Positions 1-64,000 of a stretch of DNA of 64,000 bases are shown piece by piece. The position numbers and the translations under genes are program-made. How positions within the stretch are numbered: the first letter of the stretch is position 1; each line of letters begins with the position of its first letter. Where the stretch lies: the NCBI GenBank assembly GCA_900473175.1, contig UCKM01000005.1, forward strand, positions 1 to 64,000, in the 5' to 3' direction. This DNA comes from Hyphomicrobiales bacterium. Lineage in GTDB: Bacteria; Pseudomonadota; Alphaproteobacteria; Rhizobiales; Rhizobiaceae. Below the pieces are notes generated by a model. The model did not search any database and was not told the DNA's origin. It saw only the letters and a list, made by a program, of their open reading frames with translations.

Positions 1-19
1 CAAACTTGCTCTTAGCCAT
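1..19 (-). CDS. tuf: Elongation factor Tu, first codons only
   Basis: Read on the minus strand, the first 19 bases give an ATG followed by codons for Ala-Lys-Ser-Lys-Phe, the standard start of alphaproteobacterial EF-Tu. EF-Tu carries aminoacyl-tRNA to the ribosome. The gene continues beyond the window edge. A purine-rich stretch (GAGAG) lies upstream of the start. It sits downstream of tRNA-Tyr and tRNA-Gly on the same strand, a frequent order in bacteria. Only about six codons are visible, so the call depends on this short match plus the tRNA context. Confidence 0.75.
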
Positions 20-257
20 AGCTGTCGTTCTCTCGTCATCACAACCGACCTAGCGCCGGTACCATGTTTGTAGCTCAGACGAGACAGCAAGCCGTCCGTC
101 AGCACAGTCATCCGCTCGATCGAAAGGATCGGCCGGATTCAGTTGCCCAAGCTTGCTCGTTCATATGGAAAACACATGAGCGAAGTACAATGCTCAAGAC
201 AAAAATCGAAGAGCACCTCTGCGCGCTATCGCGTGCATGCGGTGCCCCTCTCAAATC

Positions 258-331
258 TGGAGCGGGTAGCGGGAATCGAACCCGCATATTCAGCTTGGAA
301 GGCTGCTGCTCTACCACTGAGCTATACCCGC
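258..331 (-). tRNA. tRNA-Gly (anticodon TCC)
   Basis: The minus strand folds as a standard cloverleaf: acceptor GCGGGTA, D-arm with AGCTCAGTGGTAGAGC, a 7-nt anticodon loop CTTCCAA with TCC at its centre, and a T-arm with GGTTCGATTCC. The CCA end is encoded. It lies between tRNA-Tyr and tuf on the same strand, so the three may share one transcript. Confidence 0.96.
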
Positions 332-356
332 ACATCATGGCGTCCGGTTCCGGCAG

Positions 357-441
357 TGGTGGAGGGGGTTGGATTCGAACCAACGTAAGCCAAGCTAACG
401 GATTTACAGTCCGTCCCCTTTAACCACTCGGGCACCCCTCC
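357..441 (-). tRNA. tRNA-Tyr (anticodon GTA)
   Basis: About 85 nt on the minus strand with acceptor GGAGGGG, anticodon loop CTGTAAA (GTA), a long class II variable arm, a T-loop GGTTCGAATCC and an encoded ACCA end. The long variable arm separates it from Asn or Asp tRNAs. It is the first of a tRNA-Tyr, tRNA-Gly, tuf series on the minus strand. Confidence 0.96.
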
Positions 442-682
442 GGTCACTGCCGATGGAACCGCACCATTTGGCACTCTGCAATCAGACCGCCAAACATCCG
501 TCCTGGCTGCTGCTTGCGGAGGGCCTTATGCCGACTAGGCTACGTGGTGTCAACACTTCACTGCAGAAAATGAATGGCTTGTGGAAACAGGCTGAAGAAA
601 TGTGCTGCGGAAACGGCCAAACCCTGCAATTTCAGCGATATGTATGTATCGCCCAAAGCGCCAAACGAGTATATGTCGCGCC

Positions 683-1546
683 ATGACCGATCAAAAATCC
701 TCCCGCACGCCCAAAGATTCACATTACGCGACGCTGCGCCGCCAGTTCCGCGACCAGAAGGCAGGAGGTCCGCCGCAACAGCAGCGCAGCAAGCGCCCTG
801 CAACCGAAGGTACTCAGGCTCCGGAAGGTCTGGTGCGGCTTTATGGCCTGCACACGGTTCGCGCCGCCCTCGATAATCCGGCACGTCAGATCAAGCGCAT
901 GCTGGTTACGAGGAATGCGCTCGACCGGTTGGAGATCACTGATACCGACGCCCTGCCCTTTGACGTCGACATCGTCGATCCGCGCGCCATCGATCGCGAG
1001 ACCGGGTCCGAGGCCGTGCATCAGGGCGTGATGATCGAGGTCCAGCCCTTGAAGGCGCAATCATTGAGGGCCCTGAAAGACAGCCCGCTGCTGCTGATCC
1101 TCGACCAGGTCACCGATCCGCACAATGTCGGTGCGATCATGCGCTCAGCCGTCGCGTTCGGCGCCGGCGCAATCATTACGACTGCGCGGCACAGCCCGCA
1201 GGAATCCGGGGTACTGGCCAAGGCCGCTTCCGGCGCCCTGGAGCTTATTGCGCATATCGAGGTCCGTAATCTCGCCGATGCGATCGGCGAATTACATGAA
1301 CTCGGCTTCACCACAATCGGCCTCGATTCGGAAGGCCCCCTCGAACTCGAGAAGACAATGTCAGCGGACCGCATCGCGCTTGTCCTTGGCGCCGAAGGCA
1401 AGGGACTGCGGCAAAAGACGCGTGAGACGGTGACGCACCTTGCTCGCCTCGACATGCCGGGCGCGATCAAATCGCTGAACGTTTCGAACGCTGCCGCAAT
1501 ATCGCTCTATGCCGCGCAGCGGTTCCTGAGCGCGAAGCCCAGTTAA
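683..1546 (+). CDS. rlmB: 23S rRNA (guanosine-2'-O-)-methyltransferase RlmB
   Basis: A 287-residue SPOUT-class (TrmH family) RNA methyltransferase, expected to methylate the 2'-O of G2251 in the 23S rRNA P loop. A substrate-binding domain precedes the knotted catalytic domain. The three SPOUT motifs are visible: NVGAIMRSA near residue 147, LVLGAEGKGL near 233 and IKSLNVSNAA near 262. I chose the ATG at 683, which gives MTDQKSS. An in-frame start at 602 would add 27 residues that do not look conserved. The tRNA genes upstream are divergent. RlmB is the best fit, but other TrmH-family 2'-O-methyltransferases share these motifs. Confidence 0.9.
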   Translation: MTDQKSSRTPKDSHYATLRRQFRDQKAGGPPQQQRSKRPATEGTQAPEGLVRLYGLHTVRAALDNPARQIKRMLVTRNALDRLEITDTDALPFDVDIVDPRAIDRETGSEAVHQGVMIEVQPLKAQSLRALKDSPLLLILDQVTDPHNVGAIMRSAVAFGAGAIITTARHSPQESGVLAKAASGALELIAHIEVRNLADAIGELHELGFTTIGLDSEGPLELEKTMSADRIALVLGAEGKGLRQKTRETVTHLARLDMPGAIKSLNVSNAAAISLYAAQRFLSAKPS

Positions 1547-1635
1547 AAAACCGACAGATTCGAATATAATCCGCATCAGCGGTGTTCATTCTGCTCCGGC
1601 CTGCTTCGGGCACGGCCGGTCGATGGAGCACACAG

Positions 1636-2217
1636 ATGCTGCGGAACAGCAGAGATTCGTTCGGATTGGTGTCGATCCTGTTTCACTGGATCATCGCGCT
1701 GATTTTCCTCGGTCAGATTTTCCTCGGTTATCTGATGGTGCGCACCAGCGATTTCACGCTCCAGTTCAACCTCTTCCAATGGCACAAATCCTTCGGCTTC
1801 CTCATCCTCGGCCTTTCGGCGCTGCGACTCATCTGGAAGTTTTTGAATGTGCGCCCGCGTGACCCGGAAACGATGCCCCCGATCGAACGCGTTGCGGCGC
1901 ACGCTGCTCATGTTCTGCTCTATTTGAGCCTCTTCATCGTACCGCTGACCGGCTGGGCGGTAGCTTCAAGTTCGCCGCTGCAGATACCGACATTCATGTT
2001 CAATCTTTTGGTCGTTCCGCAACTTCCGATCACGATTTCGGATAGTGCCGAGGCTTTTTGGTCGGCGAGCCACGCCTGGCTGGCTTACCTCTCCAGCGTC
2101 GTCGCCGCAGCACACATCCTTGCGGCGCTCCACCATCATTTCTGGAAACGCGATGCAATCTTGATCCGAATGCTGCGCTCACGCGTTGTGGGTACTGGCA
2201 GCAAGCATGCAAACTGA
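1636..2217 (+). CDS. Cytochrome b561 family protein
   Basis: A 193-residue inner-membrane protein with four hydrophobic segments. Its histidines (in LFHWI, QWHKS, AAHAAH and AAHIL) lie in membrane helices as expected for two b hemes. The family moves electrons, usually from ubiquinol to periplasmic acceptors. The ATG at 1636 is preferred because the longer frame adds a charged, non-membrane extension. A perfect TATAAT at 1565-1570 lies upstream, though with a weak -35. The gene for a YceI lipocalin-like protein follows after 12 bases. This b561-yceI pairing is common in Proteobacteria and suggests one operon handling isoprenoid quinones. Confidence 0.9.
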   Translation: MLRNSRDSFGLVSILFHWIIALIFLGQIFLGYLMVRTSDFTLQFNLFQWHKSFGFLILGLSALRLIWKFLNVRPRDPETMPPIERVAAHAAHVLLYLSLFIVPLTGWAVASSSPLQIPTFMFNLLVVPQLPITISDSAEAFWSASHAWLAYLSSVVAAAHILAALHHHFWKRDAILIRMLRSRVVGTGSKHAN

Positions 2218-2229
2218 CAGGATTTTATC

Positions 2230-2820
2230 ATGATGACCAACACACTGATTTCGACAGCGATGCGGGTGGGCCTCATAGCCACCCTTGCCTACGCTCCACT
2301 GGCCGCACAGGCGGACACGCTCGCCGAAGTGGCGGGCCGCTACAAGATCCAGTCTTCGTCCCGGGTAGGCTTCACCGTCTCGCAGGTCGGCGGAGGCGGC
2401 ATCACCGGAGACTTCAAGAAGTTTTCCGGTGTATTCTCGCTTGATAATTCGAACATAGGCCGATCCGTCATCGACTTTACCCTCTATCCGGAAAGCGTCT
2501 CGACCGGTCAGGCCCGCGTCGAAAATTTTCTCCGCTCGGATGCGGTCTTCGATTCGGCCAACTTTCCAACGATTACCTTTAAATCCACGCAGATAACCCA
2601 GACCAGCCCGGATACGGCCGAAGTCGCTGGCATCCTGACGGCTCGTGGAAAAAGTGGCCCAGCAAGTTTTCAGGCCAACCTCGCCGATCATGGCAAGAAC
2701 TCGATTACTTTCCGTGTCCAAGGCAAGATCATGCGCTCGCGCTATGGCATGGATGTAGGCACGCCGATCTATTCCAATGTCGTGCAATTCGACATGACGA
2801 TCCGCGGCCAGCGTTCATAA
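2230..2820 (+). CDS. YceI family periplasmic protein
   Basis: A 196-residue protein starting with a typical Sec signal peptide (MRVGLIATLAYAPLAAQA region, cleavage near residue 28). The lipocalin-like YceI domain follows, with the family patterns YKIQSSSRVGFTVSQ and RVENFLRSDAVFD. YceI proteins bind polyprenoids in a beta-barrel pocket. The gene starts 12 bases after cytochrome b561, so the two are very probably co-transcribed. The precise ligand cannot be told from the sequence. Confidence 0.92.
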   Translation: MMTNTLISTAMRVGLIATLAYAPLAAQADTLAEVAGRYKIQSSSRVGFTVSQVGGGGITGDFKKFSGVFSLDNSNIGRSVIDFTLYPESVSTGQARVENFLRSDAVFDSANFPTITFKSTQITQTSPDTAEVAGILTARGKSGPASFQANLADHGKNSITFRVQGKIMRSRYGMDVGTPIYSNVVQFDMTIRGQRS

Positions 2821-2845
2821 CCACCATCTGCCGCCTGGACCGCGC

Positions 2846-4495
2846 TCACAATGCCCTTGCCGCCGCCCTTCCCGCGGTCCGGCCCGAGAAGATGCAACCA
2901 CCGAGGAATGTACCTTCAAGCGAATTGTAACCATGCATGCCGCCGCCGCCGAAGCCCGCCGCCTCCCCCACGGCGTAGACCCCGGGCAGCGCGTCGCCAT
3001 CGGCTTTGAGTACCCTTGCGTCGAGGTCGGTTTCGATCCCGCCGAGCGATTTGCGCGTGAGGATATTGAGCCGCACCGCGATCAGCGGTCCATGCTTCGG
3101 ATCCAGTATCTTGTGCGGCGGGGCCACACGTACCAGGCGGTCGCCAATATAGTTGCGTGCACCTCGTATCGCCGTGATCTGTGCATCCTTGCTGTAGGGG
3201 TTGTCGACTTCGCGGTCGCGCGCCTCGATTTGAGCCCGCAGTTTGCCTTCATCGATGAGATTGTCACCGGTCAGCGCATTCATGCGCCGAACGAGATCGG
3301 CAAGTTCCTTCTCAACAATGAAATCTTCACCATTGTCGAGAAAGGCTTGCACCGGCGCCGGTACGCCGCCTAATGCGCGCTTCAGCACTTGTAACCAACT
3401 CTTGGAGGTGAAGTCGGGATTCTGCTCGGAACCCGATAGCGTGAACTCCTTCTTGACGATCGTACGGTTGAGTACGAACCAGGAATAATCGAAACCGCTT
3501 TTCATGATGTGATCGAGCGTCGATAATGTATCGAAACCCGGCAGGCACGGCGCCGGCAATCGCATTCCGTCCGCATCGAACCAAAGCGACGAAGGTCCTG
3601 GCAGGATGCGGATTGCGTGGTTCGTCCAGATCGGATCCCAATTGTGCACGCCTTCGACGTAGTGCCACATGCGATCGCCATTGATCAGGTGAGCGCCGGC
3701 CCGTTCGGCAATGCCGAGCATCAGTCCATCGACATGGTCCGGCACGCCGCTGATCAAATGTTTCGGGGTTCCAAGGCGCCGCGGCCAGTTCCGGCGCACC
3801 AGATGGTGGTTACCGCCGATACCGCCACTTGCAACGATCACCGCCTGTGCCTTCAGGGAAAACGACGTGGCGACAAGACGTGAACTCGGCTCGCTGCGCT
3901 TGACGTTGCTTGGCACCAGCACTTCACCCTCCACGCCGTCCACAGCGCCTCCGCAGGTGCTAAGTGATGTCACGCGATGCCGAAAGCGAAAGGAAATCAG
4001 CCCTTGTTGGGCGGCGTCGCGCGTCCGGCGAACGAACGGTTCAACCACACCGACACCCGTCCCCCAGGTAATGTGAAAGCGTGGAACCGAATTACCGTGA
4101 CCGGTTGCGAGCGCCCCACCACGTTCCGCCCATCCGACAATCGGAAACCAGCGCATGCCCTGCGCATGCAGCCATGAGCGCTTTTCGCCGGCCGCAAAAT
4201 CGATATAAGCCTCGGCCCATTGGCGCGGCCAGTGATCTTCCTTGCGATCGAAACCGGCGGAGCCCATCCAATCCTGCAGGGCAAGCTCGCGCGTGTCCCT
4301 GATGCGCAGGCGCCGCTGTTCGGGAGAGTTGACGAAGAACAGGCCACCAAATGATCGCCAGGCCTGTCCGCCAAGTGTCTGTTCGGGCTCCTGATCGAGG
4401 ATGATCACGTGTTTGCCGGCGTCCGCGAGTTCCGCCGCCGCAACCAATCCCGCAAGGCCCGCGCCGATGACGATGACATCCGCATCATATGCCAT
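2846..4495 (-). CDS. FAD-binding dehydrogenase, ketosteroid dehydrogenase/fumarate reductase-like
   Basis: A 549-residue flavoprotein. The dinucleotide-binding motif GAGLAGLVAAAEL is at residues 10-22 and an FAD-binding C-terminal segment ends in GGGMHGYNSLEGTFLGGC. The family resembles 3-ketosteroid-delta1-dehydrogenases and fumarate reductase flavoproteins, and most bacterial members have unknown substrates. The ATG at 4495 is preferred over a start 29 codons earlier because GGGGAGAA lies just upstream and the Rossmann motif then falls at the usual place. The gene is convergent with yceI and appears to be a single-gene unit. Confidence 0.85.
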   Translation of the reverse strand: MAYDADVIVIGAGLAGLVAAAELADAGKHVIILDQEPEQTLGGQAWRSFGGLFFVNSPEQRRLRIRDTRELALQDWMGSAGFDRKEDHWPRQWAEAYIDFAAGEKRSWLHAQGMRWFPIVGWAERGGALATGHGNSVPRFHITWGTGVGVVEPFVRRTRDAAQQGLISFRFRHRVTSLSTCGGAVDGVEGEVLVPSNVKRSEPSSRLVATSFSLKAQAVIVASGGIGGNHHLVRRNWPRRLGTPKHLISGVPDHVDGLMLGIAERAGAHLINGDRMWHYVEGVHNWDPIWTNHAIRILPGPSSLWFDADGMRLPAPCLPGFDTLSTLDHIMKSGFDYSWFVLNRTIVKKEFTLSGSEQNPDFTSKSWLQVLKRALGGVPAPVQAFLDNGEDFIVEKELADLVRRMNALTGDNLIDEGKLRAQIEARDREVDNPYSKDAQITAIRGARNYIGDRLVRVAPPHKILDPKHGPLIAVRLNILTRKSLGGIETDLDARVLKADGDALPGVYAVGEAAGFGGGGMHGYNSLEGTFLGGCIFSGRTAGRAAARAL

Positions 4496-4988
4496 ATCAG
4501 TTCTCCCCCGCGCATTTGTACCGAAATCGATGACCAGATCAACGCGTGAGCGGACTGCCAATCCAGCCCGGCGCAAGTTCAACGATTTAATTATCGGCGG
4601 TACGGGAGCTTAAATCCTCCCCAACCTTTTTCCTCTATGTTATAATGCTGATGGAACAAAATGCAGTCGATATAGTTAGGACGATATGAGCACAATTATT
4701 GACTATCTGCTTCCCTGCCTGGCGTCTTTTGCTCTCACCTATGGGATGCTTTATCTTTGCAGCATGCGACACGCGCCTGACCACTAGAGGGTTGCGCGCT
4801 CCGCGGTATTCCGCAACGATCAACTGACCCGATTCCAACGGGGCGCGGCCTATTTTTCAAGCGGAGTTCAGGGCCCCCCGCCGCCACAGTCAGCACACGT
4901 GGCCGAACAGACTTAGACGATAGTTCAATTCAGTTTCACTCGATTTCCATTAAACTCTCCAGTCAGCGGACAACCGAAAGGACACCCC
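4496..4988. other. Intergenic region before the luxR-type gene
   Basis: About 490 bases without a convincing gene. A 33-codon ORF at 4686-4787 (+) begins MSTIIDYLL and contains one hydrophobic segment (LASFALTYGMLYLC), so it could encode a very small membrane protein. It has only a weak AGGA upstream. A longer frame on the other strand (4635-4838) has no protein-like features. The 3' part presumably holds the promoter of the quorum-sensing regulator, and GAAAGGA lies before its TTG start. Confidence 0.4.
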
Positions 4989-5732
4989 TTGACTGGTTTC
5001 ACGGCGCATCCCATGGGCCTGAACAGGAACTTCGTCAATCTGATTGAGGAAGTGGCCTCTGTTAAGAATCAGTCTGAGATTCGCGAACTGCTCACTCGCC
5101 TAGAAATTGCATTTGAGCTTAATTCTGTCGCCTATGTCGCCATCAACCTTCCCCGCATCACGGGTGTCGACCGATACGTCGCTGCAACCTATTCCAAATC
5201 CTGGATTGACCGCTACGACCAGCAAAACTATTGGCGCCTCGACCCCGTGTTGAGGGAAGGATTTTCGACAATTCTCCCGATCGATTGGGGGAAATTTGAC
5301 GTGAGCACACCCGCCGTGCGCACATTTTTCGGCGAGGCGGCCGAATTTGGCGTGGGCCGACAGGGTCTGAGTTTTCCCGTTCGCGGCAAATATGGCGAAA
5401 AGGCACTGTTTTCGATCTCAAGCGATATCAAACTCTCAAGGTGGTTGCGTCTGGCGCCGCGTTGGATCCGGGATTTCCAGGTATTGTCTTACCACATCCA
5501 CGAGATGGTTCTGCGGGCCGAAGGTATCCGCGAGCCCGACGTTAAGCTGACGCCGCGTGAACTGGAATGTCTGAAATGGTCGGCAGCTGGTAAATCGGCG
5601 GCTGAAATCGGCATCATCCTGTCCTTGAGCGAAAAGACTGTTCGATTCTATCAGGACCTGGCCCGCACCAAACTCGATGCGAAAAATCTTACCCACGCCG
5701 TAGCAAAGCTCTACACCTTCGACCTGCTTTGA
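4989..5732 (+). CDS. LuxR-family quorum-sensing regulator, CinR-like
   Basis: A 247-residue protein with an autoinducer-binding domain at about residues 20-165 and a LuxR helix-turn-helix at 180-240 (LTPRELECLKWSAAGKS). The N-terminal domain keeps a W/Y/D-type acyl-homoserine-lactone pocket pattern (YSKSWIDRY, LDPVLREG). I used the TTG at 4989 because GAAAGGAC lies 8 bases upstream, and an ATG at 5013 is the alternative. An AHL synthase follows on the same strand after 86 bases, so this should be its cognate regulator. The arrangement resembles rhizobial cinR-cinI. The lactone recognised is not readable from the sequence. Confidence 0.9.
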   Translation: MTGFTAHPMGLNRNFVNLIEEVASVKNQSEIRELLTRLEIAFELNSVAYVAINLPRITGVDRYVAATYSKSWIDRYDQQNYWRLDPVLREGFSTILPIDWGKFDVSTPAVRTFFGEAAEFGVGRQGLSFPVRGKYGEKALFSISSDIKLSRWLRLAPRWIRDFQVLSYHIHEMVLRAEGIREPDVKLTPRELECLKWSAAGKSAAEIGIILSLSEKTVRFYQDLARTKLDAKNLTHAVAKLYTFDLL

Positions 5733-5741
5733 TGACCCAAC

Positions 5742-5763
5742 CATACCGGAATTCTCCAGTATG
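5742..5763. promoter_or_regulatory. Lux-box-like inverted repeat between luxR and luxI genes
   Basis: A 22-bp imperfect palindrome starts CATACCGG and ends CCAGTATG, with 8 of 11 positions symmetric. Its length and centre match the dyads bound by LuxR-type proteins. It begins 10 bases after the luxR stop and lies 55 bases before the luxI start, with GATAAT (5796-5801) as a possible -10. It could instead be a weak terminator hairpin, but no T-run follows. Confidence 0.55.
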
Positions 5764-5818
5764 GGCGCAATCATCCGCGTCGATTAAATTGTAGTGATAA
5801 TGTAACCGGGGTGCTTTT

Positions 5819-6484
5819 ATGATTTATGCAATCGGTGCCAATGAGCGTTTTTTGCATAACGATATTCTTGACCAGATGTTTCAGCTGCGAGCGCGCGTAT
5901 TCAAGGATCGCCTGAACTGGGATGTCACAGTCATGAATGGTCGCGAGGTCGATAGTTTCGACGATTGCGACGCACTTTACTTGACATCGATCAACGAGCA
6001 GACCGGCAAGCTCCAGGGTTCGCTCCGGCTATTGCCAACGACAGGCCCTAACATGCTGCGCGATGTGTTCGGTGCGCTCCTGTCCGGCGGCGAAGTTGTA
6101 CAAAGCCCGCTGATCTGGGAAAGCTCGCGCTTCTGCATCGATCCAGACTTGGCCGCACAGCCGGGTAGACTGAATAGTGTTACAACAGAACTATTCTGTG
6201 CTGTCGTCGAAGTGGGGCTGTTCGCCGGTCTCGAGACTGTTGTTTCGGTTTATGATGCGCGCATGGTCAGGATCTTTCGCCGCGCCAATTGGCCGGCCGA
6301 GCCGATCGGCGTACCTGTCCAGTTCGGCGAAGTACTTACCCATGCCGGTTTTTTCGAAATTACTCCCGAAGCGCGCCACCGTCTGGGCGTTGCAGGTGGA
6401 CATCCCTTTCCTGTGGTAATCGGATTGCGTGCCTCGTCACCCACTCGAGTTCTCGCTGCGACCCAATCGAGTATCAGCGCATGA
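5819..6484 (+). CDS. Acyl-homoserine-lactone synthase (LuxI family), CinI-like
   Basis: A 221-residue autoinducer synthase that would join S-adenosylmethionine and an acyl-carrier-protein chain to make an N-acyl-homoserine lactone. The invariant LuxI residues are present: RARVFKDRLNW near residues 24-34, the acidic pair in DSFDDCDA, R70-type arginine in GSLRLLP, and ESSRF near residue 101. Length is typical. Its last bases overlap the start of a small ORF (ATGA), implying translational coupling. The long tail after the catalytic core and the coupled ORF both fit CinI, which in Rhizobium makes a long-chain hydroxylated signal. The signal made here is inference. Confidence 0.94.
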   Translation: MIYAIGANERFLHNDILDQMFQLRARVFKDRLNWDVTVMNGREVDSFDDCDALYLTSINEQTGKLQGSLRLLPTTGPNMLRDVFGALLSGGEVVQSPLIWESSRFCIDPDLAAQPGRLNSVTTELFCAVVEVGLFAGLETVVSVYDARMVRIFRRANWPAEPIGVPVQFGEVLTHAGFFEITPEARHRLGVAGGHPFPVVIGLRASSPTRVLAATQSSISA

Positions 6485-6687
6485 AAGCAAGCCGCAAGGA
6501 GACAGTTGAATATATCGCCGCCATGCTTCAGGAGCTGGCCGCGCTCGCCAAAAGCCATAAGCTGACATTTTTGGCATACCTCGTAGAAATGGCCTTTATC
6601 GAGGTCAATGATGCCGCCCGCATAAACCCGAGTGAGCGCAGGGCAACCTTCGATCCGAACACTCTCAATGGATCCGACCATACCTAG
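6481..6687 (+). CDS. Small protein translationally coupled to the AHL synthase, possible CinS analogue
   Basis: A 68-residue protein starting at an ATG that overlaps the luxI stop (ATGA), so ribosomes can pass directly from one gene to the other. It begins MKASRKETVEYIAAMLQEL, is mainly helical, and has a hydrophobic centre (LTFLAYLVEMAFIEV). In Rhizobium leguminosarum, cinI is coupled to cinS in the same way, and CinS is an anti-repressor of about this size. Position, size and helical character agree. I cannot confirm sequence homology. Confidence 0.7.
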   Translation: MKASRKETVEYIAAMLQELAALAKSHKLTFLAYLVEMAFIEVNDAARINPSERRATFDPNTLNGSDHT

Positions 6688-6979
6688 GTCAGATCTGTTG
6701 ATATGATCAAAGCGGCTGTAAGCCGCATTGGCAAACCTCTTCGCCGCGGACGCCTGGCCTTCCCGTTTCTCGCGGCATGGTCCCGGCAGAAAGCGGCGCA
6801 TACGTTTTTCAATCCGGCGAAGAGCCGGATCAAAAACGAGTATCCCCCTGCCGCTGCAGACGCCATTTCGTTCACACCAATAGGTCGTCACCCAATGGTA
6901 TTCGACCAATTGCCAAGAGCGCGAAACGCCACAATGTGATTAGTTGCGTGTCATCCCAGGTCACAACCGGAGGGCACCG

Positions 6980-7174
6980 ATGGAAAGATCGAACACTGAG
7001 CAACTTGAACGGATGGCAGCGGCACAAAAGATCAAGAATGAACTGGAGCATCTGAGGGCGCTCTCGACGACGGCCGGGTGTTTCTCGGTGAACCTAGCCA
7101 TCACGATCGCATTGGCGGAGGCGGATCTGCAGATCGCACGTTCAAACAGAGCCGCTTCGAGCAGCCAGACCTAG
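6980..7174 (+). CDS. Small hypothetical protein
   Basis: A 64-residue ORF whose ATG is preceded at 6 bases by GGAGGGC, a strong ribosome binding site. The protein has a charged, coiled-coil-like first half (ERMAAAQKIKNELEHLRALS) and a more hydrophobic middle (VNLAITIALAEADLQIA). I do not recognise the family. It lies alone between the quorum-sensing genes and a two-component system on the opposite strand. The strong Shine-Dalgarno sequence is the main reason for keeping it. Confidence 0.55.
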   Translation: MERSNTEQLERMAAAQKIKNELEHLRALSTTAGCFSVNLAITIALAEADLQIARSNRAASSSQT

Positions 7175-7224
7175 CGACAGCCGCCGCATCGGCCAAATCC
7201 GGATCTGTAAGCAATAATCGTGAA

Positions 7225-7629
7225 TTAAGCTAACGCGGCTAATATCTGTTCGAGTTCATCGAGCTGATACGGTTTGCGCAGGAGCGGTCGCCCCGAGTAT
7301 TCCGGCTCCATATCTTCCTGGGCATAGCCCGAAGAGAAAACAAAGGGGATTTGTCTGTCCTCGAGCAGCTGTGCAATCGGAAATGCCTTCTCGCCATGGA
7401 GCGAGACATCGAGAATCGCAATGTCGAACGCCATGCCGGCTGCCATTTGCTTTCCTTCGCTCAATGTCGACGCCACGCCGACGATCTCGTAGCCAAGGTC
7501 ACTCAGCATGTCCTGAATCAGCATTGCGAGAAGACTATCGTCTTCGACAACGAGAATTCTTGCGCCTTGTTTCACTCTTCGATCATCCCTTGTTGATCTC
7601 GCTTCTCGGGGTCCGTATGGCACCCTCAT
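7225..7629 (-). CDS. Single-domain response regulator
   Basis: A receiver-only protein with the acidic pair VEDDS, the phospho-acceptor aspartate in IAILDVSLHG, the conserved serine in FVFSSGYAQ and the lysine in LLRKPY. There is no output domain, so it probably passes phosphoryl groups on or acts by protein contact. The ATG at 7629 overlaps the stop of the upstream hybrid kinase gene by 4 bases (ATGA). A GTG at 7575 is an alternative start that removes 18 poorly conserved residues. Co-expression with the kinase makes it that kinase's likely partner. Confidence 0.85.
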   Translation of the reverse strand: MRVPYGPREARSTRDDRRVKQGARILVVEDDSLLAMLIQDMLSDLGYEIVGVASTLSEGKQMAAGMAFDIAILDVSLHGEKAFPIAQLLEDRQIPFVFSSGYAQEDMEPEYSGRPLLRKPYQLDELEQILAALA

Positions 7630-9248
7630 ATTCCGAGGACGTCTTTCAGTTTCGACGCCAGTTGTTCGATTGTGAAAGGCTTCGGCAACAGAGCGACACC
7701 GTGATCGAGAACGCCATTGTGGACGATCGCGTTGCGCGTATAGCCAGTGGTAAACAGGACCTTCACCTCCGGCCGTTTCTGCCGAACGACGTCCGCAAGC
7801 TGGCGTCCATTCATTTCCGGCATGACGATGTCGGTAAACAGCAGATCGATACGAGGAAGCAATTCCAGCTGCTGAAGCGCTTCCCCGGAATTGCCCGCCT
7901 GGACTGCAGTATAACCCAGCTCGCGCAAGGCATCGACTGTCATGTGCCTTACTTGCTCCTCATCTTCGACCACCAGAACGATTCTGGTGCCATCCAATAT
8001 TGGCATTGGCTCATTCGATAACGATCCCTGCCCTAGCGCGCGCGTATCGCCAATATAGCGCGGCAGGTAAATCTTGACGGTCGTGCCGCGGTCGATCTCC
8101 GAATAGATTTTGATGTGCCCACCAGTTTGCTTGATATAGCCGTAGACCTGGCTCAAGCCCAAGCCCGTGCCTTTTCCGGGTCCCTTGGTGGTGTAAAACG
8201 GATCAAACGCCCGTTCGATCACGTCTTTCGACATGCCAGTTCCCGTATCGGTGATGCTGAGCATGACATATTGCCCTGGTTTGACCTCCTCATGCAGCCG
8301 CGCGTAGCGGTCATCAAGCTCGGTATTGGCGGTTTCAATGGTCAGCTTCCCGCCATCCGGCATAGCGTCGCGCGCGTTGATACACAGATTGACGATGGCA
8401 TTTTCGAGCTGGCCAAGATCGGCATGGGCCTTCCATAATCCGCCGCCTAGGACGGTTTCGATATGAATGTGCTCGCCGATGGTACGGCGAAGCAATTCCG
8501 ACATTCCGCCAACAAGTTTGTTGCCATCGATAAGCTCGGGCGCGAGCGGTTGCAGGCGCGAGAAGGCCAACAGACGCGCCGTCAACGTTGCCGCCCGCTG
8601 CGCACCCTCCTTGGCATTTTGAAGGGATTGGACGAGACGCGGATCTTCGTTTCCGCTCAGGCGGCGCGTTGCCATGTCGAGACTGCCGATGATGATCGCC
8701 AGCATATTGTTGAAGTCGTGCGCAACGCCGCCGGTCAATTGACCGATCGATTCTATTTTTTGCAGCTGCCTGACTTTCTCTTGAGAAGCGCCGTGCTCAG
8801 CAATTTCGGCTCGCAATTGCGCGGTCCGTCGCTCCACCTTTGTCTCCAGCGTCTTCGCGGCATTTTCCAGTTCCCCCTGAAGGTGCATTTGCTGATCGTG
8901 CGCAGCGATTACCCCTTCCATGAGGGCAACGATGATAAAGCCATTGCACAGGAAACCGATCAATGAAGCCCATTGCAAAGCAGAAGCAGGAAGAATCGCT
9001 TCGGGCGGATCAACAAAAAAGTACTGTGCGAGAAATGCCGACAGCAACGTCGCGACCACGCCCGGGCCCCACCGGCCCAAAAGACTTGCCAGCAGTATCG
9101 CGGGAAAGAACATGAGGAAATTTACGCCGTCGATGAAATAGCCGAGCCACACCCGCGCGACGAGTGAAATGGTGACGAGTAAAACCGCGATCGCATAGCC
9201 CAGTAACGGTCGCAAACGAATTGGATCAGTCGCAACGAGCAGATTCAT
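7626..9248 (-). CDS. Hybrid histidine kinase with DUF4118-type membrane domain
   Basis: A 540-residue sensor kinase. Residues 1-110 hold four hydrophobic segments resembling the KdpD/DUF4118 membrane domain. A coiled coil follows at about 120-165, then the H-box GGVAHDFNNMLA near 180, an ATPase domain with NAR, DTGTGM and GLGLS motifs, and a C-terminal receiver domain (phospho-acceptor in LLFTDIVMPEMNG). This HDFNN type of kinase is common in Rhizobiales and often acts with a stand-alone receiver, as here. No ligand-binding domain is visible, so the signal is unknown. Confidence 0.9.
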   Translation of the reverse strand: MNLLVATDPIRLRPLLGYAIAVLLVTISLVARVWLGYFIDGVNFLMFFPAILLASLLGRWGPGVVATLLSAFLAQYFFVDPPEAILPASALQWASLIGFLCNGFIIVALMEGVIAAHDQQMHLQGELENAAKTLETKVERRTAQLRAEIAEHGASQEKVRQLQKIESIGQLTGGVAHDFNNMLAIIIGSLDMATRRLSGNEDPRLVQSLQNAKEGAQRAATLTARLLAFSRLQPLAPELIDGNKLVGGMSELLRRTIGEHIHIETVLGGGLWKAHADLGQLENAIVNLCINARDAMPDGGKLTIETANTELDDRYARLHEEVKPGQYVMLSITDTGTGMSKDVIERAFDPFYTTKGPGKGTGLGLSQVYGYIKQTGGHIKIYSEIDRGTTVKIYLPRYIGDTRALGQGSLSNEPMPILDGTRIVLVVEDEEQVRHMTVDALRELGYTAVQAGNSGEALQQLELLPRIDLLFTDIVMPEMNGRQLADVVRQKRPEVKVLFTTGYTRNAIVHNGVLDHGVALLPKPFTIEQLASKLKDVLGI

Positions 9249-9405
9249 TCTGCGCCCTCGGAATCATGGCTTCATGCTTTGCTAGAATAAAGTCTCAGAT
9301 TGCATAGGATCCGCATAGGGGCAAGCATCCTGTAAGTCCCGGTAGCATGGCCAACGGCGGTGGACTTGTCGCGCGGACAACTCGCAAATAGGGCAACATT
9401 GGTGT

Positions 9406-9837
9406 TTAACTGACGAGGCCGTTGATGCGCACGGCCAGCATGTGGCCAACCCACGCAGCCGCGAGCGAGAAAGCGACGACCGCTCCGAGATAAAGCGCAC
9501 CGCCAATCAAGTCGCCTTGAATCATCAGCATGAATGTATCGAGGCTCATGGCCGAAAAAGTGGTGAAGCCACCGCAGATACCGCGCATGACGAACTGGCG
9601 GCCCGCAGGGCCAACAAGCCAACGCCCGTCAGGTCCGGTCAGTGTCGCGAAGGCCATGATGACGAACGATCCGACAACGTTCACGAAAGCCGTTGCCCAA
9701 AGTGCACTTTCGCCAAATCGCGAGACAATGACGACAGCTGACAAGAAGCGTAGCAAAGATCCAATAGCGGCACCGCATCCGACCGCGAGATATAGCCGAC
9801 GCACGTCTACCGCACGCCGATTGCCCAACGCGATCAT
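9406..9837 (-). CDS. crcB: CrcB/Fluc fluoride exporter, second subunit gene
   Basis: A 143-residue four-helix membrane protein with the CrcB signatures [21 protein letters not shown] and the [10 protein letters not shown] segment that lines the fluoride pore. Fluc channels are dimers that let fluoride leave the cell. The start at 9837 overlaps the stop of the preceding crcB by 4 bases (ATGA). A longer start adds 18 residues lying in the neighbouring gene. The paired, overlapping genes suggest a heterodimer. Confidence 0.92.
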
Positions 9838-10229
9838 CGCGCCCCCATCAATTGGATCATCGAGAAGCCCGTGCCGACCGCGATCACGCAAAGCACCGAC
9901 GATGCGACAACATAGAAAAAGGCCTGACGGTGTTCACCGTCCAAGGTCAGGTTGATCGTTTGCAGGCAAAAGGACGATACGGTCGTATAGCCGCCCAGTA
10001 GGCCGACAACGACAAAGTCGCGAAACATAGCCCCAGTAAATAGGCCTGATGACTCATTACTCAAGCCCGCTACCAGTCCAATAACAAAAGCGCCGCTGAC
10101 ATTCACGACAAACGTTCCCCACGGAAAGGTTCCGCCGAGGCGCCCGCCAACAAGACCTGAAAGAAAGAAGCGTGCCACCCCGCCGATAAATCCGCCGGAC
10201 AACACGAGGACACACGCTTCTAGACTCAT
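9834..10229 (-). CDS. crcB: CrcB/Fluc fluoride exporter, first subunit gene
   Basis: A 131-residue membrane protein of the same family as the gene it overlaps, with [24 protein letters not shown] and [13 protein letters not shown]. The pore segment differs from its partner (GGYTTVSSF against GGFTTFSAM), so the two copies are not recent duplicates. The ATG at 10229 is preferred over an extension that has no family match. I looked upstream for a fluoride riboswitch and did not find its conserved core. Confidence 0.92.
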
Positions 10230-10477
10230 GAAAGGACTTCCAAAACAGGGAGTAATCAGAACTAGATATTTGCTCTGTGCGATTGCTGCAACAGACTTTG
10301 AAGAAGTCACTCGATCTCAAGCGCCTGAGAAGTCTAGGGTAAGGAGGCTGATATGCGGCAAGAACGCATCGCGCAAGTGTTTATGGGCGGAGTTGACATA
10401 ACGCATATCGTTCTCGGACACGCTTCGCCTGTTACAATGCGCTGGCATCGGGACCGCAATCACCCTAGGGTCACCAC

Positions 10478-10846
10478 ATGAAGATCGCTGAACTTATTAC
10501 ATTGATGACGTTTGTCCTGATTGCTGTTTCCGCGACGGCTGCTCACGCGCAATCGGCGGAGCAAATAAAGCAGCTAGCCATAACAGGAGCGCAGATGGCG
10601 GGCGGTACGGCGCGGATGGCCACCGACGTTTGCCAGATCGACCAGGAACTGATCACGGCCTACAAGGAACGTGCGCGCAAGGCCTACGCTGCAGACGACA
10701 ACTTCGAGGGTGACTGGATCATCGGCTGGAACGACAAGCAACACACCATCGACGATATTATCAAACTCCAGACGAGCAATCCGGACGAATATGCGCTGCA
10801 GAAATCCGAAACATGCGCAATGATCAACAATGAGCTGAAGCTGTAA
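10478..10846 (+). CDS. Secreted small protein of unknown function
   Basis: A 122-residue protein with a clear signal peptide (hydrophobic residues 8-22, AHA cleavage site near 25). The mature part is polar and contains two cysteines (VCQIDQEL and SETCAMIN) that could form a disulphide in the periplasm. The ATG is preceded by GGGTCACCAC, a modest ribosome binding site. I do not recognise a family. It stands alone between divergent and convergent neighbours. Confidence 0.7.
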   Translation: MKIAELITLMTFVLIAVSATAAHAQSAEQIKQLAITGAQMAGGTARMATDVCQIDQELITAYKERARKAYAADDNFEGDWIIGWNDKQHTIDDIIKLQTSNPDEYALQKSETCAMINNELKL

Positions 10847-11130
10847 GGCGGATTGTGGCACGGCCCTTCATACCCAATCAACTGAACAATGCCGTGGTTT
10901 CGCATGAAACGGGTGGTCCAACGCTCTGACGAGTGCAACGATTAGCAATCGTAGGCTCACTCAAGCAGGATCGATCATGGAACATTTGTTAGCCGGTATG
11001 CACACATTCGCCGCCCAACGCGGCGATGGGTTGCTTCCCGAACTCGCAAAGGCGATGAGTAGACCACCTGGACCCCATTACGCCGTTAACACCCGTCTGC
11101 GAGAGTGCGACAACGTGCGGCAAATGGATT

Positions 11131-11466
11131 TCAAGGTGTTGTCACTATCACCCTACCCTTCATATTCGGGTGAAACCGGCAATAATATTCAACCGATTGC
11201 GCCTTCTCAAGAATGAGGGTGGCGGATTTCCCCGCCGGGATCATGACGTCCCACCCGCCTTTCACGGTTGCGGTGTGTGCCAAAATATCCCTGTTGATCC
11301 ATTCGATGGCGTCACCAACCCTTGCGTTGATCGTCTTCGGCGAAAAAACCAGCTTGTCGATCGTCACCTGAATAGTCTCGGCCTGTGCAGCAGCAACAGC
11401 CAGAACGACTGCCAACAGGCCGCACCCCAGAGGGCGCCTGAACCCCGCAAACGGATGGATTTTCAT
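11131..11466 (-). CDS. Cupredoxin-like periplasmic blue-copper protein
   Basis: A 111-residue protein with a signal peptide ending near residue 30 (AAAQA) and a plastocyanin/amicyanin-like domain. The type 1 copper ligands are visible: His in LAHTATVKGG and the Cys-His-Met set in EYYCRFHPNMKG. Such proteins shuttle electrons in the periplasm. Its ATG overlaps the stop of the DUF4142 gene by 4 bases, and the ECF sigma gene lies further upstream, so the three look like one regulated unit. The redox partner is unknown. Confidence 0.9.
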   Translation of the reverse strand: MKIHPFAGFRRPLGCGLLAVVLAVAAAQAETIQVTIDKLVFSPKTINARVGDAIEWINRDILAHTATVKGGWDVMIPAGKSATLILEKAQSVEYYCRFHPNMKGRVIVTTP

Positions 11467-11984
11467 TTGAGTTCGGCCGCGACATGCTCGGCATGCTGCT
11501 CGTGGCCCTGAAATATTTTCAGCCCCGTCTCAAGCAGAGTCTTAAGTTCGGCATTGCTTGCTGATGGAATGAGAAGCGTTTCGAGTGCGCCATTCACCTG
11601 CTTATGGTAGGCGATTTCGTTCTCGACATAGGCCTTGTCAAACGCTGCGCCGCTGAGCTTGGCAAGTTTGCCTCGTTCCGAGGCGGCCGCCTTGGTCAGC
11701 GCCTGGCTGGTATCATTGTCTTGCGGTGTAACCTTGAGTTTCTTGACGAGATCGAGTGCTTGCTTGTTCACGGCTTCGTGGTCGCGGACCATGTCATTGG
11801 CAAAGCCAACGACCTTGCTGTTCTTCGATTTCTTGATCGCCTGCTGCGCCGCTTCGATGTCGATTGTGCCCGCAGTATAGGCGATGTGCGCGATCTGCGG
11901 ATCCGTCGGCTTTTCAGCGGCTTGTGCCAAAGGCGCGCCGAGCAGGCCGAAAGCCGCAATAGCAGCGATTTTTCGAGAAAACAT
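11463..11984 (-). CDS. DUF4142 family secreted protein
   Basis: A 173-residue protein with a signal peptide (cleavage near AQAAEKP) and a four-helix, ferritin-like DUF4142 domain (DPQIAHIAYTAGTIDIEAA, FANDMVRDHEAVN, HKQVNGALETLL). DUF4142 proteins are periplasmic or outer-membrane-associated and often belong to envelope stress regulons. Their biochemical role is not established. The ATG at 11984 is chosen because GGAGGG lies just upstream. A promoter-like GGGAAC-N16-CATC lies between this gene and the sigma factor gene. Confidence 0.88.
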   Translation of the reverse strand: MFSRKIAAIAAFGLLGAPLAQAAEKPTDPQIAHIAYTAGTIDIEAAQQAIKKSKNSKVVGFANDMVRDHEAVNKQALDLVKKLKVTPQDNDTSQALTKAAASERGKLAKLSGAAFDKAYVENEIAYHKQVNGALETLLIPSASNAELKTLLETGLKIFQGHEQHAEHVAAELK

Positions 11985-12037
11985 GATATCCCTCCTTTGC
12001 CTCGCCGAATGGCGGGAATTGTTTCCAACAGACAATT

Positions 12038-12067
12038 ATTGGATGTCGGCAGACGGAAAGGGTTCCC
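12038..12067 (-). promoter_or_regulatory. Candidate ECF sigma promoter before the DUF4142 gene
   Basis: On the minus strand GGGAAC (12067-12062) is followed after exactly 16 bases by CATCCAAT. The same arrangement, with the same spacing, lies before the ECF sigma gene itself. GGAAC-type -35 elements are the hallmark of ECF sigma factors. A TCCAAT -10 resembles the RpoE-type element. The position just after the sigma stop would give DUF4142 and cupredoxin their own promoter. Confidence 0.6.
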
Positions 12068-12070
12068 CAA

Positions 12071-12757
12071 TTATTCTGAAAAGCCGAGACGCTTCATGAC
12101 CGCCACAGTCAGCCGTTCGCACCGCCGTCCTGCAAATGGGAATGCATCAAGCAATACCGGACCGATCTCTTCGTCCAATTGTCTACGCACGAGATGCCTC
12201 GCCCGGTGCAGCCGCGTCTTTACGGTTTCTGGCCGTATAGCGAGGAGTCTGGCCGTTTCATCGATACTCAGCCCCTCGATCACCCGGGCGACGAAGACAA
12301 TGCGGTATGCATCGGGCAATTTATCCGTCGCCTGTTCAACAAGGTGCAGTAGTTGTCGCTGAGCCATAACCCGCTCCGGATCATCGGTTGTCCTCAGTGG
12401 AAATTGAATAATCGTGGCGTCTTCGACGCATCTCGCCGCGACAGCAGCCGTCCGCCGCCGTTTGCGCAATCTGCCAAGAGCTTCGTTGATCACAATACGG
12501 GAGAGCCAGGTAGCGAGTGACGAATCGCCACGAAAAGCATTGAGGTGCGAAAAGGCGCTCAGATATGCCTCCTGCAGGACATCTTCGGCTTCACTATCAT
12601 TTCGCACGATGCCTCGGGCAATCCGGTAGAGCCGGCGATTGTGCGTACGCATGATGGCCCGAAAAGCCTCGCCGTCGTGGGCTAGAGCGCGTCGGACGAG
12701 TTGAACGTCGCCTGATTGGTCCTGGAAGTCACATTCGTTAGTCGGCGTTGCTCGCAT
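12071..12757 (-). CDS. ECF-type RNA polymerase sigma factor
   Basis: A 228-residue sigma-70 family protein with region 2 (RIARGIVRNDSEAEDVLQEA, FRGDSSLATWLSRI) and region 4 (LPDAYRIVFVARVIEGLS, ETARLLAIRPETVKTRLHRA). It is somewhat longer than a minimal ECF factor, with about 35 extra residues at the C-terminus. TAGGAG precedes the ATG. It is followed by DUF4142 and cupredoxin genes and preceded by a GGGAAC-N16-CATC sequence, which points to self-activation. No anti-sigma gene is evident next to it, which is unusual, so control may lie in the C-terminal extension or elsewhere. Confidence 0.93.
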   Translation of the reverse strand: MRATPTNECDFQDQSGDVQLVRRALAHDGEAFRAIMRTHNRRLYRIARGIVRNDSEAEDVLQEAYLSAFSHLNAFRGDSSLATWLSRIVINEALGRLRKRRRTAAVAARCVEDATIIQFPLRTTDDPERVMAQRQLLHLVEQATDKLPDAYRIVFVARVIEGLSIDETARLLAIRPETVKTRLHRARHLVRRQLDEEIGPVLLDAFPFAGRRCERLTVAVMKRLGFSE

Positions 12758-12774
12758 CGCAATCTCCTAAAACC

Positions 12775-12804
12775 TTTAGATGCTGCTCACGCAAAAACGT
12801 TCCC
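12775..12804 (-). promoter_or_regulatory. Candidate autoregulated ECF sigma promoter
   Basis: On the minus strand GGGAAC (12804-12799), a 16-base spacer and CATCTAAA end about 20 bases before the sigma start codon. The arrangement is identical in spacing and boxes to the copy at 12038-12067. The predicted leader is about 15 nt long and contains the ribosome binding site AGGAG. Confidence 0.62.
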
Positions 12805-12842
12805 GAACATATCCGGGCTGCGAGAGATCTACGCACACAGCG

Positions 12843-13643
12843 TCATTTCCCGATCGAACGCTCCTGGGACTCCTCGCCGATAAGGCAGTTGTAAGGCCGC
12901 CGGTATTGCGCCGATACGCGTGCAACCGGTTGCTCCGGGACCCGACTCAGCTTTATCCCCGCGATTTCGAAAACAAGTTTGTTGCGGATGGCCTCGGCGA
13001 ACTGGCTCATGTCTGTGACCTTCAGTAAAAATGCCCCATCTCCACCAACGACACACGCTTCGTAGTAAGCATCAAGATCCGGGATCGACGCCGAATCTGG
13101 CGCGGTCTCCAGCATGATCGGAAGACCATCGACGGTGATACCATCCGCTATGGCCGCATTGCGGGCAACAGGCACCGGAGCCCCCGCATTGTTGGGTCCG
13201 TCACCAGAAATATCGATGACCCGGCGGCTGGCTCGAAATTCATTGGTTCGAATAAGTTCTCGCGCGTAGGCCAGCGCATTTGAGATTGAAGTAAAGGATA
13301 TCCGTCTTATCGGCTGCTGGCGCAACTCTTCGGCAAATTGAGCGGCCGATTGCGTACCGTCAATCACTCTCCACGGCACCACCTGAACAGCCGCGCCACC
13401 CCATTCGACGAATGTCACCGCCGTTTTGCCCAGCGGTCCGCCACGGACGGCTCTTACGACGTCAGGACTCTGAAAGGCCTTCACATAGCCTTCCCTTTGA
13501 ACCCTCTGCTCTTCGATGTCCATTGAATAGGAAACATCAACGGCAATCACCAGTTCGAGATCGACGGCCATGGGAAATTGCTGGGCAAAGGAACTTCCGC
13601 TTAAAGCAAAAAACGAGGCAATAACCGCCCACCGGCGTCTCAT
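12843..13643 (-). CDS. DUF1194 domain secreted protein (von Willebrand A-like)
   Basis: A 266-residue protein with a signal peptide (cleavage near SFAQQ) and a DUF1194 domain. This is a VWA-like fold with a metal-site motif close to the N-terminus (AVDVSYSMD, a DxSxS MIDAS pattern) and a second conserved aspartate in DISGDGPNN. DUF1194 proteins are widespread in Rhizobiales and have no assigned role. The MIDAS pattern suggests metal-dependent protein binding in the periplasm. It stands alone, upstream of the sigma gene on the same strand, separated by 85 bases that hold the sigma promoter. Confidence 0.88.
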   Translation of the reverse strand: MRRRWAVIASFFALSGSSFAQQFPMAVDLELVIAVDVSYSMDIEEQRVQREGYVKAFQSPDVVRAVRGGPLGKTAVTFVEWGGAAVQVVPWRVIDGTQSAAQFAEELRQQPIRRISFTSISNALAYARELIRTNEFRASRRVIDISGDGPNNAGAPVPVARNAAIADGITVDGLPIMLETAPDSASIPDLDAYYEACVVGGDGAFLLKVTDMSQFAEAIRNKLVFEIAGIKLSRVPEQPVARVSAQYRRPYNCLIGEESQERSIGK

Positions 13644-13842
13644 TAGCGTGATCCTCAGTCACCTTATGGCGAGTGCCCGAACATACCAGCAATTGGTGTG
13701 CCATCTAACAGCTTGTTTCAGATGACTCAGTCACATGCGACGCCCAAGAAACCCCACGATTGTCGGGTACTGGCTTTGCATTTCGATCTCATTTATTAGA
13801 AGGCACCTCGCCGCCGCCCAAACTCTAACAAAGACGAGCCTT

Positions 13843-15141
13843 ATGATTAAGCCCATTGCATTTTATCTACCACAATTTCATCCCGTTAAAGAGAACTCGG
13901 AATGGTGGGGCGCTGGCTTCACTGAATGGACCAACGTAGCAAAAGCTCGACCAAATTTTGAGGGCCACTATCAACCGCAGATTCCAAAGGATCTTGGCTT
14001 TTATGATTTGCGCATGCCGGAGACGATGGACGCCCAAACAAAGCTGGCCAAGCAGAACGGCATCCATGGCTTCTGTTTCTATTATTACTGGTTTTCCGGG
14101 CGCAGGATTCTTGAAACGCCCATAGACGTTTTTGTAAAAAACAAGATCGATATGCCCTTCTGTTTCTGTTGGGCGAACGAAAACTGGACGAAGCGATGGG
14201 ATGGTGGAAACAATGAGGTCCTGCTCGCCAATGAGCACACCGTCGAGAATGACAATCGTTTCATCGATGATGTCATACCCTTTATGCGGGACGAACGTTA
14301 TATCCGGTACGACGGCCTGCCAATGATCGTCATTTATCGGCCAGATATTCTCACTGATTCCAAAGCAACCTTTGCGCATTGGCGCAAGCGCGCCAAGGAA
14401 GCTGGCCTGCCTGGCCTGTTTATCGCTTCCGTCGCTTTCTATGATATTTTCCATCCGGACGATTGGGGATGCGACGCACTGGTTGAGTTTCCGCCGCACC
14501 AATATGCCGGATATGCCGCATCGCGTACGCACCCGAAATTCACCAACCCTGATTTTGATGGCAAGATCATGGATTATAGAGCGGTTATGGCTCAATCCAT
14601 CGACCGCCACGAGGACTTCCTTTTCTTTCACGGCGCAATGCCGTCCTGGGACAACACAGCCCGGCGCCAAAACGATCCGTTCACATTCATCAATTCCTCC
14701 CCGGAACTCTTCGAATTCTGGTTGCGACATCAGAGCGTAAAAACGCTGAACGATGATCGCAACAAGGAGAAGTTCGTTTTCATAAACGCCTGGAACGAGT
14801 GGGCCGAGGGGTGCCACCTGGAACCATGCCTGAAATATGGCCATCAGCATTTGGACGCGGTCCGCAGAGCAGTTGATGTGGACAGATACCTCGCACACGT
14901 TCCACCTCATGATTCAGCGATCGGCGCTATGGCGTCCATCGAGTCGTACCACATTGACGACTTCAGATATTATTCCAGTTTGGAAGATCGATACGGTGAA
15001 GCATTGCAAGAGATCCGTACATTGCGGGATTCGACGGCGCCCTTGGCTACCGCCTTGGCCAATCGCTTGAGGAACCGTCCCGTCGTATATAAAGCGATGC
15101 GGACCGGCTATCGTTGGGCACGCAAACTCCGGGGCCAATAA
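13843..15141 (+). CDS. WbsX-like glycan biosynthesis protein (GH99-like fold)
   Basis: A 432-residue protein of the glycosyltransferase WbsX family, related in fold to glycoside hydrolase family 99. The family opening IAFYLPQFHPVKENSEWWGAGFTEW is at residues 5-29, followed by GFCFYYYWFSGRR and CFCWANENWTKRWDG, then FINAWNEWAEGCHLEP near residue 320. These proteins accompany O-antigen and capsule genes, but the reaction is not settled. I chose the ATG at 13843 because the family begins directly there. The next gene starts one base after this stop, so they form an operon. Confidence 0.88.
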   Translation: MIKPIAFYLPQFHPVKENSEWWGAGFTEWTNVAKARPNFEGHYQPQIPKDLGFYDLRMPETMDAQTKLAKQNGIHGFCFYYYWFSGRRILETPIDVFVKNKIDMPFCFCWANENWTKRWDGGNNEVLLANEHTVENDNRFIDDVIPFMRDERYIRYDGLPMIVIYRPDILTDSKATFAHWRKRAKEAGLPGLFIASVAFYDIFHPDDWGCDALVEFPPHQYAGYAASRTHPKFTNPDFDGKIMDYRAVMAQSIDRHEDFLFFHGAMPSWDNTARRQNDPFTFINSSPELFEFWLRHQSVKTLNDDRNKEKFVFINAWNEWAEGCHLEPCLKYGHQHLDAVRRAVDVDRYLAHVPPHDSAIGAMASIESYHIDDFRYYSSLEDRYGEALQEIRTLRDSTAPLATALANRLRNRPVVYKAMRTGYRWARKLRGQ

Positions 15142-15142
15142 T

Positions 15143-16663
15143 ATGCGCGTTAATGGTGTGATTGCGCATTTTGATCCCTTTGGCGAAAGGTCGTCGAACT
15201 TCAGGACGCTTTTGCAGATCTTAAGATCAAACATTCAGGATGCCGTTATCGTGTCGACGGGCATTAGCGAGGCGGACGCTAAGTTTGCCCGGCAGCTTGG
15301 CTATGCACTGATCAGGCGCGGTAATATCGGCTACGATTTCATGAGCTACGCGGTGGGGTTTGATGCCATTCGTGGTGCACGCCCGGCGGCTAAAATTCTG
15401 TTCTGCAATGATAGTTTCTATATCTCTGATGAAGCCAAATTCGAAGAATCAATCAAAAAGATAATTCTCTCGAACAATCCAGCAACTTTCCTGTCGATCT
15501 CGAGCCAAATTGTGCGACATGGTCAGAGCTATCTTTTTGCTATTGACCGGTCCGTTTCGGACCTCCCCGCTTTCCGACGGTTTATGGGCAGTGTTCGCCC
15601 GCAGCCCACAAGGTTGCACGTCATTTACGCCTATGAACTCGGACTGGCTTCGTGCCTGAACAGCCTGAATGCGGACTTCTCATCGATTATTGATTCACGC
15701 AGTCTTGCCTCCAAATCACTGGATGTCCGCAAACGCGGAATAAATCCGACCCACGACTACGCCGATGAGATCGAGCAGCAATGTGGCATTGTAAAGTATG
15801 AGCGCCTCATCAAGAATCCGTTGCTGCTGACTGTTTCCACCCGCCTTGCCGAGATAGCCCAGCTGGCAAAGGCGCATTCGCCTTTGTCGGGTGCGCCGTT
15901 GGAAAGGGAGAAGCCTCCGGTCGTCGTCATTTGCCATTGTCACTATGAAGAAGTCGTCGACGAATTCATCTCGGTACTTGACCGGTTACCGGACGGGGCC
16001 CGCGTCTATGTTACTTCGTCAAATCCATCGGTGCTGGTGACCTTCAAGACCAGATGGCGAAGGAGGAACGTCGCTCTGGACGTGTTGGCGGTGGAAAACA
16101 AAGGCCGCGATGTCTTGCCTTTTCTGGAAGCGCTTCGCTTCCTCAACCTGGCCGATGACATCCCCATTTTGAAGATTCACGGGAAGCGCAGTCTCTACTC
16201 GCCACTGGGAGAGCAATGGCGGCACGATCTACTAGATGAGCTTATTCCGTCGGAAGAAGGGATTCGCACTATTGTTGGTCAGTTTGCGAACGCACCTCGC
16301 CTGGCAATGATAGGTGCAAACGGCTCTTATGTGAGTGATCAAGGATATTGGGGGTCCAACAAGGAACGCGTTGCAGGATTTATGAGATCGGCAGGTGTCC
16401 AGTCTCCGAAATCAGACGATCTTGGATTTTATGCTGGCACCATGTTCTGGATACGCTCCCAATGCGCCAACGAGATTCTTTCCCGCGTTGATTTTGACCA
16501 GTTTGAGACAGAAGGCGGACAAAGAGACGGGACATACGGACATGTGCTCGAACGGGCCATTCCGATGATGCTGCAAGCCAATGGCTGGATTTTGCGCGAG
16601 ACGAATAGCGATGACGCGCTTCGGCCTTGCACGACGAGTGATCGAAAGTTGGTTTACTTTTAG
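15143..16663 (+). CDS. RgpF-like polysaccharide biosynthesis protein
   Basis: A 506-residue protein resembling rhamnan synthesis protein F (RgpF, Pfam Glyco_transf_RgpF). Its C-terminal half carries the family patterns VCHCHYEEVVDEF-like (residues 255-270), ENKGRDVLPFLEALRFL, ILKIHGKRS and FYAGTMFWIR. Members are putative rhamnosyltransferases of cell-surface polysaccharide. The N-terminal half (VNGVIAHFDPFGE, GNIGYDFMSYAVGFD) is a second related module. It starts one base after the WbsX-like gene. The large minus-strand glycosyltransferase gene ends 42 bases downstream and is convergent. Confidence 0.87.
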   Translation: MRVNGVIAHFDPFGERSSNFRTLLQILRSNIQDAVIVSTGISEADAKFARQLGYALIRRGNIGYDFMSYAVGFDAIRGARPAAKILFCNDSFYISDEAKFEESIKKIILSNNPATFLSISSQIVRHGQSYLFAIDRSVSDLPAFRRFMGSVRPQPTRLHVIYAYELGLASCLNSLNADFSSIIDSRSLASKSLDVRKRGINPTHDYADEIEQQCGIVKYERLIKNPLLLTVSTRLAEIAQLAKAHSPLSGAPLEREKPPVVVICHCHYEEVVDEFISVLDRLPDGARVYVTSSNPSVLVTFKTRWRRRNVALDVLAVENKGRDVLPFLEALRFLNLADDIPILKIHGKRSLYSPLGEQWRHDLLDELIPSEEGIRTIVGQFANAPRLAMIGANGSYVSDQGYWGSNKERVAGFMRSAGVQSPKSDDLGFYAGTMFWIRSQCANEILSRVDFDQFETEGGQRDGTYGHVLERAIPMMLQANGWILRETNSDDALRPCTTSDRKLVYF

Positions 16664-16704
16664 TTCTGGTTTGTTGTGACGCCCTACTCTGTTCTACCGT
16701 CAGA

Positions 16705-19700
16705 TCAGGTTGAGCGCGGTACTGTGAAACCGATCCTGCGCAGGGCATCCATCCATGCATTTAGAGCCACGTCGAGATTATGGTTCTGACTTACGTCATC
16801 AAAAGCTGCATCCGCGATCTTGTTTCTCAACGCAGGATCTCGGATTAGCCTGTCAAGACAGTCGAACCAGCCATCCACAGTATTTTGGGTAAGTAGACCA
16901 GTTACATTGTGCTTCACTGTTGTCTGATAAGTTTCGATATCAGTGTAGACACCGGCGGCGCGCACTGCGCCATAGTCGCGGTATTTGGTGGGAAGCTTAG
17001 CGCGATTGAGATCGCTGATTGCCAACGGCGCAAGGCCGATGTCCCATCGGCGTTCGGCGAGCGTCTTTATGGAACTCTCGTAATCATCCGTGAAGGTCAG
17101 GTGGTTAATGCGTGGGACATCCTTCAGGTCGGCAGGCAGGTATCCGAAAAATTCCAAATCGACTTCCGGGTGTTTGTCGCAAATTCGCTTGAGGGCGTCC
17201 ATGACGCAATCGAACTCTGAACCCCGTCCCAGACTACCGAAATAACCGATCCGGATGCGTCCATCGTCACGAGGGGGCAGATCCACAGGCAAGAGCGACA
17301 TATCGAACCCGTAAGGCGCTGTCATCACCCTATCGGTGTACCGGCGCGTTACCTCTGCCAGTCGCGGGGTAGAAGCCTTGACCAGATCGGCATGCTCGAG
17401 TGCATGTTCGAGACTAGACCGTACTTCGGGGGCATTGTAGAACGCGTGAATGTCCGCATGCTCTTCCGGAATGCTGAAAAAATCGTCATCCCAGCTAAAG
17501 ATTACTTTTACTCCGCGCTCCTGTGCTCGCCGAATCTGCGCAGAGATATGGGGTTCGCAAGCTCGGATGATCACAAGCACCTGAGCCCATTCAAAATCTC
17601 CGTCCGTTGCATCAGCAACCTCGCGCATGCGGTAGCGAACAGTGCCACGCCGCCGCAACTCGGCGAAGGGGATACGGGCGTCGATATGCGTCGTCGCAAT
17701 ATGAAGGTGTCCCAGTACAAGGATCTTTACGCCTGATGCAGCTTCCGCAAGGAGACGCCGGTAGAGGAAGGAAATGGACGCAATGCCGAACCGATTGCGC
17801 ACTTCTTCGCGCGCATTCCCGGCAATGTGGTGCCGAAGCTGACGGTCTTGTATAAGGCGCTCGAGCGCTTTGGTCCATGACGACTCGTCATTGTCGACTA
17901 GAAGGCCAGTCTCACCGTCCCGGACGGATGCAACGAAATGAGCGATGCGGGTGTAGACTGTCGGTATACCGGCCGCGCCATAGGACCTGAATTTGTTGTC
18001 CGTCTTTGCCTGGTTGAATGGCGTCATTTCCAGTGGTGCCAAGCCAATATCCCATGATCGTGCGTGTTGGAGCACCGAAAAGGCCGGCAATCCGGCGACA
18101 TGATCAAAATGGCGATAGCGGGGATGACCGACCAATCCATCGATCCGCTGACCAATCGACTCTACGACGAGATATGGGTCATGCTTATCCAACAAGACCC
18201 TTAGCGATGGTGTGATGAGAGCCACATCACGGTCATGCGTTAGACTCCCCGCGTAGCCTATCCTTATCTCGTCGCTTTGATCCTCCGAACGCGGCTGATC
18301 GGTCAGCCTATCATAGAACTCGACGCCGGCCATGGCAGGGACCAGGCAAGTTTTTGTTCTTTCAGCGAATTTCTGTCGAAGGTCCTCGGAGAACACGATC
18401 GCCAGGTCGGTTGACGCTGCCATTTCGCGTATGTTTTCGGCAGCATGTATGGAGCGCAACTGCTCGATCAAACCTGCCAGCGCCGGTGACCCGGGTTCAG
18501 AGTCGATCAATCTTTCGAAATCATCATCGGTCATATAGACGATCGATAATCCCATTCTCTCTGCATGGTGCACCAAATCGACGCAGGACGGCGTGAAACA
18601 CCTCATCAGGAGAAGGACGTCCGCTTTCTCCAACAATTCTTCATCAGCTGGGAGCGAATGAACATCATAGTAAGTGTACTCAACGCCGAGGTGCTGCGCC
18701 ATAAAGTCCAACGGCCAGTGCACGCATAGTTCGGTTGAAGTCGTCGCGTCCCCTACTGCCAGGATCCGCATCGGCTTGATTGGGCTTGAGTGAGTCGGAG
18801 TGGTGGATTCGACATCGCGAGGTGCCGCCATCTTCTCCCCGTTGGCGCCCCGTTTGACCTTGGTGAGTTGGCCGTTGATGAGTCGCTTTATGCCTCGTAT
18901 GGGCGCGGTAATCCGCCAGGAAGTCGAACCGAACAGGAGGTCCAACCGTTTTTCCAGATCAAGGCGGCGCTCCGACTCCGCCTGCAACAGCCGTTGGACA
19001 GATGCGACCGCCATCTGATGGCTTTGCCTCTCAGTCGCCCAGGTGCGACTATTCGCTTCGTGCCGCAACTCGGAGCTACGCAACTCTGCCTCGAGCGCAG
19101 CAATCCGAGCTGCCGATTGGTCATTGTGATGAGTTGACAACAAGGCGTACTGCAACTCATTGCGCTCCGTCGCCAGCGTTTTGACTCGACGATCGAGATA
19201 GCGTGCCCTGATCTTTGCCAGTTTGGCGTCGTCCGTCCCTGAATATTCCTGACCAAAACGGCTAAGCAATTCTTCGTTGTTGCCGACAGAAATGAAATGT
19301 TCAATTGTCAATTGGTCAAGATCGACTTTGTCTTGTGGAGATAAAGTCATCGGGATATCGGTCCTGAAAGGATCATAAGCCGAAAGGCGCTCCGGCCGAA
19401 GCGCCTCAGAACGAGCCGTTCTGCTGTAGCGCAGCATGAGGTCCCGCATTACGGTAACCCGTTCGCCGAGCGAATCCTTCAAGTTCGTCCCACTTTCAAA
19501 GGCCAGAATTTCTGGAATGAAAACAGGGGCCGCGCGCTCGCCGATACGAAGCCATAGATCCCAATCGCAAAAACGTTTGAGAAGGACGTGCGGATCATAC
19601 CAGCCAACGGTGTCGATTGCTTCTCGGCGCAACATGACGCTCGCGTTAGGGATATGATTGTTACCCTTGCGCATATTTTGAGCGTCGTAGGCCTGGCCAA

Positions 19701-20106
19701 TGATCAGAGAACCTCCGTTCATCCATTTTGCCTCGGCCTGGCCATAGGCCATGAGGGCTTCTGGATGGGCGTCAAGCGCCCCCGCTAGTCTCTCAAGATG
19801 GTGCGGGACAATCGTGCAATCGTCGAATATAAAAGCGATCTTGTCCCCTGAGGCTTGGGCGTACGCAAGACCCAAAGTCATTGCAGGAAGACCGATATTT
19901 CGCTCAAAACGCACATGCCGTACCCGCGAATCTTGTCGCGTATACCATTCAATGAGATCGGCGGAACCGTCAGTAGAACCGTCGTCGACAATAAGAAACT
20001 CAAAATCGACGTGTGTTTGTGCAAGTACACTCTCGATCGCCCGCTCAAGATATCCACCGTCGCGGCGCGCGAATGTTGGCAACAGGATGGAGACGAGCGA
20101 ATTCAA
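16705..20106 (-). CDS. Three-domain glycosyltransferase (GT2 plus two GT4-like domains)
   Basis: A 1133-residue protein. Residues 1-260 are a GT2 domain (VSILLPTFARRDGGYLERA, VDDGST, IFDD acceptor-side acidic pair). Residues 310-385 are a charged helical linker. STSWRITAPIRGIKRLI near 390 is the tail motif found in many rhizobial glycosyltransferases. Residues 435-790 and 795-1125 are two related GT-B-like domains, each with an IGYAGS or IGYFGS start and a WDIGLAPL signature. The repeated signatures indicate internal duplication. It is the last gene of a minus-strand operon beginning at the methyltransferase, and probably adds several sugars to a surface glycan. Confidence 0.88.
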   Translation of the reverse strand: MNSLVSILLPTFARRDGGYLERAIESVLAQTHVDFEFLIVDDGSTDGSADLIEWYTRQDSRVRHVRFERNIGLPAMTLGLAYAQASGDKIAFIFDDCTIVPHHLERLAGALDAHPEALMAYGQAEAKWMNGGSLIIGQAYDAQNMRKGNNHIPNASVMLRREAIDTVGWYDPHVLLKRFCDWDLWLRIGERAAPVFIPEILAFESGTNLKDSLGERVTVMRDLMLRYSRTARSEALRPERLSAYDPFRTDIPMTLSPQDKVDLDQLTIEHFISVGNNEELLSRFGQEYSGTDDAKLAKIRARYLDRRVKTLATERNELQYALLSTHHNDQSAARIAALEAELRSSELRHEANSRTWATERQSHQMAVASVQRLLQAESERRLDLEKRLDLLFGSTSWRITAPIRGIKRLINGQLTKVKRGANGEKMAAPRDVESTTPTHSSPIKPMRILAVGDATTSTELCVHWPLDFMAQHLGVEYTYYDVHSLPADEELLEKADVLLLMRCFTPSCVDLVHHAERMGLSIVYMTDDDFERLIDSEPGSPALAGLIEQLRSIHAAENIREMAASTDLAIVFSEDLRQKFAERTKTCLVPAMAGVEFYDRLTDQPRSEDQSDEIRIGYAGSLTHDRDVALITPSLRVLLDKHDPYLVVESIGQRIDGLVGHPRYRHFDHVAGLPAFSVLQHARSWDIGLAPLEMTPFNQAKTDNKFRSYGAAGIPTVYTRIAHFVASVRDGETGLLVDNDESSWTKALERLIQDRQLRHHIAGNAREEVRNRFGIASISFLYRRLLAEAASGVKILVLGHLHIATTHIDARIPFAELRRRGTVRYRMREVADATDGDFEWAQVLVIIRACEPHISAQIRRAQERGVKVIFSWDDDFFSIPEEHADIHAFYNAPEVRSSLEHALEHADLVKASTPRLAEVTRRYTDRVMTAPYGFDMSLLPVDLPPRDDGRIRIGYFGSLGRGSEFDCVMDALKRICDKHPEVDLEFFGYLPADLKDVPRINHLTFTDDYESSIKTLAERRWDIGLAPLAISDLNRAKLPTKYRDYGAVRAAGVYTDIETYQTTVKHNVTGLLTQNTVDGWFDCLDRLIRDPALRNKIADAAFDDVSQNHNLDVALNAWMDALRRIGFTVPRST

Positions 20107-20118
20107 GAGGCGCGATCC

Positions 20119-20796
20119 TTAAGAAGAACTGGCTTGCCGCAACGAGGTTTGATCAAGTTCCATGCGCAGGAGCGCGGCGTCCACCGGCATCCCTTCTGTC
20201 GCCGGGATAAGTTGATACCCCCCGGGGATAGGCCTCTTCGTAAGTGCATGGCGGCCGACGACAGCAAAACCAGCCCGCTCATAACTTGCAATCGCCCGTC
20301 GATTATCAGCCAGCACTTCGAGATAGAGGCGGTCCAACCCAAGCGTGCGAAAGGCCCAATCGGCAAGCGACCATTGCACGAAACGCATGAAGTCGCGAGG
20401 TTCAACGGTCTCCCCGCGAATAACATTGTCAACTTCGGCATTCGCTCCCGTAATATTGCAGAGTCCGATATTACCCACTCGTCGGCCTTCGGCGTCCTTG
20501 ATCAGGAACAGAATCCGCGCAGGGTCGGGTAGCGACAATCGCACCAGGTAGTCTTTTGTCTTAGCAACGCTTGGCTCGAAAACAGTGAAAAAATTCAGCA
20601 TGTTGGCTTCGCGCCATCGGCACAAATCTTCCAGAAGAGACACGTCGTCTGCCATGTTGGCGGTTATCGGGACCAGCGCCCCGATCGGGTGCCCCGACCC
20701 ATCGACGACGGGAAGCTCGTCAACCTGTCCTGATTTAAGACGCGCGAGGGTCTTGCTATAGCTCGCCCCCTCTGGACGTCTGTCTTCAACGGCCAT
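20119..20796 (-). CDS. GNAT family N-acetyltransferase, sugar-modifying type
   Basis: A 225-residue protein whose first 50 residues are a divergent extension (ELPVVDGSGHPIGALVPIT). An acetyl-CoA-binding GNAT domain follows, with RRVGNIGLCNI, LYLEVLADNRRAIASYERAGF and a preceding acceptor-site segment. PseH and WecD are well known relatives that acetylate nucleotide-linked amino sugars. It lies directly after a DegT-family aminotransferase, and its start overlaps the end of that gene, so acetylation of the new amino group is the natural role. The ATG at 20796 was chosen over a GTG four codons earlier. Confidence 0.82.
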   Translation of the reverse strand: MAVEDRRPEGASYSKTLARLKSGQVDELPVVDGSGHPIGALVPITANMADDVSLLEDLCRWREANMLNFFTVFEPSVAKTKDYLVRLSLPDPARILFLIKDAEGRRVGNIGLCNITGANAEVDNVIRGETVEPRDFMRFVQWSLADWAFRTLGLDRLYLEVLADNRRAIASYERAGFAVVGRHALTKRPIPGGYQLIPATEGMPVDAALLRMELDQTSLRQASSS

Positions 20797-21904
20797 AGGT
20801 ACGCACACGATCGACGATCGTTTCGATGTCTCTGCGGGACAAACCTAAATGCAAGGGCAGTGACATGATTCGATCGCTCATTCTCGTTGTGTTGGGGCAA
20901 GTATCGACGTCTTGTTTATACATGCCGTATTCGCGATTGTCGCGATAATGGACTCCGGGGAATATCTCACTCTCGTTCAAAGCCAACATCAGCTCATCCC
21001 GATTATTGACATGGATCTGGAATAGGTGCCGTGATGACTCGCAACCCGGCGCAGTAGGTATAGAGGCAATTTGGGATCCCTTTAGTCCTTCCTCGTACCA
21101 AGCTGCGACCTGACGGCGGTAAGCATTGTCCCGATCAAGATAACGTAACTGCACCAGGCCAATGGCGGCCATAATAGAGTTGCCATTATATTTGTATCCG
21201 ACATATTCGACATCATAAAGCCACCGATATGCGCCCTTATCCGACGTCCGGGAAAAGGTATCCTTATTGATGCCCATCCATGCTTTCTTGCGGCAAATAT
21301 CGTCCCACTCCTTTTCCGCGAAGCAGACCATGCCTGAATCGGCGGTCGGTAAGGTCTTGACTGCCTGGAAGGAGTAAACAGTAACGTCACCAGTCGGCAC
21401 GCGGCCATTTAGTCGTGTCCCAGACATGTGCGCCGCATCCAAAATAAGACGCAGTCCGTGCTTACGACAGACCTCAACGATTCGATCGAACTGTCCGGTA
21501 TTGCCTCCGATGCCAATAAAAAGCACGGCCCGCGTCCGAGGCGTGATTTTGCTTTCCACATCCTCTGGATCCAGGCAGAGGTATTCGTCGACATCCGCAA
21601 AAACAGGTTTCAAATTCTCGTACAAAATCGCATGATTTGAGGAGATGAATGTCATCCCTGATGTTATGATTTCGTCCTCGTCCTGCCAGCCATCGGCTTC
21701 CTTGAGAACGTTTAGCGCCAGATGAAGTCCGCTGGTTGCAGAATTAATGAAATGGGCATGCGGCAAACCCGTATAATCACACCATTTCTGCTCGAACTCG
21801 ACCGTCTTGTAGCCAAGCCCAGTCCAGCCCTTTTCAAGGCACTCTCTAATCTCGGCGAGACATTCATCTATAGCGAATTTCGGTACGAATAACTGAATTG
21901 CCAT
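20786..21904 (-). CDS. DegT/DnrJ/EryC1/StrS family sugar aminotransferase
   Basis: A 372-residue PLP enzyme that would transfer an amino group to a keto-sugar nucleotide. Family marks are GYKTVEFEQKWCDYTGLPHA near residue 33, FINSATSGLHLALNVL, the aspartate in LILDAAHMSG that holds the PLP ring, and the Schiff-base lysine in FQAVKTLPTADSGM. GGGAG precedes the ATG at 21904. An acetyltransferase gene overlaps its 3' end, and a methyltransferase and a small ORF precede it. The cluster points to an N-acetylated amino-deoxy sugar. The exact sugar cannot be read. Confidence 0.9.
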   Translation of the reverse strand: MAIQLFVPKFAIDECLAEIRECLEKGWTGLGYKTVEFEQKWCDYTGLPHAHFINSATSGLHLALNVLKEADGWQDEDEIITSGMTFISSNHAILYENLKPVFADVDEYLCLDPEDVESKITPRTRAVLFIGIGGNTGQFDRIVEVCRKHGLRLILDAAHMSGTRLNGRVPTGDVTVYSFQAVKTLPTADSGMVCFAEKEWDDICRKKAWMGINKDTFSRTSDKGAYRWLYDVEYVGYKYNGNSIMAAIGLVQLRYLDRDNAYRRQVAAWYEEGLKGSQIASIPTAPGCESSRHLFQIHVNNRDELMLALNESEIFPGVHYRDNREYGMYKQDVDTCPNTTRMSDRIMSLPLHLGLSRRDIETIVDRVRTYGR

Positions 21905-21906
21905 CT

Positions 21907-22170
21907 TCACTCCCATCGGCTTTGGTGCACCAACCGAACCGGTTCGGAGGCGGCGCGTGTCATGGCATATCCTGCATCCCATGACAACTTTTGATTGTAT
22001 ACATCGAGTTCGCTGAACTCGGTCGAACTTGGGTTAGCTTGAACCGGCGACGGCTTCAGGATTTGCATTTCCCGAGTTGCCTCCAAGGTCCACTCCCCAG
22101 CATTGGGTGGAACAATATCTGGTCCATCGAACACTCGGACACGACAGTTGGGACCGACGAAGAGCATCAT
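21907..22170 (-). CDS. Small hypothetical protein in the glycan operon
   Basis: An 87-residue ORF starting ATGATG and overlapping the methyltransferase stop by 4 bases. It ends 2 bases before the aminotransferase start. This tight packing argues for real translation. The sequence begins MMLFVGPNCRVRVFDGPDIV and has a beta-rich first third and a polar remainder. It has no signal peptide or membrane segment. I do not recognise a family. A role as an accessory protein of the neighbouring sugar enzymes would be a guess. Confidence 0.55.
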   Translation of the reverse strand: MMLFVGPNCRVRVFDGPDIVPPNAGEWTLEATREMQILKPSPVQANPSSTEFSELDVYNQKLSWDAGYAMTRAASEPVRLVHQSRWE

Positions 22171-23132
22171 CGGCCATCGATATATCTCTTAAACGCCCTT
22201 AGAGGCGAAGTTACGCGCCAGGACGTGCTGTTTGTGAGCGCCTCGATTTGAAGGAGTCTGTTCCTGGACGCAGCTGTGTCCGCAGCTATATCTGACGACA
22301 GGTAGATTTCTCGCGCCTCCGCTGCGCGGGCTCTCGGCCCCCATACGCCGTCAACAGGCGCGGTCGAATGCTTGCGAAGAATCATGATGCATTCGTTAAT
22401 TGCCCCACGATCGAATGAAAGATCCTCGACGCTGAAGTGGACACCGGCCCTGTCCGAGAGATATTCCAGGCTACCTCGAAAAGCCTGAAGATCGAAGGCA
22501 TGCTGATGTAGTTCCAGTTCTGGAAGCGAGCGCAAATATTCGACTCGATCTCGGCTTTTATGGAGAAGGTCCCATGCTACCTCGTCCATCTCCCAAAGAT
22601 CGTTCTGCCAGAGATGGTGCAAAACCCGTTCAATCTCGTCTGGCGCCGGAAACTGCGTAGGGTTCCAGGCCCATGCGAAGGCCAGCAAATGCTCGCCGGC
22701 ATTGGTCCGACGGTTGGTTTCAAAATCCTCGATCAGGTGTTCAACAGTTACTATCCGCCGGGGCGCATCAGGGCAGTGCTTCGGGATCGGATAGGCCATG
22801 AAGACGATTCCACCATCCTTCAGCGCCCGATTCCATTCCTTTAAGGCCCCCAGAGGATTGACAATGTGCTCGATCACGTGATTGCCGATGACAAAGTCTT
22901 GCGACCCGTCCTCTACCGGCAGCGTGTTGCCCGCCAGAACGTAGTCGACCGTTCTAATACCCGAAAGAGAGGGATATTCTGCTTTCAAGGCATCAGTCGT
23001 CATGCGGTCTGCATAGCGGACCACTGCATTATCGTGCGCTATGGTGAGCGGGCTGTTGAGCGCTCCTATTTCCATGCCAACGCCAACGAGATAATGCGAT
23101 AGTGTGGTGCGGTTCTTCGCCAAATCCAGCAT
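22167..23132 (-). CDS. SAM-dependent methyltransferase with glycosyltransferase-type tail
   Basis: A 321-residue protein with a Methyltransf_11-like core: GVGMEIGALNSPLTI at residues 17-31, SQDFVIGNHVIEHIVNPLGAL near 80-100, and VFMAYPIPKH. Its tail holds a short helical linker and STSWRVTSPLRAFKRYIDG, the same closing motif as in the large glycosyltransferase at 16705-20106. It is probably the first gene of the minus-strand glycan operon and may methylate a terminal sugar. The ATG at 23132 gives MLDLAKNRT and is preferred over one ten codons earlier. Confidence 0.82.
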   Translation of the reverse strand: MLDLAKNRTTLSHYLVGVGMEIGALNSPLTIAHDNAVVRYADRMTTDALKAEYPSLSGIRTVDYVLAGNTLPVEDGSQDFVIGNHVIEHIVNPLGALKEWNRALKDGGIVFMAYPIPKHCPDAPRRIVTVEHLIEDFETNRRTNAGEHLLAFAWAWNPTQFPAPDEIERVLHHLWQNDLWEMDEVAWDLLHKSRDRVEYLRSLPELELHQHAFDLQAFRGSLEYLSDRAGVHFSVEDLSFDRGAINECIMILRKHSTAPVDGVWGPRARAAEAREIYLSSDIAADTAASRNRLLQIEALTNSTSWRVTSPLRAFKRYIDGR

Positions 23133-23396
23133 TATCTTCAATCCTTGGAACCGGGTCTGCACTCAGATACGCCAGTTTAATCGGCAGTTTCGGTAAACTA
23201 TTGCTGCTACTTTTGTCTAATAGCGGCAGTCCTAGCCGGCGGCAAGCCCTATCCTTGACCGATCGCAAACCGCGGGCAGGTTGAGCTCCCACGCTATTAA
23301 GATCGCGCTTGCGCAGGCGAATATTGCCTGAATTTTGATAGGCAACGACTCGGAAGAGCGAAGGTGGATGCCTGAGCCACAGTTCACAGGAACAAT

Positions 23397-23759
23397 TCAG
23401 CGCTTTTGGCGTGTGCCAACAATTAGGCTTTTAATTGCTCTCAATGGTGACGTGACGCACCAGGAGGTGCTATTCAGGATGGCAGCGTTAATCGCCTCCA
23501 CTCTCCGCCCCTCTTCTTCCAGTGCATGAATTTTACGACGTAGGTCTTCGGCGGCATCGGCGGCACCAGCTGCCATCCTCTGATTCTGTTCCTCGAGGAC
23601 TTGAATCAATCGAAGCCGTTCTCTGGAAGGCTCCACATCTGCAGTTATATCAGATGATGGGTAGAGCTCCCGAGCTTCTGCAGCACGCGCCCTCGGCCCC
23701 CAGAGGCCGTCGACCGGTACAATTGAATGCTTCCGGAGGATCATGATGCGCTCGTTCAT
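23397..23759 (-). pseudogene. Truncated second copy of the methyltransferase C-terminus
   Basis: The 120-residue frame repeats the tail of the methyltransferase at 22167-23132. Both contain MILRKHS, GPRARAAEARE, SSDI and NSTSW-VTSPLRA. The copy starts at a Met that replaces Ile in DRGAINE, and homology continues upstream only as LDRGA after a stop codon, so the N-terminal two thirds are missing. Compared with the intact gene it has about 25 extra residues of helical linker (LEEQNQRMAAGAADAAEDLR). It could be transcribed, but it lacks a SAM-binding core. Confidence 0.8.
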
Positions 23760-23906
23760 GGCACCACGATCAAGTTAGATCCATGTAAATGCCAGCATTT
23801 ACGGCAGGCCAATTTCAGAAGTGTAGCGGGTAGATGTCAGCGCTCAGCCCACCGCAATAATTGAGCTTTCACGCCACAAGTCACCCTTGCATCACTGGGG
23901 CAGCCG

Positions 23907-24008
23907 TATTCTAGACACTGACCGCCACACTAGCCCCCAAAACACGGCGGTCGGCCTAGGAGGAGAGACGGCAAGGTTCCAGCCGGCGTATCTCTCTCCT
24001 CCCCTTTT
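23907..24008 (+). ncRNA. Candidate small RNA, tandem element 1
   Basis: TATTCTA (23907-23913) as a -10-like box is followed after 4 bases by a 9-bp stem (23918-23926 with 23946-23954) closing a 19-nt loop. A perfect 10-bp stem follows (23959-23968 with 23993-24002), extended by CGGC/GCCG and ending in CCTTTT. The last stem plus T-run resembles a Rho-independent terminator, and its right arm is a CCTCC anti-Shine-Dalgarno sequence. There is no open reading frame of note. Two related elements follow with the GGAGGAG boxes spaced 163 nt apart. Strand is inferred from the box and T-run. Confidence 0.55.
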
Positions 24009-24065
24009 GGAGGCACACGCCTGTGGAGAATGAAAAATCCATAATCGCGTAGGGCCATCCGGGTG

Positions 24066-24168
24066 TATAACACCAGTGCTGGCCGGGGTAGGCAGCCCGC
24101 ATTTCAGCCCCGCTTTCGACGGGAGGAGTAGGGCTATGCGCTCCCAGTGACCGAGCTTCTCCCCTTTG
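24066..24168 (+). ncRNA. Candidate small RNA, tandem element 2 (most diverged)
   Basis: GGTGTATAAC (-10-like TATAAC at 24066-24071) lies upstream. CGGGG/CCCCG (24084-24088 with 24108-24112) closes a 19-nt loop. GGAGGAG at 24122-24128 pairs partly with CTTCTCCC (24155-24162), followed by CTTT. The GGAGGAG box is exactly 163 nt after that of element 1 and 163 nt before that of element 3. Its first stem is shorter and alternative folds exist, so it is the weakest of the three. Confidence 0.42.
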
Positions 24169-24233
24169 CCCGATCCATCAATTTCCGGTGGAAAGTTTCA
24201 AAACATCGGTTAGTCGCGTTCCCCGTCCCGGTG

Positions 24234-24350
24234 TATTCTAATCCCCTGACTGCACATTTGCCGCCAAGGCCCGCAGTCAGCCTTGGAGGAGCAGGGACGC
24301 AAGAACGGCACGATTCCCCGCTGTGTCCGCGTTTCACTCCTTCTCTTTTT
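24234..24350 (+). ncRNA. Candidate small RNA, tandem element 3
   Basis: TGTATTCTA (24232-24240) precedes a perfect 8-bp stem (24246-24253 with 24273-24280) around a 19-nt loop, the same loop length as element 1. CCTTGGAGGAG follows, as CCTAGGAGGAG does in element 1. The second hairpin is longer and pairs less perfectly (GCAGGGA with TCCCCGC), then CACTCCTTCTCTTTTT ends the element with a T-run. One base pair of stem 1 changed from C-G to T-A with both sides altered relative to element 1, which supports selection for the RNA fold. Confidence 0.52.
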
Positions 24351-24480
24351 ATCGAGGCGGTCGCAGCCACTGGCTGGACTCGAGCGCGGGATGCCCGTTC
24401 CCGCGTCTAAATCTTCCGAGCAACTATCACCGCCCGGCAGCGTTTTGTAATATCGGCACATTGGTGGAGGAGAGACTGCC

Positions 24481-25339
24481 ATGCGTGGGACTGCACAGCA
24501 CTTTGTCCGGAGAATGCCATCGGCTCCGGATCATCTTATGGACTCGATCAAGAAGCATCTGCCCAAGACCAAGCACGAACCCGAACGGTTGTCGGATGTT
24601 TTGAAACGGTCCAAAGGGGCGTATTCGATAGGCGGGTACAAGCCGACAAAAGTACGTTAGAATTACAGAAAGTGCCGGCCAACCGGATATACGGCGCCAA
24701 ATCGATTGGCACCCGCATCATTGACCGTTCTGATGCAGTGCAACAAGATCAGTTTGTCGAGAGGCCAACGCGTCTCGAGCATGAGGGTCGGTGTGCGTTT
24801 AAACATTAACACCGGATCCGCCTTGGCCCCACGAAAACCGTATGGTCTATCCTTCACATCGTGGCATTTGCCCCTATCCAACTATGTCGATTAACTCGAT
24901 GTGCGCCCTGCCGATACCATCGTTGATGCTGCCGGATGCCATCCTGTGGCTTTGGGTGCCGAACCTCCACCTGCTCGATGGTTCGGCCAGCACACTTCTG
25001 GATGCTTGGGGCTTCGCGCCGATAAGCCTGTTGACTTGGGTGAAGACTGATAAGGCAGTGATGAAGGAACGGTTTGGCTTCGGCGATTGGCTGCGCGGCG
25101 CGACGGAACAATGCATCATGGCCGTCCGAGGCCAGCCGGTGCACGAGCTTGACAACGAAAGCACGGTCATTTTCGCTCCCATGCGCGCGCACAGTGAGAA
25201 GCCGGATATCTTCTACTCGCTTGTCCAGAAGACCTGTGTGGCTCCGCCCGATGGCTATCTTGAGTTGTTCGCCCGCAAGCCACGACCCGGTTGGGTTTGT
25301 TGGGGCGACGAGGTCGCGAAACTTGAAACGCCTGTCTGA
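24481..25339 (+). pseudogene. MT-A70 family adenine methyltransferase, frameshifted
   Basis: The gene appears as three reading-frame pieces. The first starts at ATG 24481 behind GGAGGAGAG and runs to a TAG at 24658-24660 (ending GGYKPTKVR). The second carries VPANRIYGAKSIGTRII and reaches a TAA near 24800. The third holds the catalytic DPPW (24815-24826), HRGICPYPTMSI, ILWLWVPNLHLL, RGATEQCIMAVRG, HSEKPDIFYSLV and the closing RPGWVCWGDE. These are the MT-A70 motifs for N6-adenine methylation. Two changes of frame, near 24650 and 24800, break it. MT-A70 genes are often phage- or element-borne. Sequencing error at the frameshifts is possible. Confidence 0.75.
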
Positions 25340-25492
25340 ATGGCTTGGTCAAATAGGCCCTGGAAAAAAAGAAACGTTCGACATCTATCAAGGCTGGTGT
25401 GCTTCGAGAACAACTCGATATCTTTAGTGGTCCATATCCGATTTCAGGACGATACTAGCGCCCAGAGAGTGGGGGTGACGGCAACAACCAAA

Positions 25493-26230
25493 TTATTGCG
25501 GCAAGCTGAGTTTCGCCATGCGGCCTCCATCAATTGTCCACACCTGTCCAGTTACAAAGGATGCTTCGGAAGAGGCTAACCACGCCACCAAACTCGCCAC
25601 TTCCTCCGGCCTTCCGGTCCGCCCGACGGGGTGAATTTTGCCAATCGTGCGACGAAAGCCTTCCGGATCGGGCATGCCTTCGATGAACTCGATATTCAGA
25701 TCGGTGTCGATCCAGCCGGGCGCAACCGCGTTGCACCGCACTCCTTCGGCACTGTGATCGATAGCGACAGCACGGGTCAGTCCATGAATGCCCGCCTTGG
25801 AAGCGCAATAGGCAGCGTGTCTTGGATTGGAGCCTAAGCCCTCAATCGAACCGACATTGACGATCACCCCGCCCACAGCCCGGAGATGAGGAAGGGCCGT
25901 TTTGATAAGGATAAAAGGAGTCGTCAGATTTACCGTCATAGTCCGCTCCCAGTCCTCAAGGCTCATATCCTCAACGAGCGATTCCTGCATCATGCCTGCA
26001 TTATTTACCAGCACGTCGAGCCTCCCGGCCCGGCTCACGATTGCCTCCACCGCGCATACTGCTGTCGACGGATTGGTGAAATCGACCACAATCCCTTCGA
26101 ATTCGTGATCCTCACCGCGTTGCGCGGTAAATACGCGCGCGCCTTCATCCCGTAGCCTGCGGGCAATAGCTTGCCCAATCCCTGTACGGCCACCTGTCAC
26201 CAAGACGACTTTTCCTTCAAATCGCGTCAT
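25493..26230 (-). CDS. Short-chain dehydrogenase/reductase
   Basis: A 245-residue classical SDR with the cofactor motif TGGRTGIG at residues 12-19, the NNAG motif in VLVNNAGMM, the catalytic Ser in NVGSIEGLG and the YxxxK pair in YCASKAG. It would oxidise a hydroxyl or reduce a carbonyl with NAD(P). Its start overlaps the stop of another SDR gene by 4 bases. Both follow the ProW-ProV-like transporter genes on the same strand, so they may act on the imported compound or a breakdown product. The substrate is unknown. Confidence 0.9.
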
Positions 26231-26961
26231 CCTACCGCCTTTCCTCCGTTAACCTCGACGAGAGAACCGCACATGTAACGCGCTGCGTCTGAAGCGAGGA
26301 ACAAAACGACATCGGCGATATCTTCGGGCTCTGCAATTCGCCCCAGCGGAACTGTCTTGCCCAGTTCCGCCACCGCTGTGTTCGGATCGAAGCCACGTTT
26401 AAGAAAGCCTGTGCGCAGCATCGGGGTGTTCACCTCGTTGGGACATACGGCGTTTACGCGGATGTTCTGATGCGCGTGATCCATGCCCATGCACTGGGTC
26501 AACGATGCGATGGCCGCCTTGGTCATACAGTAAATGGCATGATCGGGGCCGGGTCGAATTCCCCAGCATGACGCAACATTCACGATCGCGCCTCCACCTT
26601 CTGCAGCCAAGATCGGAATTGCAGCACGGCAGATACGGAACGGAGCTTCAACATTCACGCCCAGCGAAAGTGACCAGTCAGCGTCCGTGGTATTTGTCAC
26701 TGTTCCCCGTGTGATAACGCCAGCATTATTGACGACGATGTCAAGCCCCCTGAGGGCCTGAAAGGCAGCCTTAGGCAGGCTGTCCGCATAGCCAGTGTCC
26801 AACAGGTCGCCTGGGAGATGCGCCTCAGCTTCAATTCCAGCGACATCCCGGTCGGCCACCGCGACGCGTGCGCCTTCAGACCGTAGCTGCCGTACAATCG
26901 CCGCGCCTATTCCCCCGGCGGCACCAGTCACAAGGACGGCTTTCCCGCGAAAAATGTCCAT
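26227..26961 (-). CDS. Short-chain dehydrogenase/reductase
   Basis: A 244-residue classical SDR with TGAAGGIG at residues 12-19, VVNNAGVI, Ser in NVASCWGIR and YCMTK as the YxxxK motif. The ATG at 26961 follows GGAAAGGAAAATTATGG, a good ribosome binding site, and removes a 46-residue extension that has no SDR features. It is coupled (ATGA) to the second SDR. A 251-base gap separates it from the ATPase gene upstream, so the SDR pair may have its own promoter. Confidence 0.9.
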
Positions 26962-27212
26962 AATTTTCCTTTCCGAATTTCTATCTGGTTTTGCTGAGTT
27001 TCCCGGCGTCCTCGCAAGTGGTGCATCGACGACCGATACGTCCCGGCTTTGTTGTAGACATCGAAAGGAGCTATCGAGACTCCAAGGCGATAACGGCAAC
27101 GTGAAAAAAGAGCTGGCAATGATAGCATCATCGCCAGCGAAAGTGCTTGTCGGGAAAGGAGGAAACCCAACAAGTCGGGAACATCCAAACGAAGTTGGAT
27201 TAAGCGGCAGGG

Positions 27213-28238
27213 TTACCCAGTGACAGCATCCAGTAGATCGTGCCGAGAAATGACGCCAACTGGACGGTCACCATCAACAACCGTGATCACGCCGTCATGC
27301 TCTTTCGCGATCTGGAGGAGTTTCGACAATTTATCTGTCGCAAGCACCGTGGGGCCAGTAAGTGCCGAGGCCTGGGCTCCGGCGATAGGCTTCATCACTC
27401 TCCCTGCAGAAACCAATTCCAATCTAGAGATGCCTTTGACAAAGTCGGCGACGTAACCATCGATCGGCTCCGTCACGATTTGCTCGGCTGTTCCAACCTG
27501 TACGAACCGACCGTCCTTCATGATCGCGATGTGAGTTCCCAAACGGATCGCTTCATCCAGGTCATGCGTGATGAACACAGTTGTCTTCTTCAATACTTTC
27601 GACAACTCCAAAAACTGCTCTTGTAGCTGCCGCCGTATCAAAGGATCGAGCGCCGAGAATGGCTCATCCATGAGGAGTATTTCGGGATCTGCAGCCATTG
27701 CGCGCGCCAATCCGACCCGCTGCTTCATGCCACCGGAAAGCTCGTCCGGATAACGGTCGCCCCAGCCGTCCAAGCTGACAAGCCGGAGCTTTTCCAACGC
27801 AACATCGTGGCGACTCCCCTTCGCCATACCGCGCAGTTCCAAGCTTAAGGCGACGTTGTCGATGACAGTCCGGTGTGGCAGCAGCGCCATGTTCTGGAAA
27901 ACCATGCCCACGCTTTGAGAGCGCATTTGGCGGAGTTGAGTTCCGTTCAGGGAATTAACGTCCTGATTGGCCACGCGTATCGAGCCAGCGGTCGGTTCAA
28001 CAAGACGGTTAATATGACGAACGAGCGTGGATTTCCCGGATCCGGAAAGCCCCATGATACAGAAAATCTCGCCTTTGCCGACCGTAAACGAGACGTCCGC
28101 GACGCCTACGACGCAGCCATATTGTTCCAAGATCTCTGTTTTGCTCAGGCCGCGCTCGTTAACAACCTTATGGGCTTCTTTTGACTTATCACCGAAAATT
28201 TTCCAAACATTTCGGCATTCAATGACCGCGTCAGTCAT
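27213..28238 (-). CDS. proV: Betaine/proline ABC transporter ATPase (ProV/ChoV type)
   Basis: A 341-residue ATPase. It begins with the ProV-specific segment NVWKIFGDKSKEAH and continues with Walker A GLSGSGKST near residue 70, Q-loop VFQNMALLPHRTV, signature LSGGMKQRVGLARAMA, Walker B ILLMDEPFSALDPL and the H-loop THD. A C-terminal CBS-like region (KPIAGAQAS, VVDGDRPVGVISRHDLLDAV) matches the ionic-strength sensing domain of osmoregulated relatives. GGAGATTGCT precedes the ATG at 28238. The permease gene lies directly upstream. The binding protein is 6 kb away on the other strand. Confidence 0.93.
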   Translation of the reverse strand: MTDAVIECRNVWKIFGDKSKEAHKVVNERGLSKTEILEQYGCVVGVADVSFTVGKGEIFCIMGLSGSGKSTLVRHINRLVEPTAGSIRVANQDVNSLNGTQLRQMRSQSVGMVFQNMALLPHRTVIDNVALSLELRGMAKGSRHDVALEKLRLVSLDGWGDRYPDELSGGMKQRVGLARAMAADPEILLMDEPFSALDPLIRRQLQEQFLELSKVLKKTTVFITHDLDEAIRLGTHIAIMKDGRFVQVGTAEQIVTEPIDGYVADFVKGISRLELVSAGRVMKPIAGAQASALTGPTVLATDKLSKLLQIAKEHDGVITVVDGDRPVGVISRHDLLDAVTG

Positions 28239-28248
28239 AGCAATCTCC

Positions 28249-29211
28249 TCAATTGTCGATGGCAGGTGATGCCAGCTGATGCGCTGAATCGGTCTGGGAA
28301 GATTTGGTGAACGAACGAATGAGCCCAACGGGACCTCTATTTAGCCATTCGCCCTTCTTTTGGGGTGTCGCGAGCGCTTGCGTCAAGCGGTCCAGCACGA
28401 TCGCGAGAGCAACGATCCCGAGGCCGCCGACAGTCGCAATGCCGATGTCGAGCCTGCCAATGCCGCGCAACACCATCTGCCCAAGTCCACCGACTGCGAT
28501 CATCGAAGCAATCACGACCATCGAAAGCGACATCATCAGCGTCTGATTGACGCCCGCCATGATAGTCGGCAGGGCCAAAGGCAATTGCGCTTTCCAGAGC
28601 AGTTGAGACTCTGTAGCACCGAAAGCACGCATCGCTTCAACGACATCTTCCGGGACCTGCTTCATTCCCAGATATGTCAATCTGACAACGGGTGCGACCG
28701 CAAATATCACAGTGACGATGACGCCGGGGACATTACCGATCCCGAACAGCATGACAACAGGCACCAGATAAACGAAGGCCGGGATCGTCTGCATGCCATC
28801 GAGCAAAGGCCGAAGGATCGCGTATAGGGTTTCCGACCGCGACGCCCATATACCAAGCGGGATACCGATCACGAGGGAAAATATCAGTGAGGTAAGCACG
28901 ATGGCCAAGGTGAGCATCGTTTCCGGCCACACGCCGATAAAACCCACGAAGAGCAAAGTAGCGGCAAGTCCGATGGCCAGCCTGATCCCGGCTATCTGCC
29001 ACGCAATGAGCGCGACGACAATTATTACCACCATCGGAGGCACCGCGCCCAGCGCAGCCATAAAAGACTGCAACATCGAATCTATCGGAGCCTTCACCGC
29101 TTGGAAGAAGGGGCGATAATTATCCACAACCCATCGCAACCCGACCGACATCCAACTGTCGAGCGGAAGCTTTGCGCAGGCGAATGGATCGAGAATCCTA
29201 CATTCTGGCAT
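28249..29211 (-). CDS. proW: Betaine/proline ABC transporter permease (ProW type)
   Basis: A 320-residue membrane protein with a long cytoplasmic N-terminus (residues 1-50) and about seven hydrophobic segments. The permease coupling loop is EAMRAFGATESQLLWKAQLPLALP near residue 190. The pattern VVDNYRPFFQAVKAPIDSML matches ProW-like proteins. It is the first gene of a minus-strand transporter-SDR series and is divergent from the epimerase gene at 29370, with 158 bases between them for shared control. Confidence 0.93.
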   Translation of the reverse strand: MPECRILDPFACAKLPLDSWMSVGLRWVVDNYRPFFQAVKAPIDSMLQSFMAALGAVPPMVVIIVVALIAWQIAGIRLAIGLAATLLFVGFIGVWPETMLTLAIVLTSLIFSLVIGIPLGIWASRSETLYAILRPLLDGMQTIPAFVYLVPVVMLFGIGNVPGVIVTVIFAVAPVVRLTYLGMKQVPEDVVEAMRAFGATESQLLWKAQLPLALPTIMAGVNQTLMMSLSMVVIASMIAVGGLGQMVLRGIGRLDIGIATVGGLGIVALAIVLDRLTQALATPQKKGEWLNRGPVGLIRSFTKSSQTDSAHQLASPAIDN

Positions 29212-29282
29212 CTGTTCCCTCTTTTTCTAGGTCTTATTAGTTTTCTTAAATAACACATTGTGAATCGAGACCTTGGCGCAAA

Positions 29283-29303
29283 AAACTAGCCTCACAGTTG
29301 ACT
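29283..29303. promoter_or_regulatory. Shared motif AAACTAGC in the transporter/epimerase divergent region
   Basis: AAACTAGC, then six variable bases, then GTTGACT. A closely similar 21-base sequence lies at 31431-31451 in the only other divergent intergenic region beside the LysR gene (30450-31400). AAACTAGC, an A, AGT and a closing ACT are common to both. It is a candidate binding site for that LysR protein. The evidence is two copies only. Confidence 0.4.
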
Positions 29304-29369
29304 TTATTTCGGCTGTGCTCGCCTTCGAAGCATCCTAACGTCGGCCAACGGCAATTATGGGAGACTTCG

Positions 29370-30473
29370 ATGAAGCTGACGGCAATTAACGTTTACAATG
29401 TAGACCTTCCCGTTGTTGGGAAGTACAGAATGTCCATGGGTTCCGTTTCATTGCTGCAGAGCACTGTGGTCGAACTCATTACCGATGAAGGCGTAACCGG
29501 GTTTGGCGAAACCTGCCCCGTCGGTCCAATCTACCAGCCCCAGCATGCACTCGGCGCGCGCGCCGCACTTGAAGAAATGGCGCCAAGCCTAATTGGCCTC
29601 GACCCCAGAAATTTTGGACAATTGAACCGTGCCATGGAGTCTGCACTCAACGGCAGCAGGTACGCCAAGGCCGCAATCGACATCGCCGCTTGGGATATCT
29701 GCGGGAAGAGTTATGGACGACGAATCTGCGACCTGTTGGGCGGAGCGACTGGAGACACCATAGCGACATACTACTCCATCCCGGTCGCATCTCCGGAGGA
29801 AGCGGCCAGAGAAGCGCGTGAACGCCAACGCGAAGGTCATGATCGGCTTCAGATTAAGATTGGCGGGCGCGATGTTGAAGAAGACATCGAGACGCTCCAC
29901 CGTGTAAACGAGGCCATCAAGCCTGGCATGCGCCTCGCCGCTGATGCCAATCGAGGCCTGACAAGCAGGGATGCACTCTTCTTGTCACAAAGGTGCCGGG
30001 ACATTTCCTTTGTTCTGGAACAACCGTGCAATACGATGGAGGAGATCGCCGCTGTCCGCTACCAGCTTTGTCACCCCGTATACATGGACGAACTGGCCGA
30101 AGACGTGAACAGTGTGTTGCGCGCTATCTCTACGGGGCTCGTCGATGGTTTCGGTATGAAACTCACCCGCGTGGGCGGCATCTCGGCGTTGCGGACGGTT
30201 CGGGATATCTGCGACGCGCGCAGGCTGCCGCATACATGTGATGATTCTTGGGGCGGAGATATTATCGCGGCAGCGTGCGTGCACGTCGGTGCGACCGTAG
30301 ATACGTCCAGATTCGAGGGTTCCTGGATCGCCGCGCCCTACATCGACGGGCACTATGATGAAGAGAACCCTGTCCGCTTAGAAGGCGGCCGCATAAAAGT
30401 TCCGACTGGACCGGGCCTTGGTGTTGTTCCTGACATGGCGAAGTTAGGCTCACCAATCGCGTCTTTTGGCTGA
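29370..30473 (+). CDS. hpbD: 4-Hydroxyproline betaine 2-epimerase (enolase superfamily)
   Basis: A 367-residue enolase-superfamily protein. The two acid/base lysines expected for racemases/epimerases are K163 (LQIKIGG) and K264 (GMKLTRVGG). Metal ligands are D192 (ADANRG), E217 (LEQPCN) and D240 (VYMDE). Sequence patterns GETCPVGP, PHTCDDSWGGDIIAAAC and YDEENP are those I associate with HpbD of Pelagibaca bermudensis, which epimerises trans-4-hydroxy-L-proline betaine (and proline betaine) at C2. GGGAGA precedes the ATG at 29370. Its 3' end overlaps a convergent LysR gene by 24 bases. The specific substrate is inferred from homology and from the downstream enzymes in this island. Confidence 0.87.
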   Translation: MKLTAINVYNVDLPVVGKYRMSMGSVSLLQSTVVELITDEGVTGFGETCPVGPIYQPQHALGARAALEEMAPSLIGLDPRNFGQLNRAMESALNGSRYAKAAIDIAAWDICGKSYGRRICDLLGGATGDTIATYYSIPVASPEEAAREARERQREGHDRLQIKIGGRDVEEDIETLHRVNEAIKPGMRLAADANRGLTSRDALFLSQRCRDISFVLEQPCNTMEEIAAVRYQLCHPVYMDELAEDVNSVLRAISTGLVDGFGMKLTRVGGISALRTVRDICDARRLPHTCDDSWGGDIIAAACVHVGATVDTSRFEGSWIAAPYIDGHYDEENPVRLEGGRIKVPTGPGLGVVPDMAKLGSPIASFG

Positions 30474-31400
30474 CGCCAAGTTGTCGGGTGCTATCTTGCG
30501 CTCTTGTTCAGCCATCTCAAGTAGCCAATCCTTTAAAACAACCGCGGCGGTCGATAGCTCGCGGTTGTTATTACTCGTCAGATAGTAAGCGCCCGGTGCT
30601 GGAAGCATCAAACTTGTCAGCCTCACAAGCTTCCCCTCGTCGATCAAATGCCGGACCAACCGATCCCATCCCACAGCAACGCCTTGGTCCGCCATTGCGG
30701 CCTGCAAGGCGACACTGAATTTGCCGAATCGACGGCCGCCGTTCAAAGCGTGGGGAATGTTGGCGCGCAACAAGACCTCCTCCCAACCCGCCCAGTCCGG
30801 ATCAACCCAGTCGACATGCAGATGAGGGAGTTCCGCCAATTCCGCCGCGGTCACACCTTCGTGTGCCGCCGCAAATCCCAGTCCGCAGACAGGATAAATC
30901 GTATCGTCGAACAGCAACTCGGCCGTCTCGTCGAGCCAGGCACCGAACCCGTACCGAATCCGCAGTTCTACCTCGGCCCGGCGGTAATCCTTTGCGTTGT
31001 CGGAAATCAAATGGTCGACCGCGATGTCCGGATATCGCCGCCAGAAATCAGGCATTCTTGGGATCAGCCACATGGTCGCGAAAGCGTCAGTGCAGGCGAT
31101 CGTCACATTACGCGCCCTATCACCGCGTTTGATGGAGCGAACTACATCTGAGGCTTTAGAGAAACTGCTGGCTAAAACATTGTACAGCTCTTCTCCGGCT
31201 TGGGTGAGCGCGACTCCCTTTCCGTTGCGCACAAAGAGCGGTACGCCAACTTCTTCTTCTATCGCCTTCACCTGTCGGCTGATCGCGCCCGGCGTCACGT
31301 TCAATTCGCCGGCCGCCAGCTTAAAACTAAGGTGCCGCGCCGATGCCTCGAAGACGGCGAGCGTTGTAAGCGACGGAAGGTTGTAAAACCTGCGAACCAT
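30450..31400 (-). CDS. LysR-family regulator, GcvA-like
   Basis: A 316-residue LysR protein with an N-terminal winged helix (LTTLAVFEASARHLSFKLAAGELNVTPGAISRQVK) and a substrate-binding domain. It is flanked by the epimerase gene on one side and, divergently, the MttB-family gene on the other, the classical place for a LysR activator of those genes. AAACTAGC motifs occur in both nearby divergent regions. The inducer may be a betaine or an intermediate. The ATG at 31400 is used; one at 31412 is also possible. Confidence 0.9.
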   Translation of the reverse strand: MVRRFYNLPSLTTLAVFEASARHLSFKLAAGELNVTPGAISRQVKAIEEEVGVPLFVRNGKGVALTQAGEELYNVLASSFSKASDVVRSIKRGDRARNVTIACTDAFATMWLIPRMPDFWRRYPDIAVDHLISDNAKDYRRAEVELRIRYGFGAWLDETAELLFDDTIYPVCGLGFAAAHEGVTAAELAELPHLHVDWVDPDWAGWEEVLLRANIPHALNGGRRFGKFSVALQAAMADQGVAVGWDRLVRHLIDEGKLVRLTSLMLPAPGAYYLTSNNNRELSTAAVVLKDWLLEMAEQERKIAPDNLASAKRRDW

Positions 31401-31430
31401 TTGGCCTCCCAAACCGATTGAAAACTCCGC

Positions 31431-31451
31431 AAACTAGCACAATAGTCAACT
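31431..31451. promoter_or_regulatory. Shared motif AAACTAGC in the LysR/MttB divergent region
   Basis: The second copy of the motif at 29283-29303: AAACTAGC, six variable bases, GTCAACT. It lies 30 bases upstream of the LysR start and about 110 bases upstream of the MttB-family start. This suits simultaneous autoregulation and activation by a LysR protein. Confidence 0.4.
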
Positions 31452-31560
31452 GCCGCGTGAGACTTTTGCATTTGGTTATTCCAGACGGCTCGGTCATTAG
31501 TCTAGCTCGTGCGCGACATAAGGCGCACAACATGACAACCCTGCGGGGAGAACAGGTGCT

Positions 31561-33111
31561 ATGAACATGCAATCCAATGCTGCCAGAAGAGGCGGTCGAG
31601 ATGCCCGCCGAGTGCTTCGCACCACTCCAAAGTTCCAGATGCTCCCGACCTTGAAGCGTGGGCTTCCCGACATGGAACCCATGAACGCCGAGCAGATCGA
31701 GCGCATTCACAACGCGTCGATGGACATTCTCGAGGAAGTGGGGGTCGTCTTCCGCGACCCGATTGCGCTGGAGGATTGGAAGCGCGCGGGGGCAGATGTC
31801 CGTGGCGAGCGTGTTCACCTAGACCGCGCGCTCATTATGGACTTGATCAAAACAATCCCGCCTGACATCAAGTATTACGCACGGAACCCTGATAATAATG
31901 TTGAATTGGGAGGCAAGAACTCAATCTTCGTCCCGATGACTGGCGCGCCATATATGCGCGACTTGGACGATGTCCGCCGGGGTCCGACCATCGCCGATCT
32001 CGGCACCTTCCACAAGCTCGCCCACATGATGCCGGCCCTACACTCTTCTGCGCATCACATCGTGGAGCCGATGGATATTGTCGTTGCCCATCGTCACCTC
32101 CACATCACCTATTCGTCCATGAAGCATTCAGACAAGATGTTTATGGGCATGACAACCTCGGCCAAAAACGCCGAGGACGTCCTCGATATGTGCGCTATCC
32201 TTTTCGGCACGCAGTTCCTTGAAGACCATGCGGTCGCCACGGGTAACTGCAACGGCAACTCGCCCCTCGTTTGGGACCAAACGATGCTTGGAGCTATGCG
32301 CGCGTTCTGCCGCCGGAACCAGCCCGTCTTGTGCTCGCCGTTTGTCTTGGGCGGCGCGAACACGCCCGCGTCGACAGCCCCGGCGGTTGCACAGCTGAAC
32401 GCCGAGGCGCTTTCGGCGCTCGCCTATACCCAGGTGATACGCAAAGGGTGCCCCGCCATCTACGGTCACTTTCTGTCGACAGTGTCGATGCAATCTGGAG
32501 CCCCGATGGCCGGAACGCCTGAAATTTCTCTGATGAACTTTATGATTGGCCAGATGGCCCGGCACTACAACGTCCCGTGGCGTACTTCGAATCTTTTGGG
32601 AGGTGCGAAAGTTTTCGACGCGCAGTCCGGCTACGAAAGCGCAATGACTATGATGGCCGTCCTCATGTCAGGGGCGAACTACATCTGGCATTCGGCCGGC
32701 TGGAACGAGGCGGGCATGCATTGCTCCATCGCCAAATTTCTGGTCGATTCGGAAGTGTGCGCCATGGGCTACCGCATGGCAGAGGGGATCAAGTGGGATG
32801 ACTTCGACGAAGCCCTCGCCGCTGTCCGCGACGTCGGACCAGGCGGTCATTACCTCGGACATCCCCACACACAGGCAAATTTCGAGAAGGCGTTCTTCAT
32901 TCCGAAGCTGTTTGACAACAATTCCGTCGAGCAGTGGGTCGTCGACGGGTCAAAGGACGTCAAGCAGCGCGCGCTTGAGCAGGCGCGCTATCTTCTGTCG
33001 GAATATCAGGAACCCAAACTCGACGTTTCGGTCGACGAGGAGCTTCGCGCATACATGGACCGCCGGAGCCGCGAAATCCCGACGGTCGACGCGCTGAACG
33101 AGGACTACTGA
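31561..33111 (+). CDS. MttB-family (trimethylamine methyltransferase-like) protein without pyrrolysine
   Basis: A 516-residue protein of the MttB superfamily, recognisable from LPDMEPMNAEQIERIHNAS, DILEEVGVVFRDP, ANTPASTAPAVAQLNAEALS and the closing ARYLLSEYQEPKLDV. Archaeal MttB uses pyrrolysine. This reading frame has no internal TAG, so it belongs with non-Pyl members such as MtgB (glycine betaine) and MtpB (proline betaine), which move a methyl group to a corrinoid protein. No corrinoid protein or methylcorrinoid:acceptor methyltransferase gene lies in this window. A GlxA-type regulator follows after 26 bases. Likely substrate is a quaternary amine, but acceptor and direction are unknown. 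Confidence 0.85.
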   Translation: MNMQSNAARRGGRDARRVLRTTPKFQMLPTLKRGLPDMEPMNAEQIERIHNASMDILEEVGVVFRDPIALEDWKRAGADVRGERVHLDRALIMDLIKTIPPDIKYYARNPDNNVELGGKNSIFVPMTGAPYMRDLDDVRRGPTIADLGTFHKLAHMMPALHSSAHHIVEPMDIVVAHRHLHITYSSMKHSDKMFMGMTTSAKNAEDVLDMCAILFGTQFLEDHAVATGNCNGNSPLVWDQTMLGAMRAFCRRNQPVLCSPFVLGGANTPASTAPAVAQLNAEALSALAYTQVIRKGCPAIYGHFLSTVSMQSGAPMAGTPEISLMNFMIGQMARHYNVPWRTSNLLGGAKVFDAQSGYESAMTMMAVLMSGANYIWHSAGWNEAGMHCSIAKFLVDSEVCAMGYRMAEGIKWDDFDEALAAVRDVGPGGHYLGHPHTQANFEKAFFIPKLFDNNSVEQWVVDGSKDVKQRALEQARYLLSEYQEPKLDVSVDEELRAYMDRRSREIPTVDALNEDY

Positions 33112-33137
33112 AGCGCGTTGGTGAGGAGACAGGATGC

Positions 33138-34247
33138 ATGAGGACCACTTGGGAATGGACGGACGGGGGAGCCGCTTACTCCGTGGGCGAAGTTGCCACC
33201 GTCAGCAGATCGGACTCGACTGACTTGAATGCGCCAGCCACGATTGCGATCATTTTGTTCCCAGGGTTTTCTCTTCTCAGCCTTTCGTCCTTTCTTGCAC
33301 CATTCGAGAAAGCGAATGCCATATTGAAAAGGCAGAGATTCCGCTGGACCTTCGTGAGCCAGTCCGGCGTCTCCGAGACCTGCAGCCTCGGACTGGTGAT
33401 GCCGGCCCCATTGCGATTCTCGGAAATCGCGCCGAAAATGCGTTCCGCTGGCAACACGGAGATGGTCGTTTTGGTAGCCGACGGGATTACCGAGCCCGGG
33501 ATGCCGAGTGACCTGACAGGCCCGATACGCTTTTGCATCCGGCAAAACATCCCGGTCGTCGCCCTCGGAACCGCCACATGGCTTCTTGCTGAGATGGGGG
33601 CGCTGAAAAATATCGAGTGTACGATCCATTGGGAGAGAATGGCCGCGTTTTCGGAGACCTTTCAAGGGCCCCGGGTGACAGACGCGATCTATACCGAGGA
33701 CGGTGGCATTTGGAGTTGCGCGGGACAAACCTCGGCATTCGATCTCGCGGTCGCTCTTCTCGAGCGAACGCTGGGTACACACCTCACCATGGACATTTGC
33801 AAGAGCAACGTCGCGCAAGGAGTCAGGAATCAAACGCATCGCCAGACTGGCTGGCTTGCGTGGAACTCGTCTTGCACGAGCGACAAACTGCCCCAAGCCA
33901 TTTCTTTGATGGAGACGTGTCTTGACGAACTGCTACCGCTCGACCGAATTGCCAGAACGTTAACTATCTCGCGGCGGCAGCTGGAGCGCCTCTTCGAGAC
34001 ATACCTCGGCACCTCTCCTCACAAGTATTACCTCAAGTTAAGGCTGGATCGCGCAAGGCAGTTGATCGAATCCACAAACACACCGATCCTCGAAATCGCT
34101 GTGGCCTGCGGTTTCGTTTCGTCCTCTCACTTTACCAAATGCTACCGCCTTGAGCACGGATGCACCCCCACGCAAACAAGGTTCTCGCGCATGAATCGCC
34201 CGACGATTCCGAAGAAGGTGCGGCGGCGCGTCCCCTCCCAGCAATAG
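33138..34247 (+). CDS. AraC-family regulator with DJ-1/PfpI domain, GbdR/CdhR-like
   Basis: A 369-residue regulator. Residues 35-215 form a DJ-1/PfpI-like domain (IAIILFPGFSLLSLSSFLAPFEKAN, GTATWLLAEMG in place of the usual nucleophile-elbow). The C-terminal 100 residues are two AraC helix-turn-helix units (LDRIARTLTISRRQLERLF, ILEIAVACGFVSSSHFTKCY). GbdR and CdhR, which control glycine betaine and carnitine use in Pseudomonas, have this build. It is 26 bases after the MttB-family gene and precedes ProX, so control of betaine uptake and breakdown is likely. GAGGAGACAGG precedes its ATG. Confidence 0.9.
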   Translation: MRTTWEWTDGGAAYSVGEVATVSRSDSTDLNAPATIAIILFPGFSLLSLSSFLAPFEKANAILKRQRFRWTFVSQSGVSETCSLGLVMPAPLRFSEIAPKMRSAGNTEMVVLVADGITEPGMPSDLTGPIRFCIRQNIPVVALGTATWLLAEMGALKNIECTIHWERMAAFSETFQGPRVTDAIYTEDGGIWSCAGQTSAFDLAVALLERTLGTHLTMDICKSNVAQGVRNQTHRQTGWLAWNSSCTSDKLPQAISLMETCLDELLPLDRIARTLTISRRQLERLFETYLGTSPHKYYLKLRLDRARQLIESTNTPILEIAVACGFVSSSHFTKCYRLEHGCTPTQTRFSRMNRPTIPKKVRRRVPSQQ

Positions 34248-34498
34248 AAAGAGCCGCGCATAACCGGGTGCGGGCGGGCAGCTCGTCGCTGGGGCAGCCA
34301 TCCTCCCACGCACTGCAGAAGACCATCAAACGTCGAGCAAATCTGTTGCGCCCTAGGTGCAAACAACCCAAGCGGATCAGTGCGTTAAAGTCACCTGACG
34401 GTCTACTTTTTTGCGGCGTATCGTTCGAAAAACATGTGTTACCAATCTTCTCACTCCTCGGGAGAAAGAGCTGACAATCAAAAACAGGGGACTGAATT

Positions 34499-35470
34499 AT
34501 GAAAATCAAAACTGCCGCGTTGCTCGTATCACTCTTAGGAATAACCAATACGGCGTTCGCCGCTGAACAGGTTAAACCAGCTTGGAGCGGGATCGTCGAA
34601 GAATTGTTCCAAACGTATGTCGTCGGACAGGGCTTGAAGGACCTGGGCTATGACGTCGCCGAGCCGACCCAATCACAAGTGCAGCTGGCGCATGTGGCCG
34701 TCGCCAACGGCGATCTCACGTTTTACGCCGCGCATTGGGAACCTTTGCACACAAATTACTGGAAAGAGGCCGGCGGCGACGAAAAGCTCCTGCGCATCGG
34801 CAAACTCGCAACCAACAGCCTCCAAGGCTATCTGATTGACAAGAAGACCGCTGACGCCACTGGAATCAAATACATCGAAGATTTGAAGGATCCGGAAAAG
34901 GCGAAACTTTTCGACACAAACGGCAATGGCAAAGCTGACCTCTACGGCTGTGAGCCAGGCTGGGGCTGCGAACGCGTGATCGAGCATCACCTCGACGCCT
35001 ACGGACTCCGCGACACAATCGAGCACCAGCAGGGCGGTTACTTCACGATCATTCCTGACGCAATCGAACGCATCAAGGAGGGCAAGCCCACGCTCTACTA
35101 CACGTGGACACCGCTATGGGTATCGGCGGTGCTGCAGCCTGGCAAAGACGTCGTGTGGCTAAACGTAAAGAACACCGCCTTGCCAGAAGGTGAAACGGGC
35201 AATACCACAGTAGAAGGACTGGGGAACCTTGGCTTCACGGTCAATGACCAGATGGTGGTCGCAAACACAGCCTGGGTTAACGCCAACCCCACGGCTAAAA
35301 AATTCTTCGAGCTTGTCCAGGTTCCTATCGAGGATATCAACGCAGAGAACAAGCTCGTGAACGACGGCGAGAAGTCGAACGAGCAGATCATGAAGCACGC
35401 CACCGACTGGATTGCCGCGCACAAGGCTGATTGGGATAAGTGGATCGCAGAGGCTAAGGCAGCAATGTAA
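34499..35470 (+). CDS. proX: Glycine betaine/proline betaine-binding periplasmic protein (ProX type)
   Basis: A 323-residue solute-binding protein with a signal peptide cleaved near residue 22 (NTAFAAEQ). It keeps the ProX features HWEPLHTNYW, GCEPGWGCE and YTWTPLW. W80, W155 and W203 match the tryptophan box that holds the quaternary ammonium group. The cysteine pair in GCEPGWGCE is also conserved in ProX. A 250-base leader region and AAAACAGGGG precede it. It serves the ProW/ProV genes located 5 to 7 kb upstream on the opposite strand, an unusual separation. A strong hairpin follows the stop codon. Confidence 0.93.
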   Translation: MKIKTAALLVSLLGITNTAFAAEQVKPAWSGIVEELFQTYVVGQGLKDLGYDVAEPTQSQVQLAHVAVANGDLTFYAAHWEPLHTNYWKEAGGDEKLLRIGKLATNSLQGYLIDKKTADATGIKYIEDLKDPEKAKLFDTNGNGKADLYGCEPGWGCERVIEHHLDAYGLRDTIEHQQGGYFTIIPDAIERIKEGKPTLYYTWTPLWVSAVLQPGKDVVWLNVKNTALPEGETGNTTVEGLGNLGFTVNDQMVVANTAWVNANPTAKKFFELVQVPIEDINAENKLVNDGEKSNEQIMKHATDWIAAHKADWDKWIAEAKAAM

Positions 35471-35477
35471 CGGTTTT

Positions 35478-35504
35478 AGACGCTGCCGCGGTGCGGCAGC
35501 GTCT
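35478..35504 (+). terminator. Strong hairpin after proX
   Basis: A perfect 12-bp inverted repeat (AGACGCTGCCGC with GCGGCAGCGTCT) with a 3-nt loop starts 8 bases after the proX stop. No T-run follows directly, so it may act as a terminator, a 3'-end stabiliser or a means to lower downstream expression relative to the binding protein. Confidence 0.65.
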
Positions 35505-35694
35505 GCAGCTTTGTAATGCCGCTGCCTCGCGAAAACGGCAACCAGGAAGACATTTGCCCGATCCGTGGTGACTTTAGCCATAGCGTTTACCGAACACGTT
35601 AGTCCGGTCTCTGAAATCCGTCCGTCCATTGGACCGGAAATGAACGAAGCGGTTGTCTCTGAAAAGTGCCCGCAGCAACGATGGAGAAACCATC

Positions 35695-36606
35695 TTGAAA
35701 TTCGAAGGTATCTATACACCCGCGGTCACGCCGCTGGGTCCGGACATGCAAGTCGATAAAGCAGCGTTTGCTGCTGTGCTCGAGTCGCTGATTGAGGCAA
35801 AAGTGCATGGCATCGTCGTTGGCGGATCGACAGGCGAATACTACGCCCAGAGCGCGCAAGAGCGCTTCGACCTTGCGGCCCACGCCAAGGACGTGGTTGG
35901 CACGCGGCTGCCGCTGATCATCGGAACGGGCGCCACAAGAACGGAAGATTCCGTCGAGTACGCGAAGGCCGCTAAGGAAATCGGCGCTGACGCCATCTTG
36001 GTATCGTCGCCGCCATATGCCCTGCCGACCGAGAGGGAAAACGCGGTTCACGCGCTGACGATCGACCGTGCTGCCAATCTGCCGATCATGCTCTACAACT
36101 ACCCCGCCCGTATGGGCGTCATGATGGGAGACGAATACTTCTCCCGCGTCGGGAAGTCCAAGAACGTTGTCGCTATCAAGGAAAGCTCCGGCGACATGGG
36201 CAACCTTCATCTGCTCGCTCGCAAGTTCCCCCACATCTCGCTTTCGTGCGGCTGGGACGACCAGGCGCTTGAATTCTTCGCATGGGGGGCAAAGAGCTGG
36301 GTCTGCGCGGGTTCCAATTTCCTGCCCCGCGAACACGTGGCTCTGTACGAAGCGTGCGTGCTCGAAAAGAACTTCGACAAGGGCCGTGCCATCATGGCGG
36401 CGATGCTTCCGCTTATGGACTTTCTCGAGATTGGGAAGTTCGTCCAGAGCATCAAGCACGGCTGCGAAATTATCGGCCTAAAGACCGGATCGGTCCGCGC
36501 ACCGCTACGTCCGCTCAATTCTGAAGAAAAGCGAAGCCTCCAGACTGTCGTTGCCAATCTCAAGCGCACGGTCGCCCACATCACGTCGGGAGCCAACTAT
36601 GCATGA
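35695..36606 (+). CDS. DHDPS-family lyase, probable 4-hydroxy-pyrroline-2-carboxylate deaminase
   Basis: A 303-residue member of the dihydrodipicolinate synthase/N-acetylneuraminate lyase family with the Schiff-base lysine K162 (AIKESSGDM), Y134 (LYNYP) and the GGSTGE motif at 43-48. In hydroxyproline breakdown a member of this family deaminates 1-pyrroline-4-hydroxy-2-carboxylate to 2-oxoglutarate semialdehyde. The next two genes encode the enzymes that would act after and before it. I chose the TTG at 35695, since TGGAGAAACC precedes it and the family begins there. A TTG 14 codons upstream is possible. Its 3' end overlaps the aldehyde dehydrogenase start by 8 bases. Confidence 0.82.
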   Translation: MKFEGIYTPAVTPLGPDMQVDKAAFAAVLESLIEAKVHGIVVGGSTGEYYAQSAQERFDLAAHAKDVVGTRLPLIIGTGATRTEDSVEYAKAAKEIGADAILVSSPPYALPTERENAVHALTIDRAANLPIMLYNYPARMGVMMGDEYFSRVGKSKNVVAIKESSGDMGNLHLLARKFPHISLSCGWDDQALEFFAWGAKSWVCAGSNFLPREHVALYEACVLEKNFDKGRAIMAAMLPLMDFLEIGKFVQSIKHGCEIIGLKTGSVRAPLRPLNSEEKRSLQTVVANLKRTVAHITSGANYA

Positions 36607-38116
36607 ACCTTTGACCGCTGCTGAATACCGTGCCATCGCTGAGGGCCTCCAACTTCCCACCAACGCGTTCGTCGATGGCGCCTTCCGTCCGGCCAACTCG
36701 GGCAAGACGTTCAAGACGATCAATCCCGCGACGGGTGAACCGTTGGCCGATATCGCAGCCTGTGATGCCAGCGATGTCGACTTTGCGGTCACCAAGGCGA
36801 AGGATGCCTTCGACGACGGTCGTTGGCGTCTTCAGTCGCCCGGCGATCGGAAAGCGATACTCCTCAAGTTCGCAAAGCTGCTCGAGGAAAACCGTTATGA
36901 ACTCGCCGTCATGGAAAGCATCGACAGCGGCAAGCCGGTCCGCGAGTGCCAAATAGTGGACGTTCCCGACACTATCCACACGATACGCTGGCACGCTGAG
37001 CTGATTGACAAGCTCTATGATAACACTGCCCCAGTGGGCTCCAATGCCTTAACCATGGTGGTACGTGAGCCTGTGGGCGTCGTTGGCTGCGTCCTCCCGT
37101 GGAACTTTCCATTGTTGATGCTCGCCTGGAAGATTGGCCCAGCACTGGCTTCCGGTTGCTCGGTGATCGTGAAGCCCGCCCAGGAGACGACCCTGACCAC
37201 GCTTCGTGTCGCCGAACTTGCCCATGAGGCGGGTATCCCGGCCGGCGTCTTCAATGTCGTTCCGGGCGGCGGCAAGGAAGTCGGCGAACCGATCGGCATG
37301 CATATGGACGTTGACATGGTGGCATTCACCGGATCGACGCCGACAGGTCGCCGGTTTCTGCGCTACGCAGCAGACTCCAACCTCAAACGCGTGGTCCTCG
37401 AATGCGGCGGCAAGAATCCGGCTGTGGTTCTCGAAGATGCCGAAGACCTTGACCTGGTGGCTGAACAGGTCGTCAATGGCGCGTTCTGGAATATGGGCGA
37501 GAACTGCTCGGCCACATCGCGGCTGATCGTCCAGTCCAGCATCAAGGACGAACTGCTTCAGCGCATTGGGGCCTACATGCGAGAGTGGAAGACGGGCGAC
37601 CCGCTCGATCCGGAAAATCGGATCGGCGCGCTTGTCAGCAAGAACCACTTCGACAAGGTGAACTCCTTCCTCGACGACGTGAAGACCGAGAAGCTGTCAG
37701 TTGCCCACGGTGGCCAGACCCAGCAGGGCATCTACATTGAACCGACGGTCGTTGACGGCGTCACGCCTGCAAGCCGCCTCTTTACCGAGGAGATTTTCGG
37801 GCCAATCCTGTCGGTGACGACCTTCGAAAACTTGGCGGAGGCTGTAACGTTGGCCAACGATACCAACTACGGCCTTACTGCATCGGTCTACACGGCAAGC
37901 CTGCGCAAGGCGATCAAGCTGTCGCGCGAAATCCGGGCGGGCGTGGTGACTGTCAACTGTTTCGGCGAGGGCGATGCCACGACACCCTTCGGCGGCTACA
38001 AGGAGTCCGGTTTCGGCGGGCGCGACAAATCTATCTTCGCACATGACAATTATTGCGAACTCAAGACGATCTGGATCGACGTCTCGGAACGTTCGGTAGA
38101 CGAGATGATCAGATGA
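36599..38116 (+). CDS. Aldehyde dehydrogenase, probable 2-oxoglutarate semialdehyde dehydrogenase
   Basis: A 505-residue NAD(P)-dependent aldehyde dehydrogenase. N169 (PWNF), E268 (LECGGKNP) and the nucleophile C303 (GENCSAT) are all in place. Its sequence looks closest to the PuuC/betaine-aldehyde branch of the family, so a gamma-aminobutyraldehyde-type substrate is possible. Position directly after the DHDPS-family deaminase argues for oxidation of 2-oxoglutarate semialdehyde to 2-oxoglutarate. The ATG at 36599 overlaps the preceding gene by 8 bases, and its stop overlaps the next ATG (ATGA). The three genes are therefore translationally linked. Confidence 0.88.
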   Translation: MHEPLTAAEYRAIAEGLQLPTNAFVDGAFRPANSGKTFKTINPATGEPLADIAACDASDVDFAVTKAKDAFDDGRWRLQSPGDRKAILLKFAKLLEENRYELAVMESIDSGKPVRECQIVDVPDTIHTIRWHAELIDKLYDNTAPVGSNALTMVVREPVGVVGCVLPWNFPLLMLAWKIGPALASGCSVIVKPAQETTLTTLRVAELAHEAGIPAGVFNVVPGGGKEVGEPIGMHMDVDMVAFTGSTPTGRRFLRYAADSNLKRVVLECGGKNPAVVLEDAEDLDLVAEQVVNGAFWNMGENCSATSRLIVQSSIKDELLQRIGAYMREWKTGDPLDPENRIGALVSKNHFDKVNSFLDDVKTEKLSVAHGGQTQQGIYIEPTVVDGVTPASRLFTEEIFGPILSVTTFENLAEAVTLANDTNYGLTASVYTASLRKAIKLSREIRAGVVTVNCFGEGDATTPFGGYKESGFGGRDKSIFAHDNYCELKTIWIDVSERSVDEMIR

Positions 38117-39459
38117 CAACGACGGTCGTTAAACGACTCCCAGCCGAAAATGGCGTGTCGGGGTGGGTGGCGATCAGTAAGCGCACCTTCCCTGTGCGCA
38201 GCCTGGAGGGTAACATCAACGCCGACTGGTTGATCATAGGGGCGGGTTTCGCCGGACTTTCCGCGGCCCGGCGCCTGACGCAGGTCCGACCCGGCGATAA
38301 GATCGTTGTGCTGGATGCGCGGGAGGTTGCGATCAACACAGCGGGGCGGAACTCGGGTTTCATGATTGACGTCCCGCACAATCTCTCTTCAGGCGAGTAT
38401 GCCAGCAACAGTGCGGATGCCACCAAAGTCGAGATGGCGCAGAATCGATTCGCCATCGGCTTTGCGGCCGACATAGCGGAGGAGTTCAGCATGTCGGCGG
38501 AGACCTTCAATCGCTCTGGCAAGATAAATGCTGCTGCGACAGAACGGGGAATGAAACTCAACCGAAGTTTCGGGCAATCCCTGAAGTCCAACGGGGAGCC
38601 ACACAGGTTTCTCGATGCGGCCGAAATGCGAGAGCTCACTGGAACGTCCTACTATCAGGGGGGGCTTTTTACGCCTGGCGCGGTAACTATCCAGCCTGCG
38701 GACTATATCCGTGGCCTGGCGAGCGGTCTTGCTTCCAAGGTAGATATTTTCGAGAATTCGCCGGTCACCGCGCTAAAACATGAGGATGGAAACTGGACGG
38801 CGCTCTCGCACAGAGGCAGTGTCACCGCACCTAAGGTCATCCTCGGCGTCAACGGCCATGTCGAAGATTTCGGCCATTTCACTCGTCGACTGATGCACAT
38901 CTTCGCATACGCCTCCATGACCGCCCCCTTTCCCGCCGACGACCACGGCCGGCGTGTCTCGGGCCAAAACCGCTGGGCACTGCTCCCCGCGGACGCGATG
39001 GGCGCGACCATCAGAAAATTTACTTCGGAAGGCCAGTCTCGCATCGCCATACGAACAAAGTACACCTACGAAACGACTATTACGGCATCCGCGTCCCGTA
39101 TGGAAAAAATGGCGAATGCACATCGCCGTTCATTTGACGCGAGGTTCCCAGGTCTGCAGCAATTGCCCTTCGAATACAGTTGGTCCGGACGACTTTGCCT
39201 AAGTCTCAATCACGTGCCCGCCTTCGGCGAGATCGAGGAGGGCCTGTACTCAGCCTGCTGCGAGAATGGTCTTGGCACAGTGAAAAGCACTCTCGCCGGC
39301 GTAATGGCGGTCGATCTCGCGACCGGAAACAATTCGCCAGAGCTCGCACGATTCATGGATAATCCCCTGCCGTCCAAGTTGCCGCCTGAGCCTTTCGCAT
39401 GGCTCGGCATAAATTCGGTGATCCGTTACCAGGAACTTCGCGCAGGCCGTGAGGGATGA
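38113..39459 (+). CDS. FAD-dependent amine/D-amino-acid oxidase family protein
   Basis: A 448-residue DAO-family flavoprotein with the nucleotide-binding motif IIGAGFAGLSAARR at residues 41-54, RNSGFMIDVPHNL typical of the PuuB/DadA-like branch, and a C-terminal FAD-contact segment GLYSACCENGLGTVKSTLAG. It is coupled by ATGA overlap to the aldehyde dehydrogenase. In the inferred route it would oxidise cis-4-hydroxy-D-proline (or N-methyl-D-proline) to the pyrroline used by the DHDPS-family enzyme. Alternatives are gamma-glutamylputrescine or sarcosine-type oxidation. Confidence 0.85.
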   Translation: MTTTVVKRLPAENGVSGWVAISKRTFPVRSLEGNINADWLIIGAGFAGLSAARRLTQVRPGDKIVVLDAREVAINTAGRNSGFMIDVPHNLSSGEYASNSADATKVEMAQNRFAIGFAADIAEEFSMSAETFNRSGKINAAATERGMKLNRSFGQSLKSNGEPHRFLDAAEMRELTGTSYYQGGLFTPGAVTIQPADYIRGLASGLASKVDIFENSPVTALKHEDGNWTALSHRGSVTAPKVILGVNGHVEDFGHFTRRLMHIFAYASMTAPFPADDHGRRVSGQNRWALLPADAMGATIRKFTSEGQSRIAIRTKYTYETTITASASRMEKMANAHRRSFDARFPGLQQLPFEYSWSGRLCLSLNHVPAFGEIEEGLYSACCENGLGTVKSTLAGVMAVDLATGNNSPELARFMDNPLPSKLPPEPFAWLGINSVIRYQELRAGREG

Positions 39460-39656
39460 TGCGGGTCATCGGGACTTTGAAATTGCAATGAAGACGGATT
39501 CGCGAAGGCAGAGGCCATTCCAACGGCCGGTTGCCAAGCCGAAGAAACTTCCAGAGCAAAGTAACTCGAGTGGCGGACAGGGCCGAAGATCTTGTCGCCG
39601 CCAGAGTTAGCAGACGTGCGGAGAGGTTGGCCTAGTTGCCAACCTCCGAATGCGCG

Positions 39657-40772
39657 TCAGAAATAGCTCGCTACAGGCTCGCCCAAAACGTCCAGCCGCG
39701 GCGTGATGCCCAGTCCCGGGAGGGTCGGGGCCATCACACGACCCTCTTTAACGTCAAACGGGCCATCGGCCGTTTTCAGTGCGACAATGTCCCGGCTCTC
39801 CAAGACGCATCGTAAGTTTTTTTCGGGAACCGTCTGGCCCAGATGGACGATTGCGGCGAACGCAATGTCGGACCCCGCCGTCTCCTGAACACTGACGGTG
39901 TAACCCGCAGCCAGGGCGATATCCCGATGGCGGCGGCCTCTGGTCAATCCGCCGTTCTTGGAAATCTTCAATCCAATACCTTCCGCCGCGTCGTCTGCAA
40001 CGAGCTGGATTATTGACGCGTCGCTTAGCGCCAGTTCGTCAAAGATAATGGGAACGTCGGTCCGACGACGCAGCGACACACACTCGCGCCAGGTTGCACA
40101 CGGGGCTTCCAACACGAAATCAAGTCCATGAGGCAGCAATCGGAGCATGCGAAGGGCGGTCTCGACAGTCAAGCCGCCGTTTGCATCGACGATGAAGAAT
40201 TCTCCTGGTTTCTTGTCCGCAAGAGCCGCCGCAATCCGAGCCGCGTCAGTTGCTGGCTCCCCGCCTATTTTCACCGAGTGTCCAATGTAGCCCTGCGCCC
40301 TGTGTTCGGCGACACGTTTACGCATATCCTCGGGTTCGCCCATATAAATTGACGAGATCACAGGCATATTCACATCAGTGCGTCCGCCCAGGAGCTCACA
40401 GACAGGAAGCCCCACCGACTTGCCGAATATATCCCAGCATGCGACGTCCAACGCCGTCTTGGCATGCTCGTGACCGATGAGGGCTGCGTCCATCGCATCA
40501 TTGATCCGGTCGACGCGCCTTGGATCAAGTCCTATGAGCTTCGGGGCAATCTCTGCAATGCCCGACCGGACACCAAGCGCGTGGGCGGCGATGTACGTGG
40601 CACCAAACGGGGTGCTTTCTCCCCAACCCTCTATCCCTTTCTGAGTTGTCATCCGGACAATTGTGGCGTCAAAACTCCTGTACTCCCTCCCCCCGGACAA
40701 TTTATATACGCCTCCCGAATAAGGCAGATCGACCTGGAAAACATCAATGCGTTCGATACTCAGTTCAGCCAT
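39657..40772 (-). CDS. Enolase-superfamily racemase/dehydratase, second copy type
   Basis: A 371-residue enolase-superfamily protein with lysines K168 (SVKIGG) and K269 (GLKISKNGGL), metal ligands D196 (VDANGG), E222 (LEAPC) and D245 (IFDE). It shares the fold and active-site pattern of the hpbD gene, but the catalytic surroundings differ (GESTPFGATY instead of GETCPVGP, and QETAGSDIAFAAI instead of CDDSWGGDIIAAA). Likely activities are proline-betaine racemisation or the enolase-type cis-3-hydroxy-L-proline dehydratase known from Labrenzia. It follows an MDR dehydrogenase after 13 bases on the minus strand. Confidence 0.8.
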   Translation of the reverse strand: MAELSIERIDVFQVDLPYSGGVYKLSGGREYRSFDATIVRMTTQKGIEGWGESTPFGATYIAAHALGVRSGIAEIAPKLIGLDPRRVDRINDAMDAALIGHEHAKTALDVACWDIFGKSVGLPVCELLGGRTDVNMPVISSIYMGEPEDMRKRVAEHRAQGYIGHSVKIGGEPATDAARIAAALADKKPGEFFIVDANGGLTVETALRMLRLLPHGLDFVLEAPCATWRECVSLRRRTDVPIIFDELALSDASIIQLVADDAAEGIGLKISKNGGLTRGRRHRDIALAAGYTVSVQETAGSDIAFAAIVHLGQTVPEKNLRCVLESRDIVALKTADGPFDVKEGRVMAPTLPGLGITPRLDVLGEPVASYF

Positions 40773-40785
40773 TTTCACAATCTTT

Positions 40786-41919
40786 CTATTGGGGGATGAC
40801 GAGTACGAGCTTTCCGCTGATGCTCTTGGATAGGAAATCTTGCTGAGCTTGGACGATGTCCTTAAGCGGATAGGTTTTTCCAACGACTGGCCGGATTTCG
40901 CCGCGTTCGATGTAAGTTATGAGGTTCTCGAACACGACGTCTTCCTGAAACGTGCACCCCAGGAAAGTGAGGTCCTTAAGGTAAAGCGTGCGTACATCTA
41001 GTTCCACGATGGGTCCCGCGATGGCACCGGCCACGGCGTACCGTCCGCCCTTCTTCAGAACTTCCAACAGTTCGGGGAAATCGGGACCCGCAGCGACGTC
41101 AATAACAACATCGACCGTTTCCCTGCCTTGTCCTTTAAGAATGCTCTCACCCCGAGGATGCACTCGGTCAGCACCCAAAGCGACCAATTGGTCGGCTTTA
41201 GTTTTGGCCGCGACCGCAGTAACCACGGCCCCTCTCCGCTTCGCAAGTTGAATTGCGGCGGAACCAACGCCGCCGGATGCACCAGTGATGATCACATGTT
41301 CCCCCGCGACAACGTCGGCACGATGCAGGAGATTTTCGGCGGTGGAATAGGCGCACGGAACCGATGCAAGTTCGATATCACTCCATTCGCACTCGACCTT
41401 AAACGTCTCTCGCGCAGGAGCCTTTGCGTATTGGGCGAACGCGCCGTCGCACTCCGACCCAAACGTCCAGCACTCCATAGGTCGATAATCGACATAGGAG
41501 CGGAGCATGTTTCGAACGATAACCCGTTCACCAATTCGCCCGGCATCCACACCATCTCCGACGGCGACTATGCGGCCACAGCAGTCACCGCCTTGAATGC
41601 GGGGAAACGCCATGGGCACCCCCGACCAACTGGCGTCTGCATCTTGGATTTCGAATCCTTGTGCCCCTCCGGCTTCGGTACCGCTTTTCACCGCCTTCGA
41701 ATACCAGCCAATGCGAGTGTTTATGTCCGTGTTGTTGATACCTGCGGCGGCTACTCGGATCAAAACTTCTCCAGGGGCGGGATTCGGAACCGCGATGTCT
41801 TCTCTGTACTGAAGGTTTTCGAATCCCCCATGCCCGATTAGGACCACACCAGTCATCAATCCAGGAATGTCGGCCTGATGTTTTGGAGATGATTTTGCAA
41901 TTCCAACGCTCATGGCCAT
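40786..41919 (-). CDS. MDR superfamily (quinone reductase/alcohol dehydrogenase-like) oxidoreductase
   Basis: A 377-residue medium-chain dehydrogenase/reductase with a GroES-like N-terminal domain (PAPGEVLIRVAAAGINNTDI, IQGGDCCGRIVAVG) and a Rossmann domain with ITGASGGVGSAAIQLAK near residue 215. The catalytic zinc ligands of alcohol dehydrogenases are not all evident: the site has GINNTD in place of the usual Cys and GGDCCG in place of HE. A quinone-reductase-like mechanism is therefore more likely. It precedes the second enolase-superfamily gene and probably forms a two-gene operon with it. ATG 41856, 21 codons on, is another possible start. Confidence 0.85.
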   Translation of the reverse strand: MAMSVGIAKSSPKHQADIPGLMTGVVLIGHGGFENLQYREDIAVPNPAPGEVLIRVAAAGINNTDINTRIGWYSKAVKSGTEAGGAQGFEIQDADASWSGVPMAFPRIQGGDCCGRIVAVGDGVDAGRIGERVIVRNMLRSYVDYRPMECWTFGSECDGAFAQYAKAPARETFKVECEWSDIELASVPCAYSTAENLLHRADVVAGEHVIITGASGGVGSAAIQLAKRRGAVVTAVAAKTKADQLVALGADRVHPRGESILKGQGRETVDVVIDVAAGPDFPELLEVLKKGGRYAVAGAIAGPIVELDVRTLYLKDLTFLGCTFQEDVVFENLITYIERGEIRPVVGKTYPLKDIVQAQQDFLSKSISGKLVLVIPQ

Positions 41920-42047
41920 TCGAACCCCTGGGATACTCGATTAATATGAGCATGAAGATCGCAGGCTACGTTCCAAGACAAGGCACTTTAAACTCAGGCG
42001 TGACTTGAGTTTTTTGCGGAATATGACTGGAATGTGGCGGCCAGGGA

Positions 42048-42707
42048 TCAAACTTCCCGACTTTCCCTTTGCGGCGCATACCTGTGCCGTGCAAAGAACC
42101 GATCCAGCTCCTTCTCTTCAGGTTGCCGTCCCGTAAAAATCTCGACGTAGTCAACCATTCGTGTCATTCGCACAGAGAGGGGTTCCTGGGTTTGCATGGA
42201 GATGTAGCCGATTTGGACGAGGTACAGAGTTCGAGCTCGCACATCAGCGGAAATCTCCTTCATCCCGAACCGCACGAACATGCGGGTCAGAGCATCAAGC
42301 CTGATCTGATCCGCCCTTTGAACTTCGGCTAAAATGTCAGCCGACTGGAGCGCCCAGCTTCTTATGGCGAACTCGAATGGAGAATCAAAAAGCGTTCGGT
42401 CCAGCCAACAATCGAAAACGTTGAGCGTCGCCTCCGCTAGAGACTCGGCATAAGCCTCAGATTGCTTGACGATGTTGCCCGTGTTCTTGTTCCGCCAGAG
42501 CGCGATCAGAGCACCGAGAAGCTCCTCCCGATCCTTGAAAAACCAATAAAAACTCGTCCGCGAGAGACTGAGCTTCTTCGCCAAGGGTAGAATTTTGACG
42601 GAGTCCACGCCCGACTCGAGCAAAGCCTCATAGGCCGCCTCCAGCCATCCTTCGTGTGATCCGCGCCAGCCGCTGTCGCTCAAGGCCTGTTCCATAGGTG
42701 ATCTCAT
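42048..42707 (-). CDS. TetR-family repressor
   Basis: A 219-residue protein with a TetR helix-turn-helix at residues 20-65 (EALLESGVDSVKILPLAKKLSLSRTSFYWFFKDREEL) and a helical ligand domain. It is divergent from the N-demethylase gene, and the 132-base gap holds two ATGTACAT palindromes, very likely its operators. Its ligand would be a substrate or product of that flavoenzyme. ATG at 42695 is a close alternative start. Confidence 0.92.
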   Translation of the reverse strand: MRSPMEQALSDSGWRGSHEGWLEAAYEALLESGVDSVKILPLAKKLSLSRTSFYWFFKDREELLGALIALWRNKNTGNIVKQSEAYAESLAEATLNVFDCWLDRTLFDSPFEFAIRSWALQSADILAEVQRADQIRLDALTRMFVRFGMKEISADVRARTLYLVQIGYISMQTQEPLSVRMTRMVDYVEIFTGRQPEEKELDRFFARHRYAPQRESREV

Positions 42708-42734
42708 ACCAAATCCATTTGCGAAGGGAAAGAC

Positions 42735-42747
42735 AAATGTACATAAG
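42735..42747. promoter_or_regulatory. TetR operator candidate O1
   Basis: AAATGTACATAAG contains the perfect 8-bp palindrome ATGTACAT (42737-42744). The inverse sequence TTATGTACATTT lies 52 bp away centre to centre (about five helical turns), so two TetR dimers could bind on the same DNA face. This copy lies 28 bases from the tetR start, suited to autorepression. Confidence 0.72.
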
Positions 42748-42786
42748 CGTCGCGCAACTTGACGTCCATGTTCTTGTTCTTGACAT

Positions 42787-42798
42787 TTATGTACATTT
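42787..42798. promoter_or_regulatory. TetR operator candidate O2 within the demethylase promoter
   Basis: TTATGTACATTT, the inverted partner of O1. A consensus TTGACA (42780-42785) lies immediately upstream and a weak -10 (ATAACT, 42803-42808) 17 bases further on. The palindrome therefore lies between the two promoter boxes of the flavoenzyme gene, where bound repressor would block RNA polymerase. Confidence 0.72.
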
Positions 42799-42839
42799 TC
42801 GAATAACTACGTCGGCATCTACAATTCGGAGCCCCACAG

Positions 42840-44876
42840 ATGTCAAACGACCCGTTGCTGCAGCCATACAAATTGAAGCATCTGACCCTGCGAAACCGAA
42901 TTATCGTCACCTCGCACGAGCCAGCCTATCCCGAGGACGGTATGCCTAAGGGGCGCTACCGTTCCTACACCGTAGAACGCGCCAGAGGCGGCATCGCGCT
43001 GACGATGACGGCGGGGTCCGCAGCGGTTTCGAAGGACAGCCCGCCAGTCTTCAACAATCTACTCGCCTACAAGGACGAGATCGTTCCGTGGATCAAAGAG
43101 TTGACGGAAGCCGTGCATGAGGAAGGCGCGGCTATCATGATTCAGCTGACGCATCTTGGCCGGCGCACCCGGTGGGACAAGGGCGACTGGCTTCCCGTCG
43201 TCGCTCCCTCCCACCATCGTGAGGCCGCGCACCGTGCCTTTCCCAAGAAGCTCGAAGACTGGGACATCGAGCGCATCATCAAAGAGTTTGCGGACGCCGC
43301 CGAGCGGATGAAGGCGGGGGGCATGGATGGCGTCGAACTCGAAGCCTATGGCCATCTGATCGACCAGTTTACGTCACCTCTCACGAACGAACTGGACGGA
43401 CCCTATGGCGGCTCGCTCGACAACCGTCTTCGCTTCTGTTTTGACGTATTCCGAGCGATGCGCGAACGAGTAGGCCCTGACTTCATCCTTGGAGTGCGGT
43501 ACACCGCCGACGAATGTCTTCCCGGGGGCACGGGCAAGGCCGAGGGCCTAGAGATTTCCCGTCGCCTCAAGGAGAGCGGTCTCATCGACTATCTGAACGT
43601 TATTCGCGGCCATATCGACACCGATGCCGGCCTGACGGACGTCATCCCTATCCAGGGCATGGCCAGTGCCCCGCACCTGGATTTCGCCGGAGAGATACGG
43701 TCCGCGACCAATTTCCCGACTTTCCATGCCGCCAAAATTCAGGACGTCGCCACAGCACGTCATGCCATAGCGTCCGGTAAGGTCGACATGATAGGCATGA
43801 CCCGCGCTCACATGACTGATCCTCACATCGTTCGGAAAATTATAGAAAAGCGAGAGGACGACATCCGCCCCTGCGTGGGTGCCAATTACTGTCTGGACAG
43901 AATTTACCAGGGAGGCCTCGCGTTCTGCATCCACAACGCCGCGACCGGACGCGAGGAAACGATGCCGCACGTCGTCGAAAAGGCGTCAGAGCGGAAGAAG
44001 ATTGTCATCGTCGGGGCTGGTCCGGCAGGTCTTGAAGCAGCGCGTGTCGCGGGCGAGCGCGGTCACGATGTCGTGGTGTTCGAAGCCGCGAGCAATCCTG
44101 GCGGACAAATCCGGCTTACGGCCCAGAGCCCGCGCCGCAAGGAGATGATCAGCATCATCGACTGGCGTATGGCCCAGTGCGAAAAGGCAAACGTGAAGAT
44201 CCACTTCAACACCTGGGCTGAAGCCGGGACGATTGAAGCAGAGAACCCCGATGTCGTCATCATCGCGACAGGTGGTCTCCCCCACACCGAGGTCCTGTCG
44301 AAGGGCAACGCATTGGTGGTATCGTCTTGGGACATCATATCCGGCGATGCGAAGCCAGGCACTAATGTGTTGGTATTCGACGACGCCGGCGATCATGCGG
44401 GATTGCAGGCGGCCGAAATCCTAGCGAACGCTGGTGCCAAGGTTGAAGTGATGACCCCAGACCGCTCCTTCGCCCCCGAAGTTATGGCGATGAACCTGGT
44501 TCCCTACATGCGTTCGCTCCAGAAGCTCGATGTCACTTTCACTGTGACTTACAGGCTAGAGTTCGTCGAGAAGAACGGCAACCAACTTGTGGCGCATGTG
44601 GGCAGCGACTATGGCGGCATTTCCAAGCAGCAGGTCGTAGACCAAGTCGTCATTAATCACGGGACGATCCCGCTCGACGATCTCTACTTCGAGCTCAAGC
44701 CGAACTCGACCAACCTGGGCGAGGTTTCCTACGATGATCTCATCGCGGGCAAGCCTCAAGCCGCCGTCCGGAATAACCAAGGTCGGTTTCAGCTCTTCCG
44801 GATCGGCGACGCCGTAGCCGCTCGGAATACGCACGCAGCGATTTACGATGCCCTGCGACTGGTGAAAGATATCTGA
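42840..44876 (+). CDS. Old-Yellow-Enzyme/TMADH-type N-demethylase (N-methylproline or stachydrine type)
   Basis: A 678-residue multi-domain enzyme: an FMN barrel at 1-335, an iron-sulfur segment at 345-363, and FAD/NAD-binding domains at 385-670 (VIVGAGPAGLEAARVAG). Length and order match trimethylamine dehydrogenase, DgcA (dimethylglycine demethylase) and the StcD/HpbA-type demethylases. C345, C351 and C363 are present, but position 348, the second cluster ligand in TMADH, is Ala (CVGANYC). Its likely job is removing the last methyl group from an N-methyl(hydroxy)proline. TetR operators lie in its promoter. The cupin gene follows after 36 bases. Confidence 0.88.
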   Translation: MSNDPLLQPYKLKHLTLRNRIIVTSHEPAYPEDGMPKGRYRSYTVERARGGIALTMTAGSAAVSKDSPPVFNNLLAYKDEIVPWIKELTEAVHEEGAAIMIQLTHLGRRTRWDKGDWLPVVAPSHHREAAHRAFPKKLEDWDIERIIKEFADAAERMKAGGMDGVELEAYGHLIDQFTSPLTNELDGPYGGSLDNRLRFCFDVFRAMRERVGPDFILGVRYTADECLPGGTGKAEGLEISRRLKESGLIDYLNVIRGHIDTDAGLTDVIPIQGMASAPHLDFAGEIRSATNFPTFHAAKIQDVATARHAIASGKVDMIGMTRAHMTDPHIVRKIIEKREDDIRPCVGANYCLDRIYQGGLAFCIHNAATGREETMPHVVEKASERKKIVIVGAGPAGLEAARVAGERGHDVVVFEAASNPGGQIRLTAQSPRRKEMISIIDWRMAQCEKANVKIHFNTWAEAGTIEAENPDVVIIATGGLPHTEVLSKGNALVVSSWDIISGDAKPGTNVLVFDDAGDHAGLQAAEILANAGAKVEVMTPDRSFAPEVMAMNLVPYMRSLQKLDVTFTVTYRLEFVEKNGNQLVAHVGSDYGGISKQQVVDQVVINHGTIPLDDLYFELKPNSTNLGEVSYDDLIAGKPQAAVRNNQGRFQLFRIGDAVAARNTHAAIYDALRLVKDI

Positions 44877-44912
44877 CATACAGGGACGCATTGTTGGAAG
44901 GAAATCGTCGTT

Positions 44913-45467
44913 ATGGTAAGAACCGAGGCTCTTCAACTCTTTCTCGACGCCACGTTCGTGGCGTTCGATCGATTTGCAAAGGATTTGCGCTCTCGCGATT
45001 CAATCATGCGCATTTTCGCTTTACTCGAGGTTGCCGGAGCGAGAGGAACGAAATCCGGCAAACGCCTCCCGGTTTGCGTCCGACACCTCGATGAAGCGCT
45101 GGCCTTAGAGACAGAGCACACGATACTGAAGTCCGTCATCGCGCGGTTCCAGGCAATTGAACCGTGGCTCGATTGGAATTGGCGCTCCACGTATGATAAT
45201 TCCGCGAGCGAGAACTTTCTTATGGGTCATGCCAACGGGATGGTCGTAGGCCCCGGGGGCGTCGAAGAGCGACAGGACCTTTGGCTCGGTGTCAGCCTAC
45301 TGGCACCCCATGTGCGCTATCCCAATCACAGCCATCCTCCCGAAGAGACCTATCTCGTCCTTTCCGAGGGCGAGTTTATGCAAGAAGAGACTTGGTTCTC
45401 CCCTGGCATCGGGGGGTCCTTCTTTAATCCCCCTGGCATAAAGCACGCGATGCGATCAGGCGATTAG
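44913..45467 (+). CDS. DMSP-lyase-family cupin (DddQ/DddL-like), cut short by an in-frame TAG
   Basis: A 184-residue protein with a C-terminal cupin domain of the DMSP lyase family: metal-site residues H139, H141, E145 and H178, with Y147, lie in YPNHSHPPEETY and PPGIKHAM. DddQ and DddL release dimethyl sulfide from DMSP. Reading past the TAG at 45465 gives PLLALWALL and ends at a TGA at 45513-45515. That segment matches the expected last strand of the family, so a nonsense change has probably removed about 16 residues. Whether the short form folds is unknown. It follows the N-demethylase by 36 bases, so an osmolyte role is likely. DMSP itself is inference. Confidence 0.75.
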   Translation: MVRTEALQLFLDATFVAFDRFAKDLRSRDSIMRIFALLEVAGARGTKSGKRLPVCVRHLDEALALETEHTILKSVIARFQAIEPWLDWNWRSTYDNSASENFLMGHANGMVVGPGGVEERQDLWLGVSLLAPHVRYPNHSHPPEETYLVLSEGEFMQEETWFSPGIGGSFFNPPGIKHAMRSGD

Positions 45468-45600
45468 CCTCTGTTAGCCTTATGGGCACTGCTCCCTGAC
45501 CAACGTCGACATTGAGGCCCAGGGGTCCGGAGAAGACAAGCGACGGCACTGAACTAAATTGGCCTGCAGCGCTGTCCGACTTGATTCTTCTAAAGCGAAT

Positions 45601-46683
45601 CTAGCGTTCAATGACGAGATCGCTCAACGGTCTGGAACAGCAGGGCAGGAAGAAACCAGCGTCGATCTCTCTTTGCCTGATCCCTCCGTCGGATTTCATA
45701 TCGACGGCTCCGCTCACGAGCTTGGACTTGCAGGTCCCGCAGATACCACTCGCACATGACGACGGAATCCTGACGCCAGATTTTTTGGCACAAGAAAGAA
45801 CGGTCTGATCAGCACGGACTTCGATAGACTTTCCCTGTTTCAAAAATTGCACGCTGAACGATTTCGCTTCAACGGCCTCGGAAACCGGCGCAGCGGCGTC
45901 TTCAATAACACCGGCGTCGAAACTTTCTTCGTGATAGTTGCAATCGGAAACACCCAATTCAACGCTGATCTTTCTCGCGGCCGCCATGAACGGCGCTGGT
46001 CCGCAGCACATGACGACGCGGTCAGCGATATCCGGCGCAGCCAGCGAAAGGAATTCCCTGGATATCCGGCCTGAAATGCCCGGCCAACAACGCTCGGTTG
46101 CGATGTCTTCGGGAAGCAGCAGCAGCCTGAACCCTTTGACGCGTCGCGCGAGGTTTGCAGCCTCCTCGCGGAAGATAAGGTCTTTCGGACTTCTACCCGC
46201 GTGCAGGAATATGACATCGGCCGACTCGGCCGTATCAGCAAGTTCCCGCGCCATGGACATGAGCGGCGTGATCCCGGAGCCACCCGACAGGAAAAGGAAC
46301 TTCCTGGCCGCAGGCCGGACGAAACGGCCGAGTGGCCCTAATGCCCGGACAGTCGTGTTCGGGATCAAATTGTCGTGCAGCCAGTTCGACACCTTTCCAC
46401 CAGGAACACGCTTCACGGTAATAGTGATGGCGTTTTTGCGGAGCGGAGAGGACGAGACGCTGTAGCAGCGCGCGTCGTCCTCATTGTCAAGACCTAGCTC
46501 GAACTTGAAATATTGTCCGGCACTGAACTCGAATTGTTTCCGGTCGGGCGACACGAACGTGAAGCTTTTCACGTCATGCGTCTCATCATGTACGTCGATG
46601 CAAAGGAGCCTGTCGTCCGTTTCCGGATCCCAAAACCCACCGACTGCTTGGCTAATCGCTTTGGGGAGGAGTTCAGTAGCCAT
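45601..46683 (-). CDS. Rieske oxygenase reductase (FAD/NAD plus 2Fe-2S), GbcB-like
   Basis: A 360-residue electron-transfer protein. FAD-binding RCYSVSSSP lies near residue 93. A nucleotide-binding domain follows (SGGSGITPLMSM, CCGPAPFM). The C-terminus is a plant-type ferredoxin with CASGICGTCKSKL and a fourth Cys in LPCCSRP. GbcB and CntB-type reductases of betaine and carnitine oxygenases have this order. The ATG at 46683 overlaps the end of the Rieske gene by 11 bases, so the pair is made together. It passes NAD(P)H electrons to the oxygenase. Confidence 0.92.
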   Translation of the reverse strand: MATELLPKAISQAVGGFWDPETDDRLLCIDVHDETHDVKSFTFVSPDRKQFEFSAGQYFKFELGLDNEDDARCYSVSSSPLRKNAITITVKRVPGGKVSNWLHDNLIPNTTVRALGPLGRFVRPAARKFLFLSGGSGITPLMSMARELADTAESADVIFLHAGRSPKDLIFREEAANLARRVKGFRLLLLPEDIATERCWPGISGRISREFLSLAAPDIADRVVMCCGPAPFMAAARKISVELGVSDCNYHEESFDAGVIEDAAAPVSEAVEAKSFSVQFLKQGKSIEVRADQTVLSCAKKSGVRIPSSCASGICGTCKSKLVSGAVDMKSDGGIRQREIDAGFFLPCCSRPLSDLVIER

Positions 46684-47926
46684 GGGCGCGCATCCGTTCA
46701 ATGTACCAGCTCGCGAAATCGTCGAGAGCGCCCTCGCTAAACCTGGAATACACGCCAGGCTCATAGGCGGGGTCCTGGACGCCGGCTTGGGCGCGAGCAA
46801 CGAGCTCGGCGTCCTGATTGGTCGTCTCCGTCCATACGTGAGTAAGTTTCGCGAGATCGTAATCGACGCCCTCTTTCGCGTCCTTGTGAACAAGCCATTT
46901 CGTCCGGATCAGGGTCGTGTCGGCAGAAATCGGGATTGCGATAGAAATCACGGCGTGGTCGCCCATGAAGTGACACCAGCTGTTATGCCCCCAAAGATGC
47001 ATGTCGCCGAGGTCCTTTCGGGTCATCGTCCCAAGAAGTTTCGACGAGGCGGCGGTCGAGTCCTCAGTCTGGGACTCGCCAGCCCCAGCGATAATCAGAC
47101 GCTGGGTGCGGAAATTGGTTTCGCAATTTCTCACCCGCTCAATCGTCGATGAAGGAAATCCGTTCGCCTCCCAGTCTTTCGTGCGCTCGCTGTACATAGC
47201 GAAATGCGCTTCCGCCTCCTCCCGGTCCTCTGGGCTAAGGCTGTCGGGATCGTATCCGAAATCAAGGTCGACGAACGAGACGCAAAGCTCCGGATGGTTG
47301 GCCGAGCAGTGATAGCACTCTCGGTTGTTCTCCATCGTGAGCTTCCAATTCCCTTTCTCGACGACATCCAACTGGTGTGCGACCTTGGCGTTGCGGACGT
47401 CATAGGGCGCGAGTCGCGCAACCATAACGTCTTCCAGCTGGTTAATATCCCGAGGAGGATTGTCGGAAAGACAGACATAGACCAGCCCGCCGATCAACTT
47501 GAAGTTCACCGCCTTGAGGCTCCGGCAGCTCTTGTCGAAGTCCTTTCCCATGTGCGGGGCATAGCTAAGCTCACCCGAAAGCTCGTACGTCCATTGGTGG
47601 TAGGGGCAGACGAGCTTGGAAACGACGGCCGAGCCGGCGTCCAGCAAACGCGCGCCGCGATGACGGCAGACGTTGCGGACCACCCGGATTTCGTTCTCGT
47701 CGTCCCTAAGCAGGATCAGGCTTGCCGATCCTATGTCGATGACAACCGCGTCGCCTGCTTCCGGGACATCGCACTCAAGGCCCACATGTATCCAGTGCTT
47801 CGAAAAGAACACGTCCAAGTCCGCTTGGAAGACGTCCTCGCGGGTGTAAAGTCCAGCGGGAAGAGAGTGTCCATCGATACGAGCGTCGAGCAAGGAGGAG
47901 ATCGATGAAGGGAGCGTGTTGAGCAT
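46673..47926 (-). CDS. Rieske-type quaternary-amine demethylase, oxygenase component
   Basis: A 417-residue ring-hydroxylating-type oxygenase alpha subunit. The Rieske cluster ligands are C87, H89, C107 and H110 (CRHRG, CPYHQW). The mononuclear iron site has H206 and H211 in NNRECYHCSANH, with E203 as the acidic bridge, as in GbcA and stachydrine demethylase Stc2. These enzymes remove one methyl from a betaine as formaldehyde. With HpbD and the OYE-type enzyme nearby, hydroxyproline or proline betaine is the best substrate guess, with glycine betaine as the alternative. It is divergent from a LysR gene. Confidence 0.92.
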   Translation of the reverse strand: MLNTLPSSISSLLDARIDGHSLPAGLYTREDVFQADLDVFFSKHWIHVGLECDVPEAGDAVVIDIGSASLILLRDDENEIRVVRNVCRHRGARLLDAGSAVVSKLVCPYHQWTYELSGELSYAPHMGKDFDKSCRSLKAVNFKLIGGLVYVCLSDNPPRDINQLEDVMVARLAPYDVRNAKVAHQLDVVEKGNWKLTMENNRECYHCSANHPELCVSFVDLDFGYDPDSLSPEDREEAEAHFAMYSERTKDWEANGFPSSTIERVRNCETNFRTQRLIIAGAGESQTEDSTAASSKLLGTMTRKDLGDMHLWGHNSWCHFMGDHAVISIAIPISADTTLIRTKWLVHKDAKEGVDYDLAKLTHVWTETTNQDAELVARAQAGVQDPAYEPGVYSRFSEGALDDFASWYIERMRAHGY

Positions 47927-47984
47927 AATGTTTCCTTATGGATCAGTTGCCTTTAGAATCGCACTAATGGGCGATATTTCAACT

Positions 47985-47996
47985 GCACAAATGTGC
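47985..47996. promoter_or_regulatory. Palindrome in the Rieske/LysR divergent region
   Basis: GCACAAATGTGC has 5-bp arms around AA. It lies 59 bases upstream of the Rieske gene start and 73 bases upstream of the LysR start, suited to a LysR dimer site that controls both. It is a single short palindrome, so chance cannot be excluded. Confidence 0.4.
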
Positions 47997-48068
47997 GCCC
48001 TTGGCATTACTATAAGTAATGGGAAACTTTCCAACGGGCCTCTTTTCGGCAAGAACAGGAGTGACGTT

Positions 48069-48983
48069 TTGAAAAGTTTGAGGAGACAGCTGCCGCCGCT
48101 GACGGCGCTTACCGTATTCGAGGCCGCGTCGCGGTTGTCGAGCTTCACGAAGGCCGCCGAGGAACTCGGCGTTACCCAAGCTGCAGTCAGTCGACAGATT
48201 CACCTCCTAGAGAGCGACTTTGGCTTCCCACTTTTTACGCGCCTGCATCGAAAGGTAACCTTGACCGACAAAGGCAAGGCGCTTTCCGCGGCCACCAGCG
48301 ATGCCTTTAACCTGCTTGCGGAAACAGTAGCCGACCTTCGCAAGGACGCTTCCAGCGACGAGCTGACAATCTCTGCGACAGTCGCATTCTCGCATTTCTG
48401 GTTGATGCCTAGAATTTCAGAATTCTCGCGGCAGTATCCGGACATCAATCTCCGTATCGTCACTCAGGACAATATGCCGAACCTCGAACGTGGCGAGGTG
48501 GACGTCGCTATCAGATTTGGCAACGGCATGTGGCCGGACGGTCATGCTGAAGCCCTATTTGAAGACGAGGTCTTCCCGGTTTGCAGCCCAGAGTACGCCG
48601 GTACGGATGGGTCCATCAAAAGCCCAGCGGACTTGGTTTCGTACTCCCTCATCTCTAACGAGACTGACGACCCAATGTGGACAGGTTGGAACGAGTGGCT
48701 CTCGTCATTTTCCATCGTGGTTCCAAAGAAAACGATGGGACTGCGTTGCAGCTTTTACACCGAAGCGATCTATGCCGCGCTCAACGGTCAGGGGATTGCG
48801 CTGGGCTGGACACATCTTGTGGAAGATCTGTTAAAGCAGGGACGACTGGTGCGCCTGACTGACGCGGCCATCAAACCCAGAGGTGCTTATTTTGTCGTGG
48901 TTCCCACAAGACAACGGAATAGGGTTGCCGCGAGCCATTTCGTCCAATGGCTGCAGATAGCATCGCAGGAACCGGGCCCGTGA
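48069..48983 (+). CDS. LysR-family regulator, GcvA-like
   Basis: A 304-residue LysR protein (PPLTALTVFEAASRLSSFTKAAEELGVTQAAVSRQI near residues 9-45). I chose the TTG at 48069 because AGGAG lies 7 bases upstream and the length then fits the family. The longer ATG frame at 47916 would overlap the divergent Rieske gene's first codons and add 51 unmatched residues. Position argues that it controls the Rieske demethylase and reductase genes. Confidence 0.88.
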   Translation: MKSLRRQLPPLTALTVFEAASRLSSFTKAAEELGVTQAAVSRQIHLLESDFGFPLFTRLHRKVTLTDKGKALSAATSDAFNLLAETVADLRKDASSDELTISATVAFSHFWLMPRISEFSRQYPDINLRIVTQDNMPNLERGEVDVAIRFGNGMWPDGHAEALFEDEVFPVCSPEYAGTDGSIKSPADLVSYSLISNETDDPMWTGWNEWLSSFSIVVPKKTMGLRCSFYTEAIYAALNGQGIALGWTHLVEDLLKQGRLVRLTDAAIKPRGAYFVVVPTRQRNRVAASHFVQWLQIASQEPGP

Positions 48984-49205
48984 AGCCTCTAGAGAACCGG
49001 ATGGCGGATAGACGCGAATATCCGCCAATACCTTGATGTAATGGGTCAAGGGGGCGGCGGCTCCGCCAGGATTAACGAACACAGCATCTTCCGCTCCTTC
49101 CAGCTAGTCTGATCTACCCAAGCCAACGCAAGGTGCGACGCGCTTTGCCTATCTGACTTTCATAGTCACATGCCTGCGGCAGAGCGGTGTAAGTGCGTAT
49201 GGTCT

Positions 49206-50135
49206 CTAAGCTGCTCGCAAGGCAGCGCTCTCCACACAACCGCAGCATTCATCTGCGAACCACACTTTGAACGCCCCCACCATTGCCCGATGGCGGCTGC
49301 GTTTTGGTACGGTTATGCAGTAGGGACTTGCCAGCTTCATCGGATCGCCGACAACAACAAGCTTGCCTTCCTCGACATCGCGGGCGCAGAAGAGCCCTTG
49401 TGCTAAGGCCACCCCCAAGCCGCCTCGTGCGAGGTCGAGCGCGGCCATTGACGAGTTGGCAGTCATACCGTGTCGCACCTGCCGCCCGGTCGCGACATTC
49501 ATTTTGGCAAACCAGTTTGCCCATGATGGGAAAGTCGCTCCTGCGGCCCCCCAATCAGTATGAATGAGGTGCAATAATGCCAATTGGTCCGGTGCACCAA
49601 TATCGCGTCGTCCAGCCAGGAACCCCGGCGAGCAAACCGGATAGACGGAGTCTGTCACGAGTTCCTCTGTCGGTTGATCACTGTAATGCGATGGCCCGTA
49701 GGAAAGCCGCACATCGATCAATCCCCTGTCGAACGGCACCGGGTCGTCCTCGCCACGAAGAAAGATATCGACTCGTCCGTGCTTGCGGACGAACTTGGGG
49801 AGCCGTGACGAGAGCCAGCCCATTGCTACAGACGGAGCGACGGACACAACGAGTGATGCGACCGGGTCACTGGATGTGAGTTCCCGGGAAATGCTTCGCA
49901 GCTCGCCAAACACCTGCGCAAGTCTCGGATAAATATCGACGCCAGCTTCAGTCAGAATGATGCGGCGGTTGACGCGGTGGAATAACTTGCGGCCGACCTG
50001 ATCTTCAAGTCCCCGGATCAATTGGCTCACCGCCGCAGGGGTGATTGAAAGCTCTTTCGCGGCCGCCACGAAACTGCCTGACCGTGCAGCCACCTCAAAC
50101 GCTTCTAGGCCGCGAGCAGAAAGAATGCCTGGCAT
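49206..50135 (-). CDS. LysR-family regulator
   Basis: A 309-residue LysR protein with helix-turn-helix GLEAFEVAARSGSFVAAAKELSITPAAVSQLI and effector domain. It is divergent from the flavin monooxygenase gene at 50268, with 132 bases between, and is therefore its probable regulator. The gap is AT-rich next to the LysR start (TTTCTATTTTTTC), which fits a promoter region. Confidence 0.9.
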   Translation of the reverse strand: MPGILSARGLEAFEVAARSGSFVAAAKELSITPAAVSQLIRGLEDQVGRKLFHRVNRRIILTEAGVDIYPRLAQVFGELRSISRELTSSDPVASLVVSVAPSVAMGWLSSRLPKFVRKHGRVDIFLRGEDDPVPFDRGLIDVRLSYGPSHYSDQPTEELVTDSVYPVCSPGFLAGRRDIGAPDQLALLHLIHTDWGAAGATFPSWANWFAKMNVATGRQVRHGMTANSSMAALDLARGGLGVALAQGLFCARDVEEGKLVVVGDPMKLASPYCITVPKRSRHRAMVGAFKVWFADECCGCVESAALRAA

Positions 50136-50267
50136 GCACGAGACTCCGAACAAATAGCTGAGCTTTTCTATCTTGCAGAATTTCTATTTTTTCAAAAGAG
50201 AATTTTTTCGATAGCGTGCCTGATAACGGTGGTCTGCAAACCGACGAAAGCAACAACGGAGATTGGC

Positions 50268-51647
50268 ATGTCACGCGGGCATATGATTTTGGCGGCGTTC
50301 TTCTTCAACCCTCAAGGAGATCATCGCATTTCGTGGCGTCATCCGCACGCGCCAGGTCACGAGTTTCTCGATCTCGATTACTATCGCAGGCTCGTCCACG
50401 CGGCAGAGCGCGCCAAACTCGACACGATCTTCATCGCCGACCATCTCGGGATTTGGAACGGACTGGGAAGTGGTATCGCCCACTATGCCAATCCGCGCCT
50501 TGAGCCTCTGTCCCTCGTCTCTGCCCTCTCAGCCGTCACTAAGGACATTGGGTTCATGGTCACGGCGTCAACCTCCTATACGGAGCCATTCAACACCGCC
50601 CGTATGTTCGCTTCAATCGACCATATCAGCCGCGGTCGGGTTGCATGGAACGTCGTCACCTCGGCGCTCGAAGAGGAGGCCGTCAACTTCGGGCGTGACG
50701 CCAACATAGATCACGCGTTGCGCTATGAGCGAGCGGCCGAATTTCTCGATGTCACCAAGGCGCTCTGGGACAGTTGGGAAGACAATGCGGTCGTGATCGA
50801 TAAGAAGTCCGGCCTTTTCGCCCATCCGGACAAGGTTCACTATCTCGATCACGAGGGAAAGCACTTCAAGGTGAAGGGACCGCTCAACGTCCCACGGCCG
50901 CCGCAGGGCCATCCGGTGATCGTACAGGCTGGGTCGTCCGACGCAGGAAGGAACCTCGCCGCCCAACATGCTGAAGTGCATTTCGCTGTGCTGCGAAGCG
51001 AAGCGGAGGGGATTGCATATCGTAAGGATATGAACACCAGGCTTGCCGGGTTCGGGCGGCTGCCGGAGAGCTTCAAACTGCTTCCCGGCATCCTACCCAT
51101 TGTCGCCGAGACGACCTCCGAGGCCGAAGAAAAGCAGCAGTATCTCGAATCGCTGATACTTGATGAAGTGGCCGTCGATCTGCTTTCGACATGGGCTGGC
51201 GTTGATCTCTCAGGCTATCCACTCGACGGTCCGGTTCCCGACCTGCCGGAGGAGGCAAACTACAACGGGTGGCGGACCTGGCTGGCCCTCGTTCGTGATA
51301 AAGCAAACCAAGGCCTGTCGATTCGGCAGTTGGCCCGCAAAATCGCCAACACCGGATCGGTCCCGCCGGTGACTGGCACGCCAACCCAGGTTGCCGACCA
51401 ATTGGAAGCGTGGTTCGTATCCGGAGCGGCGGACGGATACAATCTGATGTTCCCGCTTCTGCCGGATGATTGGGAAAACTTCATGAGGACCGTGGTCCCC
51501 GAACTCCAGCGACGCAGACTGTTCAAGACCGAGTATGAATCCGGAACGCTACGGAATCGATTGGGATTGGCACGCCCGGAGAACAGTTTCACAGTGAAGT
51601 CCGACGATGCGGTTCTGAGAGCCTGTTGGGACCAAAATGCGAAATAG
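50268..51647 (+). CDS. FMN-dependent monooxygenase, NtaA/SnaA/DszA family
   Basis: A 459-residue bacterial-luciferase-like monooxygenase with the family marks FIADHLGIWNG, RVAWNVVTSALEEEAVNFG and VIVQAGSSDAGRNLAAQHAE. Members take FMNH2 from a separate reductase; the reductase gene follows after 13 bases. Known substrates include nitrilotriacetate, dibenzothiophene sulfone and, for DmoA, dimethyl sulfide. A DMSP-lyase-like cupin 5 kb away makes a dimethyl-sulfide or other organosulfur role worth testing, but sequence cannot decide. GGAGATTGGC precedes the ATG at 50268. Confidence 0.88.
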   Translation: MSRGHMILAAFFFNPQGDHRISWRHPHAPGHEFLDLDYYRRLVHAAERAKLDTIFIADHLGIWNGLGSGIAHYANPRLEPLSLVSALSAVTKDIGFMVTASTSYTEPFNTARMFASIDHISRGRVAWNVVTSALEEEAVNFGRDANIDHALRYERAAEFLDVTKALWDSWEDNAVVIDKKSGLFAHPDKVHYLDHEGKHFKVKGPLNVPRPPQGHPVIVQAGSSDAGRNLAAQHAEVHFAVLRSEAEGIAYRKDMNTRLAGFGRLPESFKLLPGILPIVAETTSEAEEKQQYLESLILDEVAVDLLSTWAGVDLSGYPLDGPVPDLPEEANYNGWRTWLALVRDKANQGLSIRQLARKIANTGSVPPVTGTPTQVADQLEAWFVSGAADGYNLMFPLLPDDWENFMRTVVPELQRRRLFKTEYESGTLRNRLGLARPENSFTVKSDDAVLRACWDQNAK

Positions 51648-51660
51648 GGAGGAATTTTGA

Positions 51661-52236
51661 ATGGGTATCAGGCGAGTTGTTGCCATTTCCGGAAGCCATT
51701 CGGTGTCTTCCAAGACCGTAGCTCTTGTCGACGCGGTCTTGCGCGAATTAACCTCGGCCGACATCGAGTGCGAGCATGTCGCGGTCCGTGAACTCAATCC
51801 TGTCGCACTTCTTTCCGCAGACTTCGGGGATGAGTCACTCACCTCCTTCCTGCGAATGGTAGGCCATGCACACGGCTTGATCATCGCGACCCCGATTTAC
51901 AAGGCGTCGTTCACAGGCCTTTTGAAGGCGGCGCTCGACATTCTGCCGCAGTTCGCATTTGCCGGGAAAGTCGTCATGCCGCTCGGCACAGGGGGCAGTC
52001 TCGCCCATGTGCTCGCGTTGGATTATGGGCTGCGGCCGGTCATTCAATCGATGGGAGCGCGACATATCGTTCAGTCTCATTTCGTTGTTGAAGGGGACTT
52101 TTCCAAAGACGATCAAAGGATCAACGTTGACGACCCACGCTGGAGCGGCTTAAGGCACGCTTGCACCAACTTCCTGCATTCGCTAACGGATGATGGTCGC
52201 GCGGCGATGTTGGGCCACCCTCGTCCCGCCGCGTAG
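51661..52236 (+). CDS. NAD(P)H-dependent FMN reductase, SsuE/MsuE-like
   Basis: A 191-residue flavodoxin-fold reductase (ISGSHSVSSKTVALVDAVL at residues 9-27, TPIYKASFTGLLKAALDILPQ near 80). It resembles SsuE and MsuE, which supply FMNH2 to sulfonate monooxygenases. GGAGG lies upstream of its ATG, 13 bases after the monooxygenase gene, so the two form a two-component monooxygenase. Confidence 0.92.
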   Translation: MGIRRVVAISGSHSVSSKTVALVDAVLRELTSADIECEHVAVRELNPVALLSADFGDESLTSFLRMVGHAHGLIIATPIYKASFTGLLKAALDILPQFAFAGKVVMPLGTGGSLAHVLALDYGLRPVIQSMGARHIVQSHFVVEGDFSKDDQRINVDDPRWSGLRHACTNFLHSLTDDGRAAMLGHPRPAA

Positions 52237-52326
52237 CGAAATAGCCTTGATAGAAATGATGCCCCGTGGTCCCGGAGTACGAAAGCTCCTCCTGTTGCGA
52301 AGGCGTCGCTCATGCGCCGGCCGGGA

Positions 52327-52566
52327 CTAGAACTTGTTTTCTGCCGCCAGCTTGGCCAGCTTGGCAGCATCTGCATCGAACTCTCCAGGGAAAAATGATC
52401 TGAACGATCGCTTGTGAGCACCAGTCGACGATCGGAGAAGTGCGATATAAGCATTGAGAATGGAACCGCCCGAGACAGATGTAATTGTCTCTACGTTCCT
52501 GTTTAGGCCAACGTCGACCAAGTATAGCAGGACTCCCAGACCATAAGCTGTAGCTCGATGTCCTCC
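52327..52566 (-). pseudogene. Patatin-like phospholipase fragment
   Basis: The minus strand encodes GGGHRATAYGLG, LLYLVDVGLNRNVETITSV and SGGSILNAYIALL. These are the oxyanion-hole and nucleophile (GxSxG-type, SVSGGS) parts of patatin-like phospholipases. Only about 80 residues remain and the C-terminal catalytic Asp region is absent. The upstream extension overlaps the end of the glxA-like gene and looks non-coding. It is a remnant at the edge of the catabolic island. Confidence 0.65.
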
Positions 52567-52693
52567 ACCTTCACGCTGACTGCCTTCACGATTTTTGTTC
52601 GTACGTTGCTCCTTGCCCGGAACCCACCGGATCGATTGGGCCAGTACCGACATCTCGACACAGGAGCGAGAGGTTTCGGAGCTTGGGGTTGAA

Positions 52694-53707
52694 CTAAGGC
52701 CGAGAGGTGCGCTGATGCCTGGGCAAAGTCTCACCTTCCCGGATGAAAGCCCTGTTCAATGTTTTGCTGCCTAAAAGCCCGCAAGCGACGGCAATTTCTG
52801 TGAAATTCAGATCAGTCTCGAGAAGCAACTGCTTTGCCTTTCGTACCCGAAGTTGATCCCGCACTCTCAAGGGTGATTTTCCGAGTTCCTCCTTAAAAAT
52901 TCGTTCCATCTGTCTGCGTGTTGTCCCTATTCGCCGGGCAACTTCTGCCATGTTGATGGGATCCTCCATTGTGCTTTCAAAAATCCGCAGCGCTTGCTTG
53001 ACAACTCGGTTTGACACCCCTGAAAATATGAGCGCCGGTTGCTCATTTGTCCGCCGTTCGAATGGGATCATCAATATTGAGGCACATTTTCTCGCAAGTT
53101 CGTCACCAAATTCGGCGGCAACTATCTCCAAACCAAGGTAGGCTGAGCCCATTCCCCCAGCACACGTGTAGTGCCTGCCGTTCGGCCGATAGAGGCTGAT
53201 CGAATCCGCCGAAAACTCAATAAATTCCTCTCCAAACTCCTCCGTATGAAGCCAGCTGACACAACACTGGTTCTCCGACAGAACGTCTGCCTCTGCCAGC
53301 GCAAAAGTACCTGTGCAGAGTCCGACAAGGCGTATTTGCCTCTTGTTGATCTTTTTCAGCAAATCCAACAGCGCAGCTGGCGCTTTCTTATGCGGACTTA
53401 TTAATCCTCCGGCGACAACGACATAATCGCATCCCAGCATGGAGCTAAGCTCTGCTGTAGGCTCGACAAACATCCCGGTGCTTGATTGCACCCGACTGCC
53501 TGAAAGAGTGGTTATGTCCCAACTGCACCTGATCTGCCGGCTTTGGTCTCTTTCATCGGCGGCAAGCCGCAGGCAATCAAGAAAGAGGCTCAGAGCAGAG
53601 AGGGTAAACTGCGGCAGCAGAATTATCCCGAACCTTAATCTCTTAGTTGAAACGTTCGCTTCCAAACCGTCTTCCCGAGGTTTTGTGCGCCTCAGATATG
53701 GCGTCAT
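52694..53707 (-). CDS. GlxA-type AraC regulator
   Basis: A 337-residue regulator with a DJ-1/PfpI-like domain (FGIILLPQFTLSALSLFLDCLRLA, LVGLCTGTFALAEADVL with the Cys retained in GLCTG) and a C-terminal AraC DNA-binding domain (MAEVARRIGTTRRQMERIF, FTEIAVACGLLGSKTL). It resembles the protein at 33138-34247 in build but not closely in sequence. No catabolic gene is adjacent; decayed sequences lie on both sides. A TTG near 53662 is an alternative start, since no ribosome binding site precedes the ATG. Confidence 0.87.
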   Translation of the reverse strand: MTPYLRRTKPREDGLEANVSTKRLRFGIILLPQFTLSALSLFLDCLRLAADERDQSRQIRCSWDITTLSGSRVQSSTGMFVEPTAELSSMLGCDYVVVAGGLISPHKKAPAALLDLLKKINKRQIRLVGLCTGTFALAEADVLSENQCCVSWLHTEEFGEEFIEFSADSISLYRPNGRHYTCAGGMGSAYLGLEIVAAEFGDELARKCASILMIPFERRTNEQPALIFSGVSNRVVKQALRIFESTMEDPINMAEVARRIGTTRRQMERIFKEELGKSPLRVRDQLRVRKAKQLLLETDLNFTEIAVACGLLGSKTLNRAFIREGETLPRHQRTSRP

Positions 53708-53952
53708 GATAGATCATCACGCATGTGTCATTCGGTGTCAAAACCCTTATGGCGCGTCTATGGCCAAATGAGCGCGGCACTCCTGGAGCATTGTCCTTCT
53801 CACTTCGCAGCAACCATATCAATCCTGAAGGCACAACAATCTCCCAAAACACAAAACGATATCCGGAAAGTACCCTGAGGACCTACTTGAGATTTCAGCA
53901 GATATCAAAAAACTGCATATGATTTCTGCTAACATCGCGATCCTTTCGGCAG

Positions 53953-54340
53953 GTGACGATCCGCCGGCGTTCGACGCCGAAGGCGATCATTGCGGGTCCT
54001 ACCTCAGGGGTGACCACGATGGTGGCGCATTCAGGTGGGCCACCGCTTGCGAGGTATTTTTTACCCCTCGGCTTCAGCAAGGAAATCTACGCGGGAACAA
54101 CGAGTATGTTTTTTCACCGTCGGCAATGCGACCAAGGCGGTGCTGTGCCTATCGCTGGTCAAGCCGACCGCCGGTGTCTGGGCTTCGATGGCGATTTGAC
54201 TCTTTGCTATTCCAAGCGGCGAATGGCTGGGGCGGCAGCTTGACGGAAGTCTGGATCAGCGTCAGATTATCGTGCCTGCTACGGATTATTGGTTTTGACC
54301 GTTTCGAAACTGTTGTAAGACGGCGTCACAGGGTAATTCA
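53953..54340 (+). pseudogene. Decayed TSUP (TauE/SafE) permease C-terminus
   Basis: One frame gives TMVAHSGGPPLARYFLPLGF and SKEIYAGTTSMFF. The next frame continues as FTVGNATKAVL-LSLVKPTAGVWASMAI, a stop, then FAIPSGEWLGRQLDGSLDQRQ. A third continues VLTVSKLL-stop-DGVTG. Put end to end these are the C-terminal half of a sulfite exporter TauE/SafE family permease with at least two frameshifts and two stops. The N-terminal half is not present. The gene is dead. Confidence 0.75.
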
Positions 54341-54352
54341 CTTGAGCCTGAA

Positions 54353-54376
54353 GGTCCGCTTTGGGTCAGAAGCGGA
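54353..54376. repeat. Rhizobial short palindromic repeat
   Basis: GTCCGCTT and AAGCGGAC flank TGGGTCAG as a perfect 8-bp inverted repeat. A partial second copy (AAGCGGACATC) occurs about 90 bases downstream. Sequences built on GTCCGCTTTGGGTCA are, to my knowledge, scattered through Bradyrhizobium, Mesorhizobium and relatives and are often mis-annotated as short proteins. It follows the dead permease. Confidence 0.6.
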
Positions 54377-54614
54377 CGCTATCCCTGACTTGAAAGAATG
54401 ACCCATTCGGGGCCGATGGCCGACTGTCTGCTGCTAGGACACCCAATATGAGAAGCGGACATCAGAGTTCGTGCCGGCAAGGTCTGGCATTGGCCCAAAG
54501 CTGCCATTGATCATTTACGTGCAGGTTTACCGTAACGTACTTCTGTTCCCCCGCGGGTTGTCTATAATGTTTAGAGGGCACGTAAGTGCGTTCGATACGA
54601 TCATTGTAGGTGCG

Positions 54615-54941
54615 ATGGGATACAGGCAAACCAGGCTCATCTTCCTCAAAGCGCTGTATCATCAAGTTCTCGTGGTATGGCCGATCTTGTCCGGGATCAT
54701 CGTGTTGATGGTGGCGTGCGGGCTTCTGGTTGGGTGGATAGAAGGCTGGCGCGTGACCGACACACTCTATTTCACCTTCGTTACTGGCCTTACCATCGGC
54801 TACGGAGATCTGACACCGCAGCATTTTTCATCGCGCATCTTCGCTATTGTGATCGGCTTTTGCGGCATCATCCTGACCGGGCTCGTCGCGGCGGTCAGCG
54901 TAGAGGCGCTGCGTTCGACGGTCATCGATCGCAAGTCCTGA
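54615..54941 (+). CDS. Two-helix potassium channel-like protein
   Basis: A 108-residue protein with two hydrophobic helices (ILSGIIVLMVACGLLVGWI and IFAIVIGFCGIILTGLVAAV) around a pore loop carrying TIGYGDLTP, the K+ selectivity filter. Size and order match the minimal Ion_trans_2 channels. It has no cytoplasmic regulatory domain. The ATG at 54615 was chosen; one at 54567 adds 16 residues. A Ca2+/H+ antiporter gene follows after 42 bases, so the two may form an ion-homeostasis operon. Confidence 0.85.
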   Translation: MGYRQTRLIFLKALYHQVLVVWPILSGIIVLMVACGLLVGWIEGWRVTDTLYFTFVTGLTIGYGDLTPQHFSSRIFAIVIGFCGIILTGLVAAVSVEALRSTVIDRKS

Positions 54942-54983
54942 GCGCTCCATGGGCTGTGCCCTTTTTAGAATTAGGGATCTTTC

Positions 54984-56075
54984 GTGAATCATCTGTGGCA
55001 AGAAATCAGGCAAAACCCGATCCTTTGGCTACTCGCCCTCGTGCCTTGCGTTTTTACGGCGAAGTTGGCCAGCCCGGAAGCGCACACGCTGCTTTTTCTG
55101 CTCGCGGTATTGGCCATCATTCCATTGGCGACTTTGCTCAGTCACGCCACAGAGTCCGTGGCGGCCAAAACAGGCGATGCAGTCGGCGGCCTCCTCAATG
55201 CAACGCTGGGCAATCTCACTGAACTCATTATTGCGCTGGCTGCATTGCGCCTTGGCCAGTTTACCTTGGTGAAAGCTTCAATGGCCGGAGCAATTGTTAC
55301 CAACACTCTGTTCATGTTAGGAGCATCGTTCCTGCTTGGAGGACTGAAACATCACGTTCAAGACTACAATCGCGTCAATGCGCGTCTGCAAACAAGCCTG
55401 CTGTTTCTGGCTACAGTCGCCCTGATTATCCCCTCAGCAGTTGCCTCTGCCGATTTTGAGGCGCCGTCAGAGTTTATGCAAAAACTAAGTGTCGGCCTGT
55501 CAGTTGTCCTGATCATCGCCTATGGACTGGGTCTCGTATACTCACTGAAGAGCCATCGCGAATTCTTCGGCAGCACAGAGGAAGCTTCGGAGGAGCAGCC
55601 TTGGCCGCTCAATGTGGCCCTTGTTACGCTGGCCGGCGTGACGGTACTGGTGGCGCTCGTCAGCGAAATCTTTGTCGAATCGGTTCAGGAAGCGGCGGTG
55701 ACATTCGGAATGACGTCCGCGTTCGTGGGCTTTATCGTCGTGGCCTTGGTAGGCGGTGCGGCGGAAATGACATCAGCCTTTTCCGGCGCTCGCAAGAACA
55801 GGCTCGATCTGAGCGTCGGCATTGCTCTCGGGAGCGCTGCGCAGATCGCTCTCTTCGTTGCGCCAGTTCTAGTGCTGCTCAGCTATGTCATCGGCCCCGC
55901 GCCCATGAACCTGCAATTCTGGCCGGGCGCGGTCGTCATGGTGCTCATCGCCACAATGACCGCCACCATAGTCACCAACGGCGGGCGCTCGACATGGTTC
56001 GTGGGCGTATTGATGTTAATGGTATACTTCATTCTTGCGATGACACTTTATTTGCTCCCGCCTGGCGGTCAGTAG
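54984..56075 (+). CDS. cax: Calcium/proton antiporter (Cax type)
   Basis: A 363-residue, 11-helix cation exchanger with the two alpha repeats: GGLLNATLGNLTELIIAL near residue 68 and FVGFIVVALVGGAAEMTSAF near 250, each with the conserved Asn/Glu pair. It would export Ca2+ in exchange for protons at the inner membrane. The start is GTG (54984), and TAGAATTAGGGA precedes it. Confidence 0.92.
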   Translation: MNHLWQEIRQNPILWLLALVPCVFTAKLASPEAHTLLFLLAVLAIIPLATLLSHATESVAAKTGDAVGGLLNATLGNLTELIIALAALRLGQFTLVKASMAGAIVTNTLFMLGASFLLGGLKHHVQDYNRVNARLQTSLLFLATVALIIPSAVASADFEAPSEFMQKLSVGLSVVLIIAYGLGLVYSLKSHREFFGSTEEASEEQPWPLNVALVTLAGVTVLVALVSEIFVESVQEAAVTFGMTSAFVGFIVVALVGGAAEMTSAFSGARKNRLDLSVGIALGSAAQIALFVAPVLVLLSYVIGPAPMNLQFWPGAVVMVLIATMTATIVTNGGRSTWFVGVLMLMVYFILAMTLYLLPPGGQ

Positions 56076-57034
56076 TAGATGATCTCATTCCGTGCCACCG
56101 ATCACACCGCTGCCAAGGTCCCTTACATCGACGACATCAATTGGCTCAGGGGTCGTGCGGCGATGCCCACGGTTGCCTTCCATTCGCTTGATGACATTCG
56201 GCTTGCGGTTTTGGCCGCCAGATCGTCCCGGTTTTCCGCTCATACTGACTACCTCCGTCTGAGGTATTAGGATACCTCATTCGTGATCTGTTGTCAGTAC
56301 TGCGAAGCAGTTGGGACCAGACGAGGCACTTATGCAAGTCGCGTCTCGGTTTGGTCAAGGCGATGATATTACGCAGATACGTTCACCCTACCGCGAAAGC
56401 TTTTGCCTATCATCGAGGAACACGAAATTGCCAGTATGTGCACGACAGGATCGTGCACAAGAATTGGGGTGACGACGGGAATGGTATTTCCAACCTTCCT
56501 GTTCACCTGGCTGAAAACGGACGCTACTCAACTCGAAACTGGATTTCGGCGGGATCATAACAATTGCTCGTCGCATCGACGGATTGGCCTATGCTTGGCA
56601 GATAGCAGTGCTTGCGGATGAACGCGTCGGCGAAGGAAAGACCCTGTTTTCAGAGGTTTTAAACCGCAAGCGACAAACCCAGGTCTAAAACTTGCCGCGC
56701 ACGGACGGCCCGCACACCGTGCCGCGCGGCGGCGCCGCCGGATGACCACCTTCGCATGGACTTAATGAAGCAAAATCATCTCATATCCGGGACTGCAACC
56801 TGTGGGTTCGCAAAGCGGTGGATGGTTGAGCGCGCAAGCCCGGTCTATTGGCGATCTGCGCGCCGGACACCCTGATTTGCTCGGTACCCGATCATCGATT
56901 TGAACGGCTCAGTGCGCCCGTGGCGGCAAAGCGCAAAAGGGAAAGATCGGCGCTGGAACGAGTCCTACGCCACAAAGTGAGTCATGAGCATTCTATGTGG
57001 GACCCAAATATGGCCCCAAATCAATAAATTTGTT
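56076..57034. other. Gene-poor region before tRNA-Thr
   Basis: About 1 kb without a recognisable gene. A 63-codon ORF at 56079-56270 (+) starts 3 bases after the cax stop (MISFRATDHTAAKVPYIDD) but matches nothing I know and has no ribosome binding site. A perfect 8-bp palindrome lies at 56438-56458. Other short frames have no protein-like pattern. The stretch borders a tRNA-Thr gene, a common integration site, and may be the worn remains of inserted DNA. Confidence 0.45.
56438..56458. repeat. Perfect inverted repeat
   Basis: GTGCACGA and TCGTGCAC flank CAGGA. No T-run or gene end is close, so a terminator is unlikely. It may be a protein-binding palindrome or the relic of a mobile element end. 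Confidence 0.5.
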
Positions 57035-57053
57035 CTCGGCGGTTTTCGCCGAG
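57035..57053 (-). terminator. Hairpin downstream of tRNA-Thr
   Basis: CTCGGCG and CGCCGAG form a perfect 7-bp stem with a GTTTT loop. It lies 33 bases beyond the 3' end of tRNA-Thr on the minus strand and is followed by AACAAATTTATT. The T content after the stem is moderate, so termination is likely but not certain. Confidence 0.6.
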
Positions 57054-57085
57054 CTGCTCTATCTGTCTGTTTTTGTTGATGTTTG

Positions 57086-57161
57086 TGGTGCCCCCGGAGA
57101 GACTCGAACTCCCGACCCTCTGATTACAAATCAGATGCTCTACCAACTGAGCTACAAGGGC
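57086..57161 (-). tRNA. tRNA-Thr (anticodon TGT)
   Basis: A 76-nt cloverleaf on the minus strand: acceptor GCCCTTG, D-arm GCTCAGTTGGTAGAGC, anticodon loop TTTGTAA with TGT, T-arm GGGAGTTCGAGTCTC, and an encoded ACCA end. A hairpin follows as terminator. It is divergent from nadK. Confidence 0.96.
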
Positions 57162-57403
57162 AGCGGCGTCCGATTAGCACAAAGCTCCGGTCTGTAAAAC
57201 GAAAAAACAGCCAATCGCTTCAATTTCACGCTTTTTTTGAGCTTCAGGGCTTTTGCCAGAATGGGCGTTGCATGCTACGCGATAAATCCAGCGTGTGCCT
57301 CAGCCATCGAAATCGGTCGTTGCGGTCATTCGCCATCGCAAATGCTACGGCAGCGTTCACCCGAAGTGGTGGGCGGGAGCCGTTATCGGATATGCAGGCT
57401 GCC

Positions 57404-58177
57404 ATGAACCGGAAAATCGAAACATTTGCTTTTATTTCCTCCGGAACGCCCGACTCCGACGAGGCAATGCACGACCTCCGCGCGACTTACGGCCAGATCG
57501 AAGCCAAGGACGCGGACGTCATCATCGCGCTTGGCGGTGATGGTTTCATGCTGCAGACGCTGCAGACATACATGAACCAGGGCAAGATGATCTACGGCAT
57601 GAACCGCGGATCCGTCGGCTTCCTGATGAACGAGTACAGCAATCACGGATTGAAGGAACGCGTGGAAGCTGCCCAGGCCGAGACCATCCGCCCCTTGAAG
57701 ATGGTGGCGCAAACCGTCGATGGTGAACCTTTCACCGCCTTTGCTCTGAATGAAGTCTCGCTGCTGCGCCAGTCCTATCAGGCGGCAAAGATCAGAATTT
57801 CGGTCGATGATCAGGTCCGGCTGGAAGAACTGATCTGCGACGGCGTCATGGTGGCAACGCCCGCGGGCTCCACCGCCTATAATCTTTCCGCGCAGGGCCC
57901 GATCATCCCGCTCGATGCGCGGCTTCTCGCCCTCACCCCGGTATCAGCATTCCGCCCCCGTCGCTGGCGCGGCGCCTTGTTGCCAAACAGGGTAACAGTA
58001 CGCTTCGACATCCTCGAACCCGAGAAGCGGCCAGTCAATGCGGTCGCCGATCATACGGAAGTAAAGTCGGTCTTATCTGTGACGGTGGAGGAAGCATCGC
58101 AATTACGGGCAACCATTCTGTTTGACAAGAACCATTCCTGGAACGAACGAATTCTCAAGGAACAGTTCCTTTATTGA
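57404..58177 (+). CDS. nadK: NAD kinase
   Basis: A 257-residue enzyme that phosphorylates NAD to NADP. The GGDG motif ([11 protein letters not shown] near residue 44), NEVSLLR and [19 protein letters not shown] are all family signatures. The ATG at 57404 gives the length usual for rhizobial NadK; ATG 57392 would add four residues. The longer open frame reaches back into the tRNA-Thr gene and cannot be coding there. Confidence 0.94.
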
Positions 58178-58363
58178 CGACATCAGAATAAAATGATGCA
58201 CAATTGTAACAGACTCTTAAATGCAACCTCACCTGAGAGTTGACTTTTGCTGGCATGCGCCGTAACGCCATTGCAGCAAAACGCTGTGCAATTCAAGCGC
58301 CTGGTGCGCGGGCTGATAACGGACATGCGCGGCACCGACTGCAGATAGAAAGTTAAACCTCCT

Positions 58364-59869
58364 TTGACCACCTTTGCCGATCTGGGCCTTTCACCGAAAG
58401 TGCTCAATGCTGTAGAAGCAGCAGGATATACAATCCCGACACCGATCCAGGCTGGCGCCATCCCGCATGCCCTCCAGCGCAAGGACGTTCTGGGTATCGC
58501 TCAGACCGGTACCGGCAAGACCGCATCCTTCGTGCTACCCATGCTGACCCTCCTGGAACAGGGCCGGGCCCGGGCGCGTATGCCGCGTACACTCATCCTC
58601 GAGCCGACGCGCGAACTCGCCGCGCAGGTTGAGGAGAACTTCGTCAAATATGGCAAGAACCATCGCCTCAATGTGGCCCTGCTCATCGGCGGCGTATCCT
58701 TCGACGATCAGTTGCGCAAGCTCGAACGCGGCGCCGACGTATTGATTGCGACGCCTGGCCGCCTGCTTGATCATTTCGAGCGCGGCAAGCTGCTGCTCAG
58801 CGCCGTCGACATCCTTGTCATCGATGAAGCCGACCGCATGCTCGATATGGGCTTCATCCCCGATATCGAACGTATCTGCAAGTTGATCCCCTTCACCCGT
58901 CAGACGCTGTTCTTCTCGGCGACCATGCCGCCGGAAATCACCAAGCTGACCGAACAGTTCCTGCATTCGCCGACGCGCATCGAAGTGGCTAAAGCGGCAA
59001 CGACCGCCAAGACCGTCGAGCAGAAGCTGGTCAAGTCCGGCAAGAAAGACTGGGAAAAGCGCGCCGTATTGCGCGACCTGATCCGTTCCGAGGACGAAGG
59101 GCTGAAGAACGCGATCATCTTCTGCAATCGCAAGAAGGACGTATCCGAGCTGTTCCGCTCGCTGGTGAAGCATGATTTCGATGCAGGCGCACTGCATGGC
59201 GACATGGATCAGCGCGCGCGAACGACGATGCTGGCGAACTTCAAGGACGGCAAGCTCAAGTTGCTCGTCGCATCCGACGTCGCGGCACGTGGCCTCGATA
59301 TCCCCGACGTCAGCCATGTCTTCAATTTCGATGTGCCGATCCACTCGGAAGATTATGTCCACCGTATCGGCCGCACCGGCCGTGCCGGCCGTTCCGGCAA
59401 AGCGTTCACTCTGGTAACGCCCGCCGACGTCAAACACCTCTCGTCGATCGAAAAGCTCATTGGCGAGGATATCAGCTGGCATGACGGCGATCTCTCCACC
59501 CTGCCCGTCTCGACCGAACCGGACGAGGCGCCTCGCCGCGGTCGCCGCAGCAAGGCGGAACCCAAGCGCAAACCGCGCAATGAAGGCCGGGAACGCGAGC
59601 GTCCGCAATCGGAGATCGACATTATTGCCGCCGCCGAGAAGGCGAAGGATGCCGAGTCAGTTGAGCCGGTCGTAGAACAGCCCGTCATACGCACGGCGGA
59701 AAAGCCGCAGAAGTCGGCGATCAAGGCTGAAAACGAACAGCGTCGCACAAGAACGCCTCATGCCGAACCGCGCCGTGAACACCGCCGCGACCGCGACGAC
59801 ATGGGCTCAGCGCCCCTCGGCTTCGGCGACGAGATTCCTGCTTTCATGCTGATCGACACCAAGATCTGA
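58364..59869 (+). CDS. DEAD-box RNA helicase, RhlE-like
   Basis: A 501-residue helicase with all DEAD-box motifs: Q motif PTPIQ, AQTGTGKT, PTRELA, TPGRLLD, DEAD (residues near 154), SAT, and HRIGRTGRAG. The C-terminal 110 residues are a basic, disordered RNA-binding tail (RRGRRSKAEPKRKPRN). Members unwind RNA in ribosome assembly, often in the cold. The start is TTG at 58364, with an unusual CCTCC just before it in place of a Shine-Dalgarno sequence. The 186-base leader may contain control elements. Confidence 0.92.
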   Translation: MTTFADLGLSPKVLNAVEAAGYTIPTPIQAGAIPHALQRKDVLGIAQTGTGKTASFVLPMLTLLEQGRARARMPRTLILEPTRELAAQVEENFVKYGKNHRLNVALLIGGVSFDDQLRKLERGADVLIATPGRLLDHFERGKLLLSAVDILVIDEADRMLDMGFIPDIERICKLIPFTRQTLFFSATMPPEITKLTEQFLHSPTRIEVAKAATTAKTVEQKLVKSGKKDWEKRAVLRDLIRSEDEGLKNAIIFCNRKKDVSELFRSLVKHDFDAGALHGDMDQRARTTMLANFKDGKLKLLVASDVAARGLDIPDVSHVFNFDVPIHSEDYVHRIGRTGRAGRSGKAFTLVTPADVKHLSSIEKLIGEDISWHDGDLSTLPVSTEPDEAPRRGRRSKAEPKRKPRNEGRERERPQSEIDIIAAAEKAKDAESVEPVVEQPVIRTAEKPQKSAIKAENEQRRTRTPHAEPRREHRRDRDDMGSAPLGFGDEIPAFMLIDTKI

Positions 59870-59999
59870 GCCTGTCAACCCTCTGGTCCAACCAGGCCCT
59901 GTTTGGGATATCGCAAGGATCAGCCTTGCCGACTCGCTCGATCATGAGCCACATTGCCCCTGGCAAAGAAGGTCGTTGCCAAAAGAGGGGGGCGTTATC

Positions 60000-60407
60000 G
60001 TGGACACGCCGGGCGTTGGATGCGGCATCGTATTCCTGAAGGATGCCAGTATTCTCTTGTTGCAACGCAAGACGAGCCCTGAAGCGGACTCTTGGGGCAT
60101 TCCCGGCGGCAAGGTGGATTTTCTCGAAACGGCCGAAAAGGCCATTCGCCGCGAAGCCTTCGAGGAAACCGGCCTTCAGGTTGGATCAATCACGCTGCTT
60201 GGGCTCAGCGAGCAGCTCTTTCATGGCGAACGGCAACATTGGCTCGGCATCCTGTTTCTGGCTGAAAGCTATTCCGGTAATGTCCAGTTGCTTGAGCCTG
60301 AAAAGCACGCCGGTATCGACTGGTTTCGTCTCTACGATCTTCCAGCGAAGCTCACCCTTCCGACCCGCCACGCGATAGAGTTGATGCGGGAGCGCCAGCT
60401 CGCTTAA
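60000..60407 (+). CDS. Nudix hydrolase
   Basis: A 135-residue protein with a complete Nudix box (GGKVDFLETAEKAIRREAF, ending EETGL; catalytic glutamates in REAFEE). It hydrolyses nucleoside-diphosphate-linked compounds. The NADH-type or ADP-sugar specificity residues cannot be assigned. The GTG at 60000 has GAGGGGGG 8 bases upstream and is preferred over an in-frame TTG at 59976. Confidence 0.9.
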   Translation: MDTPGVGCGIVFLKDASILLLQRKTSPEADSWGIPGGKVDFLETAEKAIRREAFEETGLQVGSITLLGLSEQLFHGERQHWLGILFLAESYSGNVQLLEPEKHAGIDWFRLYDLPAKLTLPTRHAIELMRERQLA

Positions 60408-60414
60408 ATCCGGT

Positions 60415-60732
60415 CTATTTGGCCGCGCGGATTGACGCTTCATAGGCGCGCCTTGCCCATTCCGCCATCATGTCGGGATCGTCGAGCGCTTCATCGGGGA
60501 TGGACCAATAGGGCATGTCGATCGGCTTGTTCTTGCCGGTATAGCGCCATTGCCTGCATCCGGCGGCGGCAAAAGCGGGCGCCGAGAGTTTGTCCGCTTT
60601 AAGCAGTATTTCATCAGCAACTTCAAGTGCGATGATCATGCCGTTGAAATATATGCCCTTCCCACCAAACATACGCTTGATGGTCACCGGTCCGAGCCCC
60701 GCAAACAGATCCTGGATGGCATCATTATCCAT
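60415..60732 (-). CDS. TfoX/Sxy N-terminal domain protein
   Basis: A 105-residue protein made only of a TfoX N-terminal domain (LGPVTIKRMFGGKGIYFNGMI, KADKLSAPAF, YWSIPDEALDD). TfoX/Sxy regulates competence in gammaproteobacteria. The single-domain alphaproteobacterial proteins have no defined role. It is convergent with the Nudix gene (7 bases between stops) and lies downstream of sufA on the minus strand. Confidence 0.9.
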   Translation of the reverse strand: MDNDAIQDLFAGLGPVTIKRMFGGKGIYFNGMIIALEVADEILLKADKLSAPAFAAAGCRQWRYTGKNKPIDMPYWSIPDEALDDPDMMAEWARRAYEASIRAAK

Positions 60733-60767
60733 TGCTGGCTCATACCTTCAAAACAGTCAGGGCAATA

Positions 60768-61139
60768 TCAGGACGCGGCGGTCAGCGCTTCTGGCTTGGC
60801 GGGGGTCAATTCGACCGACTCACCGCAGCCACAGGCAGATGTTTGGTTGGGATTGTTGAAAACAAAGCCGGTACGCAGCGCTGTCACTTCAAAATCCATT
60901 TGCGTCCCGAGGAGATAGAGCACCGCTTCCGGCGCGACATAGACCTTGGCGCCGTCCTTTTCGAGCACGTCATCGCCGGCTTTCGCTTCCGTCACGAGGT
61001 CGATCATGTATTCCATGCCAGCGCAGCCGCCCTTCTTGATGCCGACGCGAATGCCGAGTGCATTCTCGCGCGTCGCCATGATTTCGCTCACGCGATTTGC
61101 GGCGGCGTCAGTCAACGTCATGACAGAAAAACGACCCAT
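60768..61139 (-). CDS. sufA: Iron-sulfur cluster carrier SufA/IscA (HesB family)
   Basis: A 123-residue A-type carrier with the three cluster cysteines: one in KGGCAGMEY and two in ACGCGES near the C-terminus. It receives Fe-S clusters from the SufBCD scaffold and hands them to apoproteins. It lies on the suf strand but is separated from sufT by an oppositely oriented gene, so it needs its own promoter here. Confidence 0.93.
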   Translation of the reverse strand: MGRFSVMTLTDAAANRVSEIMATRENALGIRVGIKKGGCAGMEYMIDLVTEAKAGDDVLEKDGAKVYVAPEAVLYLLGTQMDFEVTALRTGFVFNNPNQTSACGCGESVELTPAKPEALTAAS

Positions 61140-61263
61140 TTCTCATCTCTCTTGTTCGGGATCGCGGAACGATCACCCAGTATCATAGTTAGTGTTACAC
61201 AACCGTCACTGCAAGTGTTCAAACTGTTCCGGCCCGACTAACGACAGGCAGAAGGCTGAAATC

Positions 61264-61857
61264 ATGAGCTATCGCCATCTGGTTCTTTGCAGTATCGCCG
61301 CGCTTGCACTCAATCTTGCGCCCGCAAGCGCCCAGGAAGCGAAACCACCCGAACAGAAGCAGGATGCTGCTGAGACAGCCAAGCCTGCTGAGCCTGCCGC
61401 CGAAGCCCCAGCTGCGCAAGGATCGGCCGAAACCCAGACACCGCCCGCTTATCTCGACAATCGTAGCACGCCCGAGGCATTGATCAAATCCTACTACAAT
61501 GCGATCAACCGGCGTGAATATGCCCGCGCCTATAGCTACTACGCGCCCGATAATCCGCCGCAGCCGTTTCCAGAGTTTCAAACGGGCTATGAGAACACGG
61601 CCTCGGTTGACGTTTTGTTTGGCAAGGCCGTCGGCGAAGGGGCTGCCGGATCTGCCTATTGGAGCAAGCCCGTGGCCATCAAATCGCAAGCCAAGGATGG
61701 AACGGTCACAGTCTATAATGGCTGCTATCGCCTGCGCCTTGCCAACCCGGCCATTCAGGGCGTTCCCTACGTGCCGATGTCCATTCTTGATGGAACCCTG
61801 GAAAAATCCGACAAGCCGTTTGAGGAAAGCGTGCCGGAAGGCTGCGAAGCGCCCTAG
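61264..61857 (+). CDS. Secreted hypothetical protein lying within the suf locus
   Basis: A 197-residue protein with a signal peptide (LCSIAALALNLAPASAQ), an Ala/Pro/Glu-rich linker (residues 25-60) and a compact domain starting STPEALIKSYYNAINRREYARAYSYY. The domain resembles the NTF2/SnoaL-like fold often found in lipoprotein-type secreted factors. It runs against the flanking suf genes, with 14 bases between its stop and the sufT stop. No link to Fe-S chemistry is visible. The ATG at 61264 opens a proper signal peptide. Confidence 0.8.
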   Translation: MSYRHLVLCSIAALALNLAPASAQEAKPPEQKQDAAETAKPAEPAAEAPAAQGSAETQTPPAYLDNRSTPEALIKSYYNAINRREYARAYSYYAPDNPPQPFPEFQTGYENTASVDVLFGKAVGEGAAGSAYWSKPVAIKSQAKDGTVTVYNGCYRLRLANPAIQGVPYVPMSILDGTLEKSDKPFEESVPEGCEAP

Positions 61858-61871
61858 AGCCCTTCTTGCCC

Positions 61872-62294
61872 TTAATACCAACCCACGGCGACCTGCGCCT
61901 CTTCCGACATGCGATCGGGCGTCCACGGTGGATCGAAGGTCATGGTCACGTCAACGAAGCTGACACCCTCGACTGAGCTAACGGCGTCCTGTACCCAGCC
62001 TGGCATTTCACCCGCGACCGGGCAGCCGGGTGCCGTCAATGTCATCTCGATCTTCACCGACCGGTCATCCTCGATGTCGATCTTGTAGACGAGCCCAAGT
62101 TCGTAGATGTCGGCGGGAATTTCGGGATCATACACCGTTTTCAAAGCACCGATGATGTCATCGGTCATCCGCGCAAGTTCCTCGGCCGGGATGGCAGAAA
62201 CCGTCGCAGTTCCGACTTCGGTATGGGCCAGGCTGGCTTCAGGTGCCAGTTCGGCTTGCTCTAATATCTCGGCTTTCTCGGTCATCGTCATCAC
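61872..62294 (-). CDS. sufT: SUF system maturation protein SufT (DUF59/MIP18 family)
   Basis: A 140-residue protein with a DUF59 domain: IIGALKTVYDPEIPADIYELGLVY and the cysteine in LTAPGCPVAGEMP. SufT proteins help deliver or insert Fe-S clusters. The start overlaps the sufS stop by 4 bases, so it is translated with sufS. Confidence 0.92.
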   Translation of the reverse strand: MMTMTEKAEILEQAELAPEASLAHTEVGTATVSAIPAEELARMTDDIIGALKTVYDPEIPADIYELGLVYKIDIEDDRSVKIEMTLTAPGCPVAGEMPGWVQDAVSSVEGVSFVDVTMTFDPPWTPDRMSEEAQVAVGWY

Positions 62295-63532
62295 CCAAAG
62301 AATTTCCGCGCCTTCTCCAGCGCTTCGGCGAGAACATCGATCTCGTCGGTCGTATTATACATTGCAAATGAGGCACGGCATGTCGACGTAACGCCAAAAC
62401 GCTTCAAAAGTGGTTGCGCACAGTGGGTCCCGGCACGCACGGCAACACCGGCACGGTCAATGACCATTGATACGTCGTGCGCGTGGATGCCTTCGAGCTC
62501 GAAGGAGATGATCGCGCCTTTGCCCTTGGCATCGCCAAAGATGCGCAAGGAATTGATCTGGCGCAACCGTTCATGCGCATAGTCACGCAGCTGTTCCTCG
62601 TGCGAGAGAATGGCTGAACGTCCGATCTTCTCGACATACTCGATCGCCGCACCAAGACCGATTGCTTGCGCAATCGGCGGCGTTCCAGCTTCAAAACGGT
62701 GGGGCGGATGGTTGTAGGTGACGATATCCTCCGTCACCTCTTCGATCATCTCCCCGCCGCCCTGAAACGGCCGCATCGCCTCAAGCTTTTCCTTGCGGCC
62801 GTAGAGCACGCCGATGCCTGACGGCCCGTAGATCTTGTGGCCCGTGAAGACATACCAATCGCAGCCGAGTTCCTGCACGTCGACGGGCAGATGCACGGCG
62901 CCCTGACTGCCATCGACCAGGACCGGAATTCCGCGCGCGTGGGCGATGCGGACGATTTCCTTGATCGGCGTTACCGTGCCGAGCACATTCGACATATGGG
63001 TGATGGCCACGAGCTTGGTCCGCTCGGTCAGACGGTTTTCGAATTCCTCGATATGGAAGGCGCCCTGGTCATCGACCGGCACCCAGACGAGCTTCGCCCC
63101 CTGCCGTTCCCTAATGAAATGCCAGGGCACGATGTTCGAATGGTGCTCCATGATGGAGAGCACGATTTCATCGCCCTCGCCGATATTCGGCATGCCGTAG
63201 CCATATGCGACGGTGTTGATCGCCTCGGTTGCAGATTTGGTGAAGACAATCTCATCCACCGATGCAGCATTGAGAAAACGGCGGACGCTTGCGCGTGCCT
63301 TCTCATAGGCATCGGTTGTCGCGTTCGAAAGGAAATGCAGGCCGCGATGAACATTGGCATATTCGTTCGAATAGGTATGCGTGACCATGTCGATGACGGC
63401 CTGCGGCTTTTGGGCCGACGCGCCGTTGTCGAGGTAGACCAGCGGCTTGCCGTAGACTTCCCGCGACAGGATGGGGAAGTCGCGGCGGATCGCCTCAACG
63501 TCATAGCTCGTCTGAATGATCTTCGTGTCCAT
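62291..63532 (-). CDS. sufS: Cysteine desulfurase SufS
   Basis: A 413-residue PLP enzyme that takes sulfur from cysteine for Fe-S assembly. The PLP lysine is in FTGHKIYGPSG. The persulfide cysteine lies in RAGTHCAQPLL, the group II (SufS) pattern. N-terminal DFPILSREVYGKPLVYLDN is characteristic. GGGAAAAG precedes the ATG at 63532; an in-frame TTG ten codons earlier is possible. Its partner sufE or sufU is not in view. Confidence 0.95.
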   Translation of the reverse strand: MDTKIIQTSYDVEAIRRDFPILSREVYGKPLVYLDNGASAQKPQAVIDMVTHTYSNEYANVHRGLHFLSNATTDAYEKARASVRRFLNAASVDEIVFTKSATEAINTVAYGYGMPNIGEGDEIVLSIMEHHSNIVPWHFIRERQGAKLVWVPVDDQGAFHIEEFENRLTERTKLVAITHMSNVLGTVTPIKEIVRIAHARGIPVLVDGSQGAVHLPVDVQELGCDWYVFTGHKIYGPSGIGVLYGRKEKLEAMRPFQGGGEMIEEVTEDIVTYNHPPHRFEAGTPPIAQAIGLGAAIEYVEKIGRSAILSHEEQLRDYAHERLRQINSLRIFGDAKGKGAIISFELEGIHAHDVSMVIDRAGVAVRAGTHCAQPLLKRFGVTSTCRASFAMYNTTDEIDVLAEALEKARKFFG

Positions 63533-63566
63533 AATGGCAGCTTTTCCCGAATATGCGTTCAATCAC

Positions 63567-64000
63567 TCAGACGTGTACGGCGAGCCACTTGTCGAGAATG
63601 GCTTCAAGCGCCTCGACCAGGGCTTCGTTCTCCAGTTCCTCGATGATCTCGGCAACGAAAGCCTTGATCAAGAGGCCACGTGCCTCATTTTCCGGGATGC
63701 CTCTTGCCCGCAGATAGAACAGGTGATTGCCATCGATCTCGGTCACCGTGGCGCCGTGGCCGCAGGCAACGTCGTCGGCGAAGATTTCCAGCTCGGGCTT
63801 GGCGTCGAATTCGCCGTCGTCGGAAAGCAGCAGCGTGTTGCAGGCCATGCGGGCGTCGGTTTTCTGGGCGACCTTGTTGACCTTGATCTGCCCCTGGAAC
63901 ACGCCGCGCGCCCGGTCGGTTACCACATTGCGGATGATTTGCAGCGATGTCGTATTCTCCACCAGATGGCCGAGCGTCATCGTTACGTCCGTATGACTGT
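63567..64000 (-). CDS. sufD: Fe-S assembly scaffold protein SufD, C-terminal part
   Basis: The last 144 residues of SufD, open to the window edge. Family marks are MTLGHLVENTTS, GVFQGQIKVNKVAQKTDARMACNTLLLSDDG, DDVACGHGAT and the closing KAFVAEIIEELENE. SufD forms the scaffold with SufB and SufC. sufS follows after 34 bases on the same strand. Confidence 0.94.
   Translation of the reverse strand, partial: SHTDVTMTLGHLVENTTSLQIIRNVVTDRARGVFQGQIKVNKVAQKTDARMACNTLLLSDDGEFDAKPELEIFADDVACGHGATVTEIDGNHLFYLRARGIPENEARGLLIKAFVAEIIEELENEALVEALEAILDKWLAVHV

Follow-up and report, generated by a model that had tools for sequence, protein, structure and literature searches.

Proline-type betaines are released by plants, and the locus described here raises the question of whether it encodes a route for their catabolism and, if so, where this route ends. 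The window, a stretch of 64,000 nucleotides, contains a group of genes that the preliminary description had read as a complete hydroxyproline/proline betaine island in a rhizobium-like host. The character of the host was supported by our analysis, its genus being probably Phyllobacterium. Open reading frame and profile searches have equally borne out the list of genes, each of which was found as an open frame of the stated family at or near the position given. The same interval holds genes that had not been listed, namely two short-chain dehydrogenases (SDRs, 25493-26961), an MDR gene (40786-41919), a PF16867 cupin and four regulators. The island comprises the following features:

25493-26230, minus strand: SDR1, short-chain dehydrogenase with NADP-type signature (profile match)
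26227-26961, minus strand: SDR2, short-chain dehydrogenase with NAD-type signature, VADRD (profile match)
27213-28238, minus strand: ProV, betaine ABC transporter ATPase (TIGR01186, 338 bits, above cut-off 326.6)
28249-29154, minus strand: ProW, betaine ABC transporter permease (NF008196, 407 bits, below cut-off 439)
29370-30473, plus strand: ENO1, predicted HpbD-family (hydroxy)proline-betaine 2-epimerase (PDB 4E8G, site residues, tree)
30450-31400, minus strand: LysR regulator, GcvA-like (profile match)
31561-33111, plus strand: MttB, non-pyrrolysine quaternary-amine:corrinoid methyltransferase (PF06253, 709 bits)
33138-34247, plus strand: AraC regulator, GbdR-like (NF052371, 226 bits, below cut-off 480)
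34499-35470, plus strand: ProX, betaine-binding protein (NF008334, 409 bits, above cut-off 215)
35701-36606, plus strand: DHDPS-family deaminase (PF00701)
36599-38116, plus strand: ALDH, putative 2-oxoglutarate semialdehyde dehydrogenase (best NCBIfam model PuuC, 536 bits, below cut-off 850)
38113-39459, plus strand: DAO-family flavin oxidase, putative cis-4-hydroxy-D-proline oxidase (PF01266)
39657-40769, minus strand: ENO2, second enolase-superfamily enzyme (best PDB match 2PS2, 655 bits)
40786-41919, minus strand: MDR-superfamily partner of ENO2 (best PDB match 4J6F, 'putative alcohol dehydrogenase', 293 bits)
42048-42707, minus strand: TetR regulator adjoining the OYE-cupin unit (profile match)
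42840-44876, plus strand: predicted OYE/FAD N-demethylase, HpbA/StcD type (PF00724)
44913-45467, plus strand: DMSP-lyase-family cupin, 184 aa (PF16867, E 1.2e-51)
45601-46683, minus strand: GbcB-like reductase of the Rieske oxygenase (NF058606, 313 bits, below cut-off 500)
46673-47926, minus strand: GbcA/Stc2-like Rieske oxygenase (NF058607, 398 bits, below cut-off 670)
48063-48983, plus strand: LysR regulator adjoining the Rieske pair (profile match)

The island is real and not a product of chance, because the same genes recur together elsewhere, most of them in other genomes and nearly the whole set in Mesorhizobium. We consider it probable, with some reservation, that it constitutes a variant of a known pathway for the catabolism of proline-type betaines, whose core route is known and of which several of the most conserved parts are genes of unassigned role.

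Epimerase and transporter

The proposed HpbD-type epimerase is supported by the 57% identity of ENO1 to PDB 4E8G, by its site residues and by its placement in a tree. Both proteins are identical at 13 of the 14 site positions tested, the single difference being an Ala in place of Gln at a position that neighbours a set of Trp and Asp-Asp residues. Like 4E8G, ENO1 has both catalytic Lys and the three acidic ligands of the metal, all five conserved in 86 of 86 sequences; since they are also present in ENO2, these residues alone do not separate ENO1 from ENO2. The Asp-Asp and Trp positions, which presumably surround the quaternary nitrogen of the betaine in HpbD, are conserved to a similar extent (Asp-Asp and one Trp in 86 of 86, the second Trp in 80 of 86 sequences), and all are found in ENO1 and changed in ENO2. 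A quick tree placed ENO1, 4E8G and 2PMQ inside a set of 87 rows and left 4MGG, 3EEZ and ENO2 outside. ENO1 belongs to its own outer clade of four sequences, outside the group with 4E8G and 2PMQ; a careful tree warns of long branches. Judged by its sequence, ENO1 appears to be a convincing member of the HpbD family. The interpretation of ENO2 as a second HpbD is ruled out by its changes at both Trp positions and at Asp-Asp, which leave it without the betaine-binding residues of HpbD; it also missed the cut-off of NF043002 (348 bits compared to 500). Of 14 places with ENO2, 12 have an MDR reductase close by. The assignment of a betaine transporter is supported as well, with ProV and ProX both passing the cut-offs of their models.

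Demethylating enzymes and their neighbours

MttB is matched by PF06253 over positions 1-500 of 500, its open frame of 516 aa is devoid of an internal amber codon, and its structural matches include PDB 4YYC (494 bits) and the glycine betaine methyltransferase 9YCE (350 bits). It had been regarded as an extra module, a view that is reversed by gene neighbourhoods in the best 80 of 256 epimerase loci, whose counts are not independent across loci, where MttB ranks with the most frequent partners of the epimerase and is commoner than the Rieske oxygenase (33 vs 13 of 80). In 25 of these best 80 of 256 loci it immediately precedes the epimerase gene, both being on one strand. Corrinoid machinery is present in the genome on contig C12, which encodes two more MttB proteins, a corrinoid protein, pterin-binding and homocysteine methyltransferase proteins, a DUF1638 protein and a RACo-type activase, and this set contains candidate partners for the MttB of the island. 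It resembles the machinery for aerobic glycine betaine demethylation in an excerpt of PMC12478193.

The Rieske demethylase with its reductase and the OYE demethylase are likewise supported, as enzymes of betaine/stachydrine type. The Rieske protein matches the structures 3N0Q, 4QUP and 3VCA with near 322 bits each, the last of which is identified as stachydrine demethylase in a passage of PMC4014116. Its assignment as the glycine betaine monooxygenase GbcA was not supported by NF058607, whose cut-off was missed (398 of 670 bits). The OYE gene shows the expected combination of OYE and FAD parts, and its product is 73% identical to the P. pantotrophus protein annotated as HpbA, with a CVGANYC motif common to both, which supports its prediction as HpbA/StcD-type N-demethylase.

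In 8 of 11 genomes, the gene for the cupin comes immediately after that for the OYE enzyme. It carries the sequence HxHxxEExY...H, which we take to be the metal motif of DMSP lyase; its best PDB match, the DMSP lyase 5CU1, reaches only 33 bits, and its place behind an N-demethylase gene speaks against DMSP cleavage. The frame stops at 45465-45467, which leaves the protein some 17 residues short of most relatives (184 aa vs 200-201 aa in four of five and 193 aa in the fifth). The order TetR-OYE-cupin-reductase-Rieske-LysR is identical in Ensifer canadensis. ETF genes were not found in the island; the genome contains one ETF pair, whereas OYE-cupin clusters of Rhizobium carry their own.

The SDR pair and the DHDPS-ALDH-DAO trio

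Both SDRs are found at a minimum of 60% identity in 36 of 88 loci and are adjacent on one strand in all 36. At the cofactor position, SDR1 has Gln-Arg in 36 of 36 and SDR2 Asp in 35 of 36 cases, with one gap, the pair thus bearing by sequence the opposite signatures for NADP and NAD. Among the best 80 of 256 epimerase loci, SDR1 and SDR2 occur in 35 each, which is about as common as MttB, and in 30 SDR2 is the gene that directly follows the epimerase. The trio shows comparable linkage in the same best 80 of 256 loci (DAO 34, ALDH 32, DHDPS 32), and MttB, the SDR pair and the trio are co-located in 23 of the 80. Another 35 of these best 80 of 256 loci contain none of MttB, SDR pair, full trio and Rieske oxygenase, 13 of them with at least 8 kb on both flanks.

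For the trio, the proposed families stood and the assignment to hydroxyproline steps is tentative; it draws on family and neighbourhood, and the match to the hyp region of S. meliloti is poor. In the stretch of pSymB (L157) that probably holds this hyp region, judged by its position and by a PF05544 probe matching there at 56%, the nearest proteins are 28% (DHDPS) and 25% (ALDH) identical and DAO found nothing at E 1e-8, so that the three do not appear to be orthologues of HypO, HypD and HypH. The designation of the island as complete therefore goes too far, its end at 2-oxoglutarate being inferred. The best model for DAO is the pipecolate oxidase AmaA, for which it scores, as does ALDH for PuuC, far below the cut-off, and the genome encodes nothing closer to DAO than two proteins of 28% and 27% identity. 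Searched with SoxB, SoxA and SoxG of an Agrobacterium plasmid (L159), the window yielded nothing beyond a 25% match in the DAO gene and a stretch of 37 residues within the OYE gene, which supports the absence of sarcosine oxidase from it. DHDPS is 90% identical to an R. etli protein near the head of an operon with a betaine ABC transporter and a PF05544 protein, and ALDH is found in the same type of operon. The trio is located beside a GntR regulator and a betaine ABC transporter in seven of seven hand-picked plasmid loci and in six of them also with a PF05544 protein annotated as 4-hydroxyproline epimerase, an annotation that is doubtful because a Cys-Gly in all six takes the place of the Cys-Cys of the S. 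meliloti homologue.

These properties give some weight to an alternative that we regard as possible if doubtful, whereby the upper part of the island acts on proline-type betaines and the trio degrades a different product, such as a ring-opened amine, without reaching 2-oxoglutarate by known steps. The distance from the hyp-region proteins, the missing second catalytic Cys in the linked PF05544 proteins and the nature of the best models all point in this direction, whereas the linkage of the trio to HpbD-family epimerases (32-34 of the best 80 of 256 loci) and to PF05544 proteins (six of seven picked loci) fits a shared cis-4-hydroxy-D-proline, and PMC4364671 lists among its references a paper titled on the convergent evolution of hydroxyproline enzymes.

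Related islands and the proposed pathway

The HpbD cluster of Pelagibaca and Paracoccus, with its 4-hydroxyproline betaine 2-epimerase / proline betaine racemase, was reportedly described by Zhao in 2013 and Kumar in 2014. It shares with the window the epimerase family and its site residues, the betaine ABC transporter and the Rieske pair, to which the window adds MttB, the SDR pair, the trio and ENO2-MDR. Both activities of HpbD are named in an excerpt of PMC5144071. P. pantotrophus contains the HpbA-type OYE and cupin and, nearby, also ENO2-MDR, whereas MttB, SDR pair and trio are all missing from the P. denitrificans locus that is the source of 4E8G (L080).

Composite islands of Mesorhizobium (L076; L069 and L040 on one contig) have nearly the same gene set as the window, with OYE, cupin, Rieske pair, MttB, ENO1, ENO2, MDR, both SDRs, ProXWV and DHDPS within 21 kb in L076. 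Identity is high for MttB (88-89%), the SDRs (85-86%), ENO2 (83-84%), MDR (73%) and the OYE of L076 (87%). Since it is far lower for the epimerase (55-57%), Rieske oxygenase (40%), ProXWV (49-57%) and DHDPS (62-63%), parts have been exchanged. Plasmid pB of Cereibacter sphaeroides 2.4.1 (L100) and roseobacters combine MttB-HpbD-SDR-SDR, DAO-ALDH-DHDPS and ProVWX as in the left and middle parts of the window, although in a different order and, in the 29 kb examined of L100, without Rieske oxygenase, OYE, cupin and ENO2. A cluster in Rhizobium (R. etli L098, TAL182 L125 and, by annotation, L160) unites OYE and cupin, ETF and formaldehyde genes of its own, the trio and a betaine ABC transporter (OYE 87-88%, cupin 58%, trio 65-90% identical); a PF05544 protein replaces the enolase-type epimerase, and the stretches examined contain neither MttB nor the SDR pair. 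The stachydrine system of S. meliloti has the Rieske family in common with the window (Stc2, PDB 3VCA), and on pSymB an OYE of 87% identity, presumably StcD, is followed by a cupin, with no ENO1-type epimerase in the surrounding 24.5 kb. StcD is the N-methylproline demethylase of S. meliloti according to an excerpt of PMC12239276. The regulators, too, are conserved in place: the TetR gene in plasmids of Rhizobium TAL182, E. canadensis and S. meliloti (73-74%), the Rieske-side LysR gene in E. canadensis (66%) and P. zundukense (90%), and the GcvA-like LysR gene next to MttB in S. fredii, R. rhizogenes and P. zundukense. The island is a mosaic, probably laterally assembled, whose modules also occur separately on rhizobial plasmids.

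The sequences themselves show the gene families, the conserved site residues of ENO1, the gene linkage and the corrinoid machinery of the genome; from these we infer a pathway, including all its substrates, its order of steps and what the SDRs, the cupin, ENO2 and MDR contribute. The betaine would be imported by ProXWV and ENO1 would invert C2 of 4-hydroxyproline betaine and probably also of proline betaine. The first N-methyl group might leave by two alternative routes, from MttB via a corrinoid protein to tetrahydrofolate or by the Rieske oxygenase and its reductase, and the second by the OYE/FAD enzyme, with help of the cupin in relatives. DAO, DHDPS and ALDH would convert cis-4-hydroxy-D-proline to 2-oxoglutarate. 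The ring hydroxyl is the most likely target of the SDRs, where oxidation with NAD+ and reduction with NADPH would invert C4, and ENO2 and MDR may form a side branch. A more far-reaching version, which is unlikely to hold, takes the B12-dependent demethylase MttB, and not the Rieske oxygenase, as the usual partner of HpbD and lets ENO1 (C2) and the SDR pair (C4) funnel the four stereoisomers of 4-hydroxyproline betaine into cis-4-hydroxy-D-proline. In this version ENO2 and MDR would form proline betaine from 3-hydroxyproline betaine by dehydration and reduction, and the cupin would serve N-methylproline demethylation instead of DMSP cleavage.

The exact route of the preliminary description, in which HpbD, Rieske oxygenase and OYE do all the work and MttB, SDRs, ENO2 and MDR are mere passengers, is quite improbable: two Paracoccus loci (L099 and L019) do contain all three, the former without MttB or SDR pair in 41 kb, but in the best 80 of 256 epimerase loci MttB directly upstream (25) and SDR2 directly downstream (30) prevail over the Rieske oxygenase (13). 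Still less credit is due to a general quaternary-amine island for glycine betaine or carnitine, as suggested by GbcA and GbcB as best models of the Rieske pair and by the GbdR-like regulator, since these GbcA/GbcB scores are below cut-off, an alpha-carbon epimerase would be useless for glycine betaine and the aerobic glycine betaine-type genes reside on contig C12. That the island is decaying and partly silent, as the shortened cupin and a P. zundukense epimerase broken at the matching place could indicate, is hardly credible given that its remaining genes are open frames matching their families.

Catabolism of proline-type betaines would most likely enable the host to import plant-made methylated proline compounds and feed on them. 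In an excerpt of PMC12239276, stachydrine from Medicago seeds, in whose catabolism StcD takes part, raises the competitiveness of S. meliloti in root colonisation and its nodulation rate. If the link to MttB is true, aerobic rhizobia and roseobacters would need vitamin B12 to use hydroxyproline betaine, and a second osmolyte would join glycine betaine, for which there is a recent finding of this kind (excerpt of PMC12478193). The SDR pair, the OYE-linked cupin and ENO2-MDR offer three functions with clear candidate substrates, and rhizobial genes labelled as DMSP lyase may be misread in surveys of the sulfur cycle.

Composition, host and mosaic structure of the island

The betaine catabolic genes between about 25493 and 48983 form a real and coherent island, a variation on the known HpbD kind, which is built from modules occurring elsewhere. 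Frame calls and family searches recovered each gene named in the preliminary description as an open frame of the family claimed; the same stretch also holds two short-chain dehydrogenase (SDR) genes, an MDR gene, a cupin and four regulators, which that description did not mention.

Island genes referred to in the text (position in the window, gene)
25493-26230, SDR1, short-chain dehydrogenase
26227-26961, SDR2, short-chain dehydrogenase
29370-30473, ENO1, HpbD-family epimerase
31561-33111, MttB, quaternary-amine:corrinoid methyltransferase
35701-36606, DHDPS, first gene of the trio
36599-38116, ALDH, second gene of the trio
38113-39459, DAO, third gene of the trio
39657-40769, ENO2, second enolase-superfamily gene
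40786-41919, MDR, partner of ENO2
42840-44876, OYE, HpbA/StcD-type N-demethylase
44913-45467, cupin of the DMSP-lyase family
45601-46683, reductase of the Rieske protein
46673-47926, Rieske protein

We regard sarcosine oxidase as absent from the window, as claimed, since SoxB, SoxA and SoxG probes from an Agrobacterium plasmid matched only DAO (25%) and 37 residues inside OYE. One protein encoded on contig C12 of the same genome combines DAO and GCV_T domains in the manner of dimethylglycine and sarcosine dehydrogenases. The window is part of contig C19 of this 4.88 Mb genome, whose host we infer to be a Phyllobacterium. The island is accessory in the genus: an epimerase search of 20 genomes found three above threshold, namely that of the window, P. 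zundukense (82%) and a third whose relative reaches just 37%. On the P. zundukense plasmid NZ_CP017943.1, the epimerase match is located at 350304-351404; a genome assigned to the host's genus (G166) has its epimerase at precisely these contig coordinates, which is the ground for placing the host in Phyllobacterium.

None of the plasmid records searched by megablast covers 80% of the island. S. fredii (locus L101) combines a ProVW-ENO1-LysR-MttB-AraC-ProX block, which includes the betaine ABC transporter ProXWV, with ENO2-MDR and OYE-cupin within 48 kb. P. zundukense contains the same block, SDR1, the DHDPS-ALDH-DAO trio and the Rieske pair, and OYE, cupin and ENO2 were not found within the stretches examined. 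The nearest counterpart, in Mesorhizobium (L076), holds almost the whole island set in 21 kb, and two further Mesorhizobium loci on one contig (L069 and L040) add ALDH, DAO and a second epimerase. Whereas MttB, the SDRs, ENO2 and OYE of Mesorhizobium are 83-89% identical to those of the window, identities are lower for the epimerase (55-57%), the Rieske protein (40%) and ProXWV (49-57%); islands have thus exchanged parts.

The epimerase ENO1 and the SDR pair

ENO1 is 57% identical to PDB 4E8G, which is the same protein as the P. denitrificans epimerase (L080), as reflected in zero branch lengths in the tree; the window protein and 4E8G agree at 13 of 14 tested site positions. Both lysines, three acidic ligands, an Asp pair and one Trp, whose roles in the site we have assumed, are invariant in all 86 sequences of the ENO1 set, with a second Trp conserved in 80. 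The fourteenth position, where the window protein has Ala but 4E8G has Gln, is Ala in 36, Gln in 34, Glu in 14 and another residue in two members of the set. A published study (PMC5144071) counts hydroxyproline betaine 2-epimerase and proline betaine racemase among the enzymes of the superfamily to which ENO1 belongs. The tree, which carries a long-branch warning, unites ENO1 of the window with its counterparts from S. fredii, P. zundukense and R. rhizogenes in a single clade (100/100), and 4E8G and 2PMQ belong to a group that does not include this clade.

The neighbourhood of the epimerase was assessed in the best 80 of 256 relatives from one scan, with neighbouring genes counted by fixed identity cut-offs in mutually related loci, so that the counts do not represent independent events. 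Among these 80, we found MttB in 33, SDR1 and SDR2 in 35 each, DAO in 34 and ALDH and DHDPS in 32 each, with Rieske (13), OYE (10), ENO2 (6) and cupin (1) being rarer. The 47 loci whose flanks both measure 8 kb or more contain MttB and each SDR in 28, DAO and DHDPS in 26, ALDH in 25, Rieske in 10, OYE in six, ENO2 in five and the cupin in one case. MttB, the SDR pair and the trio are all present in 23 of the best 80, and 35 of them are without MttB, the SDR pair, the full trio and Rieske. In 22 of the 35, one flank is shorter than 8 kb, but the other 13 are devoid of such partners despite two flanks of at least that length, and the epimerase therefore occurs in other settings too.

Both SDRs are found at 60% identity or above in 36 of 88 loci, where they are always adjacent and encoded on one strand. 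The residue at the end of the second strand distinguishes NAD- from NADP-dependent SDRs. SDR1 carries Gln-Arg there in 36 of 36 proteins (NADP type) and SDR2 Asp in 35, with one gap (NAD type); the active-site Tyr and Lys are kept in 35 of 36 proteins of each, and the two SDRs of the window are 38% identical. Judged from sequence, the pair would fit a reaction in which the ring hydroxyl is oxidised and then re-reduced, inverting C4.

In P. zundukense (L124), a broken epimerase gene (18489-19359) occupies the island position and a full-length copy (35302-36405) is found beside DHDPS-ALDH-DAO. Mesorhizobium tamadayense (L040 and L069, one contig) has two HpbD-family epimerase genes in a single island, one by MttB and the other by DHDPS-ALDH-DAO.

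The DHDPS-ALDH-DAO trio and its linked PF05544 proteins

Matches to the trio in R. etli (DHDPS 90%, ALDH 86% and DAO 66% identity) are part of an operon with the order GntR-DHDPS-ALDH-DAO-betaine ABC-PF05544. In a picked sample of seven plasmid loci of this type (five from one listing, two from another), the trio is accompanied by GntR and the betaine ABC transporter in all seven and by PF05544 in six, the seventh stopping at the end of the record. In P. zundukense and C. sphaeroides, the trio lies beside an enolase-type epimerase, with no annotated PF05544 within the stretch. The DHDPS (E 1e-100) was detected in 15 of 151 family genomes at 61-100% identity. The six linked PF05544 proteins all contain a Gly at the position of the second catalytic Cys (a Cys-Gly site), where the S. 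meliloti homologue and an annotated Paracoccus epimerase have Cys.

PF05544 proteins of betaine operons, annotated as 4-hydroxyproline epimerase, with the Cys to Gly replacement (locus:position)
L098:16601-17599
L125:23292-24290
L158:15605-16603
L160:15599-16597
L161:13638-14636
L162:9875-10873

The preliminary description assigned the trio to the hydroxyproline steps. Its linkage in operons with PF05544 or an enolase-type epimerase favours this role, but the nearest S. meliloti proteins in the pSymB stretch taken as the hyp region share only 28% (DHDPS) and 25% (ALDH) identity, DAO has no match in this stretch, and the Cys-Gly site makes the 4-hydroxyproline epimerase annotation weaker evidence. 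On balance a hydroxyproline role of the trio is likely, and the Cys-Gly proteins may represent a novel type of betaine epimerase or dehydratase.

Probable demethylation modules and the ENO2-MDR pair

OYE shares 73% identity with a P. pantotrophus protein annotated as HpbA and 87% with a pSymB protein that has the cupin behind it. The HpbA-type OYE family, including this annotated HpbA, carries the motif CVGANYC, which is devoid of the middle Cys of the TMADH-type cluster motif CxxCxxC. While OYE (E 1e-180) is found in 95 of 151 family genomes, the cupin (E 1e-20) is found in 11, and most OYE genes are therefore without such a cupin. The cupin is directly downstream of OYE on the same strand in eight of these 11 and not so placed in three, each at 49% identity or below. 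Four of five relatives measure 200-201 residues and the fifth (L099, just 39% identical) 193, whereas the window cupin stops at 184 residues, with the homologous frame running on past the stop, and may be impaired; full-length relatives exist. We do not favour a true DMSP lyase acting with MDR as acryloyl-CoA reductase, since the cupin follows OYE, MDR goes with ENO2, and models for acryloyl-CoA reductase fall well short of their cut-offs. A second DMSP-lyase-family cupin is located behind ETF genes in Rhizobium OYE clusters (L098:4569-5261, L125:11279-11971, L160:3386-4081).

P. zundukense has counterparts of the Rieske protein and its reductase at 90% identity each, and those of Rhizobium TAL182 and Ensifer canadensis reach 63-78%. 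In E. canadensis, the genes from TetR through OYE, cupin, reductase and Rieske to LysR have the order and strands of the window. The three best PDB relatives of the Rieske protein score alike and include 3VCA, which PMC4014116 names stachydrine demethylase.

The genome encodes four MttB proteins, two of them in its second quaternary-amine locus on contig C12 (L146, G000:C12:1-20000), together with a corrinoid protein (PF02310, PF02607), a PF00809 pterin protein, a PF02574 homocysteine methyltransferase, a DUF1638 protein, a RACo-type activase and a dimethylglycine-dehydrogenase-like protein. PMC12478193 describes MtgBCDE as a comparable set with which aerobic bacteria demethylate glycine betaine, S. 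meliloti being one of those that have the genes together, and states that multiple MttB-type genes may act on other compounds. Since the window MttB shares 38% and 43% identity with the two C12 copies and 35% with that on C23, its substrate likely differs from theirs.

ENO2 matches PDB 2PS2, presumably a fungal protein, with 655 bits. It was detected (E 1e-120) in one of 151 family genomes, yet in 16 plasmid records at 80% identity or above. MDR is near ENO2 in 12 of 14 places examined (exceptions L127 and L129), and both are on one strand in nine of 10 places measured and on opposite strands in L025; in Mesorhizobium L069 and L076, SDR2, SDR1, MDR and ENO2 are consecutive on one strand beside MttB-ENO1. 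For MDR, the top model is a quinone reductase, with C=C reductases among the next, all below cut-off, but its top PDB hit, like its annotation in other places, is given as alcohol dehydrogenase. As a guess, ENO2 and MDR could dehydrate and reduce 3-hydroxyproline betaine. We do not accept ENO2 as a proven cis-3-hydroxyproline dehydratase, its top model, because the score is below cut-off. In Shinella (L102) and Sulfitobacter (L104), genes for branched-chain keto acid dehydrogenase, acyl-CoA dehydrogenase and thiolase adjoin ENO2-MDR; a role of the pair in branched-chain amino-acid breakdown was not accepted as neighbours differ at other places. The reading of ENO2 as a second HpbD was rejected because both Trp positions and the Asp-Asp are changed.

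Among the matches listed for literature on cupins with demethylases, hydroxyproline betaine, MttB with proline betaine and N-methylproline demethylase, titles and abstract openings gave no recognisable account of an MttB-HpbD-SDR cluster or an OYE-cupin unit. At 50229-52236 of the window, an LLM-type flavin monooxygenase-like gene is followed by an FMN-reductase-like gene and adjoined by a LysR-like gene, with families assigned by eye from the translation.
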